This document shows positions 1 through 64,000 of a stretch of 64,000 nt of DNA, in pieces (within the stretch, counting starts at the first letter, position 1; each line of letters starts with the position of its first letter). The translations under genes and the position numbers were made by a program. The DNA lies in assembly GCA_950295325.1 (NCBI GenBank), contig OX485809.1, positions 23,016,144 through 23,080,143 on the forward strand, given 5' to 3'. The stretch is from Polytrichum commune. Taxonomy: Eukaryota > Streptophyta > Polytrichopsida > Polytrichales > Polytrichaceae. Below the pieces are notes generated by a model, which did no database searches, was not told where the DNA came from, and worked only from the letters and a program-made list of their open reading frames with translations.

Positions 1-67
1 CACACACAACCCCGACCTTGCAGATCCCACAAGCAGAAGCAGACCCCGAAGCCCAAACTTAACTGAG

Positions 68-1863
68 ATGGCCGCGTCAAGAGCCCCTCCCCGAGACAAC
101 AACAACATGGAGGGAAGGGACCTGATTCCGAAAACCCTAGCAAAGGTTTTTGGTGACGAGGAAGACATAATGGAGATTGACTCGCCTACTCAGAGCCTAA
201 AGAAACTCCTTGCAGAGAAGGCCAAAACAAATGCCCGAGCTGTAGCCAATGGGAAGAGAGCTAGAGACCAGGCCGGGACATCCTCACCCTCGAATTCCCA
301 CAAGGTGATTTCTCCCCGTAATGTAGTTCATGCCACAGAGCCCACATCAGACCCAAAACTCAAATTATGGTTAGGATTTGAAGTCATGGAAAAACTTGCA
401 ATTGAGCAAGGAATTGATGAGTTATTTAATGATGAAACCATTGCTGATAGAACCACAAGAGGCATCCCCCGTAAGGAAGCAGAGGAATTAGAGAGTGTAA
501 GCATTTCATACCCAAGAGTGCCACAAACTTTGTACCCAAGTGAGAGAAGTGATGGATTACCGGGTCAACATCTTAACCTCACTCAACTCCCATCAGAGAT
601 AGAAACTGACCCCATCTCTTAGACTTTCAAATTGCCATTCACTTTCAACTCCCCAACAACCCCCTATTTCATAACCATGTCAAAGAGCTTGTTAAAGAGA
701 GGCTAAATGACATGCACATTCCACTAGGAACTAACCTCATCGAACCTATCTCGGTTCTATGCATGAGTATTAAGAGAGGAGGGGTTAAGGGCGTTTGGGC
801 TGGGATAGTCAAACTCCACCTCCTTCACCCCCAAACCGATGGAGTAGCCTTACTCACGGGTCTTAGACCCTTCATTCTCCACCTTGAGCCCCACTCAAAT
901 GTTGGAAGCCTAGGCAAGATATGTAAATCATATCACTCCATTGCTAGAAATAACAACCTCTCCATCAAAATTTCAAATGACACTCTAGTAGGATTGACAT
1001 CTCATGCTCTCTTTCTTGATATCCTTGAAAATAGCTTTAGAAGAGGTCATAACTTTGAAATTGTAGAAATACAAAAGACCACCGCTAACAACCATGCCTA
1101 CATTGTTGCTCCTACCCCCCTACAAGCTAAGAAAATACAAACCCTCCAAATATCCACACACCACCAAATTCTTGATGGGCAAGTAACAAAGGGCCCCTCT
1201 CTTACTATGGAACAAAAGGCAAGGAAAGAGGCTCTTACCCTAACTTTCTACAACCTCCCCATTTTGATGAATATTGAAGACACCTCCCTTGAAATTTGCA
1301 AGGTACTAGGAACCAAAAATGTGGTATCCATTTGGTTCCACAAGCAAGATGGCTTGAGACACAATGGGAGTGCCAATGTGGAATGCCTCAACCCCTTTGT
1401 GTATAGGAAGTTTGTGGGTAAAGAAGCAAAAATTGGGGCCTACCATGTGGAAATTACCCCACACCGCCGTAGCCTAGATGGTAATGACAAACCCCCCAAA
1501 GAGTTACTAATCAAATTTGGTTTTGAAGATACTAATACGTGTTTGGTAAACACAATTGAAGCCATCCAAAACCAAACACAAGGAGAAGAAAGTGCAACAA
1601 AGGGGGATGTTCTTACCGTCATGAAAGAGGCCATTGAGGAAGGTAACAAAAAACTCAAACTTGAACTCCACAAGGATATGAAGGAGTTAAAAGATGACAT
1701 AGTAAGAGAAGCACACATCTATGCGGATGAAATAAACGATAAACTCAAAAAACAGATGATGGACATCCAAAGCACCTTGACTTTGGCACTTACGGGAATG
1801 CAACAAATTACGGGTGTGGTTAAACCAAACCTTATGCTAAAGGACCAACCAAATGTGGATTGA
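68..1863 (+). pseudogene. LINE ORF1 (RRM-like, coiled-coil protein), one frameshift
   Basis: Two open frames, 68-622 (184 codons) and about 640-1863, read as one protein if a single-base slip near the CCCC run at about 608-611 is allowed: the second frame stays open upstream of its first ATG (712) back to the stop of the first. The N-terminal part is acidic, then basic and low in complexity. The middle of the second part has an RRM-like pattern: LTFYNLP resembles RNP2, and about 45 residues later GSANVECLNPFVYRKFV resembles RNP1. The C-terminal 70 residues (VMKEAIEEGNKKLK onward) form a charged coiled coil. RRM plus coiled coil is typical of LINE ORF1 proteins, which bind element RNA and form trimers. 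The start at 68 is the first ATG and is preceded by a short leader. A programmed frameshift cannot be excluded, but decay is likelier given the stops downstream. Confidence 0.65.
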
Positions 1864-4409
1864 CCACAAACCGCCAAGAAATAAAAAAGTATTTATCACA
1901 ATACTACCATATACATATATACATATATAGACATATACATGAAACATATACTGGAATAACTACAAAATACCATAACAACAAAGAAGGTATTCCACAACAC
2001 CCAAAAAACCATATGGAATACAAATACAAAATGTGCCTCATATACCCGAATAAATACAATATACAACAAAAAACTACATACCCAATACTCAAACCAAAAT
2101 ACAATCCCCACATACAAAACAACAAACATAGAAAGTACTACCATTCAACGTACAATGGTCACACAAAGCATACCCTCAACTCAAAATACCTCCCACCTCA
2201 TTCAAAAAACAATCTCCATACGAAATACGGTAAGTGCCCAAAACGCATACTCCATCCAACGAACGGATGTCATCTAAAATGCATATTTCATCCAAAACAT
2301 AGTTCACACCCAAAACAAGCAACACATCCCAACTCAAAACCACACCTACAAAATAAACTTCACTCTAAACACAACCCACATCTAAACTCCAAACCCTGCC
2401 CCCTCTCAAACCCTAACTCCTATTTCAATCACAAAAGACACCCAAAAAGCAAAATGGCATCGGCCTACCGGCCTTACCACAATCCTAATGGCCAACATCA
2501 CTTCATAAATAATTGGAAACCTCACTCAATAACAATTCAAATACCAACAAACCATGCAAAATTACACTCCGTACCCAAACAACCAAAAAACATTATACCC
2601 ACCCTACCCAATATCCCTCCCATAACAAAACTTGCACTCACCAAATATCAAAAACCAAATAAGAAAAAACCAAAGATACTCAACTTATATAAATACTACC
2701 TCATTACATCAAGTATATCAAGTACGCATCAAAAACCTCGCACAATAACAACGTACATCCCTAAAGACAATAAATTACATCCTAAACATCATTCACACCC
2801 AAAGTACAAACAATACTCAACAAACAAAATGGCCTCGGCCTACCGGTCTCGCCATAAAACTAACCGCAAACTCCACCTCACTAATTGGAAACCTACCCCA
2901 ATAACAAACCAAACATCTAAACACGATGCAAACGCATACCCCTTAACCAAACAACAAGAAAACATAATACCTGCCCTACATCACACCTCCTCTAAAATTA
3001 ACCACGCACTCATTAAAATACCAAAAATCAAAACAACTAACCTACATAAATACTACCCCTCTACCTCAAGTACAACAAAAGTAAATCAAATATCTATAAA
3101 CAAACCAAATTACACTAACCACCCACACAACAACAACCCAAAACATACTCTCCGAACAAAACACACCACACATCCAAATTATACTTCTCATCCAAAACAC
3201 AAAATACAACGGCCTGACTCACAATGTAGGTACCTCACAAGAAACGAACTTCATCCTACATCCAAACCGCATCCAAAATATAGGCTACACCCTAAACAAA
3301 GGCCACACCCACAACTAAATCCCCCCCTCACATCTAAACAATCAAGTAACATTACACACGCCCTGAATTACGGAAAGTACCCAAAACACATACCACACCC
3401 AATGAACTACCTTCATCCAAGATATGGATCCCATCCAAAACACATAAGCCACTCAACACATATATCTCATCCAAAACATAACCCACATCATGAACAAGGA
3501 ACCTACCCTAACCTAAAGGCATGCCAACAAAATAGACTACATCCTAAACATAAACCCCAACAAAAATCCGTACTCTACCCCCACTCACAACCAGACCCCT
3601 ACTCAAAATACAAACAACACCCAACAAACAAAATGGCCTCGGCCTACCGGCCTCGCCACAAAACTAACCGAAAAAATCACCTCACCAACTGGAAACCTAC
3701 CTTAGTAACAAATCAAGTACCTAAATACTATGTGAACTCACGCCCCTTATCTAAACAACAAGAAAACATAATACCCACCCTACACCACATCCCCTCTACA
3801 ACAAAACTAACATTCATCAAAAATCAAAAACCAAGTAAGACACAACCAAAAACAACTAACCTATATAGATACTTCCCTACTATCTCAAGTACATCAAATA
3901 TTAAACTTATAAATGTACCAAATTACACTAACAACTACACAAAATACAACCCCCGAACACAACACACTACGCACCCAAATTTTACCACCCATCCAAAACA
4001 AAAAATACAACGGCCTCTCTCACAATACAAGTACTCATCAAAAAATAGATTCCACCCTAAACTCAAACCACATCCAAAGCATAGTTTACATCCTAAACAC
4101 AATACACAACCAAAACCTAAACCTTCCCCCGCACCTAAACAACCTAGTAACATCACACACACCCCACCCAACCCGATTACCATAATTAAAACCATAAGCA
4201 TGAAAAACCTAAAAACAAACAAAACACGCCCTTCACCCAATCAATTAGGAAATATAACACCCCCCCCCCCCCACAACAAGATTCCTACCCAAAACAAAAA
4301 ATACCTCGGTCCCACCCACAATACTATTCTCATCCAAGATATAGCCCTCACCAAAAGCACAATCTTCATCCAAGGGATAAGCTTCATCCAAACCATAGAG
4401 TCCACCTAA
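1860..4409 (+). CDS. Repetitive His/Pro/Lys/Asn-rich open frame of the LINE
   Basis: An 849-codon frame directly abuts the ORF1 stop (TTG at 1860 overlaps the TGA; no clear ATG start). Its translation is a degenerate tandem of about six residues built on His-Pro-Lys (18-nt DNA period, CAY CCN AAR plus three variable codons), broken by three copies of a roughly 90-residue module starting MASAYRP at 2454, 2829 and 3633. The plus strand is extremely rich in A and C and poor in G. No stop interrupts 2.5 kb, whereas the enzymatic domains downstream carry several. This could reflect real coding constraint, or simply the 18-nt repeat, which keeps one frame open by itself. No known family is recognised. 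It may be a duplicated ORF2 N-terminal region that expanded. Confidence 0.5.
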   Translation: MTTNRQEIKKYLSQYYHIHIYIYRHIHETYTGITTKYHNNKEGIPQHPKNHMEYKYKMCLIYPNKYNIQQKTTYPILKPKYNPHIQNNKHRKYYHSTYNGHTKHTLNSKYLPPHSKNNLHTKYGKCPKRILHPTNGCHLKCIFHPKHSSHPKQATHPNSKPHLQNKLHSKHNPHLNSKPCPLSNPNSYFNHKRHPKSKMASAYRPYHNPNGQHHFINNWKPHSITIQIPTNHAKLHSVPKQPKNIIPTLPNIPPITKLALTKYQKPNKKKPKILNLYKYYLITSSISSTHQKPRTITTYIPKDNKLHPKHHSHPKYKQYSTNKMASAYRSRHKTNRKLHLTNWKPTPITNQTSKHDANAYPLTKQQENIIPALHHTSSKINHALIKIPKIKTTNLHKYYPSTSSTTKVNQISINKPNYTNHPHNNNPKHTLRTKHTTHPNYTSHPKHKIQRPDSQCRYLTRNELHPTSKPHPKYRLHPKQRPHPQLNPPLTSKQSSNITHALNYGKYPKHIPHPMNYLHPRYGSHPKHISHSTHISHPKHNPHHEQGTYPNLKACQQNRLHPKHKPQQKSVLYPHSQPDPYSKYKQHPTNKMASAYRPRHKTNRKNHLTNWKPTLVTNQVPKYYVNSRPLSKQQENIIPTLHHIPSTTKLTFIKNQKPSKTQPKTTNLYRYFPTISSTSNIKLINVPNYTNNYTKYNPRTQHTTHPNFTTHPKQKIQRPLSQYKYSSKNRFHPKLKPHPKHSLHPKHNTQPKPKPSPAPKQPSNITHTPPNPITIIKTISMKNLKTNKTRPSPNQLGNITPPPPHNKIPTQNKKYLGPTHNTILIQDIALTKSTIFIQGISFIQTIEST

Positions 4410-4651
4410 AACATATACTTCATCCAAAAGCCAAAATATACCCAAAACACAAATACCAACAACCGTATTGGTACCAACCAAAACAAGAAACCCAATCCAA
4501 CTCAAAATCTCACAAGCCTCACCCTACATACAACTTGTACCTAAACCCCACACCTTACCCCCACTCCAAACACCACCTACACCCTAAATACAAACCCTAC
4601 CAAAAACATAAACACCCATATTCAAAATACAATCCCTACCCAAATAACAAA
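4410..4651 (+). repeat. Continuation of the A/C-rich minisatellite after a frame break
   Basis: The same CAYCCAAAR-type sequence continues here, but the frame used upstream stops at 4409 and the frame carrying the fourth leader module opens at 4535. A small indel between 4240 and 4535 (there is a run of C at 4259-4271) probably explains the switch. Confidence 0.6.
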
Positions 4652-5701
4652 ATGGCCTCGGCCTACCGGCCTCACCACATAAATAACACATACCACTTCA
4701 TAAAAAATTGGAAACCTAACTCAGTAACAAACCCACTACCTACAAACAATGCAACGTCACACTTCTCACCCGAACTAGTAGAAAAAACCACTCCCGCTAT
4801 GCCTAACCTCTTTTCCACAACCAAATTCACATGTTTGAAATATCTTAAAATAAATATGAGAAAACCAAAAACACTTCAATTCTACGGATATTACTTCATT
4901 GACATACTAGATCTACTAAAATGCGGAGATATCGAACTTAACCCGGGACCAATGCCTGATATTCTACAAACACACCCTATTACACACAAAAACAGAGCCA
5001 ACACGTATTTTATCCCAAATACTATAAAACTACAACCTGAATACCAACACCTAGCAAATACATTCGCCCCTATCCTAAAACACACACACCCACTACACCT
5101 CCAAGCAATCACCACATACCCACATCTACACCATTATACCCAAACACAAAACCAGTCGCCACCAACCCATATGTTATACGCCCTAATTATTACCATCCAC
5201 CCCGCAATAGACATATGCAATAACATGCTAGCCCAACCCCAAAACTACCACTTTAATAACATATGGACCAACACGTTAATCATTAGGCTAGCTAACCTCA
5301 CCAACCCCCCCGAGCGACACATACTGACACCGCACCCCTACACAACATTCATAGAAAACAATCAACATATAATACTCCCTCAAAACTCAATACACACAAA
5401 AATATACGAATTCATCCACAACCAAGTAACCACACCCACATCAACCACCCTCAAGAAAGAATTTTCTTTCCTCCCAAACCAGTTGATAACCGAAACACTT
5501 AGATGTTTAGAAAACATTAGCGAATACTCACACCCACCCCCACTCCCAGCCGCTCCCACACCAATCACAAGAATAAACACCAACACCGAACATGAAACAA
5601 TCATAATAACTTGGAATGCGTCATCACTCAACACATCATTACCAAACTTACAAAGCTTAATAAACAACTCTCTAAACAACACAGCAATCATACACATTTA
5701 A
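4652..5701 (+). pseudogene. LINE ORF2 N-terminus: leader, 2A, linker, start of APE domain
   Basis: The frame (open from 4535) has an ATG at 4652 that begins the fourth MASAYRP module, a natural ORF2 start. About 92 residues later comes DILDLLKCGDIELNPGP, a 2A-type ribosome-skipping motif, then a linker of about 220 residues with no recognised domain, then the first APE endonuclease motif (TWNASSLN, 5612). The frame ends at TAA 5699-5701, exactly where the APE family has Gln before the catalytic Glu (QETKL). A single C-to-T change (CAA to TAA) would explain it. If the 2A works, ribosomes release the leader peptide and begin a new chain at the Pro, separating leader from enzyme. Confidence 0.7.
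4880..4951 (+). other. 2A-type ribosome-skipping peptide motif
   Basis: Residues DLLKCGDIELNPGP fit the 2A consensus D-x-E-x-N-P-G-P exactly (core codons 4928-4951), preceded by the expected aromatic and leucine-rich helix (FYGYYFIDILDLL). Such motifs cause co-translational separation between the final Gly and Pro. They are known in RNA viruses and in some APE-type non-LTR retrotransposons (trypanosomes, sea urchin, amphioxus and others). Here the motif lies in the element's own frame upstream of APE and RT, the position used in those retrotransposons. Activity is inferred only. Confidence 0.85.
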
Positions 5702-6420
5702 GAAACCAAACTTACTGCAAACTAATCTACGAAATATATACAAAACCTATTCCCGGAATTCAAACTCATTTTCAACAACACACACGCACTCACAAGGTGC
5801 ATCCAACAAATGATGCCTTATACCCCCGGAAGAGGTGGCTTACTTACACTTATCCATCATAAATATGCATTCCCAGGGAATGTCACCAAAATCCCCACAC
5901 CAGCAAACATCTCTCCATATCTACAAATAATAAAAATAAATAACCATCCACTAATACCTTGGCTAATCATACACATGTATATGCCTACGCACTTAGAAGA
6001 CACATGTCTTATCCCACACCTTAAGAATGAAATCACTAACCAAATCACTATACACCCTAGTCACATATACACACTATGCGGTGACTTTAACAGAGATATT
6101 GCACTCAGGGGCAGACAAAATAACAACACTAACACCCCCCCCCCACAAGAAGAAGACTTCCAATGGAAAAACTTCACCACATCTCTCAACTTATAATATA
6201 TTCAAACCAACACTAGTATATCCAGACAAGGTGGATACAACTACACAGCAACAAGCCTAATAGATGGTTTCTATATTCACTCCCCAGACAACAGCAAATT
6301 TACCTCCACTACAAACACAAACATGAATCTAAATTCAGATCACTATCCAGTCACATTACACATCCCACACAACACACTTATAGCCAGACCCCACCCCCTA
6401 CAAATACCTCACCAACTAGA
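5593..6420 (+). pseudogene. APE-type endonuclease domain of LINE ORF2
   Basis: The AP-endonuclease-like domain nicks target DNA to prime reverse transcription. Visible motifs in order: TWNASSLN (5609-5632), ETKL right after the stop at 5701, GGLLTLIHH (about 5834), WLIIHMYMPT (about 5960), CGDFN (6077-6091, catalytic Asp and Asn) and SDHYPV (6335-6352, the terminal Asp-His pair). The frame breaks at 5701 and 6196, yet all family motifs remain recognisable, so the copy decayed after insertion. It is the first of two endonucleases in this element. Confidence 0.8.
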
Positions 6421-7259
6421 ATACTGAACTCGATACCACCTTAAAACCTAGAAAAATTCAACATAACATTCTTTGAAGAAAACTCCACCCAACTTAAAAT
6501 ACTTACCACACTATTAGAAAACCACCAACACTTAACATCTGATTAATGGCAAGTTGCATGTACATCACTGGACTACATTATAAACAAAATCTCAAAAATA
6601 ATTGAAAAAACCTGCAAAGCAGACCCACTACCCAACCTTACAACCAGAACATCGCAACAAGGTGGTTTTCTACCACGCAAACTAGCTAGAAAATGGAAAA
6701 GACACCTCAACACATATCACCTCATCAGAAAAGCCATTTACATAGCACAACATGACCCACGCTGGCAAGTGCACCCCATCCTAAATGATATCCGAAACCA
6801 CCAACACGTCAGCATTCCGCACCCACCCGCTACAGCAGCATCCCCTGATGAATGGATTAACACAATAGCGGCCATCGCAAAAATTGCAAATAAAGAAGCC
6901 AGAAAAATCACCACAAAATATACTAGAGATTGCATTCTAAAAGCCGTATCGAAATACCGCCAAATGTATGAAAAAAGCCCCAAGAAAATAAACCGAAAAG
7001 TCTTCAAAAACACTGAAACCTCACCTCTTGACTCCATCATTGATAGACAAAACAACATATTAACCAACCATGTAGACATTGCATCAGAGATTTACGCACA
7101 ACAATCCATCAGTAACCGTCCAACTGTCCCCACATGCCACCATCAAAATACACATCCACTACACTGTACATGTGGAGTCAGACAATACCCATGGCACGAT
7201 TTAGAATGATACATAATTGACAAACGAGGCGAACCCCAAATCCTCTTACACACATATTT
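6421..7259 (+). pseudogene. LINE ORF2 linker between APE and reverse transcriptase
   Basis: A mostly open stretch (clearest at 6769-7209) with the helical, charged composition usual upstream of LINE reverse transcriptases, for example EWINTIAAIAKIANKEARK and SPLDSIIDRQNNILTNH. A Cys/His cluster (CHHQNTHPLHCTC, about 7135-7173) could be a small zinc-binding site. Stops occur near 6425, 6545 and 7207. No separate domain is recognised. Confidence 0.5.
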
Positions 7260-8640
7260 TGATCAAGAAACCTACGACTTCTGTCTTAAAAACCTAAGTA
7301 ATAACAAAGCTCCAGGCCCAGACAAAATTCCCAACTCAATCCTAAAAAATATGCCTCCGCGCTTTCACAAATTACTTTTCCTATTCTTTAAGCACTGCTA
7401 TAAACAAAAATAAATTCCCGCATCATCGAAAACTAGCCTAACAGTTTTATTATATAAAAAAGGTAACCCATCACAACTAACGAATCACAGACCTATTGCA
7501 CTAGCTAACACCATATATAAACTTTACACAAGTACACTAACCTCTATCCTATCAGCATACGGAGAAAGATACCAAATACTACACGATAGCCAAGAAGGGT
7601 TCAGAGCAGAAAGAAGCACCTCCAGACAAATCCAAATACTAATTGCAGCTCTTGAAGACGCAAGACTCACAAACCAAGATATATACATTCTTTACATTGA
7701 CTTCAAAAACACCTTTGGCTCTATTGACCACGCCAGACTCTTAGCCATAATGAAAGACTTGGGTTACCCCAATGACTCAATAAACCTCATAGGAAACATA
7801 TACTCACAATCTTCAACCATATTCACTGGCGAACACTTCGGAAAAACCCTACCAATCCACATCCAAAGAGGTACAATACAAGGCGATACCCTTAGCCCAT
7901 ACTTATTCATCATATTTCTAGAACCCCTACTCAGATGGCTACAACAAGGAAACAATGGATATACTTTCGGTACGTCCAGAGTTAAAATCTCATCAGCAGC
8001 ATATGCAGACGACCTTGCAGCAATCGCCAACAAACTAGAGACACTACAAACATAATTAAATAAACTAGACAAATTCTGCGAATGAGCATGAATGGACCTA
8101 GGAATACCAAAATGCGCAGTAACTGGATGCCCAAACAAATCTAAACTTAACCCCACAACCTTCAAGGCCCTAATCCAATCCACCAACATAAACTATAGAA
8201 ACCAACCTATACCAGTCCTAAACCAACACAAACCCTACACATACCTAGGAATAAATCTCGCACCATCACTTAAGTGGAAAACACAAATAAATACCACTAC
8301 AGCTAAAGTAATCAAACAATGTCAAGCCCTCGTAGCATGCCCAGCTACTATGAAACAAAAAATCAACATGGCTGATACAGTCATACGCGCTGGAATAGCA
8401 TATAGCTTTTATGCAGTACCATACTCCATACCAGCCATAAAAAACTTGACAAAAAGATCATCGCACTCCATAAAACAATATGCGGAATACCCAAATGCAC
8501 ATCTAATATTACTACACAACTCCCCCACAACCTATTTGGAATTGAAGCATTTTCACTACAAAATGCCTACCTACGGTGTATTGGAGAGCAACTACAAAAT
8601 GCCCTTAACGATAAAGGCCGAATTGGCAAAATTTATACCG
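7260..8640 (+). pseudogene. Reverse transcriptase domain of LINE ORF2
   Basis: The reverse transcriptase copies element RNA at the nicked target. Motifs seen in order: NKAPGPDKIPNSIL (7295 on), LLYKKGN and NHRPIALANTIYKL (7450-7530), EGFRAERST (7596 on), LYIDFKNTF (about 7690), GTIQGDTLSPYLF (about 7870) and the catalytic YADD (8002-8013), then the thumb motif YTYLGINLAP (about 8240). The order and GDxLSP motif fit the non-LTR type. Inactivating stops are at about 7411 (TAA), 8053-8055 (TAA) and about 8084 (TGA, probably from TGG), and the frame shifts near 8460. In the first catalytic motif Phe-Lys-Asn follows Asp (DFKNTF), where DFxKAFD is usual. Confidence 0.85.
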
Positions 8641-9664
8641 GCCTAACGCAATTTATACTTGCCAAATACGGAGGTTCTAAAGAAATTACCCGTATTAAAT
8701 ACTACCATTGTGTTAGATCACCTATTACTAGAACATTATTTCTGCTCAAGCATGAAGCAGGAGTCCACCTTAAAAGTATAATAAACAACTTCCTCCTACA
8801 CCCATCTCCACTCGAAAACGCGTGGATGCAAGAAGCACAAATGCTACAGGGTCTAAATCCCAACACCTCACTTAAGCTATTACACAAATTGCTCATACAT
8901 AATATAACAACACTAGACCAAATTACCATGCCTAATGGCACCACACTAATGAACCTAAATGAATTCAAAATCTACCACTCCACCCCTTCCAAAGTGCACT
9001 AAACATCGCTAATCAACTATTTTGCCAACCTCTCTGTAATCCCGAATGCCCCCTACCATGCCAACGACACCATCCACCCAGATCCCTCAAAGACAAATAT
9101 ATACTAAGACACCACAACATTCTACCTCACCTACCGACTCCCCCCATACACCCCCCAAATCCTCCCATCCCCCCTCTACCCCCTCCCCCCAACAACATAC
9201 TTAAGGACCCCCGACAATATCCCATATACAAAATACTTGATCACAAACAAAAACAATCTACCGACCATAATGGAATAAAAAGAACAGTCACGTCATACCT
9301 ATGTCAATGGACTACAATAAATAACCACACATACAACAAATGGCAAACCCCAAGGGACCTATACCCCTATTGTGATGCCAACACATGCAACCACAACACC
9401 ATCCTACTTACCTACTACTACACGGAAAGACAACACAAACACTTCTCAAACATTATTAATGCCTACTTCTCCACCGAACAACAAAGAGACACGAGATATG
9501 TCATACCTACCACAATAATCCCACTAGCACATATCTCTATTAATGAGTGTAACCCAGAAAATGACATCGAAACCAACTCCGATACTATCCAAATACAATT
9601 CGACGTCGCTCACATATACGAAGATAATAGTAGGCACCTCATCACCATCCCGAAAACCAGACTA
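8641..9664 (+). pseudogene. LINE ORF2 post-RT region, Cys-rich, unassigned
   Basis: After a frame change the translation stays largely open from about 9000 onward and joins the RNase H frame. It holds a Cys/His cluster (CNPECPLPCQRHH, about 9036-9075), a proline-rich stretch, and a second cluster (CDANTCNHN, about 9370-9396). Chlamydomonas Dualen elements are reported to carry an OTU-like cysteine protease between RT and RLE; no convincing protease motif could be seen here. Confidence 0.4.
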
Positions 9665-10400
9665 ATGTGGTTATGGAAACAATACCAATTGGCAAAAAAT
9701 ACCACACATGGTCTAGAACCGCCCACCCAATCTTTCAAAACCGAAATGGTTTGGCTATATCAAAGATACAAATACCGAATCCCGAAAAATGACCCATTCA
9801 AACGTGCCCAATACACAATACCAACCCCAATATTAGATCTCCTAATAACCACATTCAATATCAACCAGTCATACTTCTCATCCCCAGTGACATGCCCCAC
9901 GCAACTCACCCAATTCTACTCGCCATTCTCACAGGACATAATATTTGGATCCTTAGGAAAAACATTCGACCACAAATGGCAAGGAAAAGGATACGCTCAC
10001 CCCCACAACGCAACAGACTTACAACAAGCCATTCACTGGGCTCGCATGGCGGCCCAAAATGATCCATATACAATCACTATACTTATATCTCCGGATACCG
10101 ACTGGTACAAAAACCCAAACCCGCACATAGGTCCATTCTTGGACACACACATCATTGCCCAATTTGCAGCCGATACGATTGCATATGAAGAACCCATAAT
10201 ACCTCCCGAACTCAATATTACAAGAAAAGAACTGTCTACCCTACAAATATTTTGTATCCACCACCAAAACAATAATATAGGCACCTATGAACAAATGAAA
10301 TTACTAAAGGACATAGCAGACAATCTCCAAATATTACAAAGCCACACCCAAATTGCACCACCCACCCCTTCAAACATCACAGTGAACTCTAGTAAAAAAT
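9665..10400 (+). pseudogene. LINE ORF2 block resembling a Dam-type (N6-adenine) methyltransferase
   Basis: A 378-codon frame (9665-10801) precedes and includes the RNase H. Its residues 60-150 (about 9842-10115) read SPFSQDIIFGSLGKTF, W-Q-G, YAHPHN, then AIHWARMAA and TITILISPDTDWY. The pattern F..G..F..W.G....NPP......A...A......T.TILxPxxTxW is that of small Dam-like methyltransferases, which also occur in DIRS retrotransposons. The expected NPPY/DPPY catalytic site reads AHPH, so if the relation is real the enzyme would be inactive here. The assignment comes from pattern memory alone; a profile search against PF05869 would decide it. Confidence 0.35.
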
Positions 10401-10479
10401 GGTCTAAATCAAATTACCCAAAGATACCCCCAAACAATAACACCCCCACCCCACAACTCCCAAACTACCAAACGAACCT

Positions 10480-10960
10480 ACCACTAAAATTCCACCCCCA
10501 ATTCAGCTACTACACTGATGGCTCCTTTATGAAACCCAAAGAAATAGCCCCTGGGGAATGGAGAAGAGAAAAAGCTGGATACGGTATGTACAGCCCCAAA
10601 GGGCTAAACATCGCCAATAGATTACATGGACATCAAAACATATTACGAGCAGAAATGATTGCTATACACGAAACACTAAGCATCATCAACACACAATATC
10701 CCAACGAACCCGCATTCATATTCACAGACAGTCTAAATGTATTATACCTACTTAACACTCAAATTAAACACCCCACACTTCATAATAGTCACCCAGACTA
10801 AACCACACTAGCCTCCATGGTAAAAACTCTTCAAAAAAGGACACAACCAATTATACTATACAAAGTTAGAGCACACATCAACACTGACGGCAATGAAAAA
10901 GCAGACAAACTAGCAAAAGAAGGATTAGAATTAGAGCACAGAATTGCCGCCCACCCATAC
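10480..10960 (+). pseudogene. RNase H domain of LINE ORF2
   Basis: RNase H removes element RNA from the RNA/DNA hybrid. The four acidic active-site residues are visible: Asp in YYTDGSF (10517), Glu in LRAEMIAI (10652), Asp in IFTDSLN (10727) and the last Asp in NEKADKLA (10904). A stop TAA at 10799-10801 interrupts the domain and the same frame continues after it. RNase H is found in I, R1, Dualen and some plant L1 elements. Confidence 0.85.
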
Positions 10961-11172
10961 GAACATGCCCACACCACCCCTTACTATTACCAAAAAGACG
11001 TATGGGCCTCGATGGAAGACGTTCCGGACAAAGGCCCAGTTAGATTCTTAGAAAAACAAATTAAAAAATATGATAGGGAAAAGAACCTAGCAATCATGGC
11101 CACACAAACCCCCAACACCTGTAAATGGACAGAAAACATAGAGATAGACAACGAGTTGTCGAACGAGTTCTG

Positions 11173-11180
11173 GACAGATC
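11173..11180 (+). repeat. 8-bp target-site duplication of the giant hAT, left copy
   Basis: GACAGATC stands immediately left of the terminal CAGGG and recurs without change at 38069-38076, immediately right of the other terminus. An 8-bp duplication is characteristic of hAT transposases. Confidence 0.95.
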
Positions 11181-11193
11181 CAGGGTTGTCTAT

Positions 11194-11413
11194 TGTGTCG
11201 TGACGGAGGGTAATCCCGACATAATGTCGTGCCGTCACGACACGTATCCGTCACGACATTATGCCGGATGCTGTCTTTATCCTGACGGACTTGAATTTTA
11301 CCGATTTTTTTGTGTAATTACATTAACCCATTTCTGACACGTAGGATTTACAATGTCCACGTGTGATGACATGTCAGCAAAGTAAAGGTAAAGTGGGGAA
11401 AAATTTACTAGAG
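11194..11413. promoter_or_regulatory. hAT left subterminal region with CCGTCACGAC motifs
   Basis: The 10-mer GTCGTGACGG or its complement CCGTCACGAC occurs at 11197-11206, 11232-11241 and 11248-11257. The right end has the same word at 37990-37999 and 38006-38015, and a one-mismatch copy at 38040-38049. Repeated subterminal words in both orientations are the usual binding sites of hAT transposases. Binding is inferred. Confidence 0.6.
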
Positions 11414-11937
11414 CCCGTCCGCCCCCCCGTCCGCCTCCGTTCCCAACCCCCGTTCGCCCCCGTTCCCCCCCGTCCGCTCCCGTTCACAATCCCCGTTCGC
11501 CACCGTTCCCCCCCGTCCGCTCCCGTTCCCAACCCCGTCCGCTCCCGTTCCCAACCCCGTCCGCTCCCCCCTCTCCCGTCCGCCCCCCCCCCCCTCCCCC
11601 GTCCGCTCCACCCCCCTCCGTCCGCCCCCCCCCGTCCGTCCGCTCCCCCGTCCGCTCCCCCCCCCCCCCGTCCGCTCCCCCCCTCTGTCCGCTTCCCCGT
11701 CCGCTCCCCCCCTCTGTCCGCTTCCCCGTCCGCTCCCCCCCTCTGTCCGCTTCCCCGTCCGCTCCCCCCCGTCCGTCCACTCCCCCGTCCGCTCCCTTGT
11801 CCGCTCCCCCCCCCTCCGTCCGCCCCCCCGTCCGTCCGCTCCCCCGTCCGCTCCCCCCCCCCTCCGTCCGCCCCCCCGTCCGGTCCCCCCCCCCCCTCCG
11901 TCCGGTCCCCCCCCCCCTTCCGTCCGCTCCCCAGTCC
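11414..11937. repeat. C-rich tandem array upstream of the transposase gene
   Basis: About 520 bp built from CCGTCCGCTCCCC-type words with variants CCGTTCCC and CTGTCCGCTTCC, including three consecutive copies of a 29-bp unit at about 11680-11770. The minus strand is dense in G runs, so G-quadruplex formation is possible. The array ends 11 bp before the TATA box of the transposase gene. Related arrays precede the two other hAT-borne genes. Long Pro/Arg or Gly/Arg frames through it are compositional artefacts. Confidence 0.85.
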
Positions 11938-11948
11938 GATTCGAATAC

Positions 11949-11955
11949 TATAAAT
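11949..11955 (+). promoter_or_regulatory. Probable TATA box of the hAT transposase gene
   Basis: TATAAAT lies directly after the C-rich array and about 235 bp before the chosen ATG (12186). A good splice acceptor (TTTATTTGCAG, ending at 12171) sits between them, so the 5' leader probably contains an intron. Confidence 0.55.
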
Positions 11956-12185
11956 TGAGGGTTCAAGGTGCCATTTTTGCCTCCACTGACATAGTGTGTC
12001 TCAAGTCTTTTGATTCTCCTTTGAGGAGTGAGGATTGAATGCGTGAGACCCGAATGCAGAGGATACTTTGTCCAATCTAGTGACTGTGAATTAGGGTTGC
12101 CCTTGTGGCACTCTTGAACAGGACCTAGTATGCGATCAAAGTTACTTGCTCTAACTTGTTTTTATTTGCAGGTTTTGTTGAAGTC

Positions 12186-15100
12186 ATGCCACGCCGAAAT
12201 GATGCATGGGATCATTGGTACGAGGATAAGGGGATGGTTCCCGGTAAATCACAAAGGCAGGTTAAATGTAGGTTTTGCCCGTTCGTCATATCTTACCGAG
12301 GAAATAGAATGTTGGCCCACCTTGGTTATAGACCTCCTGTAGGGGGTGCTTGTGATGTTTCCACATGTAGGATGGTACCCCCGCATATTAGGGTCTTGTT
12401 TGAACATTGCGGAGGCATTGTGCCCTTACATGTAGGCATTGTAAATGAGGACTCTCCGGTGCCAGATATTGTACCTCTGGAGCCTATTATAGCGGACTCC
12501 GTAATTAGTGAAACAGAGCCTTTGCTTATGTCCCAATCCACTCAACATTCTGATGTTGTGATATATGGCACACCTCCTCGTGAACTACGTCAACTCAACA
12601 TAACGGAGGGGTTCAATGTGTCAACAAAACAACTCCTTGATAGAGCATGGGCAACGGCTTTTTATGAAGCTAACATTCCTTTCAACATTGTGAGACATCC
12701 TGCATTTGTTCATGCTGTGCGTGAAACTGCCCGTCATCGAATGCCAGCCTACACACCACCATCGTACAATGCCATCCGTACGAAGTTGTTAACTGATAAA
12801 AAGGTTGACCTAGATAGGCAAGTGAAGGAGAAGATGGGGAATTCCGTTGAAAAATACGGTGTTACAATATGTTGTGATGGATGGGACAACGTGCAAAACC
12901 GACCTCTCCTAAACGTTCTCCAATGCGGCACAAAGGGAGATGTTTTCTTGGGTACCATTGATACCACGGGAAATCACAAGGATCATGTATACGTTGCTGC
13001 TCAAATTCAACCATTTGTGGAAAAGGTTGGTCGACATAATGTGGTCCAGATTTGCACCGGCAATGCCCCAGTTATGGCCTCCGCTGCTCGCGACTTGATT
13101 CAAGCAAATCCTGATCTATATTTTCAAGGATGTGCTGCGCATTGCCTAGATCTCCTCTTAGAAGATTGGGGGAAGGAGGAATGGGTGAAAAAGTTGGTAA
13201 AAAAGGCGCGCCATATTTGTGTTTTTATCAAAAACCATCATGCTTCTCAAGCTATATTCCGGAGGTTGTCACCAAATCTCTCACTCCGCCTACCTGTAGA
13301 GACCCGTTTTGCAACGAACTTCATCATGATAGATCGTCTTCTTCAAGTACGCAATGCTTTGGAAAGAATGGTGGTTGATGAGGATTGGCCTACTCTAATG
13401 CGTGATATGAGGAGGAGATCTCGCACCTCTTACATGAAGGGCTCTGCTGTGCGAAGCTTTATACGTTCTGATGGATTCTGGAACACGTGCGAAAATTTCT
13501 TGTATATGGTGATCCCGGTTGTTAAAGCTCTTCGTGTATTTGATGGCAAGGCGCCTGCAATGGGAATGGCTTGGAGGGTCATGCATGATTTACAAACCCA
13601 TATTCGTGGATTCAGTAAACCTCCATTTCGCTTAAGCCCTGAGCTTGCTGCAAATGCTATGCTAACGTTTCAAAATAGATGGAGGTTGATGTTGAATGAT
13701 CTACATTGGGCTGGAGCGATGTTAAATCCGCTTCTACGTGGTTGGGCCCCACTCCATGAGGATGAGAATTCGAGGACAATCCTAAATCGAGTTCTTCGCA
13801 GGCTTGCTCAAGATGAGGACACTTATGTCCAAATCCTCCACCAGTACCAAGATTTCCTTGAAAATCGAGGGCCTTTTGCTGATTCTACTGACCCGAACGT
13901 GCATGCCGCACCTCTCCATGAATGGTGGGATGCAATGGGAGGTGGAGCTAAAGCCCTCCAAACAATAGCAAGACGTATCCTTGCACAAGTATGTTCCGCA
14001 TCCGCATGTGAACGCAATTGGAGCATGTACTCATATGTTCACAACAAGAGTCGCAATCGCTTGAAGCATAGTTGTGCCGAGGACCTCGTCTACATATATA
14101 CCAATAGTAGGCTCATTCGACATCGGAGGGGCCCAAGACCTGCGCAATGGTACGAATTGAATGAGGTCCATTCTGACGATGACCTTGACGAAGAAGATGA
14201 CAATGAAGATGACGTGGATCCAAATGATAGTGCAGGAAATGATGTTGACAACAATGTTGATGACATCGACTTTGATTTGGATGACCTCGATTCCGAGAAT
14301 CATGATTCAGAAGATGAGGATGGCAATGGTAGTGATGGAAACCTTGGGGTGTTTGATTTTGATGAACCGGATGTCCCCCAACATAATGACGGAATGCATG
14401 ACGATCATGAGGGGTCTATTGGAGGACCGCCTTTTGAAACTCTCCACATTGGACAAGGGTTTCGCCCTGCCCATAATGTTGCTATGGGGGCAAGTGAGAA
14501 TGTAGGAATTGAAGTAGATTCCTTGCAACCTTGGAGCGATTCTCTTTCTTTTGGTGAAGGTGACAATGTACTACCCGCAAATGAGCCAACGCACGTTCAA
14601 CAGGATCCATTTCCAGCCCGAGTACATTCTGAATCCATGGACGCCTCCCTCATATCCAACCATCGTATAGAAGATCAAACACCCAATGTTCCTGAAATAC
14701 CTACAACTCGATTCCGTGCTCTTCAAAGAACTGCATCAACCTCTACGGTGCAAGTGCATGCACAAGGTCAACGTCGTCCTCTCACTCGAAGTATTGCCAA
14801 TACTTCTAGATTGGGTGTTTCACGTGCAACTGCGGTGGGTGCTACTTTGGTTGCTATATACAATGTTTCAAGAAATGTTACTACAGAGGCGCCACGTCGT
14901 CATTCTGTTTGTCGACATGTTGTTGAGAACATACCAATTGCAATTCCATCCGCATCAGTTTCACTTCCACACAGTCAATCCAATGGAACATGTGGCCTTG
15001 GAGTTGGAGGCGGAAGTACAACGGGGGATGCTTTTATAGATGGAAGTAGAGATGAAGTGCACTCAAGTCGTGGTACGGGTGGAGGGCGTCAGAGAACTAC

Positions 15101-15383
15101 GAGAGGTGTCAAACGTACTAGGAAGAGGTATCAGGGAAGATCGCTTCCGTTTACTGCTGAAGACTACAATGAAGATGAGGGTAGACCACATCTAGATGAA
15201 AATGGCATACAGGATGCAGAGGGCTCCCGGCCGACCAAGAAGATAATTTTCTCACAACGTGACCGAGAGTTGCATCTTCGGAGCGCGACTCCCCAAACGG
15301 ATGATGATTGCAGCACAGACGAGTCTGAAGAGGACCCAAGATGTGTCGGAGCAAATGATCCCACAGTACGGATTCGAACGTAA
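12186..15383 (+). CDS. hAT-family transposase with BED finger and acidic C-terminal extension
   Basis: A 1065-codon uninterrupted frame. ATG 12186 (MPRRNDAWDHW) is chosen because the frame upstream crosses a splice acceptor at 12171 and a BED finger follows at once: Cys28-x2-Cys31, His45, Cys61. Next come the DUF659/RNase-H-like core with CCDGWDN (Asp231, first catalytic Asp), the CAAHC helix (about 316-320), and the hAT dimerisation region (about 600-650: AQVCSASACERNWSMYSYVH with the catalytic Glu of CERNWS). The second catalytic Asp, normally in TDN, reads TGN here (Gly292, GGC at 13059-13061), so this copy is probably catalytically dead through one A-to-G change. The last 400 residues, unusual for the family, include a long Asp/Glu tract (about 660-720) and a basic patch (RTTRGVKRTRKR). 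Excision and insertion of the host element is the family role. An AATAAA follows at 15541. Confidence 0.9.
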   Translation: MPRRNDAWDHWYEDKGMVPGKSQRQVKCRFCPFVISYRGNRMLAHLGYRPPVGGACDVSTCRMVPPHIRVLFEHCGGIVPLHVGIVNEDSPVPDIVPLEPIIADSVISETEPLLMSQSTQHSDVVIYGTPPRELRQLNITEGFNVSTKQLLDRAWATAFYEANIPFNIVRHPAFVHAVRETARHRMPAYTPPSYNAIRTKLLTDKKVDLDRQVKEKMGNSVEKYGVTICCDGWDNVQNRPLLNVLQCGTKGDVFLGTIDTTGNHKDHVYVAAQIQPFVEKVGRHNVVQICTGNAPVMASAARDLIQANPDLYFQGCAAHCLDLLLEDWGKEEWVKKLVKKARHICVFIKNHHASQAIFRRLSPNLSLRLPVETRFATNFIMIDRLLQVRNALERMVVDEDWPTLMRDMRRRSRTSYMKGSAVRSFIRSDGFWNTCENFLYMVIPVVKALRVFDGKAPAMGMAWRVMHDLQTHIRGFSKPPFRLSPELAANAMLTFQNRWRLMLNDLHWAGAMLNPLLRGWAPLHEDENSRTILNRVLRRLAQDEDTYVQILHQYQDFLENRGPFADSTDPNVHAAPLHEWWDAMGGGAKALQTIARRILAQVCSASACERNWSMYSYVHNKSRNRLKHSCAEDLVYIYTNSRLIRHRRGPRPAQWYELNEVHSDDDLDEEDDNEDDVDPNDSAGNDVDNNVDDIDFDLDDLDSENHDSEDEDGNGSDGNLGVFDFDEPDVPQHNDGMHDDHEGSIGGPPFETLHIGQGFRPAHNVAMGASENVGIEVDSLQPWSDSLSFGEGDNVLPANEPTHVQQDPFPARVHSESMDASLISNHRIEDQTPNVPEIPTTRFRALQRTASTSTVQVHAQGQRRPLTRSIANTSRLGVSRATAVGATLVAIYNVSRNVTTEAPRRHSVCRHVVENIPIAIPSASVSLPHSQSNGTCGLGVGGGSTTGDAFIDGSRDEVHSSRGTGGGRQRTTRGVKRTRKRYQGRSLPFTAEDYNEDEGRPHLDENGIQDAEGSRPTKKIIFSQRDRELHLRSATPQTDDDCSTDESEEDPRCVGANDPTVRIRT

Positions 15384-16082
15384 TGGTTTTGCACAAATGT
15401 GGTATTTCGGTGCTCCCACGTACTTCCATAATTTATTACTTACGTCAAAATTGATACAAGTTACAACCTTAGGGCCTTCGGTAAGACATTTAGACCACAA
15501 AGCGAACGTTACCTTCGAAGTTGTAACATTTTATTATAGTAATAAAATTATTTATTGCATGTTTTTTAAAATTTTGAAAATACAATATGGTTGTCAACTT
15601 AGCATTGCAATTAATCTCCAATAACATGCTATGCCTTTATTAATTGCTATTTTGTATAATTCTTACTGTGAATGGAGTTTTATGTTTATTTATTGAGCTT
15701 CTTAAAGAATATGTTTTTATAAATATTGCAATCCCCTATTGCTCGATTGTACATGCTTCGTTGGTGACATCCTCTTTTTGAGGACCTTTCTATCCGTTTT
15801 ATATAATTATATCTTTATGTGATATTCAATATTGACTATGTAGTCAATAGTACTTTTGGTTAGACTATCATATGAATTACTAATATTCAAGTAAGTTTTT
15901 AAATGTTTCAAATAACATTAAAACATGTGGCATCCATATGTTATCTTTTACACGATCTTAGAAATGACAACTTGTCGGTAAATCCTCTTTATATTACATA
16001 TACTTTGAACATGAAATATGTTCATTGTGTCCAAAGTCTTCATCCGTTCCTATACAACTTCCTAAACATGGTACAAAAATGC
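15384..16082. other. Convergent 3' spacer between transposase and RING-like gene
   Basis: An A/T-rich stretch with no coding signal. It holds AATAAA at 15541-15546, a likely poly(A) signal of the transposase, and on the minus strand AATAAA words (plus-strand TTTATT near 15636 and 15686) that could end the opposing RING-like transcript. Confidence 0.6.
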
Positions 16083-17996
16083 CTAATCCGAATCTGAATC
16101 GAGGTCTATTCTAGCTGAAGTAGATCCTCGTCGTGCTCGTGATGATTCCCCCGCTTCCATGCTTTGCGTTGTTCCACGGGTGAGGTATGGACGACTACCA
16201 GAAGACAATGGAACGGCATTACGTGGTCTAGGCCCACCATTTGGCCATCTCAATACCACATCATCCGCAACTCTATGCAAGAGTGCATCAATTGCAGCCA
16301 ACTGCAGCCTGTTCTTGTGGTACCCCACCTCTAACTGCAATTCATATCTCGGATCCCGTTCCGTAGGCATGTCATCTGCATCTTCTTCCAAATCATGCTC
16401 CGATACTGATTCGAGACCTGCTGCATTGTACCAAGGAGGATGAATGCCTCTCTTTAATTGTCTGCTGGTTGAATCCCAATGCCATTCAAGAGTTTGGTAC
16501 AAAAATCTTTTCAAGCCATGATCGGGGGGCTTGTTGGGATACAACTCGTCTGCAACATATAAAATTTGACGTGCATTCCGTGTCCAGTCGCCATCTCTGT
16601 TCTCATGCCATAGCTCAACATTGGCACAATTGTATAACCAACTCCACTCAACATTCTCTCCATCAAACTCTTGAAGATCGAAGGGAAAGTCCCATGGCTT
16701 TAATACCCAGTCGTTAGGCATGTAATCCCGAAGGCCAAATTGGAGGTACAAACGAGGGTGGAAGGGTGATCTGCAATTAGGACATTGGCGTTTCTTGATT
16801 ATATTCTCTATTAGACATTGTGGATGGAATTGGGCCCCACATGATCCAGCTTGATAGCATCCCTCTGGGCCAAATGGACATTGGCAAATCGCACATGCGG
16901 TTCCGTCGAAGACCATTGTATGTGGATTTGGCCATAACAACTCACCCCTCATGCGGAATGGATATTCATGCACTTGGGTCACATCCCAATGGTGATCTGG
17001 GTCGGTCACTTGACGCCAATCGATGCTCCCGCTTGGCAATGTCCACTCATTATCCCTATCCCACCTACTAGGGTACATCTGCTCATCTTCTGGCCATGAC
17101 GTGAGCATCATATTCCGCATTTTCTGATTGCGGTTCCATTCTTTCTGGATGCTCTCAAACTCAGCTTCAAATTGATGAGCCTTGGCCATAGCAAGCAATG
17201 TGCTTGTCCTCATATTTTTGCGCTCCACAATCGCATCCAACAGAGATTTCTTCAACCTTGCATTCTGCTCCTCCAGTCCGCCAATCTTGGCTTCGTGATC
17301 AACAACCACTTTATTGACCACTTGAAGTTGTTGTTGCATGTCCACCACCTCCTTTTGCAAAGCCTCCATCTTTCCTCGCATTACTTCATTCCTCATACAT
17401 ACCTCCAAAGCTTGTGACTTTGCAATCTTGGCCTCCCGTAAAGCTGCGTCCCTCTCTGCTTCCAAAGACTGAAGGTTAATTGGTGTACTACTTGAACTGC
17501 TAGCCTCCTCCATCGTAAGTGTTGCAACTCGATTTTCCAACTCGAAAATCATCGTTTTATACTCACGAATTTCCAACGCATGTTGCTTACGCAATTCCTC
17601 CATTCTGCTCTCCGTCGGGTCCACTCCATGTTCACCAAGGTTTACCTCGTCTAGGACCTCGTTAACCACGTCGTTGATCAGGTTGTTGACCTCGACATTT
17701 GCCTCCATGCCCTCATCCATATGCTCAAACGCCTCCTCGATGGCCATCTGCACGTCATTGGCTGGTCGTTTACGATTACGTGATTTTTTTGGTTCCCGAC
17801 CCTCTAGAATTGGGGCCCCAGGCTCGTCCACTAGTCGAGGATTCCTCTTGAACCACTCCGGAACCGGAGTGTATGGAATATCTGGAACTGTGCATTTAGT
17901 GAATGCAATTCCGATACCCCCAAATTTTTGACCATGCAGGGTAGCCAAACTTGACCAATCCACCCTAACTCGCAACACGTGCTCCGCATACATCAT
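16083..17996 (-). pseudogene. Coiled-coil/RING-like cargo protein of the hAT, 3' part (split by gypsy)
   Basis: This is the downstream 637 codons of a hAT-borne gene whose 5' part is at 28870-29289; removing the gypsy element and one ACACG copy joins both in frame (SVAC then MMYAEHVLR). In order: a conserved-looking N-terminal block, a basic patch (KKSRNRKRP), an acidic stretch, a coiled coil of about 170 residues (MEELRKQHALEIREYKTM onward), then a RING-like finger CAIC...SCGAQFHPQC...CPNC (plus strand about 16780-16905). One metal ligand of a classic RING-H2 is replaced: CGAQFH instead of CGHxFH. The finger is followed by a Trp-rich segment, and the tail ends DLDSDSD. RING proteins often act as ubiquitin ligases, but the altered ligand leaves the function open. 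No closer family was recognised. Confidence 0.7.
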
Positions 17997-18001
17997 ACAC
18001 G
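17997..18001. repeat. 5-bp target-site duplication of the gypsy element
   Basis: ACACG directly precedes the left LTR and recurs at 28870-28874 directly after the right LTR. Five bases is the standard duplication of Ty3/gypsy integrases. Confidence 0.9.
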
Positions 18002-19830
18002 TGTGAGGCCAAACCCCCCACCCTTAAGCGTCCGTAGTCCGAGTAGTGGGTTTGGGCTCACATTCCTCCGCGGTATTGGATTTGGACTCGGATGAGTCCA
18101 TAGTGCAAGGTTCACCCTTCAAGTGGTCTTGGATTTAACTTTGGTCTTTGCTTCCTTTGTCTTGCCATCGCGAGAGTGCTCCACATTCTCCATTAATTTG
18201 TGCACGTGGTTTATTTTTAAAGAGAGGATGCAAGTGTTAAAAAAACACTATTCTCTATAGTCAATCTCAAATACATTTACTTGTGAAAGCCACACATAAC
18301 ACTAACTAGCATAATGTAACTAACTACTTGTCTATGAGCTAATTAGGTAGGCTATCTACTAAGCTCCTTCATGAACCCATCTCTTTACTTTCTAATTACA
18401 TAAACCTAGCTCCTTCATAAACCCAGCTCCTTCATAAACCCAGCTTCTTAGCTTCTAACTAAACAAACCCAGCTCCTTCATAAACCCAGCTCCTTCATGA
18501 ACCCAGCTCCTTAGCTTCTAACTAAACAAACCCAGGTCCTTCATAAACCCAGCTCTTTACTTTCTAACTAAACAAACCCAGCTCCTTCATAAACCCAGCT
18601 CCTTCATAAACCCACAACTTTGTAGTTGTAATCCCCAACTACCTCACTAATTATTCAAGCCCTTAACTAATCTTCCTACCTAATTTCCCTAATTCTACTA
18701 ACAACCCCTTTCTAATCACACAATTCTTCTCTAATCCTAAAATCCTAAAATCCTAGAGAGGAGAGGGGGAGAGAGAATTTCCTAACTTCACTAAGACTAA
18801 CTAATCCACACAAGTATATTTTTGCACTCATCACAACATCAAGTGCTCAACTCTTAAACATGGAACTTGCAACCACGTGTATTCAAAACATGAACTTAAA
18901 GTACCACAAATTGGAATCATGAATTAACTTTAAAATCCTTCACGTCAACACTAATTCTACCAAGAGGTCAAGCCCTCTTCAAGGCTAACAAGCCTTGGCT
19001 CTCAAACTAAAAACTAAGCACACACATGTGCTCCAATATGGCTTCCCACACCCACACTTATAACTCGTGGGGTGCCTTGGAGCACAAAGGAAAGAGAGGG
19101 TGAGTGAGGGAAGAATGAGGGATTATATAGTAAGCTTGAGGGGGTGAGCACCCTCAAGGCTCACGATAAGCCCTTGAGATTTCCTCCTACTTAGTAGGCG
19201 CCAATCCTATCTTCTAAGCCTTCCTCCCTCAAATGATCAACAAGGATCCTAATTCGAACATTTAACTAGCCTTGGCTTTCTACCTACCACACTTTACTAA
19301 ACTTGGGATGCTTCAACCCAAACTTAGCCTCCTTCGCTTTCCGCCGCCATAACTTTCTCCCCTTACTTTCCCAAATCGTCGCTCACCACTTAATTCAAAC
19401 CACGATGCTTAACTCGTGATTTGATTGGTGCTTTGAGAATTTGCTTATCCTCCACCTTGCATTCTTCCTTGGGCCTTCCCCATTAAGTGGCCATGATGAG
19501 GTGGTCCACTTGTGCGCTCCATGTGATCCTCCATTCATCCCAATTCGAATGCACTTGCCTCTTGAGTCACTTTGGTTGTCTCCATCCATTTGTACTAGCC
19601 TACTCACTAACTACTCAATCCAAGTTCTCCTTACCTATCCTCATTCACTCAAATCCTTCCGAAGGTAAAAACACAATAACAACTCACATCCTAGCCTCTT
19701 ACAACATGGTACTTCTAAGACTAACATTTCATTCTTTTTATATTTTTGTGAAGTAACATGCTACTTCAAAGTGCATCAACTAACGTTTCAAGGGTCTAAG
19801 ACTAAATGTGGGCACCCTTTTGGGCTCACA
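18002..19830 (-). repeat. Gypsy 3' LTR (relative to gag-pol)
   Basis: Read on the minus strand it contains a TATA box CTATATAA (19130-19123) about 700 bp from its start and AATAAA (18215-18210) about 210 bp before its end, which fits U3-R-U5 order and the gag-pol direction. A minisatellite of about 17 bp (CCCAGCTCCTTCATAAA with variants) fills about 18400-18615. Confidence 0.9.
18400..18615. repeat. Minisatellite CCCAGCTCCTTCATAAA in the LTR
   Basis: Tandem and interspersed copies of a 17-bp unit, interrupted by TTCTAACTAAACAAA segments. The other LTR carries the same array at about 27439-27654. Confidence 0.8.
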
Positions 19831-19891
19831 TAATTGGCGACCATCGGGGGATGAATCCAAACATCTCTTGCTCCAAGGGTAAGTTGCCTAG
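19831..19891 (-). other. Gypsy gag-pol to 3' LTR junction without a polypurine tract
   Basis: Only 61 bp separate the gag-pol stop from the 3' LTR. The sequence abutting the LTR reads CCCCCGATGGTCGCCAATTA on the element strand, which is not purine-rich. On the opposite strand it reads TAATTGGCGACC, resembling a primer-binding site and mirroring the TAATTGGTGCGTCC at the other LTR. Confidence 0.5.
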
Positions 19892-22800
19892 TCAAGCTCG
19901 GTACTCCTTACATCTACTTCCCGATGTACGGGTAGGAAAGAGCTCACCATTCAACGTTTCCAATTGAATTGAATTATTAGGAAAGACCTCATAGACAAGG
20001 TAAGGTCCTAACCATACCGCATTGAATTTCGCCGGAAATTCAAGCTTTCGTGCGTCTTGAATCATGACCATCATTCCCGGTGTTAGGGCCCTTCTCTTAT
20101 GTCGTTTGTCGAAAGTAATCTTTCTCCTTCTTTGGATTGCCTCAATATGTTGAGCCGCCATTCTCCTCCCTTCGTCAAGTGCTTCCAAATCGGTTAGTTG
20201 ATTTCGTAAGGATTGACTTTCGTTAAGTCTCGTACTCACGGCCACCCTAAGTGACTCGACTTCATATTCGATTGGTAGTGTCGCTTCAAGACCATAGACT
20301 AAGGAAAATGGTGTAGCACGCGTAGTTACCTTATAGGTTGTACGGTATGCCCAAAGTGCCGCCGTTAGTTTCGTATCCCAATCCCGCTTCGAGTCTATAA
20401 CCGTCTTGCGTAGTATACTCACCAAAATTCCGTTAACCCTTTCCGTTTGTCCATTGGTTTGTGGGTGGTAGGGAGTAGTCTTCCGGTGATCAATTTTAAA
20501 TTTCTCTGTCATCTCTCGAATCAAGTCATTCAAAAAGTGAGTACCTCTATCGCTTACTAGGATCTTCGGCACCCCGAACCGCGAAATTATGTTTTCGTAC
20601 ATAAATGTTGCCGCGTGTTCCGCCGTGTCGGTCTTCACCGCTTTGGCTTCCGCCCACTTGGTGAGGTATTCGGTTGCCACCACAATATATTTCATTCCTT
20701 TTGAAGATTGGGGATGGACCTCACCCACATAGTCGATGCCCCATTTTTCGAAAGGAATTAAGGGTAATGATACATGTAAAGGCATCTCCATTCTAAGGTC
20801 GTTTCGGGCATACCGTTGGCAAGCGTCGCATTTCCTTACATAGTCATGGGCGTCCTTAAATAGTGTAGGCCAAAAGTAGCCCGCTCTAAGTATTTTTTGC
20901 CCGGTGAGTTGACCCGAGAAGTGACCGCCGCAAGCGCTATCGTGGCAAGCGATTAAAATCGCTTCAACCTCCGTTTTTGACACGCATCGTCGTAAAATAC
21001 CATCGGACCCCCTTCTAAACAACCTATGGCCCACTACAACAAATTGCCTACTATTTACCCTCACCTTCCTTCTCTCTTCTTTTGTCCACTCTTTGGGCAA
21101 CTTGTGGGTTGTTAGAAATTCCACTATGCCCGCATACCACGCCGGTGTAGAAGTGACCACAAAGAGGCTATCATCTACTAACATATCATTTACCGGATTT
21201 TTTCCTATCTCCTCCGACAACCTAGACAAGTGGTCCGCTTGTAAATGCATACGACCCGGTTTATATTCCACCGTGTAGTCGAATTCTTCTAATAACAAAA
21301 CCCACCTAGCTAACCTACCACTTAACTCCGCCTTGTTAATTAGATACTTGATAGCCATGTGGTCAACAAAAAATACAACCGGGTTGCACATGAGGTAATG
21401 CCTAAACTTTTTAACGGAAAACACCATGGCTAGGCACTCCCTCTCCGTTGTAGAGTAGTTTCTTTCGGCGGGGGTCAATTGCTTACTCGCATAAGCTATA
21501 GGTTGATCCTTCTCTTTTTCTCCCGTTGCTTGACAAAGCGCACTCCCTATTGCCACATTACTAGCATCACAATAGACGTGAAAATGTTTACCCCAATTGG
21601 GTGGTATCAACACCGGATAGGTGCTCAACCTATCCCGCAATTCCTCAAAGGCTTTTTGACAAGCATCCGTCCACTCGAATTTGACATCCTTTTTGAGCAA
21701 ATGGGTAATGGGCACCGCTATCTTTGAAAAATTAGGAATAAGTTCCCGGTACCATCCCACATGTCCTAACAACTTAGAGATCCCCTTGGAATTGGTTGGA
21801 GTTGCCAAGTCGCTTATGGCCGCAATCTTATCCGGATCGGGTTCTCTACCTTTCTCACTAACAACATAACCCAACAACACTCCCTTATTCACTCCCAAAA
21901 ATGTCTTATCCGGGTTCAATGCTAACCTCATCTTCCTACACCTAACCAATGCCTCCCTAACACAATGTAGGTGATCATCCACATTACTTTGTGTGCTAAA
22001 ATCGTCCACAAAGACGGTCATGGATTTGAACAACAAGTCGGTGAAGATATACATTACTAATCGTTGGAAAGTAGCCGGGGCATTACATAACCCAAATGGC
22101 ATCACTACCCACACAAAAGTACCCCAAGGTGTAGTAAAAGCCGTTTTATGGATATCTTGGAGGGCTATGGAAATTTGATTATAACCCGCATACCCATCCA
22201 TAAAGGTATATCGCGAATGACCTCCAACCTCCTCAAGCAACAAGGTGATAAAAGGTAAGGGGAAGTGATCCTTTTGTGTGCACGAATTCAATTTCCTATA
22301 GTCGACACAAACCCTTAATTTCCCATTTTTTTTCTTTACTAAGACCATAAGAGAAACCCAATCCGTGATTTCCACCGGCTTGATAAACCCGGCCTTCAAT
22401 AACCTTTCCAATTCCGCTTTCACCAACAATTGCAATTGAGGATTCATCCTCCTCTCCTTTTGTCTAATTGGCCTCGCCCCCGGAATTAAAGGAATCCGGT
22501 GCTCTACCATTTCCCTAGGAATTCCCTTAAGCTCATCGTAGGACCATGCAAAAGTATCACTAAACTCATCCACCAAATTGCTATACTCCCTAACCTCTTT
22601 CTCCCCCAATTTGGAGCCCATCTTCATTTGTCGGGTTTTTCCATTCTTTAATTTCACATCCACGTACCGCCAATCCGCTTCCGACACATGTGCTTGTTCC
22701 TCTTTGTTCCGATACCAATCGGAAGGCACATTGGGGTAATCTTTCACATCTTGACCTACAACTATCCCCGTAGACGTGGTCTTGAAATGTAAAGGCTCCT

Positions 22801-25800
22801 CCAATTTCGATGACTCAATAATCACATCCTCCTCTTGAGTCCCATCTACATGAATTAAACTAACCTCACCCTCTTCCACGTCATCTACCCAAGGTGTTAA
22901 CCCACCGCTAACCCACTCTTCCTCGGTGAGCACCTCACATGGCTCCAACAATGAGCCCTCTCCTAAACTAACACTAGGAAATTCACTCCCTAAGCCTACT
23001 TGGTGAAATGTAACCATTACATCAACCTCGGACTCGGGGTACTCCCTTAGCCATTGGGCATAATCCCCATTATCCCCATAATTGTAAAAATTAGGACCTA
23101 GACTTCCCGAGCCCGAATCTATAACAACCCTTTGACCTTCGGGATGGACGACTCCCACCAATGCCTTGCCAATCTCATTCTCGTTTAAGTCATCAATTTC
23201 CTTCTCCAATGGCAAATACATCTCCTTCTTCATCCATCCTTCTAATGAACCAATGGACACTATGACCCTATTACCCTCCGGACCATAAGTGATGGATGGT
23301 TTAGGTCCACCCCAATTGACCATAGCATTCGCCATCCGCAACCAAGGCCTACCTAGCAAAATGGGGAAGGTGTCCTTGTTGGAGTGCATTTTAATGACAT
23401 GGAAGGTGACCAAGTACTCCTCACCTCCCGTAGTCATTCTACAATCCTTGATCATCCCCAAAGGCGTAGTCGAACTTTGATTTGCCATATTTATGACCAA
23501 AGGTGAAGGCCCCGTGAGTCCAAGTCCCAATTTTTTCATAGTATCCTCCGGTAGTATATTTAGACTACTCCCTCCGTCGACTAGCACATTAGGAACCACC
23601 TTATCTACTATAACAACTTCTATTTCTATAGCTTTCACGTCTCTTCCACCTTGTGATTGGATCCTAGCGGCTATTTTAGCTTTCACCTTCCTCATCCTCT
23701 TGTGTACCGGCATTCCCTCCTTTAATGTTTTCCTTGCCGTGGGTGAAATTTCCAATAGTTGGCCGAAAGTAATATCCGCCTTGAGTGTACTAAGGTCCGC
23801 CCACAAGTCGTACCCGGTAGATCTTTCCACCTTAGAATTACCCACTACGTCGAATTCGTCTACGGGAACCCCCGGTCCTTCCCATTCACCCACATCGCTA
23901 TTATCCAAGTCATGTACCGCATTAGTCCTCTCCCTATCTTGTAAAATTATATTTTCCCTCTCCACATCCTTAGTAGCTCTTCTAGCTACCCTATCCAACT
24001 CGGAGAGATTAATCTCTTCATCCGAAGAGTAATTTCCTTGCTCTCCTATTCCTACCTCCAACGGGGCATCCCCTCTCCTAGCCCTAGTAGTTACCGCTAG
24101 TGCAGGTGCTTCTTCAACCACACCCTTACCCTTCACTAACTCATATGTAATAGCATTGGTGTGAGGAGGCCATTGACTTTGCTCCTCTCCAATTCTCGTT
24201 GGGAGAGGAAGCATGTCATCACATGTGGCCTCCAACACTCCATCCATGAACCTAACATCTTGGGAGTTAGATGGTCCCGGATCCGTTGGAGGCGCTTGTC
24301 TCCCGTTACTACCATTAGGTGGAACTCCTTGTCTATTTTGTATTGGAATGTAACCGGTTGTAGTTTGCAAGCCCGCCGGTGGATGAAAAGTTTGCCTAGC
24401 ATTACTATGGTCATAGTATAAGTTAGGTGGCCTAAGTTCATTGACCGGTACTCCTTGTGGCCTAGCACCTCGCATATTATCCCTTGCTTGTTGTTGTGGA
24501 TTAGCCACCGGGTAAGGGACATTAATTATTTTGTCCGGTTGGCGACACGTATCCGAGGGATGACTTCCTCCACAATTGCTACAATTAAACTCTTGACCTT
24601 CGGACCAACATTGTCCTTGAGCGTGCCACCTTCCACAAAAGGGATGAAATTCCTTCTTCTCTAAATTTTGGCCACCTTGCCCTCTAGGTTGTGGTCCTCT
24701 ATTGCTTCCATTTCCATAGTGAGGTGGCGCTTGACCTCGTTGATTTTGTTGAGGTGGGTTACCGTTTCCTCTTTGGTCACGGTTTTGTCCACTTCTACAA
24801 AATTGACGCGTGTGGCCCGGTTGGCCACATTGGACACACCATAATCCGGAAGAATGCCTACCCGACTCAACCGGGGGTGGAGGCCCCGGTTGTTGACTCC
24901 GGATCATTAATGACATTTGATCCGTGAGGCTTTGCATTTGTTTTATCATAGCCTCTTGGAATCCTAGTTGGCTAGCACCTAGTCTTCTCTCAACCTCCTC
25001 CAAGTGTGGATCCGTTCTAGGGGCCGGTAGTGCCAAAAGAGGTGCCGGTTCCCTAACCGCTAAAGGTCGGGGACCGGTGTCCACAATGGCATATGGAATT
25101 TGGTTCTCATACTTAGCGGGTTCTACCGCTACCACCCTAGGGCGTATGGGGATGAATTGTGGGATCAATTCATCCTCCCTTCTCCATAGCCTTTCGTGAT
25201 CTTTATCCAAGTTTTCAATATCTCTAGCCGCACGCTTGGCATCCGCCAAGGTCAAGGGATTCCTTTCTAGAACACCCCTAATAGTTCCGGACTTAAAAAA
25301 CCCTTGAATGAAAAATTGCTTTAGCGTGTCGTCGTTGAGCATGGTACCCACAAATCTAGTGCACACTAAATCAAACCTCCTAATGTAAGCCGAAATTTCT
25401 TCCTCCCTTCCTTGCTTCAATGACGACAATGCCCTTAATGCGGTACTTTGACCCACTTCCGGCCTAAATTCGTTAAGAAACTCCCTTTGTAATTGTTCCC
25501 ATCCCCTAAAATGTCCCTCGGCATGATCCCGATACCATTCATAGGCTTCCCCCTCTAGAGTGGTAGGAAACCACACTAACCAATAACCCGGGTCGGTTAT
25601 GAGGAAGCTAGCCAACCGTTCGATATACCGTTCCATGTGCCGAGAGGGGTCCTCATCCTTGGTCCCATAAAATTTAGGGAGATGAGATGGCATATCCATC
25701 GCCGCTAAATTTTGTGGAACCACAATTGGTAGGCCTCTTGGCCTAACCAATGGGTCTATTGGAGGTATAGGAGGTATGGGCGGAATTGGGGGTATGGGTG

Positions 25801-26131
25801 GTGGATCCATCCCCCGTTCCTCGGCCATGGTGACCGGTGAACTATTCAACAATCCCCTATCAACTTCTACCGGGAATTCTTCTCTAAGTGTGTAATTTTC
25901 CGAAGAACTTTCACCACTCAATTTGGAGGGAGTGATCTCCTCTTCAAGTTGAGCTCCAAGTTCTAAGGTGTCTAGAATTGACCTAGTCCTAGGTTCGACG
26001 TTCAAACAACTCTCTATTCTAACATTATCTTGTTCTAATCTATCACTGATTTTAGAGGACCGCCTCTTTCGAGTAGATTTCTCTAGTCCTACTATCAAAC
26101 TTGGTTTTTGTGAGCGAGTCCTACCTTGCAT
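19892..26131 (-). CDS. Gypsy gag-pol polyprotein
   Basis: A single frame of 2079 codons. In order: Gag core (FPTTLEGEAYEWYRDHAEG, about residue 190), CCHC knuckle WCVQCGQPGHTRQFC (about 435) and a second Cys-rich site (NCSNCGGSHPSDTC), aspartic protease VLVDGGSSLNIL (about 850; DGGS where D[ST]G is more usual), reverse transcriptase with MPFGLCNAPATFQR and the catalytic FVDDFS (about 1374), RNase H starting VYCDASNVAIG, and an integrase with HHCC finger (CDACQRY), DYVGE (about 1799) and VSDRGTHF (about 1859). The order RT-RNaseH-integrase is that of Ty3/gypsy. No frameshift separates gag and pol. The start is the first ATG after a 909 bp leader. No internal stop is present, so the copy may be able to move. 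Confidence 0.95.
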   Translation of the reverse strand: MQGRTRSQKPSLIVGLEKSTRKRRSSKISDRLEQDNVRIESCLNVEPRTRSILDTLELGAQLEEEITPSKLSGESSSENYTLREEFPVEVDRGLLNSSPVTMAEERGMDPPPIPPIPPIPPIPPIDPLVRPRGLPIVVPQNLAAMDMPSHLPKFYGTKDEDPSRHMERYIERLASFLITDPGYWLVWFPTTLEGEAYEWYRDHAEGHFRGWEQLQREFLNEFRPEVGQSTALRALSSLKQGREEEISAYIRRFDLVCTRFVGTMLNDDTLKQFFIQGFFKSGTIRGVLERNPLTLADAKRAARDIENLDKDHERLWRREDELIPQFIPIRPRVVAVEPAKYENQIPYAIVDTGPRPLAVREPAPLLALPAPRTDPHLEEVERRLGASQLGFQEAMIKQMQSLTDQMSLMIRSQQPGPPPPVESGRHSSGLWCVQCGQPGHTRQFCRSGQNRDQRGNGNPPQQNQRGQAPPHYGNGSNRGPQPRGQGGQNLEKKEFHPFCGRWHAQGQCWSEGQEFNCSNCGGSHPSDTCRQPDKIINVPYPVANPQQQARDNMRGARPQGVPVNELRPPNLYYDHSNARQTFHPPAGLQTTTGYIPIQNRQGVPPNGSNGRQAPPTDPGPSNSQDVRFMDGVLEATCDDMLPLPTRIGEEQSQWPPHTNAITYELVKGKGVVEEAPALAVTTRARRGDAPLEVGIGEQGNYSSDEEINLSELDRVARRATKDVERENIILQDRERTNAVHDLDNSDVGEWEGPGVPVDEFDVVGNSKVERSTGYDLWADLSTLKADITFGQLLEISPTARKTLKEGMPVHKRMRKVKAKIAARIQSQGGRDVKAIEIEVVIVDKVVPNVLVDGGSSLNILPEDTMKKLGLGLTGPSPLVINMANQSSTTPLGMIKDCRMTTGGEEYLVTFHVIKMHSNKDTFPILLGRPWLRMANAMVNWGGPKPSITYGPEGNRVIVSIGSLEGWMKKEMYLPLEKEIDDLNENEIGKALVGVVHPEGQRVVIDSGSGSLGPNFYNYGDNGDYAQWLREYPESEVDVMVTFHQVGLGSEFPSVSLGEGSLLEPCEVLTEEEWVSGGLTPWVDDVEEGEVSLIHVDGTQEEDVIIESSKLEEPLHFKTTSTGIVVGQDVKDYPNVPSDWYRNKEEQAHVSEADWRYVDVKLKNGKTRQMKMGSKLGEKEVREYSNLVDEFSDTFAWSYDELKGIPREMVEHRIPLIPGARPIRQKERRMNPQLQLLVKAELERLLKAGFIKPVEITDWVSLMVLVKKKNGKLRVCVDYRKLNSCTQKDHFPLPFITLLLEEVGGHSRYTFMDGYAGYNQISIALQDIHKTAFTTPWGTFVWVVMPFGLCNAPATFQRLVMYIFTDLLFKSMTVFVDDFSTQSNVDDHLHCVREALVRCRKMRLALNPDKTFLGVNKGVLLGYVVSEKGREPDPDKIAAISDLATPTNSKGISKLLGHVGWYRELIPNFSKIAVPITHLLKKDVKFEWTDACQKAFEELRDRLSTYPVLIPPNWGKHFHVYCDASNVAIGSALCQATGEKEKDQPIAYASKQLTPAERNYSTTERECLAMVFSVKKFRHYLMCNPVVFFVDHMAIKYLINKAELSGRLARWVLLLEEFDYTVEYKPGRMHLQADHLSRLSEEIGKNPVNDMLVDDSLFVVTSTPAWYAGIVEFLTTHKLPKEWTKEERRKVRVNSRQFVVVGHRLFRRGSDGILRRCVSKTEVEAILIACHDSACGGHFSGQLTGQKILRAGYFWPTLFKDAHDYVRKCDACQRYARNDLRMEMPLHVSLPLIPFEKWGIDYVGEVHPQSSKGMKYIVVATEYLTKWAEAKAVKTDTAEHAATFMYENIISRFGVPKILVSDRGTHFLNDLIREMTEKFKIDHRKTTPYHPQTNGQTERVNGILVSILRKTVIDSKRDWDTKLTAALWAYRTTYKVTTRATPFSLVYGLEATLPIEYEVESLRVAVSTRLNESQSLRNQLTDLEALDEGRRMAAQHIEAIQRRRKITFDKRHKRRALTPGMMVMIQDARKLEFPAKFNAVWLGPYLVYEVFPNNSIQLETLNGELFPTRTSGSRCKEYRA

Positions 26132-27040
26132 TCCATAAGAATCGATCGACCCTCACTTGACCACACATAATCCTAGCAATTCCCCTCTTAATATTTTCAC
26201 TTGTCTTGGTGTGGTTATAATTTTTTTAGGAGGTGAGGAAAAGAACCTGCAAGCCCACTTAGGTGAAAGAATCCCAATAGGGGATAGGCATGTTCATGTT
26301 AATTTTTTGGTTAAGTCGGAGCATCACCTCCGCACCTTCCCGCAAATTAACACTCACCACAATACCGATTGTGAGGGGGTGACCTTCCGAGTAGATTATG
26401 TTAAAAGTCGAGGCTTCACCCTTCAACTTCTCACACCATCCACAATTCGGGAATTACCCTCTACAACGGATAACAACAATCACGAGTACAAAAGGCATTC
26501 CTTAATTAGTTAATGAGTTCACTTTGAAGAAATAAACATACCTTGAGCAATCGCATCCCCCTGTGAGTTAGCACTCCCCTCAATCGTGACTCAATGTAAC
26601 AACACCATAAACTTTGTGAAACATTAATTTAATCTAGAGCATGAAATGACAACTCCCAAAACTTTGAGACTCACCCCGAGGTGAGTGTCAAAGTTCAATG
26701 TCCTAAGGTGAATTTACCCTCTAATGTTTTAATGAGCTACTCGGTTATAGGTTCCTTTTAAGTTCTTAGCAAATCCCCAAAAAGGTTGAGGACGTACCTT
26801 CGCCGCGCTCCTTCCTCAAAAATGAATTTGCGTAATTGAAAATGCAATTCATTCCAAGGAATAGTTGAAATACAATGAATTCAAATGTAACCCAAAGAGA
26901 GAATACTTACCGAGTTTCGGGTGCTCCTTCCCTTCTCTCAAGTTTGTGTCTCCAATTTTTCCTAGTTGCCTCCAAGTCTCCTAGTCGCCTCCAAGTCTTG
27001 TAACTACCTTCCGCTTCGCTCCCGGCGGACGCACCAATTA
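26132..27040 (-). other. Gypsy 5' leader with primer-binding site
   Basis: The untranslated leader lies between the 5' LTR and gag. Directly after the LTR the element strand reads TAATTGGTGCGTCCGCCGGG. TGGTGCGTCCG would pair with the 3' end of a tRNA ending CGGACGCACCA and is the likely primer-binding site. Nothing coding was seen in the rest. Confidence 0.6.
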
Positions 27041-28869
27041 TGTGAGGCCAAACCCCCCACCCTTAAGCGTCCGTAGTCCGAGTAGTGGGTTTGGGCTCAC
27101 ATTCCTCCGCGGTATTGGATTTGGACTCGGATGAGTCCATAGTGCAAGGTTCACCCTTCAAGTGGTCTTGGATTTAACTTTGGTCTTTGCTTCCTTTGTC
27201 TTGCCATCGCGAGAGTGCTCCACATTCTCCATTAATTTGTGCACGTGGTTTATTTTTAAAGAGAGGATGCAAGTGTTAAAAAAACACTATTCTCTATAGT
27301 CAATCTCAAATACATTTACTTGTGAAAGCCACACATAACACTAACTAGCATAATGTAACTAACTACTTGTCTATGAGCTAATTAGGTAGGCTATCTACTA
27401 AGCTCCTTCATGAACCCATCTCTTTACTTTCTAATTACATAAACCTAGCTCCTTCATAAACCCAGCTCCTTCATAAACCCAGCTTCTTAGCTTCTAACTA
27501 AACAAACCCAGCTCCTTCATAAACCCAGCTCCTTCATGAACCCAGCTCCTTAGCTTCTAACTAAACAAACCCAGGTCCTTCATAAACCCAGCTCTTTACT
27601 TTCTAACTAAACAAACCCAGCTCCTTCATAAACCCAGCTCCTTCATAAACCCACAACTTTGTAGTTGTAATCCCCAACTACCTCACTAATTATTCAAGCC
27701 CTTAACTAATCTTCCTACCTAATTTCCCTAATTCTACTAACAACCCCTTTCTAATCACACAATTCTTCTCTAATCCTAAAATCCTAAAATCCTAGAGAGG
27801 AGAGGGGGAGAGAGAATTTCCTAACTTCACTAAGACTAACTAATCCACACAAGTATATTTTTGCACTCATCACAACATCAAGTGCTCAACTCTTAAACAT
27901 GGAACTTGCAACCACGTGTATTCAAAACATGAACTTAAAGTACCACAAATTGGAATCATGAATTAACTTTAAAATCCTTCACGTCAACACTAATTCTACC
28001 AAGAGGTCAAGCCCTCTTCAAGGCTAACAAGCCTTGGCTCTCAAACTAAAAACTAAGCACACACATGTGCTCCAATATGGCTTCCCACACCCACACTTAT
28101 AACTCGTGGGGTGCCTTGGAGCACAAAGGAAAGAGAGGGTGAGTGAGGGAAGAATGAGGGATTATATAGTAAGCTTGAGGGGGTGAGCACCCTCAAGGCT
28201 CACGATAAGCCCTTGAGATTTCCTCCTACTTAGTAGGCGCCAATCCTATCTTCTAAGCCTTCCTCCCTCAAATGATCAACAAGGATCCTAATTCGAACAT
28301 TTAACTAGCCTTGGCTTTCTACCTACCACACTTTACTAAACTTGGGATGCTTCAACCCAAACTTAGCCTCCTTCGCTTTCCGCCGCCATAACTTTCTCCC
28401 CTTACTTTCCCAAATCGTCGCTCACCACTTAATTCAAACCACGATGCTTAACTCGTGATTTGATTGGTGCTTTGAGAATTTGCTTATCCTCCACCTTGCA
28501 TTCTTCCTTGGGCCTTCCCCATTAAGTGGCCATGATGAGGTGGTCCACTTGTGCGCTCCATGTGATCCTCCATTCATCCCAATTCGAATGCACTTGCCTC
28601 TTGAGTCACTTTGGTTGTCTCCATCCATTTGTACTAGCCTACTCACTAACTACTCAATCCAAGTTCTCCTTACCTATCCTCATTCACTCAAATCCTTCCG
28701 AAGGTAAAAACACAATAACAACTCACATCCTAGCCTCTTACAACATGGTACTTCTAAGACTAACATTTCATTCTTTTTATATTTTTGTGAAGTAACATGC
28801 TACTTCAAAGTGCATCAACTAACGTTTCAAGGGTCTAAGACTAAATGTGGGCACCCTTTTGGGCTCACA
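27041..28869 (-). repeat. Gypsy 5' LTR (relative to gag-pol)
   Basis: Same 1829 bp sequence as 18002-19830, offset by 9039 bp, with the promoter TATA at 28169-28162 on the minus strand. Confidence 0.9.
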
Positions 28870-29289
28870 ACACGCCACCGACTTTGGAATTGCACTCTTG
28901 GGCCATCTATCCAAATTGGAGATACTTCTAAGTATCGTTAGGAATCTCCATTTTGCCTCCACGTCATCAAGCTGCATATAACTCGCACTGATGGCCTTGC
29001 AGTGTCGCTCGTGACAAGGTCTTGGCCACAACCGATCAAAGTGAGGGAAACCCACGTACTGCATTGCAGTCTTCACTGACCACGGTTGTGGTACATTCTC
29101 CCAACCTGCCCTGGCTTTTTGAGTGTTGTCATCATAAACATCCCACTCCAACCCAGCGGCCTTGCGTACATGTGATCTGTGACAACCTGATCCCCCACTT
29201 GCCATGTCTCCAGATCCTCCACTTGCACTTGCCATGTCTCTAGATCCTCCACTTGCCATGTCTGGAAATCCTTCACTTGCCGGATCCAC
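28870..29289 (-). pseudogene. RING-like cargo gene, 5' part
   Basis: 140 in-frame codons (VDPASEG... to ...PKSVAC) that continue in phase into the 16083-17996 frame once the gypsy insertion is removed, giving at least 777 residues. It starts with a Gly/Ser/Asp/Met-Ala repeat (GGSGDMASGGSG), then a globular stretch containing WDVYDDNTQKARAGWENV and HFDRLWPRPCHERHC. The frame stays open to about 29322 with no ATG, so the true start is in an upstream exon; AATTAG at about 29306-29311 on the minus strand could be the acceptor. The transcript presumably starts below the TATA at 29734. Confidence 0.6.
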
Positions 29290-29726
29290 CCAAATTGTAG
29301 TTTCTAATTCTAATCTAGACCTCTAATTTTTAAATTACTAATTGCACTTCATAATAGTGCTACAAAACATCCAAGCATACACTTCAAAATAGTGTTGCTG
29401 TGGAATTAGTTCAAAAATGTCGTTAAAAATTAAACTACAAAAATTCAGCATACCCTTCGAGCACCCCGCTACCAGCGCTCACGCAGAGGCCAGTTGACTG
29501 GGCGCGTCACAAGGAATATGCTAAAAAGGCAGTATGCCACGTCACAAGGGAACGGGTCCACGTGGATCACACCCACAAACAGGTCAGTAAAAAAAGTATA
29601 AAAGGATCCCAAAAAAGGGATCCTTAACTCCTCCGAGCACCCCGCTAAACCCCGCACTCTGTAGTAGAGGAGGGTCGTCCGGGCGCCCACAAGGAGTGGA
29701 GTGGGGTATGTAAGTGGTCCCCTCCA
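29290..29726 (-). promoter_or_regulatory. 5' leader region of the RING-like cargo gene
   Basis: No coding frame recognised. It contains two copies of GAGCACCCCGCTA (about 29459 and 29635) and a perfect short foldback AAGGATCCC-AAAAAA-GGGATCCTT near 29603. It lies between the probable TATA box and the first recognised coding segment, so it should hold the untranslated first exon and an intron. Confidence 0.4.
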
Positions 29727-29734
29727 CTTATATA
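29727..29734 (-). promoter_or_regulatory. Probable TATA box of the RING-like cargo gene
   Basis: TATATAAG on the minus strand, six bases from the edge of the G/C-rich array (29741-30710). Flanking GTATGTAAGTGG and CCACTTATATAC form an imperfect palindrome. Confidence 0.6.
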
Positions 29735-29740
29735 CCCCTC

Positions 29741-30710
29741 CATCCGCTCCCCGTTCCCACCCTATTCGCACCCGTTCCCTCCCGTCCGCGCCCGTTCCCT
29801 CCCGTCCGCGCCCGTTCCCCTCCCAGTCCGCACCCGTTCCCGCCCCCGTCCGCACTCGTTCCCCTACGTCCGCCCCCCGCGTTCCCCTCCAGTCCGCACC
29901 CGTTCCCTCCCAGTCCGCGCCCGTTCCCCTCCCAGTCCGCACCCGTTCCCTACCAGTCCGCGCCCGCGTTCCCCCCAGTCCGCACCTGTTCCCTCCCGTC
30001 CGCGCCCGTTCCCCCCCAGTCCGCACCCGTTCCCCTACGTCCGCCCCCCGCGTTCCCCCCAGTCCGCACCCGTTCCCAAACGTCCGCATCCGTTCCCCCC
30101 AGTCCGCACCCGTTCCCAAACGTCCGCATCCGTTCCCCCCCAGTCCGCACCCGTTCCCCTACGTCCGCCCCCCGCGTTCCCCCCAGTCCGCACCCGTTCC
30201 CAAACGTCCGCCCCCCACGTTCCCCCCAGTCCGCCCCCGTTCCCAAACGTCCGCATCCGTTCCCAAACGTCCCCTACGTCCGCCCCCCGCGTTCCCCCCA
30301 GTCCGCACCCGTTCCCAAACGTCCGCCCCCCACGTTCCCCCCAGTCCGCCCCCGTTCCCAAACGTCCCCTACGTCCGCCCCCCGCGTTCCCCCCAGTCCG
30401 CACCCGTTCCCGCCCCCGTCCGCACCCGTTCCCAAACGTCCGCCCCCTCGTTCCCTACGTCCCCCCCCCCTCCTCGTTCCCTACGTCCGCTCCCTCGTTC
30501 CCTACGTCCGCCCCCTCGTTCCCTACGTCCGCTCCCCTCAGTCCGCTCCCGCGTTCCCCCCGTCCGCTCCAACCCGCCCCCCCCCCGTCCGCTCCATGTT
30601 CCCTTACGTCCGCTCCAACGTTCCTATAAGTCCGCCCCATGTTCCCCTACGTCCGCTTTAGAGTTCCCCTGCGTCCGCTCTAGCGTTCCCATGCGTCCGC
30701 TCCCGAGTTC
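29741..30710. repeat. C-rich tandem array upstream of the RING-like gene
   Basis: About 970 bp of alternating CCGTTCCC, AGTCCGCACC, TACGTCCGCCCCCCG and AAACGTCCGC words with higher-order repeats of about 50-110 bp. It shares the CCGTTCCC and GTCCGC words with the arrays at 11414-11937 and 36868-37790. On the strand of the gene it serves it is G-rich. The apparent frames of 300-384 codons through it are artefacts of a stop-poor composition. Confidence 0.85.
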
Positions 30711-31166
30711 CTTTGAATCTGCACTTTTTAACTTTTTTTGGAAGTTTGGACATAGTCTCGGTTTTTTGGCTCTCAAAAATTCATATGAAGTCCAAAAAAT
30801 GATTTCTTGGTATCCATGGATAGGTAATGAAGTCCTCTACATGAATATGCAATAATATTTCTACTGCACATTCCCGCGTCCCTCCATCCGCACCCCATCT
30901 AACTTAGGCCCTTTGCAAATAATATATGTGACACTAAATATCATTACCGGTGTACTTATCCACACAAAACTAATGAAGGATCCCTCAAGCAACAAAGTAA
31001 CCAATGTAGTATGATGACCAACAAATTATCACCCCTATGGAGACAACGATGTACAAGTAATGACTTTATTATTGCGACGACGGTACAAATGCCCTTTATA
31101 AATTACATACATGAACAAACCATGCACGATTTAATATTCCACTTCATTCCGTCAACTTGACTTCCG
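30711..31166. other. Spacer inside the hAT, nothing recognised
   Basis: Mixed A/T-rich sequence after the array, with no open frame of note and no repeat. Confidence 0.5.
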
Positions 31167-31727
31167 TCATGGCAACCTCGTAGATGCTTGTGGCTTCCGT
31201 CGAGGGTCCATTTTTTGGAGAGGATTCGGTCGAAGTAAATCAACATAGCTAATCGTTCGGTCTTTCATCCGTTCCTTCAATGGTAGCCGATGAGGCGATA
31301 ATCCTCTCCTCTTCTTACGAAAAGGCAAAATCCTTGAAGATTCTTCCGCTACCTTGACATCTTCAATGTCGATTGAAGTCTCCTCCACATCCACATCCCC
31401 GGGCTTCTCCAAAATATCCGCACACAAATCAATCAGATCATTTAGATCTCCACCCACGCATTGTGTGTTGTCATTCTCCACCGCATCGATCTCAAAGTTG
31501 TCCGCATATCGTCGTTGGTCCTCCTCCGCCCTCATCCTCCAAGCTTGTGTAGATTATGAGAAGGGAGTCATGACATACTCATCACGAAATCGATCCCTAG
31601 CACATCTCTCATCTCTCTCACGCTCGGTTGATGGATTGAATGGAATATCGGGTTCACCTAAATTTTCTATCTCCTCATCACATCCTAGACCCTCAAACAT
31701 GTCTCTCTTCTCTCCCATCATATCCAT
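31167..31727 (-). pseudogene. Unrecognised acidic/basic ORF with one internal stop
   Basis: A minus-strand frame from ATG 31727 (MDMMGEKRDMFEGLGCDEE) runs 57 codons to TAA (31554-31556) and continues in the same frame for 129 more codons to 31167. The first part is acidic and Arg/Asp-rich (RDERCARDRFRDEY), the second acidic, then strongly basic (RKKRRGLSP). A TATATAAG lies at 31769-31776, 42 bp upstream. One stop in an otherwise open 187-codon frame behind a TATA box suggests a recently broken small gene, or a stop hidden by splicing. The family is not recognised. Unlike the three hAT genes it has no G/C-rich array. Confidence 0.4.
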
Positions 31728-31985
31728 GATACTCTACCCTCGTCATATGTATGAGTCTAAATGCTCTACTTATATATTGAGCTCAAAGGACTTTATGAAA
31801 TATACAATATTTGATGTAATCCAAGATGTAGAGGATCCAATTCTCGTTGGTAGGATAAAGACAACACAATAGGAATAAAAAGAAAGTTGGTGAAGTCAAA
31901 AAGTTAGTTGCACTTTTTGAAAAAGTCCCCCGACACCCGCATTGGAAACCTCTTTGAAGCTTCTATATTTGATGGATTGTCCTTT

Positions 31986-32274
31986 CATTCAACAATTCAC
32001 ATATTTGAGCTTCAACCTTAGTGGTTCGTATAGTTTCACAATCCACACGCATTCGAATGTCATATTAATTCAACAAAGTACATATTTGTGCTTCAACCTT
32101 TGTGGTCCATATGGTTTTACAACGCATATTAGGCATCCGAATGCCATCTTCATTCAACAATTCACATATTTGAGCTTCAACCTTAGTGGTTCGTATGGTT
32201 TCACAACCCACACGCATCCCCTTGCCCTTTCATTCGACAATTCACATATTTGTGCTTCAACCTTTGTGGTTCAT
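31986..32274. repeat. Tandem repeat of about 82 bp, 3.5 copies
   Basis: Units begin CATTCAACAATTCACATATTTG and contain CTTCAACCTT(A/T)GTGGTTCGTATGG. Copies start near 31986, 32069, 32151 and 32231. Odd and even copies differ in a shared way (GAGCTTC against GTGCTTC), which suggests duplication of a dimer. Confidence 0.7.
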
Positions 32275-32311
32275 AAACCCTAAACCCTAAACCCCTAAAC
32301 CCTAAACCCTA
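32274..32311. repeat. Interstitial plant telomere repeats (CCCTAAA)5
   Basis: Five CCCTAAA units, one with an extra C, abut the 82-bp tandem array. This is the land-plant telomere unit, here deep inside a transposon. Confidence 0.85.
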
Positions 32312-34640
32312 CGTCATTCCAAATTGCTACCACATATGTGCCGTTGTTTTGTTCTCTCACTCATGTAGAAGTGTTTCCATACATGGTTTGAGGGTTTAGG
32401 TTCCCAGCTTTCCAACGAACCCACCCGCTTTTTTTTACGATGCCTACAATGAAAGTTAAACGTTCGCAAATCGCGAGGACTACTTCAAGTTGGCACAATC
32501 TCTACTTAGACATATAACTTATGGTATACATTGGGGTTTTTAGAAGGGGTCATGAACGCACGTGATTCTCAAACATAATGTAGAGTGCATCCCCCGAGTT
32601 CCTATAGGCTTCATGAAGATATCTTACCAACACCTTACACAAATTAGAACATTCTAGAAAAGCAAATTAATATGGTCCACATTGATATTAAACTAGGGAT
32701 TTGGTGTGGGCTTAAATTTAATGTGGCCCACATTAGTGATCATTTGGGGGGGGTGCACTATACTAAATCCGTATGAGTATATGTGAGTGCACAAAAGAGG
32801 TATTGATTTGAACTTTGTTGTATTATGTATTATTCTTCACAAAATTATAAGTTGTAGTTATGTAAATATATAGAATAATTTTAAAAAATATACAACATCT
32901 CTACTAACTTGTATGGTAGTGTCATTAGATTTTATAGAATAAGGTTTATTTTATTTTAGTATTGGCTTAAACTGGTACATAAAAAGAACCAACCACAAGT
33001 GAACATACGATCTTACATATCATTTGATGGTAGACTTCAAAACAATAATTGCATTAGCTTTTATGACATGTATTACAAATCAGAGTATGGGAGGATTGAA
33101 TGGAAACAGATGCTTAGGGACTTGGAAAAAGCCCCGGACGTGGCCTACCATGACATTCTTAACAAATTTGATTTGATTTGGGGGGTCAAAGGTCTTATTG
33201 TGACCCGTAGCAACTTAGTCCCTACTTGGAAGGATAGGCCTCAAATGAGCATTATTTCTAGATTTCAACTTAGGCTGCGCTGTTTCGGCTGGGTTGGTTG
33301 TATTTTCAATTTGTGCCAAAAAAAGAATAAGACATGTATTGCAAATATAAGGGCCGGTTCACAATATGGCCAAACTTTAAGAGGTTCAACATTTGGACCA
33401 ATGAAAATGCTGAAATGCCCAAAGTCCGTCCTCTCGGCCTTCACACTAGAGGCCGAAGTTCAAAGGACGTGGCCTCCAAAAGAGCCTAGGTGGCAACACT
33501 TTTAGGAAGTTATGGCGCCAAGAGTTCGGCCTCTCGAGCAAAGATTGGGTATAGCAAAATGCTCAACCCAAACTTCCGTCGAGAGGCCGAACTTTTTTTT
33601 CATTAAAATAATCAATCATTGACAAGATCTTGGCCGTTAGATTGGAGGGGTTATTTTGAGCAAGGAATAAAGTGGCATGCTCCTTTGAGTTTGGACTTTG
33701 GGATTGGCCTTTGGAGGCTTCACACTTTGGCCATCCAAGCCGAGAGGCCGTGGGAGTTCATGGCCAAAGGTTTGGACTTTGCGCTTGGCCTTTGGAGGCT
33801 TCACACTATGCCCAACTAAGGCTACCCTTACTATATTTTCTTGGCTATTTTCAGTTCATTTCTTTGGACTATCAACAAAGTTGGGCCACTTAATCGCACG
33901 GCCTCTTCACTTGGACGGCCAAGAATATGTCCAAACTTCCAAAAAAAAATGATTGTGAATTATATAAATATAAATATAAGCAATTGTGAAGATTCCTTGT
34001 GAGAGAATACCATTCATAAAATTGCACACCCAATCAAAACTTTATTCAATATCAAGTTTACAAATCACGAGTGAATATGAATCAATGTAACTGGATGTGT
34101 AGTTTTTATCATCCATATTATGGTTGTATTTCATCCGTTAACGTTTATAGAGTCAGATTTACAAAGAAGGGAGTACCATTTTGTTAACTGTTAACACGTT
34201 TAACATTTATAGTGTGCAATATGTGGGGAGTAGAAGAAAGATAACATTTAGAGATGTTTTGGATCACGTGTACAACCGATATAACTATAGTTTACTACAT
34301 TTTGTGGCATACCAAAATTAGAATAAATATAGGTAACTGCATTTTTTCAAGACATATCACAAACAACTATAGTTAACTTGAACTTAGCACATGGATGTGA
34401 TAACAACGATGTGAAAGAAGGATGTGGCCTCACGAGAGGCGAGAACCTTGGTTAGCCTCCCATAGATTTCTTCTCGATTATGGAGCAAAGGCCTCATGGA
34501 GTAGTATGAACATTGCACTAAGATCCATAAACCTCATACAATATACAAGTTTTGTATGAAAAAATGATGGCTTTATTTACATCTCCAACGGTTACAAAAT
34601 TGGTATGATTCAAAATTGTTGCAAAAAAAACAAAAAAAAT
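32312..34640. other. Gene-poor interior of the hAT with element fragments
   Basis: No convincing gene. 32540-32595 resembles the right end, and 32743-32830 the left end, of the small element at 45353-45848 (GTGCAC next to G-rich ends, then GTGCACAAAAGRGGTATT). A 70-bp foldback lies at 33524-33593, and a direct repeat of about 40 bp (TTGGACTTTGNGNTTGGCCTTTGG onward) starts at 33691 and 33772. On the minus strand AATAAA at 34577-34572 is the probable poly(A) signal of the kinase-like gene. Confidence 0.5.
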
Positions 34641-36557
34641 CTATTTTGCAGTGTCACGGAAGCACATTGTCGGGTTAACCATGTTGTATGGAGGGGACTT
34701 CAAAATGTTCACTACGTGTGTGATGGTTGACCTTTCCGCTGGATTGGTCTTCGTCAATGAATCCAATGCTAACTCAAACCGCATATTCAAGCCATTTGGA
34801 TCACTGTTTAGCTGAAACAAGGGGGAAGTCGCATCCCTGGCATAAATCTTCTTTGCCAAAGCACCCACTGAGAAGGACTCCGATAGAAACGTGTGCCTAT
34901 GTTTCCGAGCCATCCTCACCGGAGAGGTGGATGTTCCACGTTGCCCTCGTACATGGAATAATTCTGGACCAGCACAGTTGTATTTTGCTTTGTGCTTGTT
35001 CATCTCATCCACTGAATCTTTTCCATAGTTGGAGGGTGCGTCTTCACCTCCCCAGGATGCCATGCCCCAATCACACACACCAATGTAAACCGTGTTCTCA
35101 CGGTCTTGTGGGAAATGCAACATGACATTGTTGGGATTAAGGTCATTGTGCAACACGTTATGCTTGTGCACTACATCCACAATGCACATTAGAGCCCATG
35201 CCAAATAAGCTCGATGCCTTCGATATACAACCAACCGTTTCCGTGCTTCAAAGTCTGCCCCAGGCATGTGAAGGATTGTGCGCTCGTGGGTTTCCGGAAC
35301 GCTGAAGTCATAGATCCTCATGTTTTTCAAGGAGCCTCCATTCCACCACATCGAATAGGATTCGTATGTTTTCATATTGAGGTATTGTAGCTTGATTACC
35401 CCAGGATGATCTACTGGACACGCCAATGCTTCAACTGAACGTTCCTTTCGATTCTCCAAACTATTCGTGGCCTTCATGGTCTTCCCAGCCCACTCTATCC
35501 AGCTAGGGATGAATGATGCTCCATGAATTGCGACTCTCCGCACCACTCCGAAGGTCCCTTGGAAGATTTCCTTATCCAAGGCTTTGATCTCCGCATTCCT
35601 AGGCAACCATATGACACCCTGCCGGCCCTGAGTGGCAATGTTGTCTGCCATCTGCCTGTCAATAAAAATGGGAAGGTTGCGGGCGGATGTTCCTTTTGCT
35701 GCTATTACGCCTCTTTTCCAATTCTCTAGCTTCATGTACAGCTCGGACTTCCTGCCACTACTACTTCCCTCGCTAGGATGCACAGCATCATATGCCATTG
35801 TTGGATTGTAGATTGCTTCCACGGCTTGTTGTTCAATCCAGGTGCCCCAATCGCTCATGCCCCTAGCATCTTCAAACTCCGCTCCAGCCGTGGCTTCCGT
35901 GAGAATAAGAATCAAATCGTTCCTCACCAAATCCAACCCCTTTGTACCATCATTGAGGTATTTTTTTTCCAAATAAACCATGCTGTTATTTCTAAACCAC
36001 TCCAACAGCACGACCCTACAATGGTTTCGAGCCTCATCGATCCGCGGGTCGCGTTTGCCTCTATTTTTCCTTTTCCTCGATTGCGAACCTGAAACCCCGG
36101 ACCCCTCCTCCGTCCCTTCCGAAATTGCTGGGCGTTTTTGTCCCCGTCTTTCACCATGCTCCGAACCCTGAGGTACATCACGTGCAGGGCTCTCCGGTCT
36201 TGATGTCCGCCGTGTCGGAGATCGTGGTGGCACGGACTCTCCATGAGTGGCTGCATTTATATCGGTGGAACTGCCTGAGCTTGGTCCCCTTCCTGTTCTC
36301 CCTCTATGTCCACTGTTTCCCCGACTCCCACGTGTTCCACGGCTTCCACGTGTTTGGTTGCCTCCTGAATGGCCAACTGCAAAGAACTCTTCGTCAAACC
36401 GAAAAGGATCTGGACGTGGGGGACGTGCTGCAGTGCTTCCACTTCCGGCCTCGCTTCCCGTACCCTCTCCAGTATGCGCAAGTGGAGTGCTTTGGAGCCA
36501 AGCACGGTGCAGCCTCGTATCCTCGTCTTGGTAAGGAGCAATGTCCTCCCCCTCCAT
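34641..36557 (-). CDS. Protein-kinase-like cargo protein of the hAT
   Basis: A 638-codon frame from ATG 36557 (MEGEDIAPYQDED); the open extension upstream of this ATG is low-complexity leader sequence between the TATA box and the start. Residues 1-180 are disordered and Gly/Ser/Arg-rich with a basic patch (RKRKNRGKRDPR, about 161-172). Residues 181-300 are helical and unassigned. A kinase fold follows: glycine loop GTFGVV (334-339), Lys359 or Lys362 (AGKTMK), helix-C Glu376, catalytic loop LHNDLNPNNVML (Asp472, Asn477), DWG in place of DFG (Asp496), APE-like GPELF (530-534). The Lys normally two residues after the catalytic Asp is Asn here. The invariant Lys, Asp and Asn appear present, so activity is possible. 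The substrate is unknown. It sits at the right end of the hAT, facing inward, 300 bp from a G/C-rich array. Confidence 0.8.
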   Translation of the reverse strand: MEGEDIAPYQDEDTRLHRAWLQSTPLAHTGEGTGSEAGSGSTAARPPRPDPFRFDEEFFAVGHSGGNQTRGSRGTRGSRGNSGHRGRTGRGPSSGSSTDINAATHGESVPPRSPTRRTSRPESPARDVPQGSEHGERRGQKRPAISEGTEEGSGVSGSQSRKRKNRGKRDPRIDEARNHCRVVLLEWFRNNSMVYLEKKYLNDGTKGLDLVRNDLILILTEATAGAEFEDARGMSDWGTWIEQQAVEAIYNPTMAYDAVHPSEGSSSGRKSELYMKLENWKRGVIAAKGTSARNLPIFIDRQMADNIATQGRQGVIWLPRNAEIKALDKEIFQGTFGVVRRVAIHGASFIPSWIEWAGKTMKATNSLENRKERSVEALACPVDHPGVIKLQYLNMKTYESYSMWWNGGSLKNMRIYDFSVPETHERTILHMPGADFEARKRLVVYRRHRAYLAWALMCIVDVVHKHNVLHNDLNPNNVMLHFPQDRENTVYIGVCDWGMASWGGEDAPSNYGKDSVDEMNKHKAKYNCAGPELFHVRGQRGTSTSPVRMARKHRHTFLSESFSVGALAKKIYARDATSPLFQLNSDPNGLNMRFELALDSLTKTNPAERSTITHVVNILKSPPYNMVNPTMCFRDTAK

Positions 36558-36781
36558 CGTGAAAAAAACCGCGTGAGTGAGTGAATGTAAAAAGGAGTGA
36601 GTGAATGTAGAAATGAGTGCGTGAATCTGGAAAAAAAATTGCGAGGGTTCCCCCACAATTTGCCCTGCCCTCCCAAACCCCCTGAGACCCGCGCGGTGCC
36701 GCTGTCCTTGGGACGGCAACAAGGTCTCGGGTCCCTTTGTGGTGGGAGGAGAGGAAAGTGAGGGGAACTAAAACCCCACGG

Positions 36782-36790
36782 CTTTATATA
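36782..36790 (-). promoter_or_regulatory. TATA box of the kinase-like cargo gene
   Basis: CTATATAAAG context on the minus strand (TATATAAAG, 36790-36782), 225 bp before the ATG and about 80 bp from the edge of the G/C-rich array. No in-frame ATG precedes MEGED in the expected transcript apart from the in-frame one at 36722; the shorter start was preferred because the extension is Phe/His/Thr-rich leader-like sequence. Confidence 0.65.
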
Positions 36791-36867
36791 GGCAAAGGGG
36801 AGCACAATCATTATGGGATCCCGGTCGGATTTGACATGGGGCACGAAAAGGACGTATGGGGAATGTG

Positions 36868-37790
36868 GGAACGCGGGGGCGGACGGAGGGAACGAGGGGG
36901 CGGACGTAGGGGAACACGGGCGGACGGAAGGGAACGGAGCGCGGACGGGAGGGAACGTACGGGAACATGGGGCGGACGGGAGGGGAACGTGGGGCGGACT
37001 GGAGGGGAACGCGGGCGGACGGGAGTGGAACGTAGCGCGGACAGGAGGGAACATGGGGTGGACGGGAGGGAACGTGGGCGGACGGGAGGGAACGTGGGCG
37101 GACGGGAGGGGAACGTGGGCGGACGGGAGGGGAACGTAGCGCGGACAGGAGGGAACATGGGGCGGACGGGAGGGAACGTGGGGCGGACGGGAGGGAACGT
37201 GGGCGGACGGGAAGGGAACGTGGGGCGGACGGGAGGGAACGTGGGCGGACGGGAAGGGAACGGGTGCGGACTGGGGGGGAACGGGCGCGGACGGGAGGGA
37301 ACGCGGTAGGGAACGGGTGCGGACGTTAGGAAACGTGTGGGAACGTGAACGCACGGCGGGGGAACGTGGGGCGGACGTGAGGGAACTTGGGGCGGACGGA
37401 GCCCTCCGCGTTCCCCCCGTCCGCCCCCGCGTTCCCCCGTCCGCTCCAGCGTTCTCCCCCCCGTTCCCAACCCCCTTCCGCCCCACCCCTGTCCGCTCCA
37501 CCCCCTCCCCCGTCCGCTCCACCCCCCTCCGTCGTCCGCTCCACCCCCCTCCGTCCGCCCCACCCCCGTCCACTCCACCCCCTCCCCCGTCCGCTCCACC
37601 CCCCTCCCCCGTCCGCCCCACCCCCGTCCACTCCACCCCCCTCCGTCCGCCCCACCCCCGTCCGCTCCACCCCCCGTCCGTCCGCACCACCCCCCTCCCC
37701 CGTCCGCACCACCCCCCTCCGCCGTCTGCACCACCCCCCTCCGCCGTCCGCACCACCCCCCTCTCCCGTCCGCCCCACCGTCCGCCCCAC
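36868..37790. repeat. G-rich/C-rich inverted tandem array upstream of the kinase-like gene
   Basis: From 36868 to about 37400 the plus strand repeats GGACGGGAGGGAACGTGGGC-type words. From about 37401 to 37790 it switches to CCGTCCGCTCCACCCCC words, so the two halves form one large imperfect inverted repeat centred near 37400. The first half faces the kinase gene. The second half is the right-hand counterpart of the array near the left hAT end. Cruciform or G-quadruplex structures are possible. Confidence 0.85.
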
Positions 37791-38055
37791 ACCTTCCTTA
37801 GTCATATTTTTCTACTTTGATTTTAACAGAACCCTAAACACAATGGCAAAATGGTTTACTTGGCAAGGGAAATATGCACATCCACGTCGGCGTTTTCTGC
37901 CACATAGGACGCCACCTTGGCAAGAAGGTAAGTATTTTACCCACCCTAGTCCATTCCCCCCTATGTTGACCCTACGTGGACCCTATTGTGTCGTGACGGA
38001 GGGGTCCGTCACGACACGACCTGACATGACGGCACGACACCGTCATGACGTCGCG
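37791..38055. promoter_or_regulatory. hAT right subterminal region
   Basis: Contains GTCGTGACGG at 37990-37999, CCGTCACGAC at 38006-38015 and CCGTCATGAC at 38040-38049, the same words as at the left end. The stretch CTATTGTGTCGTGACGGAGGG (about 37983-38003) repeats the sequence at 11190-11210 in direct orientation. No gene. Confidence 0.6.
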
Positions 38056-38068
38056 ATAGACAACCCTG

Positions 38069-38076
38069 GACAGATC
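38069..38076 (+). repeat. 8-bp target-site duplication of the giant hAT, right copy
   Basis: GACAGATC, identical to 11173-11180. Confidence 0.95.
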
Positions 38077-38864
38077 CCGCTATCACCGACAAACAAAAAT
38101 CATGCCTCATCAAATTCCGCACAGGAACCTACATGGGGAATACGAGAAAACAAATGTTTTTTTGCCACCAAAGATTTCCCACTATCACGTGCCCCATATG
38201 CAACTCAAATGAACCAGATACATGGATACATGTATTACTTACATGTAAACACCAACATATACACTCACTTAGAGTTAAAAGACATAACAAAGCAGTCGGA
38301 GAAATTAGGAAGCTCCTAATCTCATCAGAAAAATCCCGATGCTTTACTCTCATGAATGCTGGCACCTTCAATAACAACCCCCAAGAAAACACAGTCCCCA
38401 ATTGGCTACTCCCCTGCACATGTAGTACACAAAGATGTCACTGCAACGCAAGATTTAGACCTGATATCCTCTGTGTTAAAGGACTACCCTATCAAAATGC
38501 CCCTCCCAGAGATGTCGACCCTAACCTTACCATACAATTCATTGAATTCACATACTGCAATGACAAATTCTCCCCAAAAGCAATTGAAGCAAAAAATAAT
38601 AAATACAACTCACTAATTGCTAGCATTGCTTCCAAAGGATGGAAAATCGAACCACTTATTGTTATCACTGCTGGTGCCAGAACGACTGCCCACATCCCAT
38701 CTATGAAAGCACTAGAGACCAACTTCAAAATGCCTATGGCCACCATCAAAAATACTTTCAAAAATATTAACACCATTGCAATACAATATGCTATGTCTAT
38801 TCTCCTCCATAAAAGGAGAATTGAAAACCACCAACCACTCCCCCAAAATCCAGACCCCCCTTAA
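38077..38864 (+). pseudogene. LINE ORF2 C-terminus: CCHC finger and restriction-like endonuclease (RLE)
   Basis: Open for 250 codons. A finger CPICNSNEPDTWIHVLLTC has the Cys-x2-Cys-x9-His-x4-Cys spacing of R2-type elements. About 70 residues later RPDILCVKG (Pro-Asp codons near 38457-38462), then QFIEFTYCND (Glu at 38544) and KAIEAKNNKYNSL (KxxKY near 38592-38603) reproduce the PD-(D/E)xK layout of the restriction-like endonuclease that R2, R4, CRE and Dualen elements use to cut target DNA. This segment itself has no stop. Together with the APE domain 30 kb upstream (6 kb in the uninterrupted element) it gives the element two endonucleases. Confidence 0.75.
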
Positions 38865-39090
38865 CTCAGAACTTAAAAGTTAGGGTAAGGGGCAAAGGGT
38901 ATTATATTAGGCGTAGGTTACATTACTGGTTTCTTGTGTCTAAAGTGTCTACTCTCGAAAGGGGGGAGTAGATCTTCTCCTTCATACCTCTGTCCTGTGG
39001 GCTTGGGATTGAAGGTAGATCGAACAGACACTTAATTCACGTCGGTCTCCTTCGGAGACCGAAGTTGTTATTATTATTATTATTATTTTT
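38865..39090 (+). other. LINE 3' untranslated region with hairpin and (TTA)n tail
   Basis: A perfect hairpin CGGTCTCC-TTC-GGAGACCG (39043-39061) is followed at once by (TTA)n at about 39067-39087. Non-LTR reverse transcriptases often recognise a 3' stem-loop and start copying on a short tandem tail, so this pair probably is the recognition signal. Confidence 0.75.
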
Positions 39091-39134
39091 CATCGTAAAT
39101 TTGTTGCGGGTTATGTGGGAAACCACAAACCCCC

Positions 39135-39410
39135 GTTTCATGTTTGTGACAACGAAGTGGGATTGATGACCCACAAGGTTGTTTCATGTTTGTGACAACG
39201 AAGTGGGATTGATGACCCACAAGGTTGTTTCATGTTTGTGACAACGAAGTGGGATTGATGACCCACAAGGTTGTTTCATGTTTGTGACAACGAAGTGGGA
39301 TTGATGACCCACAAGGTTGTTTCATGTTTGTGACAACGAAGTGGGATTGATGACCCACAAGGTTGTTTCATGTTTGTGACAACGAAGTGGGATTAATGAC
39401 CCGCAAGGTT
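39135..39410. repeat. 46-bp tandem repeat, six copies
   Basis: Units start GTTTCATGTTTGTGACAACG at 39135, 39181, 39227, 39273, 39319 and 39365 and are nearly identical (the last has two changes). A partial unit follows. Near-identity suggests recent amplification. Confidence 0.9.
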
Positions 39411-41000
39411 GTTTTCTGTCGTTCCCATTGGTGAGGCGCGATTGCTGGTCACCATGGGTTTGAAAGTTTAGGAGCCAATCTTTCGGACGTCAGCTCGTGT
39501 TCTGACGTCCCGTTTTACCCGTCCGAGGTCTGTGGTATCTTATCACCCTACCCTTACCCTTGACCCATATAGAGCCGCAACAGGATAGATCGACGGGAAA
39601 AAGTTTGAAGACTTGAAGAAACTGAAGACCAAGACTCTTGAAGACTAGAAGATTTGACGGTCCGGTAAACAAATCCAGTTGCAGCCAAAAGCCCAGTGTT
39701 TTCCCAAGGCGGAACCCTCTCTACCCGACAGCAGCCGCCTGGGCCCGCCACCAGTAGTTAGGGATTGTGGCCTCTACTTAAGGCTGAATAAGGAGCTTGA
39801 GAAGGGTTCTCTTCTCCGATGTTGTATTTTGTCACTTCCCACCCAATAAAACTCTAGTTCTCCATCTATTCTGACTTGTTTTGTGCACGGACTGTTAGGA
39901 GAATGTTGCGGATTTAGAGAGAATGAATGAGTAGGAAGTACGGATAGGACAAAGGAGAGGAAACCCGGATCGGATCCGACTGCAGTACTATGGATCCTTT
40001 CTAAGTGTAGTGGGAAGGAAACCTCATTATTCCGGATGTCTGAGTAACGCCTATGTGAGATAGCCGTCGTTAGGACTGGGTAAGATCAAGGAGGTGCCGG
40101 ACTTACGCCATCCGATCGTCTGAAGAGGTCTCACGGATCCTGGGTGAGGCAATCCGGAAAGTGGTACAGATCGCCCAGTTATCTCAGATTTAGTAGAGCC
40201 TAAGTTCGTTGTAGCCGGATCGGTCTGTCGGAAGGAGGAGAGAAACCGGAACAGTTAGGATTCCGGTCCGTAAGGTCATTTCCGGCGTGTAGTGGGAAGG
40301 AAACCTCATTATTCTGGATGCATGGGTAACGTCCATGTGAGAGAGCCATCGTTAGGACTGGGTAAGATCAGGGAGGTGCCGGACTTACGCCATCTGACCT
40401 TCTGAAGAGGTCTCACAGTCTTTGGGCGGGGTAATCCGGAAAGTGGCACGGATCGCCCAGTTATCCCGGATTAACATATCTCCGGCCAAATCTTAACCTT
40501 TCTATCGTTGTAGTCCTGGGAACCATCCGGATTCTCTGTGTGACCTGCCAAGAAATATTAGGCTGATCCGGACTGGTTGTGAGAGAAATCCGGATTCTGA
40601 CCATATAGGGACGTCTTCACCGGATGAACCCAATCATCAATGGAGGTAGGAAGTAGGTAGGTAGGTATTGAGAAAAGATGCATGTAGGAGTAAGACTTAA
40701 TTATAGAGGTTCATTCCGGAAGGCAAGTCCCGGAATAAGGACTTCCAAAGGACTATCTGGATCCGGAAAGCCAATCCGGCCGGTGGTCGACTTTCAAGCA
40801 GGAAAAGTGCGGCCCTGACATCCTGCACTTCACATAATCCCTGGACGATACTCGGATCATCCGGACAGACCGGATTAGGCATTGAAATACGCCTATCCGG
40901 AAACTTTTGGTGTTCGTGTGCTCCCACATCGCTTACCAAGTTCTTTTCATCCAAATTTCAATCATCCATGATTTGGATTCTAGTGTATCAAAGCTTTTTA
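39411..41000. repeat. G/C-richer unidentified repeat block with an internal 283-bp duplication
   Basis: No coding frame. A stretch of about 190 bp starting GTAGTGGGAAGGAAACCTC occurs at 40006 and again at 40289 with about 90 percent identity. The words TCCGGA and ATCCGG recur throughout. CCCAATAAAACTC near 39840 after a CT-rich stretch resembles the R-U5 region of an LTR, and TGTTGCGG occurs at 39103 and 39905, so this may be an LTR-element remnant. That reading is tentative. Confidence 0.45.
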
Positions 41001-41768
41001 AACCACACAAGCTTTGATGATAAGTTTATTATAGAAGAAATATTCACACAACATAACAACACCAACTACGTAGAGGAATGAATAGCTCATTCTATTAGCC
41101 GGATGTTGCATATACGTAAATGTTGCTCAAGGAATGACCTCCCACCTCATTAATTGACACCATAGTTCTTGTGTATACTTTCTTCTCATAGTAAATAGCA
41201 ACAAATTGGGGTGGTGTGCTTACACCTCCATCAAATACCTATTGGTAACCAATCGTCCTCAATCTAGTTTTTCATTGTAGGATGCTAGTCATCACTCCGG
41301 GCCATCCTCCACTTACAGCCAATTTTAAACAACTTCATTTATGAACTATCTCAATTTCAAGCACACCCATTGGACAATCTTCCATGTTATCATCAAGATT
41401 GATCCATGGTCAATTAACCTAAAAGCATGACTCCGAAGCCTCTAGCATGGACCACATACCTAGCAATTGCTTGCAATGTTTGATATCGAGAAAGACCGCT
41501 ATGGGTGATGTTTGATTACATCTCTATTGTCTTTGATGGTAAATAATTGTTCAATAAGATGCTTTGTCACTTCATGAAAGGGGATCAATTTTTTTTTTTA
41601 AATGTGTTGAAAGCGTGGTCCTTGAAGAGTAACCCCATCAAGTGGGGTTGGAAGCAGTAGTATGCATGTCTAGGTTATTCAATTGAGTTTAGTTGCATTC
41701 AGCTGAGTTGAGGTGTTGGTGGTTCACTTTTGTTCATGACCATTACAATTTCCTTCATCAATTGGTGT
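41001..41768. other. Intergenic, nothing recognised
   Basis: Mixed sequence with no open frame of note and no repeat structure seen. Confidence 0.5.
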
Positions 41769-41776
41769 AATTGGTT

Positions 41777-42185
41777 CACGGGGGGTGCACTTCATTGTCA
41801 AGTTGAACACCACGTGCGATAAAACAAAATCTACTTTTTACATAAAGCATCATCAAAATGGTTCAAAATTTTATGATTTTTTTTTCATGAGTAGATATAC
41901 ATAGTATCTATTACATAGTAAAAATTAGTAACCAAATTTGATGATTTGTTTTTTTTATAAAACATACCGTTTCTAACTAGAATGACGCAACATTGAACTA
42001 AACAAATTACTACAAAAATGAAGATGACTAAAAATTTCAAAAAAATATACAAAAGATATTATCAATGGTTATGTGTATGTAGAAAAAATATCATAATTTT
42101 AAAAATTATCTATGGCATGTAATATAGGGTAGCAAACTTTTATCGCACGTGGTTATGAAATGTAAGGGGGTGTGACCCCCCCGTG
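41777..42185. mobile_element. 409-bp hAT-type MITE
   Basis: Termini CACGGGGGG and CCCCCCCGTG form an imperfect inverted repeat of about 50 bp that also contains CCACGTGCGATAAAA on one side and its complement on the other. It is flanked by a perfect 8-bp duplication AATTGGTT (41769-41776 and 42186-42193). Eight bases points to a hAT transposase. No coding capacity. Confidence 0.85.
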
Positions 42186-42193
42186 AATTGGTT

Positions 42194-45100
42194 ATCAGAC
42201 ATAAGAGATTTGGGTGCAAGCATGGTAAAGTGGATAGCTCTTGATCCTTGCACAGGTTTAAATGAAAGTGATTCAAAACTAATATTAACTTTGCATTTTG
42301 TGAAATAAAAAATCAAAATTTTGTTTCAACATATTGATATAAGAAGCCAAGCAATTCATGTTGACAAAAACAAAAAAAACAAAAATCTACATATTTTAGA
42401 AGTCAGTTCAAGTGGATGTGCGAGTGGTGTTATTGACCAAAAATTTGTCAAATTTTTATTTCAAATATGATCAATTACATTGAATTGATGATTTTCTACA
42501 AAAATATTTGATGATGACCTCAATTGTATATTAAATTCAAGGAATATGAGGAAAAAATTAAGTTCAATATAGTTAAGGTCATGAAATTTACGTCCAAAAC
42601 CAAATCTAGCCATTTGCTCTTGAGCATCATTATTGATGATAAGCTTTGAAGATCTCATCTTGGTATTCTAAATCTGAGTACTCAATACAATAGTAAAGGT
42701 CACCACAAAAATGTATTCAATTTAAAAAGTGTTATTCTACTATTTTTAGGCGTTTGATCCAAAAACTTATGGTTTTAAGATACCATAGCATTTTTTTTTA
42801 TCAAATTTACCATGCTTACATTGTACAATAATGTACAATGTAAGCAAGGGAGGAGGCAGCCTTGCCTAAAGACATATTATTTCTTATTTTCGTGTGTCAA
42901 AGGCCTATGATTCCTATGTCCATGCTCTTTCACATGATCATGCTCATGTCAAGGTGCTCATGAATAAGCAACCCATGTCGGCACATGTTGTAAGTATTTG
43001 CAAGTTACCTTCTATACCCATAGCAAAGCCATTTTCAATCCAGCATGAGTGTCCAAGCCTAAGTCCATATTCAAACAAAGAAAAAAGAAAAACCAACATT
43101 AGTGCCTCAAACCAATGTCAAACCAAGTTTTCACATGTCATGTGCTCATTGATGTTCATGGGTTTCCGCATGTAACAATAGTACATTACCTCTCCCCTAG
43201 TTTTTGGCACTTCTTAGGTTTGTCTTCTTCATATTTACCCTTAAAGGATGCGGGGTCCCAATATATAATCATATACATAATTTATACAAGCTTCACCAAG
43301 TTCATAAATCATAATTTATATGTTTATGTGTTTGAAACTTTTTTATGTATCATTGTCTTATGTCAAGGAGAAGATAACAATATACTCATACTAGACAATG
43401 ATGATCAACATACAACGTGTGTATTTGCATCAAAGGACACCCATTTTAGATAGGGTTACTTTTGACATAATTAGCTAAAAGTGAAAGTATGTAGCTCATA
43501 TATGCAATTTTTTGCTTGTAGAGGCCTAGTGTGGGCCTCTTAGATGCTTAGAGGTTAAGAACAAATGATCTCATTGACTTAAATGAGGAACATCTAGCTT
43601 ATACTAGTATTGTATGTCCTTATTTTGGCATTCTATTAATAAAGTAGACCCCACTCGTAAATATTTTAGGATAGAAAAACACATGTAGAGACACGTCACC
43701 AACACCTACTACTTTGAATGGTTGAAGAAAACACACACAATGCCTTGCGGTCCATGCTTGAACCCTCACTCACTCCACAAATGCAAGGACAACAACAAAA
43801 CAAAAGAGCAAACATTGTGTTGAACCAGTAAGTACAACCGGAATGGAAGTAAACATCAAAAGTGACACACATAAAAAATGCTGAATAAAACACAAAGAGC
43901 ATAGAGATCTTTTGTCGGAAATACTACAAAATCTCGGCAACACACTAGTTTATTTGGTCTACATGCACATTCTAGAGAGAGAGAGACCAATGGATTCAAC
44001 AAACAATAAGAGAGATAACATAATGTTCCAAGACATTGTAAACCCTGAGTAACACTAAGAATGAGAAACCGGTGTGCACTTGTAATGGTCCACCTTGTAA
44101 GGAAGAAACAATTTCACTCAATCCACAGCATTAGCAGAGCGTAGACCACTTAATGCCTCATACATGTAATCTACAAACCTAACGTTTTGTAGCCAAATTG
44201 CATCTCACAAGTGCTATAAATTGACTTTAATATTTATAACTAACACAAGTCTATGTATTATGAAAAATGTTAATTCATGTACCTAAGGAAGTAGTCACAA
44301 AGGTGGAGGTCTCCAGAGAGCAGTGGCAGGGTCAATTGTGGCTTTACTTCTTGAAGTCTACAAACTCTTTCAAAGTTATACTTGCAACAATGTTTTTGCT
44401 TCAACATCCCAACATGATCCCTTGTCTCCTCTAGCACCATGAAGAGATCACAAGAATGTAGGGAATTCCACAAGACAAACAAAATTGCTTAAAGAGATAG
44501 CCCACAACATGAATTTTTGTTCATTTGATGGGAAATGCACAACACACAAGAATCGATTGCCAACTTGCCAAGGCAATGTGAGGAAGTTGCAAACACAACC
44601 ACCTTAAAAGTACTCAAAACCCAATCCAACATAACCCTTCCCCTCATCTTCCAGTGATGATCTCGCATAACTCAACACACTACTTATTGTGGAGGCAAGG
44701 CATCAAGAAGTTGCATACCATTATACTGTGATAGTGAGAAAACGGTTTGATGGACTAAGTGTTACTAGGCAACTATTAATGGTCGTCATTGTAATTGCAA
44801 AATTGCAAACAAACTTGAGTTTGAGAATCCGATTCCAACCTAGTAGCTTCTTCATAGGCACAAGGACACCTAGGTATTGACCTTCAATGGATACATGTTT
44901 TCACACTCCACTCCATCTTGGCTTTTCGGCCCTTTGCCTCACCAGATTTAATTTATTGATCTCTTTAAAAAAACACACACACACTCTTCATGCTAACCAT
45001 AGTTGGATTGGTTTGCACATGAATGGGTTGAGATAAGGTACGTGGGGCATGGGTTTTATGTGCCCACTATTTTTTTGATTGGACATCTATCATATTTCTC

Positions 45101-45344
45101 CAGCAGCTTGGGCACCTTTCTATCTAATAATTAATTAAAGTGCGACAGTAAGTTAGGCAGTCCATAAAATAATATTCGACAAATTCGACAAATTCATAAA
45201 GTAATGTAAAATAAGTTAGACATTCATCCAAGTCATTTCTATTATTCATGGATGGTTTTTCAAATTTCATCTATGACGGCTATGATTAACCTAAACACTT
45301 GCCTTAACCAACATTCTTTACCTTAAAGTTTGTCTTTTACTTGT
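42194..45344. other. Intergenic A/T-rich stretch without a gene
   Basis: Short frames only, none with a recognised domain. One perfect 14-bp inverted repeat GCTTACATTGTACA with a 4-bp loop lies at 42814-42845. A short (GA)n run lies near 43974. Confidence 0.5.
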
Positions 45345-45352
45345 ATCTCAAG

Positions 45353-45848
45353 CCCAGGGAGTGCACTGTTCAAGTACTGTATTTATACACGTGGGTGCAC
45401 AAAAGGGGTATTATTTAAAACAAGCATGTACAAAATGTACGTACAAGAGACATATTGCTATTAAGCAAGAAGTAGATATACATGAGGCTATAGAAAAATA
45501 TATGTAAAGTACGCATTTACGCGTTTACGCGTTCAAGTCAGACCTGGACCAAGAATCATGTGTTTTTTCATCCACTAAGTAACGACTTTATAACTACAAA
45601 TCCATGATTTGATATTATACATATAATAGGGCCATATTTTTGCATTTCCAAACATTTGTACACATGTTATATACAATTTTTGTATTTGTTTTTGGACCCT
45701 TGTGTACGTATGGAAATGTATTTTGAAGCAATGAGATTTGTAAGTATATTGCTTGATTTTAGCAAAAATAAAATGTATACATGGGTATTTTAATAAGGGG
45801 CATGCACGCACGTGATGCTTGGTTTTAGTGAATAGTGCACTCCCTGAG
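45353..45848. mobile_element. 496-bp hAT-type MITE
   Basis: Ends CCCAGGGAGTGCACTGTT and, on the other strand, CTCAGGGAGTGCACTATT, flanked by the 8-bp duplication ATCTCAAG (45345-45352 and 45849-45856). No coding capacity. Related end fragments occur at 32540-32595, 32743-32830 and about 48705-48790. Confidence 0.75.
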
Positions 45849-46194
45849 ATCTCAAGGTTTTGCTTGGCAACATAATTTGCTTTGTGTGAGAGTTATACGG
45901 AGTGGTCGTTGTGAGAGATAGTGTTGTTATGATGTTTGTGGGAGATTAAGCTTGAGAAGAAGGACAATGGCAAGGCAGAAGACATTGCAATGTATGTTTA
46001 AATCCATTGATAGAGAGGAAATGCATCTACATGTGGAGTGTGAATTTAAGAGCTTAGGAGCTAGAGAAAGCTATGGAGAAGGTGGTTGTTAATTGGTTTG
46101 TTGGGAGACCCAAGGAAAAACTACAAGCAGCTCTATTAATACCAAAGGAGGAAAAATCTCAAATACAAGGATCAACTTCAAAGAATGCTCAGGT

Positions 46195-47430
46195 TTGAAG
46201 CAAGTACACAAACCGGTTTATGCCTTCCCTATACATGCTACAATGAGAATGCATAAGAATTACATTATTCTTCTTGGGTATCTACAATCAAAATACAAGC
46301 TTCGAGGGCATATTGGATGTGTTTATGATGATCTTACAAGAAGAACACTCTTCAATTGGTTCACCACTTTTGGAGAATTGAAAGGCCATAGAGATGCATG
46401 TCAACCTTTGTTTGCATCTTCAGTGCGAACAAGGATTAGAACCCTAATTGAAACTAGACAACCTCAATCACTTCAACAAGAAGGTAGCAGAGCTTTCAAG
46501 GCCAGTTGAACTTGGTCAAGGACACTTGTGAAAGACAACTTAAACTAGAGCTACAGAAAGGCTACAAGGACAGCAAGAAAACTACCAACAAATTGGGAAG
46601 AGCTAGGGTTGAAGATGACACAAAGGATTGCCTATCTTATTAAGGCTCATTCAATTCCTCCAAAATTATTTATTAACACAAATCAAACATGCATATACCT
46701 AATCCCTACAAGAGGTTCCCGTACATGGGATGTTAAAGGTTCAAAACATATATTTGTTCATGAGCTGATGACAAGAGACATATTACAGTGTTAGTATCCT
46801 CTATAGTAGTTGGCCACCTCTTACCTTTCCAAGTTGTATTCACAAGGACAACCAAATAATGTTTACCTGTGCAAAATGTTAAGCATATTGATTGTGAGCA
46901 AACTGGGTGGCATCTTACATTTTCAAAGATTCACTGATCAAATGTTGAAACATGCAAAGACTTTGTGATCAAGATTTTACAAAAATATATATACGCAAGA
47001 ACAAATCGAGAATTTGGGCTTACCAAAGGAGACTAAATCGATCTAGATAATAGATATTGGAGTGTGCATAAGTCAAAGAAGTTGAAATCTTAAATGAAGA
47101 TCAACCATCTTGAAATCCTTATCATTTTTGTGCCGGCATATTGTACAAATGTCTACCAACTAGTTGATGTTGTTCCACAGAAGCCTTTCAAGCATGGATT
47201 TTGACAAGCATTTGATTCCTATACATCAGATGATACTATCCAATAGCTCAAGTACAAGGCAACAAAGGATGTGAAAGTCAATACTGAAATGAAAATATCA
47301 AAGCCTCATCTATGTGGTTGGTTATTCAAAGCATGGGAACATTTACAAAGCAAACAAATGATGGAGGCAATTATAAAATGATGGTACCAATGTGGTTTGT
47401 TGCAAGTTTAACAAAGTTGTTGAAGTTTCA
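46195..47430 (+). pseudogene. Degenerate pogo/CENP-B-like (DDE_1) transposase
   Basis: Spread over two open frames and several stops, the translation follows the family in order: a helix-turn-helix part (LTRRTLFNWFTTFGELKGH, about 46340), SYRKATRTARKLPTNWEELG (about 46552-46610), INTNQTCIYLIPTRGSRTWDVKGSK (46671-46745, where the family has the first catalytic Asp, here Asn), LPFQVVFTRTTK, YWSVHKSKK (Asp replaced), VPAYCTNVYQLVDVVPQKPFKHGF (about 47130-47205) and CGWLFKAWEHL. At least seven stops and altered catalytic residues show that it is dead. Inverted ends were not found. Confidence 0.7.
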
Positions 47431-48704
47431 ATGCCCATTCAGCCTCCACCTCCGAGGAAAAGAGGCCATCTTTGAATTAACCCCACCAACTAGTAGTGCA
47501 CATTTCGCAGATGTCTCAAACCTACGAAATCTATACTTTAGAATATTTTCTTCACTCCCAAATTCCACTCTAGAATTCAAAGAGCTCATAAACATCAACC
47601 ACTAATTTGAATCCCTCTAACTCTTTGGCCCAATTGTCCATGAGCCTTTCTGGAAAACAACAACCCTCCCACGTACAACCCAACAAGAAAAAAACTAGCA
47701 ACCTCAGTCTTCCCCCACATGTAGATCTAAACCCCCACCAAACAACAATCCAAGCAACCTCCCACATTCAAATCTTCAAACCACTAAGCAACAACCCATG
47801 CAACAACCCGCAAGCACAAGAGATTCATCACAACAATCCAATAAGTTCACTTCTATTGAAGTGGAATGGGAGACTATAGATTTGCATAAAAGGGGCATGT
47901 GAGAACAAAGTATCTGGTCGCAAAAGCAGCCGGACCACCATGAGTAGTTTGGCCGCAAGTACATCTGAGGAGTTCAACTATGAGTAGTCCAAGAGTGCAA
48001 GCAACACCGCAAGCATTCCAAGAGCGTGAGCAACACTGCGAGCAGTCCAAAAGCGCAAGCAATCTAAGAGCGCAAGCAATACTAAGTAGTCTAAGAGCAT
48101 CACGGAGCGTTAAGGAGGCGTCCAAATGCACAAGCACCGTGAGCAACACTAAGGACTGCTCACCAAGGAGCCTAAGGAGTCCAACACCACCGATGACGTT
48201 GTTGAAAAGGTGCCAGACAAGGTGCAGCGGTTCTCATGGTCCTTTCGTTGTTTGATTTTTGTTTGTCTCATTCCCGTTTTTATGGTAGTGTGTCAGCATG
48301 ATCTGTGTAGCAAATTCATGCTTGTATTGTTTTTAGACCATGAGTGAGATTGATGCCACGTGAAAACATTGTTGAAGTTATTTGATGCTACTTTGTTGGA
48401 TTCTAGTGAATGTCACTTGCATTATTGTGATGTTAGGCACTTTTTTTAAAAAAATCTTTCCTTTTTTTGGACGCTCAACGAAATTAATTTCCCATAAATT
48501 TAGGCACCTTTAAATTTTTATTTTTTTTACCCAAGCTACTAGAGAGCTACGGTATGTTTAGTAGCATATGGCAAGGCTTGGAGTTAAGAGTGGACACCAA
48601 CATGACAGGTATTACAATGAGATTGGCCAAACATACATATATATATATGATTTAAAGATCTTATGATCATTTAAAGAGGAAAAACATCTCATTGGGTGCA
48701 CCCA
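47431..48704. repeat. Intergenic with a short GCAAGCAA-type minisatellite
   Basis: At about 47985-48140 imperfect units of 15-18 bp (CGCAAGCAATCTAAGAG and similar) repeat. The 91-codon frame across it follows from the repeat. The rest shows no gene. Confidence 0.5.
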
Positions 48705-50081
48705 AGATCCGGGGGGTGAACTCCTCAAACCACATACAAACTAATGTGAGTATAAGAAGGGGTATTATTTGAGGCATTAGCATACATAATATACACAAGG
48801 GAGAGGTATTATGTTTTTCTACTACTACACATACATATTATTAAAGGTTGAATTTAGAGTCTTCAAGTAAAGGTAGATGTAGAAAGGGGCCCCTAAAGTT
48901 AGAGGAAACATTGACAATAGATGAGTCAATGTCAACTAGTTTGTGTTTTCATCCATTGTCATATGGTAATCATCCCCAATGACTACTCTACATGTTCTTG
49001 TTAGCTAGGGTTTGCATTTAGGTTCTAGGATTTTACAAACTAGAGGGAGCACTCATCGGCTCCCTTGAGTTTTTCTCTCCCAATTGTGGATAAGTTATTT
49101 TGCTCTTCAAGCCTTTGTTTGTTTGATGCAATCAATGTGTTACATCCTATGTATGAAAATTTGTTCAATGACTTTCTCATTAGAAGTGAAGTGGAATTAT
49201 ATATGTAATATAGGCTTATTTATTTCATAATTTTTATTTTTTTTATGTAGTGGAGGCATTTATCATGTTGAATTGAAAATCTTAGTATAAATACATGAGT
49301 CCATTTTCTAGCTTACCATTAGTACATGTACATTTTTTCTTTATAAATCTCTTGTAAGTATTGGTTTAACTTCATAATGACCGAGGCACGTCATTTAGAT
49401 TTTTATTAAATTCATGGCAATGCATTTGTCTTGTTTCACTTGTCCCACAAACAAACAAACAAACAAACAAACAAACAAACAACAACAACAACAACAACAA
49501 AAACCACTTTAAACTCACGTAAAGTCTTCTCAATCAAATCAATTCCGATTTGAAATTTTGAAATGATAATTTGCATGATTCATAACTACCAACATGATAA
49601 GATACGACCCAATTCGATCCACCAATAAAAATTTGTATGTGGAGTTGGAAGTGCCCAAGGTCACACATCTTAGGTTGGAAGTGCTAGACTAAACATGTCT
49701 CTGCTATGCCACTTCTTCCATCACAATTGCCAATGAAGTTAGCAAGTGTAGTATGACACGCCACGAAATGCACTTTTAGTAGGTATCTCTCACAACATTG
49801 TAAGTTGTTAGCAATTCTAGGACGGCAACACCTAGATAATAAGGAGGGGTCATTGTCAAGATAAGACTTTGACTTTGACTTTGAATCTATGATAAGTTCA
49901 TAGTAAAGCATGAAAGTGTTCTAATAAGAGCATCAAATGTAAAAATTAGGTATAATAAGGTAGGAAACTTAAGGTCGACTATCTTAGATTAGATAGGCAA
50001 CACTTTGATGCTTGAGAAATGGCAAGCAGTTGTGTGCTTCTCCATTGCAATTAGAGTGTAATAAAAAATTTGTACTCATCA
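48705..50081. other. Intergenic, MITE fragment and (ACAA)n/(CAA)n microsatellite
   Basis: About 48705-48790 resembles the left end of the 45353 element. A microsatellite (ACAA)n followed by (CAA)n fills about 49449-49503. No gene. Confidence 0.5.
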
Positions 50082-50086
50082 ACTGG

Positions 50087-51685
50087 TGTCAGCCACAAAC
50101 TCCCACCTTTAGCGTCGTAGTCCAGGTGAGAGCCCGTAACCAACATTCACTTGTTGACCCCTTAGCTCTAGATGTCCAACTCCACATAGCCATTACGCAA
50201 ATATTGAACTCACAAGTCTTTATTTAAAGAGTTAAAGGTGCCAGTATTTAGAAATACTTTTACCCCAGCCCTTAAACTACACACGTTGAAACCTGATGGA
50301 AGTAAATCTAACCCTACTCTCCTACTTGCCCAAAACTTGTTTATGCCTAAGCTGGGCCTAAAACCCCCTTTAACCTTAATCCCCTTCTACCCTCCTAATC
50401 CTCTACCCCAGCATGGTTGTGGTTCCTACTGATGTTCGGTTACCAGTCGGCTCTTCCCTAATTACACAGCCCCTGTCGCAGCATTGAGCTGTTGGTTAAC
50501 TCCGAGGTACCCCCTGGCCAAGGCCTGAAACCCCTTCAGTTGCCCTGCCCATCACTGTGGCTGCCATAATTGTGGTGACCAGCAGGCTGCCGCTGGCCCT
50601 CCTCGTCTCTGGTCGCTATCTTCATATTAGACAGCAGTGACCCAACCCTCACCTCCGAGCTAATGGATCCCCCTCTCAAATGCAGCAGTTTTTGCTGCCT
50701 CGGCTCGACTATGTTGACTCCCAGCCAATTTGTATCACGGCCATCTCCCAGACCGAATGTGCTACCAGCACGGCGATCCCAAAACCTGCGAATCAATTCA
50801 TAACGTCCAGTTGTGACCGCACAGCACACCCCTATTCAGCACAATGATTTCTCACCCAAGCAATGCTCTTCAGCTCGAATCCTTTCGGATTGAGCTCAAC
50901 CCACATCCCACTAGTCTCTGGCTTCTCAGTGAGCCACCGCCATGTTGGTTTTCCTTTTGTGCCTTCTTTCATTCCACTGTTATTTTCTCCGTGGATTCAC
51001 ATTGAGACCTTCCCTCTCTGACGTAGCAGCTGGGATTAATCCGCGCTACTGACCTCACCGCAGCTACCCACATTCCCACGCAATGCTAGCTCACCCAACA
51101 TTCGGCCATCGCTCACCCTGCTGCCTCTATTCTTCTCATAGAAGATCTGGTCCTTGATAATGCCGAATTCGATCTCATAGTTGTCATGCCTCTCCGTGGC
51201 CACCTTCCCATCAGGCCACAACAAAAACTAGTCTTGCCTTACCCCATTCCTTTGTGTGCACCCTGCCGCTGCCTTCCTCGGCGCTACCCCTGTCTCCTCC
51301 CCCTCAGAACTCTTCTCCCCTCTCGCGAGAAAGAGCAACCGCGTTGGAGAGCCACACAGCAACCGCCTCCTGATCCCAGAATCTGGAATTCGCTAGGGTG
51401 CGGTAGCCCCTGGCCTTAAACGAACACTGCCTAGTCCTAATCAAGTTAATAACACCAACCTACCAGGCCTAAGCCGCTAAAACTAAAGCCCATTGCACCA
51501 CTCGACACGTCACCCTCAACTACCCATTAACCATAAACACTAATACACCAACCTAATGATTATCTCGACTAACAACTAAGAACAATACCAGTTTTATCCT
51601 TTTGAATAAGTGAACAAAATTCAAGTCCAGGTTTCGCAAATCTTTTAAGATTAAGAACCCCTGTGGGCCCCTTTATGGGCTCACA
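50087..51685. mobile_element. Solo LTR related to the gypsy LTR
   Basis: Starts TGTCAGCCACAAACTCCCACC and ends GGGCTCACA, paralleling the gypsy LTR (TGTGAGGCCAAACCCCCCACCC and GGGCTCACA), including the shared inner word GCGTC(C)GTAGTCC. It is flanked by a perfect 5-bp duplication ACTGG (50082-50086 and 51686-51690). At 1599 bp with diverged sequence it is an older relative, left by recombination between two LTRs. Small frames inside are not genes. Confidence 0.85.
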
Positions 51686-51690
51686 ACTGG

Positions 51691-54301
51691 ATATGGAAAT
51701 ATGTTAATTCTTTATCATGACATGGATCCCTTGGTTTTCTCCCCTTTTCTAAATCTTTTTGGAGTGAGAGGTACTAAGTTCACTACTAGCATATGAGACC
51801 TAAACAATACATCATGTAGTGAAAAAATCTATAGATCTCCCACAATAATAATAGGTTTACAAAAAAAAATTAATGACACAAGACAATTTCATCAGCGCAA
51901 AACGTATCGCCCAATTCTCATATGCTTGTAGTGGTTAGACATGCTAATCATTCAAGTTAATATAGGAACCCAAGATACTTAATGTTGAAAACCTACCAAC
52001 ATGTAGAAGTTGCAAAAATATGTTTGCCAGGTATGATTATGCACGTACTCTCATCATGATGTGAAGTATCTAGGACTTGTTCAAAGAAGGAAAGATGTGT
52101 AATATCTAGGGGCTTTTTGATGACTTTTTAAGTGAAATCAATGGCCAGTATTGCTATGAAGAGGGAGATCCAAGTGCTAGTTACACATGGGTCGGTTGAG
52201 TTTGAGGAATGACTGGTTCAGATTAAAGACTTTAGGCAAAGCACCAATGATTTTAGAGGACTATAAAGAATATATATCTTGAATTGAAAAAGGAATTCAA
52301 TAAAAAAAAATTAAAAAATTAAAAGTATATGTCAACATGGAACTTGTTGGACTTGGAAACACATGGATCCTAACCAACCCTACATTTTAAGGCCAAAAAA
52401 AGACCAGATGGCAATATCTTTTAAATAGAATAAAATAATATAGTTATGCCATGGATGAACTTGTTTTTGCGATGAATATGTCCATATTTCGACATGTGGC
52501 TTCACCACTCTAATGATTGTTGTCATTTTGTTTTTTCTTAAAAAATTTGAAAAGAAAGGACTAATCTTGAGTCTTGACCGATTGCGCCTAAAATCTCCTT
52601 GAACATTACGGCATAGCATGCTATCATTTAGGAAGAAAAAACATGTCCACAAAATCCATATTGAGTGCATCTCAACTTAATTTTGGGCCTTGAAGTTGAG
52701 ATGCACTCCATATGGGTTTTGTGGACAACATGGCTTTCAAGAATGCAAGGGCAATTTTTCTTTCTTTTGAAGTTGAGCGGGGTGGGCAGTGTTTTTTGGT
52801 CGGGTTTAGAAAAGTTTCTCTGAGGTTGCCCAAAGGTTGCGGATCACGGGCAGTGGGCCCCGACCCTTATTTTATGGAGAGACCCCTCCCCCATAAAGCT
52901 CAATGCGGATGCTTTACCATCCGCCATTATTCTCTATGGCATTTACTATAATATTGATTTCTAGGGTTTCAATCATATTGCAATTTTTAGTTCTAATAAA
53001 TGCTTTATAATACTAAGAACTAGGTGTAGTTGACTAGGTCACTTTGTTACTTTATGCAACATATGATGCCAATATTCACCTTGAGAGTACTACTAGAAAA
53101 CACATTGTTCTAAAACATGGTTTTAGAACACATTTCTCATTTTGACACGGGCAGTCATTACGACATTACTTCATTAACAATAGTTAAATGCAAAGTAGTC
53201 TACCTTAACTCTCTATATTATTTTACTTTAAAGTAGTGTCTCAAATTTCATTTTGAAATTTTTCACAAAGTGAAGCTTAATTGCATTAATTTCTCATTCT
53301 TGTAACACTGATCTATAAAAAAAAATGTGCTAATGACTTTGATATTTTCATGAATTTATTGCACATTAGAGGAGGCCATAACGTTACAAACTTGCCTACA
53401 GTATGAGATCCCTCTCTAAAGTAGGAAGCTTTTAGAGAGGCTACCTCGTTGGCCCCAACATGATGACCACATATTCTAGGCAGTACATACTTGATGCCAA
53501 CATAGGCCCCACATGGGCCTTGAAAAAACCCACATGTTACTTGAAATATTGTTGAATACATGATAAGCACGGAAATTTCTAGTCGGGTTAGGAAGCCCAC
53601 AAATGTCAACTTGTCCATGTAGTGTGGCAGAGTGAACAATACTCATGTTGAATATGTTCGTTATATTTGTAAGAAAGCCCCAACATAAAAAGGCCTTAGG
53701 CTTGAAAGTTTCCCAACCCCATGATACAAGAACCTAAAGCTGAGTAATGTTATGGCCAAACATCGTGGAAATTACCATATTATAGGCTGGACTACGTTAC
53801 CTTCAATATGACATGCGTGTCACTGCATTTGAGCGAAGACCTTTAAAAGTACACATGTGCTCTGTTTTCCACGCTGGGAGTCAAACTTGGTGTGGATGGA
53901 AGTGGACCTTAGTGATAGAATTGTCAAGCACTTGTCCATCTCGGTGACGTCCAAAGGGCATCCAAAATATGCCTAGTTAAGCTCATTGAAGACCCAAAAT
54001 TCCAATTGTTTTCTCACTTGCGGCTTAGTAGGATTTGAGACCATCAGATGAAAACACAAAAGGTTTTTGCTCACCAAGATTGAAACCCATGTCTATATCT
54101 CCATGGTACTTCACTCACCTTGTAGGAAGTTAGAGACCACACACAAGATGAGGGTGGAACTTTAGTCTCACCCAATCTCATTGAAAGGGAAAGTATGAGA
54201 CCCCTGAACCAAATGCAAACACGATGAGAGCTACAAACGTGAAGGATTCTTACAGGAGATGTGGAAAGTCAACCAAATGATTTCTTTGGAATTGCTGATA
54301 C
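51691..54301. other. Intergenic with dispersed repeat and a foldback
   Basis: No gene. About 52130-52380 is a diverged copy of a sequence also found at about 60470-60690 (shared GTCAACATG, TTTTAGAGGA and GGATC words in order). A foldback with 35-bp arms lies at 52644-52727. Confidence 0.45.
52644..52727. repeat. Foldback with 35-bp arms and 14-bp loop
   Basis: Arms 52644-52678 and 52693-52727 (TGTCCACAAAATCCATATTG and its near complement) pair with only two or three mismatches. The size would suit a small-RNA precursor, but it may equally be a MITE remnant. Confidence 0.75.
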
Positions 54302-54309
54302 CTTGGGGG

Positions 54310-55637
54310 CAGTGTTCAAGATTGAAGTCTTCAATGCCCTTCAAACGCGATTTGGCCCTTCAAAATATACCTCTCTCAAAACAACCCTTCAAAATGCAAC
54401 CCCAAACTCAAAATGAAAACTTCACTTGACGTCTTCAAAATTTTTACACCCGTCAACACTGTAGCGCTACAGTGACGAGGAGGTCGCTGTACATGGTAAC
54501 TTTGGGAGGTTGAAGAACCCACATGGTACAAGGATCTAACTTCTCTTCAGTTCCAATTTTTCATTCACATGCTAGTTGATATATTATCAGAGTTGAATAA
54601 GGTCAATCGCAAGTTTCAGTTTGATCTTGTAGATATCACTAGCATAGCTTCTACGATTGATGTAACAATCAGCTTGTTTCGTAGACACTATCTGGGTGTA
54701 AGTTTTGGCCTGACAACCAAACACCTAGGAAAGTTTCTCCGCGAGGTAGTACCCAATGGGCAGATATTGTATGTTGATAGTTTTGGGTGTGAAAAAATGC
54801 ATATCTTGCATTATGATTCCATGCCCGAGTGTGACGTAGGAGGCTCATTGGAGGCATGCATCATGTTGGGGAGGCAGTATGTGCAGAAGATCATCGATTC
54901 ACTCAATGATCGATTTCCTGACTTGTCCATTTTCAATGCGGCCCGGCTTTTTAGCCCGAAGCACTATCCCGTAGATGAATTGGATAGAGGGACATTAACG
55001 GAACAATGGTTGAACCGGTTGGTGACACATTTCCGTTGGAGCGATGACCTTGTTAATCAATGCAATGCGGAATTGCTAGAATTCGTGGAGATGTTATGTT
55101 CCGTTTGTGAACGCCGAAGTATGCAAGAAGCTTGGGTTTTTTGTGGCAATGACCGGGAGTTCATGATTAATTGGCCAACTATGATGTCGCTATGGCAAGC
55201 CATACTTGTGATCCCAACTAGCACTGCTGTTTGTGAGCGTGGTTTTTCAAAGCAAAATTGGGTTAAGAGTGAAAGGAGAACTAGACTCAACCTTGACACA
55301 CTAGATGCTTTAATGAGGGTTAGTCTAAATGGGTTAGGAGTTGAATTCATGGATTGGGATAGTATTTTTGAATCTTGGAAAATTGGCACAAGAACCAACA
55401 AGCGTAGGGCATTATCACTAGAAGAGGTGGAGTTAGATGGTTGATTCTTAATTCTTCACATTGTATTGGAAGCATGCACCATATAAATCATGCATAAGTT
55501 TAATATGAGTTTTTTATATTTTATTTCTATATTACTGAATTGACGTCTTGAATTTGAACTAGCCCTTCAACCGAAGGGCTCAAATTTTAGAGCCCTTCAA
55601 AATGAAACTCATATGAGGGCTTCAATCTTGAACACTG
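54310..55637. mobile_element. 1328-bp hAT element, internally deleted
   Basis: The inverted ends CAGTGTTCAAGATTGAAG match perfectly over 18 bp and sit between perfect 8-bp duplications CTTGGGGG (54302-54309 and 55638-55645). The word CCCTTCAAA recurs near both ends (about 54345, 54354 and 54388; 55563 and 55595), likely transposase-binding sites. An 18-bp perfect palindrome CACTGTAGCGCTACAGTG lies at 54457-54474. The element is separate from the giant hAT and has different ends. Confidence 0.92.
54569..55444 (+). CDS. C-terminal hAT transposase fragment, open reading frame
   Basis: A 291-codon uninterrupted frame holding only the C-terminal half of a hAT transposase. It includes the dimerisation region (TMMSLWQAILVIPTSTAVCERGFSKQN; Glu of CERGFS is the third catalytic residue) and the following LDALMRVSLNG. 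The BED finger and both catalytic Asp residues are missing, so it cannot transpose. An intact frame in a decayed element suggests a recent deletion, or retained use as a dimerising fragment. It starts at the first ATG after the left subterminal repeats. Confidence 0.7.
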   Translation: MLVDILSELNKVNRKFQFDLVDITSIASTIDVTISLFRRHYLGVSFGLTTKHLGKFLREVVPNGQILYVDSFGCEKMHILHYDSMPECDVGGSLEACIMLGRQYVQKIIDSLNDRFPDLSIFNAARLFSPKHYPVDELDRGTLTEQWLNRLVTHFRWSDDLVNQCNAELLEFVEMLCSVCERRSMQEAWVFCGNDREFMINWPTMMSLWQAILVIPTSTAVCERGFSKQNWVKSERRTRLNLDTLDALMRVSLNGLGVEFMDWDSIFESWKIGTRTNKRRALSLEEVELDG

Positions 55638-55645
55638 CTTGGGGG

Positions 55646-56775
55646 ATGCAATTTTTGTAAATCACTCATAGCACATGTGGTCATAGGATAATTAACGAAT
55701 CCCATGTATATATGTCAAATTTATTTATTTTTTCACATATACATAGTACATAATAAGCTTTTGAAAAGTGGACTTCGCAGAGACTGCGTTTTAAGACTTG
55801 GTGAGCTCACGCAAAAGTTATCTATATGTACCGTATGGTGATCCCCTACGTCCTTTAAGGGTTAATCATCAAGCCTGTAAATAATTCAATGAGTGATTTA
55901 GCTATATTTGACTACTTCGAAGACCAATGATGTCCAGGTTTGTGGATATTCGATACTAGGTCTAGAAGAATACAGTTTAAATTACCTCAGAGCCACAGGT
56001 GCTAAACTCGGCAATTTCGCCAGTTATTTGCAGAATCTGCTGTATGGCGGGCTGGAGCCTGGAACTTGCGACATTTCCCGACAAAATTATGCAACCTAAT
56101 GAGCTAGCCGGCTTCGATGAAGGTCAGGGCATTGGAAGGTTCCGTTGGGGTAGGTTGATGCTCGCGTTGAATAAAGTGCTCAAGTATTTATGTTTTGATC
56201 GCTGATTCTCTAATTCATTCTTTCTACATCTGACGTTTCTAGTACATTGTTACTAGCCGAATTTGTCTCTAAAGATTCTACCGACGATCACTCATGCACA
56301 AAAGCTTGTGCCTTTGGCAGAGTACGAAAATGGAATCTAATCAGTCTCTTCAAGCTCCACTTGAACCTCCGATTTACACATTCAGAGATCCATACGCATG
56401 CGCAGGGAGGGTTAGATTAAGTAAAAGGAGGCTAGTCGATGATCATTGAGTCCACATTCAATTCCGTAGCACTTCAGATCGAACTCGTGCCTTCAATTTT
56501 TCTCACTTCTGAAATGGAAACATCTTCAAAATCTTTTGTACACTCAGTGCAAATTGTTGACGAGCATGGAGAGGCCATGAATGCACAGATGCCTCTTGAC
56601 ATTTTAGAGAAGCATAGTCGTGATAAAAGTTTAGAGGGAACCTGGTTAGTAGCTCGATCCCTTACCACACTAGATTTTGGAAGAATGAGTGATCGTAAGA
56701 TCAGCCATTGCTAGTTTATTGATTAGTCCTATATTGACTTTGAGCATCTGTGCAGAAGGGATCATTCAAATTAAA
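55646..56775 (+). other. Upstream region of the Lsi2-like gene
   Basis: No recognised coding sequence. A splice acceptor (CATCTGTGCAG, ending at 56755) stands 20 bp before the chosen ATG, so the 5' leader probably has an intron. A 91-codon frame at 56439-56714 shows no domain. Confidence 0.45.
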
Positions 56776-59700
56776 ATGACGCCGCTGCCAGCATCGACAG
56801 AAGAAGTAGTTCTAGGATGCATAGCTTTCACGGTATGGTGGTTTCTGGCCGTCTTCCCCAAGGTACCATTCCTCCCCATCGGCCGAACCGCTGGATCCTT
56901 ACTAGGCGCATCTCTGATGGTACTCTTCCGTGTGCTTAGCCCCAGGAAAGCATTTGCGTCCGTGGACCTCTCCATCCTCACGCTCCTGTTTGGCACCATG
57001 ATCCTCACCGGATACCTGGAGCGAGCGGATCTATTCCGCTACTTGGGATACGCTCTGTCGTGGAGGAGCCAGGGCGGGACAGACCTCCTATGCAGGCTGT
57101 CGCTCCTGGCAGCCCTGTCCAGCGCCATCTTCACAAACGACACCACTTGTGTTGTGCTCACGCAATTTGTGATGATGCTGTGCAGGCAGAAGAATTTACC
57201 ACCCGACCCTTTTCTCATCGCCCTTGCTTGCAGTGCAAATATTGGATCCGCTGGAACCCTGATAGGAAATCCACAGAACCTGGTGATTGCGCAGCAAAGT
57301 AGAATGGGGTTCCGCACATTCTCAGCAGGAGTGATGCCCGCAGTAGCAATAGGACTTGCAGCCAACACCTTAGGACTCTACCTTGTCTACAGACGATGGC
57401 TCTCCCAACCACAGCCGGCTAAAGAATCTATAACCAAGTCATCGAATTTGGAACAGAGTGTCAAGGAGCTGGATGGGGATCTGCCATGTCTCTCTCGATC
57501 ACAAAGCGCGAACGAACACTCTGAGGAAATAAGTCTGCTGATTTCGGAGCCGATTGAAGTTCGTGAAGGGATTGAGAGCTCGTCGTCACAAATATTATTG
57601 TCCGGTCCTACAGTGGATGTTGAGAGTCCAGATCCAAGCTACGGAAGAGTGGGGTTGGTTGGCAGGGTGGCGAATGCTGTGCGAGTGTTATGGCGTCCTT
57701 TATCAGAGAAAGAATTTAATTCGAAAAAGGTGGGACCTTTAGTAGTATCCGCTCCCCATCACGATGCAGCACCACCATATAAACAGGAGACTTGGCTGTG
57801 GAAGATTTGTGTGTACATGGTTACATTGGGCATGCTCGTTGCCTTTCTGTCAGGAATGGACTTACCTTGGAGTGCTCTTATGAGCGCAATGGTCCTCATG
57901 GTGCTCGATTGGAGGGATGCTGGAGTTAGCCTCAACAAGGTATGTATTCTCCTCTGGCGCTCGCGGATTCTTCATTGTTGCGAATTTCGTTCCTGCCCAA
58001 GCTCGATCACTAAATTTGCTCAAATATGCTCTCCCGCAGATTTTTTTCGCACAGAGTCTTTTCTTATGACTCCAATCATTGCAGCTTGTGTATACATGAT
58101 GTCTAATATTCTCGGAATCGAAGAATCGTAATTTTACTCGCTGCAATGGAAATTGCAGTTTAATTAGGAATTTGGTCTTGCAATTCCAAAAAACAGATTG
58201 CTGGATCACCTCCCTACCTAGCAATGAACACACAAGTTCGATGACAGCCGATTTTGATAGTACCTAGTACGAGATTCAGTAGTTGTCATGAGTATTGGGA
58301 TTGCTGCTGCTGTCTCCACCTAGAATGATGTAATTTTCACAATATTGGTACAATTTTCACCTGCAAGTTTCATTGAGTTTGACAATGGCGGCAATCATAT
58401 GACATGAATCCAATGATTTGTAATGCAGGTGAAGTACCCTTTGCTGGTATTTTTTGCAGGCATGTTCATAACCGTTGCAGGCTTCAACGAAACAGGGGTG
58501 CCAGAAAAGCTCTGGGTAGCCGTAGAGCCCTATGCTCACATAGACACTTCGAGGGGCTTGCTGACTCTGTCTCTTGTCATCACCGTGCTCTCGAATCTGG
58601 CATCCAACGTCCCTACAGGTGCTTATAAATACTCTCACGTCCGCAAATTATAACAGCCCACCCCCCAATAATTAGGTTCAAAATCAATAACTAAGTAGCC
58701 TTATGTAATTATCTTGCGTTTCTGAACCAATTGAATACCCACCTCGGCTCAAATGCTTAAGATGATTCAGCTAAATTCCTCTTCTTAACAAGACAACATG
58801 AGGACATAGTTATATTAATCAACGATGGTCTGCCCCAACCATTGCACTAATTATGACTCAGATTCCACATAAACAGACCTGCAGCAGAACAAGTCTTGAC
58901 ATATGCAAACAAGAGCTAATTGACTTAAAACATCATCTGAGACATTATGCCCAAAGCTGCTCTGATCGTGATAATGATGGTGGCCCCCGGGTGGTGACTC
59001 TCCCTTTTAGAATGTCAATAATTTGTAAAGCACTTCTAATACTTCTAATGGATCGATAATCTGGTATTTCACAAAGAGGAGAAACACGCTTGGAAACATG
59101 GCACTAGGGGGAAACCATTGGTATGATTTGTGCCTGAATTAGAAAAGGTTTGAATTTTCAAATGTCACTTTCAGAAGCAATTTTTTAAAACAAGGATCAT
59201 CATCTAGACTTCATAATTGCCATATCACTTCATTTCTAAGATGATTTCTAGGAACTTCTAGGAATTTTTCATCTTTGAAATGCATATGATATGAGAGTAT
59301 CTATTAAAGAGCGCTTCTTAGAAATGGTTAGCAATTTCAAATCATTTAAAAAAAAATGGTGACCTCTGTGAGTGCTACAAATAAGGTAGATCGGTTTTAA
59401 ATAGTTATTTTATTCCAGCCAACCTACTTCTCTTAAGATATGAAACACGGAATTAGTACGAGATGGTGAGCAAATCCAAATAGAGACCATAGCTACTATC
59501 CTCATAATCTTTGGAGCTCATTCAAATATCTCATTCATCATCAAAGTGAAGATTCTGTTGTTCATAAAATGAACATATAGGCCTCTACTTGTGTTGACTA
59601 TTGAACCTAAAATAGATATCAATGTTTGAGCACGTAGTCCAATCTCTTTTTACACACACGTCTTTAAGGTATCCATTCTTAACAGCACACCAAATCACAT

Positions 59701-60130
59701 ATACCACTCAAATATGGGTGTTCAATGAAGATCAATAACCCGAATTAGGCACGTCTACCGTAATTGCTCCCCGAGGGGTGATTTAGTCAACAGAGCTGCA
59801 CAAGTGCATTAATATTGACACGGGCTCTACTTTTAACACGACTTCGGTCTCTAAATTCATGCAGTGCTCTTGCTTGGTCCAAGACTAGCAGCATCGGCAG
59901 CCACCACAATCGGGGTGAGTTCTGTGAAGGCGTGGATGGTATTGGGATGGGTGAGTACAGTGGCTGGCAATTTCACACTCATGGGATCTGCAGCCAACAT
60001 CATTGTGTCCGAGGAGGCGCACCGCACCAAAGATGGCCATGAACTTACCTTCTGGAACCACTTGCAGTTTGGTGTACCATCAACTCTCATAGTCATTGTT
60101 TTAGGGCTACCGTTCATCCATGAATGGTAA
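56776..60130 (+). CDS. Silicon efflux transporter Lsi2-like (ArsB/NhaD anion-permease superfamily), three exons
   Basis: Exons 56776-57939, 58429-58618 and 59865-60130 give 1620 nt, 539 residues, with GT-AG introns at both joins (AAG/GTATGT...TGCAG and ACAG/GTGCTT...TGCAG). The phases agree and read across to SNLASNVPTVLLLGP. Family motifs: SIFTNDTTCVVLTQFV, ACSANIGSAGTLIGNPQNL, FFAGMFITVAGFNETGVP and WVSTVAGNFTLMGSAANIIV, with about a dozen hydrophobic helices. A long hydrophilic loop (about residues 215-350) separates the two halves. In plants Lsi2 proteins export silicic acid, probably in exchange for protons, and act with Lsi1 channels. The ATG at 56776 matches the usual N-terminus; an in-frame ATG at 56689 lies before the acceptor at 56755. 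The gene appears intact. The substrate is inferred from family membership; related permeases move arsenite or other anions. Confidence 0.9.
57940..58428 (+). other. Intron 1 of the Lsi2-like gene
   Basis: 489 bp, begins GTATGT and ends AATGCAG. The frame runs on into the intron for 64 codons, which an automatic caller would wrongly add to exon 1. Confidence 0.85.
58619..59864 (+). other. Intron 2 of the Lsi2-like gene
   Basis: 1246 bp, begins GTGCTT and ends TTCATGCAG. A/T-rich, no gene inside. Confidence 0.85.
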
Positions 60131-63100
60131 CCCTTCGCTCAATTGTTGAACTCTATATTCTACCTGGGTTCGCAACTCTTCTTTCATAAGGTTCATTTTT
60201 TTATAAATTACAGTCTACAGATGATGCAATTTGATTTGCACCTAGCGTTACATTTTATTTTAGTTGAAGAAATTTTTTGTAGCTCTTGGAAAGAGGAGAT
60301 CAAAAACTACAGGGACATTACGAGCATAATGCTTTGAACCAAATTATGAAGGAATTGTTCATACAAGCTGCTGAGATATTGGAGGGTTATATGAGATTTT
60401 TTTTACGTACATATACGAGGTGCTTTTTCAAAAACCCAAGGTCTACAAAGAAAAAGTGGTATATAATGGTCCCTAGCACTGTCTGGGGAGAATCGGCGGT
60501 TAGTTACAGATGAACCGGTTGAAGTTTGAGACTTCAGGAGAATCACCGATCATTTTAGAGGAATCTATAGAATTTACCTCAAATGAATAAAGCAAAACCA
60601 GAAGGTGTCAACATGTAACTGGCTGGATTTAGAATCACTAGGATCTTGACCGACTATGCCCAAAAACTTCCCTAGGGCCTCACTAATAGCAACAAGGGCA
60701 CATGCAACACATGGTCATGCAGCAAGTACGCATCTAAATTGTCAATGCACTCCTAGCAATAATGGTAAATCAAAGGGACGATACATTAAATATACCAAGT
60801 AGTGAGTGTGGGAAATTAGTGAGGGTGGGGAAATTAGTGAACATGATACGAAATTCCTTTGCGCTCTGAATTAGTGCTACCAAAAGATCTTAGGTCTAAG
60901 ACTAGGAAGTATCGTTCATCTTAGCACTTGACACTATTCACTTAAAGTACCAGCGCTTGGCATGAAAGTGTCGGCACTTGGCATGAAAGTACTGGCACTT
61001 GGTATTATTTATTGATAAGCATGTGGCGCGCACTAATCACAAACACGCATTAATTTCTTTGAAATCTATGATAAATAAGCATAGATTTTATCATAGTCAT
61101 AAATTTAGTGTCACTCGGTAGCAACTTTAACCCTCGGTAACTTTCAGATTTGGCTAGATTGTGCGTGTGACTTGAATTAGTACCACCCTCACTAATTGGT
61201 ATATTCAGTGTACTAAAGCAGTAGAAATGTTTGAAGCGGACATGCTTTCCAAGTTGATTTAAAAAGGGAGGACTATAGATGTTACTTGGATCCAAATGCC
61301 ATTAAGCATGCCACTGGTGATTCATCCAAGATGTACATGGAATGAAATCTTGGATGAAAAAATGTCCGCTCTGTTGGTGGGCTCTCACACTCAGTTTTTA
61401 GGCAAGGCAATGTATTGTTTGCTTCTGATGGTGAAGTAAAGATAATATTTAGTGAATGTGATTGTGTCTGTCGTAACTAGAAACCTCAAGGCTCCTATCA
61501 ATTGGAAGTACCATAGTACCTTTATCACTTTGGCAGTAATTAAACTAATTTTAGGAAAAACAGAAAATTTTGGAAATTGTATTTTAAAAATCTCAAAATG
61601 TAATATTGGAAAAACGATTTTCCTTCAAATCCGGGATTGTCGATTCTAAAATTAGAAAATATAATATTATTATTCTATAAATAGCCGACAAGGAACTATG
61701 GTATGTTGGAACTAGCAACATGGATATTGATTTCTTTCATATGTATTGTCCACTATCATCAATATGCATGTGAGATCTGAGCAATCGTCTGAAAGACAAA
61801 ATGAATACAATTGCAAAACTTAAGAGATTAATGTGAGTGGGTTGAAGGAATTGCATGCTATATACTGATACGAAGATTAAGGAATTAAATGCTACAACTG
61901 TGGGAAGTCTATACATGGACATTTTTTTGAATATTATGGAGTCCTATGAGCATGCCAAAGACTACAATATATTCGCTTTGATGTTGGATCCATGTTACAA
62001 AGATTTGAGTTAGTGGAGGACAATTTGGATTGGAACTAGACATTTGATTGGAATTCAGATTGGTGATTTGTATGACAAATCTATACTTATAACAATCAGT
62101 TTTGTATGATAATCTACACATTGAGACTAGATCCCAGCTAGATGTCCCAAAAACATGTTGAATTTGAAGAGGATTGTGTTATGTTTGGAACCCAAGCTAA
62201 TGTCCTTTAGATGTTGATGGACTAGAAATACACCTCATTAAGATGTATGTGATGCATAAAACAAATGCATCATGCTGATTTGATTTGATTTTATGTTATT
62301 CAATGTTCAAGATTTAAGTACATTCAATGTTACATGTGTATGAGGTTCAGAGAGATTTGGTACAATTCCGGATCTAAGTAGTGCAACCTCTTCAATGGTG
62401 GGAGGAAAATGAAGGACAATTTTCTCACTTCAGGTTATCTTGCATGACACATATATTGGGAATTGTTGGTAGTTGAATTGCGACTAATAAATTGTTCAAT
62501 TTCTGTTGCAAGTCTCATAGAGTGTTCAATGATCTTGAGAACTCAAATGCACAAGTTCATGGTGATGTGGATGAACACAATTCGGAGATTGTACAATAGG
62601 CGGGATGATTATGCAAGCGTTGCATTTGTGGTCATGGACAATGGTTGTGAAACTAATACTAATCAGTATGGAATTTCAATATTTAGTCTTGACTTCATGT
62701 GTCTCCCTCCATGTGGTAGCATGTAAATTGCTCTTAAGAGCCTGCAAGAAGTGACAATTTGGATTCAGCGTGCAGAATGCTCCAAGGAGTAGGCAACTAG
62801 TTATATTTAAATTCGTTTATCTTGTCGGGCTAGCATATCTAATCATTGGCAGATGTGTGTCCCTCCGCTTTTTTTTCCTGGCCATGGAGAGGCCTTGGAG
62901 GTGCCCGCTTCACATTTTATGGTCAATTCAATAATGTAATGGCTTCCTTCATGAGCATGTGCTCCTAAACTCCACGAGATGAAAGCATTTCCACCCCCAC
63001 ACTCCAACAACCCCTTCAAATCTACGTAAGTTACCCAAACTATTTTGCTACAAAAATGCACACCAACACACAAAATCAAATGTGGTGTTGTATGTAACAT

Positions 63101-63408
63101 GTACAAGATTAGCATATGTGACCATATTGAGAGAGTGTATTCTTAGATTGATTGCAATTGGCAAGATGATCGAAGCAATATGATTTATAAGTTTGATACA
63201 ATGACACGTTCAAGGTAAGGGCCGTAAGGATTGCAGGGCTTTGTACTAATGTGAAGGAAACTAACAAAGAACTAAAGGAACTAAAAGGAACTAAAAGGAA
63301 CTTTGAACTTGAAGTGGGCAGCTCCATGGGCATCTTCTAATCTGGCCATCTTAGCTTTGCAGAGAACATAGTTAAAGAAATTTGAATGAATGTAAACATG
63401 TGACGTAC
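60131..63408. other. Intergenic region downstream of the Lsi2-like gene
   Basis: No gene recognised. About 60470-60690 is a diverged copy of the dispersed repeat near 52130-52380. Three units of about 21 bp (AAGTACCAGCGCTTGGCATGA and variants) stand at about 60942-61005. A short GGAACTAAAA tandem lies near 63270-63300. Confidence 0.5.
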
Positions 63409-64000
63409 CTGTTGGTGCTCGTCCAACCACAAGTGAATCTTGGTCCAAGCATCTTCCTTATGCTGTATACGTTGTTGCTCATATTTCAGAACACCAAGCC
63501 CGTCTTTCCATGCTCGTAGTGCCCGAATGTAGGTAACCCTGTGCACAAAGAAGCTGATTTCTCTAAGGATCTTGCAACCAATTTTCAAACTTAAATTCAC
63601 CATTCATTTGGCATCCACCACTATGTAGTGCACCTCAATACACGTCGAAAAATGTTTGCCCTTTTGCCGTGAAGTTAACTTACCCTCAAGAATTCTCAAG
63701 TGGGCCTGCCATAAGCAGGTGTAGATGTTTGTGCAGTTAATTGTGCTTTGATGATGATGTCTAACACACCATCTGGAGCTGGTTCTAAAAAGTGAAGGTG
63801 GTAATGAGGACCTGAGTACCTTAAAATCGGAGATATGGATTGCATACCGTTTACAATGTTGGGATGCCATGTGATATCTCTCCATGCGTTTCATAAACCG
63901 AGTGCTCTTCTCTTCCTTCACGAATTGGCACCATAAAGACCAAGTCCAACGCAAAAGCCGGAGTTGGTTTCTCTGCTTTCCAATTCCATCTAAAATTCTG
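63409..64000 (-). other. Exon-like blocks of an unrecognised minus-strand gene (partial)
   Basis: Three blocks have flanking splice signals and compatible coding: from the window edge down to 63820 (ends GATTTTAAG/GTACTC; ILDGIGKQRNQLRLLRW, then VKEEKSTRFMKRMERYH), about 63684-63773 (NIYTCLWQAHLRILEG, followed by GTAAGT), and 63409-63538 (VTYIRALRAWKDGLGVL onward to LDEHQQ, acceptor GTGCACAG, donor GTACGT). The composition is helical, charged and Trp-rich. The family is not recognised. The gene would continue to the right of the window. Low confidence because no domain supports it. Confidence 0.3.

Follow-up and report, generated by a model that had tools for sequence, protein, structure and literature searches.

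A giant hAT transposon lies at positions 11181 to 38068 of the 64,000-nucleotide stretch of Polytrichum commune DNA analysed here (the window). Between its ends are a transposase gene and three further genes, which we call RING-like, small acidic and kinase-like. They follow the transposase in that order, which is the gene order of the young family to which this copy belongs. All three extra genes of the window copy are on the strand opposite to the transposase. The features are listed below.

11173..11180, target-site duplication GACAGATC, left copy, 8 bp
11181..38068, giant hAT element, window copy
11181..11193, + strand, left terminal inverted repeat CAGGGTTGTCTAT, an exact inverted copy of the right end
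11422..11938, subterminal C-rich tandem array of CCCCCGTCCGCT-like units
12186..15383, + strand, hAT transposase, a single uninterrupted ORF that is open from 12129, with its first Met at 12186
16083..18001, - strand, 3' part of the RING-like gene, with a probable coiled coil, the RING-like domain and a C-terminal region
18002..28869, - strand, nested Ty3/gypsy element, foreign to the hAT, with its gag-pol frame at 19892..26152
18002..19830 and 27041..28869, LTRs of the gypsy, 1,829 bp each with 0 mismatches
28870..29259, - strand, 5' part of the RING-like gene, which the gypsy separates from the 3' part; start assigned with copy cA as reference
29750..30711, C-rich tandem array, paired in inverted orientation with the G-rich one at 36874..37399
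31170..31727, - strand, small acidic gene of about 186 aa, with one in-frame TAA in the window copy
34641..36557, - strand, kinase-like gene, in an ORF that is open as far as 36767, with 36557 as the first likely Met
36874..37399, G-rich tandem array adjoining the kinase-like gene
37401..37790, subterminal C-rich tandem array
38056..38068, - strand, right terminal inverted repeat, 13 bp, an exact match to CAGGGTTGTCTAT
38069..38076, target-site duplication GACAGATC, right copy, 8 bp

A sequence-only reading of this DNA had described the borders as exact, and all three of its marks were found again. The inverted ends match perfectly over 13 bp, with scattered matches only beyond that; an 8-bp duplication flanks them; and removal of the element and one copy of the duplication leaves a LINE-like frame that reads on without a stop. 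The size given there, 16.0 kb without the gypsy, agrees with our measurement of 16,015 bp after removal of the gypsy and its own 5-bp target duplication, ACACG. The gypsy is very young. Its insertion point is inside the RING-like gene, which it splits in two, and this corrects the earlier account. That account had also counted two cargo genes. The RING-like and kinase-like genes are indeed present, but the third extra gene, of 186 aa, had been overlooked. The window copy is damaged in at least three places, by the gypsy in the RING-like gene, a stop in the small gene and a D-to-G change in the transposase. It looks dead, one decayed member of a recently amplified family.

The transposase matched the Pfam families DUF659 (PF04937, 3.1e-34) and Dimer_Tnp_hAT (PF05699, 8.6e-10), both above cut-off. 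Full-length copies are 96-100% identical (n=42 scored, the best 42 of 298 candidates). Among the copies read, window included, CDGW is present in 30 of 30, TDN in 29 of 30 and the E of CERN in 30 of 30; the acidic residues of these motifs we take to be the catalytic D, D and E of hAT transposases. The sole TDN exception is the window copy, with G in place of D. The Hermes structure aligned with the C-terminal region at an E value of 1.9, which is not significant. A perfect 8-bp duplication was found in five of the seven elements with both flanks read (the window copy, cA, cB, L001 and L008), and the remaining two have swapped flanks, fitting a probable 154-kb inversion between these two family copies. 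The element belongs to the hAT superfamily, having the dimerisation region, the 8-bp duplication, inverted ends in the 5-27 bp range and the acidic residues. Its length of 15.6-16.0 kb exceeds the <5 kb typical of hAT elements, a property that is typical of the superfamily and not defining.

The kinase-like gene matched Pkinase at 1.5e-6, with scores of 28.2, 25.3 and 30.2 bits that are below the Pfam cut-off of 31.7. It has 63 scored copies at 88-100% identity (best 63 of 308 candidates). The K of GK, the D of ND and the D of CDW are conserved in all 14 copies printed, and N547 is kept in 4 of 4 aligned copies; DWG is varied to DWS in one copy and to DWD in another. We assume that these K, D, N and D motifs correspond to the catalytic residues of eukaryotic protein kinases. 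With the catalytic residues retained, the protein is a predicted kinase. It also contains a basic run, RKRKNRGKR. Its matches among solved structures were weak and to ordinary kinases, and a comparison with prokaryotic families (NCBIfam) returned weak kinase-like and SMC-like matches only.

The RING-like gene has 71 matches in the genome (best 68 of 266 candidates scored). Its domain begins with C-x2-C and ends with CPxC, and its Pfam match is at 1.6e-5, the zf-RING_2 score being 25.5 bits against a cut-off of 27.3. The 5' part matched no Pfam family, the coiled coil gave a weak SMC-like match, and matches to solved structures were weak, to RINGs of the RNF38 type. With zinc-ligand positions assigned on the assumption of RING ligand spacing, seven of the eight ligands are present. 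The 27 family copies readable at the fourth ligand position, two past the third C, have A there, except for one with V. The sequence-only reading had suggested signalling by ubiquitin through this protein, which is doubtful because a zinc ligand is gone from every readable copy of the family. A working ubiquitin ligase, which would remove a silencing factor or set the level of transposase, is compatible with the explanation preferred below, and the histidine that the family lacks does occur at this position in both fossil relatives of the protein. The absent ligand and the Pfam score under cut-off nevertheless make such an activity improbable in the family itself, and an adaptor role based on its coiled coil would be more likely for the protein than normal ubiquitin ligase activity.

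Many copies of the RING-like gene are decayed. Apart from the window copy, 39 full-length copies were counted, of which only 5 are free of stops and 34 have them, compared with 31 of 42 stop-free copies for the transposase and 37 of 63 for the kinase-like gene, counts taken from the best-scoring copies of each gene in three lists that are not like for like. Young copies of the RING-like gene also differ from one another more than those of the transposase or kinase-like gene, mostly by transitions. Either the gene is being lost, or a few copies supply the protein in trans, or the gene is a preferred target of methylation or mutation.

The small protein matched no Pfam family. In copy cA it has 43 D+E and 32 K+R, with a basic run KKRRG.

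In the 408-Mb genome the end motif has 1,009 exact occurrences, 494 in forward and 515 in reverse orientation, whereas the reversed pattern used as a control has 0 and 1. This rules out an origin of the ends by chance. Two more copies, read from end to end, measure 15,635 and 15,806 bp; each is arranged like the window copy and lies between perfect 8-bp duplications. Among the first 100 of the 1,009 ends, 37 elements could be paired, of which 24 measure 0.5-1.8 kb and the remaining 13 are 10.8-35.8 kb long. The short elements have identical ends and most likely would be mobilised by the transposase of the giant element. Transposases diverge from the window copy by 0.5-1.0% (29 copies), kinase-like genes mostly by about 1% or less (two copies by 3-4%), and the RING-like gene of copy cA is 1.5-2.2% different from three others; the burst is therefore young. 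No viral relatives of the kinase-like gene or of the element ends were found in viral contigs.

We asked how regularly the four genes occur together by searching the genome with a short core of each gene and seeking partners within 40 kb of the transposase. Scored candidates were 150 of 190 for the kinase-like gene, 143 of 143 for the transposase, 150 of 164 for the RING-like gene and 150 of 495 for the small gene. Short second pieces of one copy were merged or omitted, and family membership was judged by identity. The family then comprised at least 106 transposase, 111 kinase-like, 102 RING-like and 118 small-gene cores, the RING-like and small-gene totals being among the matches listed and hence lower bounds. 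A RING-like core lies downstream of 94 of the 106 listed transposases, convergent in all 94, and a kinase-like core downstream of 83; both are present with 75. The number expected by chance was 1.1 each under random placement, and local shifts of 100-500 kb gave means of 1.4 and 1.1. All three extra genes accompany the transposase in 69 of 106 cases, the RING-like gene only in 14 and none in 4. A family of transposase-only elements is thus ruled out, and the earlier proposal that recurrence of the same set in other copies would mark the extras as genes of the element is borne out.

The extra genes could instead belong to a separate mobile element, or to several, with repeated insertion into, or recombination with, a hAT carrier. 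Some observations point that way. The small gene has a further group at 48-56% identity (at least 29 matches, 18 of the 29 on C4), with no distant transposase within 15 kb among the 29 listed, and 15 of the 118 family small genes are without another family core within 40 kb. The kinase-like gene occurs in both orientations: 49 copies have it on the strand opposite to the transposase and 34 on the same strand, and divergence tends to be higher among the 34. However, the kinase-like gene lies between inverted C-rich and G-rich arrays, so recombination between the arrays is likely to flip it, and this would explain the orientations better than repeated insertion. The invariably convergent RING-like gene and the single target duplication that encloses all genes in each of the three fully checked copies also argue against separate elements, which we regard as unlikely.

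Selection was assessed from dN/dS, for which the sequence-only reading had proposed a test for values below 1. Between subfamilies such values were obtained, about 0.5 for both of the cargo genes it had named; within the young family the case is unconvincing. The RING-like gene compared with that of L050 (74% identical) gave 0.51 (bootstrap 0.39-0.65), with control frames at 0.57-1.04, the lowest of which, an antisense frame at 0.57, falls within the RING-like interval. For the kinase-like gene, comparison with L052, which is free of stops and indels, gave 0.49 (0.37-0.64) and 0.42 for the catalytic part, with control frames at 0.91-1.15 except for one antisense frame at 0.52. Three other more diverged kinase-like genes gave 0.54-0.57; they add little, given their stops or frame-shifting indels and control frames as low as 0.57-0.65. 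Two less diverged ones gave 0.62 (0.37-1.26) and 0.51 (0.30-0.93). The transposase gave 0.44 in each of two parts, calculated without control frames. Within the young family, N/S was 0.76 for the transposase (p 0.036), 0.91 for the kinase-like gene, 2.0 for the small gene (21 changes) and 0.63-1.11 for pairs of RING-like genes. These ratios are uninformative and not clearly below 1, and purifying selection inside the young family is unsupported.

Evidence of greater age comes from distant relatives. Identity within the family reaches down to 88% for the transposase and 82% for the kinase-like gene (short pieces aside), and below a gap there are relatives at 31-43% and 29-47%, respectively. RING-like identities grade down more evenly, with at least 16 matches at 27-45%. 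Most of these relatives, though not all, contain stops. Two pairs of them were first seen together in the core search. The loci fetched have a transposase beside a RING-like gene (L056), a RING-like gene near a kinase-like gene (L057 and L058) and a kinase-like gene beside a small gene (L059), the last being the one seed locus at which a small gene and an old-lineage kinase relative adjoin.

Queries made from such fossil pieces found 30 transposase, 37 RING-like and 52 kinase-like fragments outside the family, chosen by position, and pairs were counted within 15 kb. This gave nine transposase-kinase pairs, each of them divergent (0.15 expected under random placement, 0.24 under local shifts), four transposase-RING pairs, each convergent (0.10 and 0.16), and five kinase-RING pairs, four tandem and one divergent (0.16 and 0.11). 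The query seeds had themselves been found by adjacency (transposase-RING at C2:55.5 Mb, kinase-RING at C1:19.09 Mb, kinase-small at C4:49.19 Mb), and seed pairs account for one of the four transposase-RING pairs, one of the five kinase-RING pairs and none of the nine transposase-kinase pairs. Clustering of transposons was rejected as the cause, since none of 5,000 runs of 30-300 kb local shifts reached the observed counts. The locus C4:33.947-33.962 Mb has the three genes together in 14.7 kb, in the order RING-like, transposase, kinase-like, which is unlike the order in the young family. The recurrent pairs and the different order indicate that the three-gene set is old and has been rearranged, and finding relatives of all three genes together in a distant lineage disfavours a single recent capture.

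Co-occurrence, the dN/dS of the RING-like and kinase-like genes between subfamilies and the distant pairs together identify the extra genes as old element genes and not a recent chance capture; that they belong to the element is, in our judgement, very probable. They might still be passengers, picked up a single time in an ancestor and replicated merely through lying between the ends. The uninformative ratios within the young family would fit this, as would the stops in most full-length RING-like copies, a copy (L050) without the kinase-like and small genes, and the derivatives of 0.5-1.8 kb, which are too small to hold the genes. Passengers, however, would not be expected to have dN/dS of about 0.5 between subfamilies, to be retained as a complete trio with 69 of 106 transposases, or to have kinase-like and RING-like relatives still adjoining a transposase only 31-43% identical, and we think passenger status unlikely.

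The source of the cargo was to be sought by comparison with host genes, according to the sequence-only reading. The search was run in P. commune's own genome, and no close host donor was present among the matches listed. For the kinase-like gene, none of the matches listed (150 of 190 candidates scored) is at 47-82% identity, so there is no obvious host homologue. Long-term conservation of non-transposase genes could also mean that they serve the host, with the transposon as a Starship-like vehicle for useful cargo. Each gene has over 100 scattered copies, many of them decayed, and together with the empty identity range of the kinase-like gene this makes service to the host very improbable.

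We favour, with some confidence, a joint account in which the four genes are a kit of the element and the extra ones have an accessory role in transposition or in countering silencing. The transposase would cut and paste the element, and the RING-like, small and kinase-like proteins may target the transposition complex or host silencing in trans, which would promote the spread of the element itself. The kinase-like protein would most likely phosphorylate the transposase or a chromatin factor. That the extra proteins are accessory factors acting on transposase or silencing is, taken alone, a plausible but tentative reading. We are similarly tentative about the fullest version, an old hAT lineage with a selected and reshuffled kit of kinase, RING-derived and small acidic proteins that counters silencing or licenses transposition. 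Stop-free copies of all four genes exist, so the use of phosphorylation by a transposon on its transposase or on silencing is directly testable. The family also reshapes its genome through short derivatives, the probable 154-kb inversion and changes in the orientation of the kinase-like gene.

Elements of the hAT superfamily are normally short, single-gene transposons. Ac, like this element, begins CAGGG, and the two share DUF659 with a C-terminal dimerisation domain, the 8-bp duplication and short inverted ends. The P. commune element differs in its 15.6-16.0 kb, in the three extra genes of most listed copies and in its internal GC-rich tandem arrays. The cargo of Pack-MULEs consists of fragments of many host genes. 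These elements and CACTA resemble the present one as large elements with non-transposase genes, but unlike in Pack-MULEs, one set recurs here in most of the copies listed. One published account defines hAT elements by an 8-bp target duplication and short inverted ends, with a length typically <5 kb, and describes CACTA elements as exceeding 10 kb and carrying genes (PMC10741241). ToxhAT, a 14-kb fungal element, was likewise named as a long hAT with cargo, but its target duplication is 2 bp (TA) and its ends are 74 bp long, and the authors of PMC12506042 now think the hAT label wrong. In a keyword search of the literature, mostly outside subscription papers, no paper stood out among those listed as describing a hAT that carries RING and kinase genes.

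The closest functional parallel may be with the Vandal MULEs, in which VANC is reported to direct hypomethylation of related elements and KIU (Kaonashi) adds a Ulp1 domain (PMC13317346). Like the present element, these are DNA transposons of plants in which genes other than the transposase are conserved. They are of another superfamily, and the extra proteins here comprise a kinase-like one, a RING-like one and a small one without a Pfam match; none of the element's proteins that were scanned with Pfam matched a VANC or Ulp1 domain or a MULE transposase. The element would thus work most like the Vandal MULEs with VANC and KIU, yet is no member of that group; anti-silencing is reported there and inferred here. 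Our results suggest that durable kits of signalling proteins can travel with cut-and-paste transposons. If the fullest version given above is true, the lineage of the P. commune element would be a hAT counterpart of the VANC/KIU system, built from different proteins.

Two elements of the giant hAT family lie in opposite orientation on one large contig of the genome, at C1:2,330,601-2,366,356 and C1:2,520,064-2,532,921 (fetched as pieces L003-L006). The two flanks of each element do not match one another, and each instead matches the flanks of the other element in reverse complement. These swapped flanks are the signature expected of recombination between the two copies, an exchange that probably inverted about 154 kb of C1. 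Further along the same contig, C1:21.84-21.97 Mb holds three elements of 15.6-15.8 kb whose match scores are the same and whose surroundings resemble each other, a trio that was probably produced by segmental duplication of a giant element.

Two short derivatives, one of 1,450 bp (piece L001) and one of 526 bp (L008), carry the ends of the family and are each bounded by a perfect 8-bp duplication. Both ends of the 1,450-bp element match those of the full giant element.

Outside the giant hAT element, the window contains the following ORFs and repeats:

8963-10801, LINE-like ORF, upstream of where the giant hAT inserted, with RNase H and PCIF1 WW-domain matches
39135-39414, 46-bp tandem unit in about six near-identical copies, immediately outside the giant hAT
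54500-55444, second ORF with a hAT C-terminal dimerisation match (1e-6)
56689-58131, uninterrupted 480-aa ORF with a CitMHS match (2e-55), the type of citrate/arsenite transporters

The RNase H match of the LINE-like ORF (3.4e-5) is slightly below the cut-off. The ORF also has an unexpected match (1.1e-9) that passes the cut-off of the PCIF1 WW-domain family. The second dimerisation ORF gave no tblastn match to the transposase of the giant hAT.

A whole-genome search, in which 150 of 495 first-look candidates were scored, also yielded a diverged group of small-gene relatives (48-56% identical). Among the matches listed, 18 of the 29 are on another large contig, C4, where about 4 would be expected in proportion to its size. 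The history of C4 may differ from that of the other contigs.
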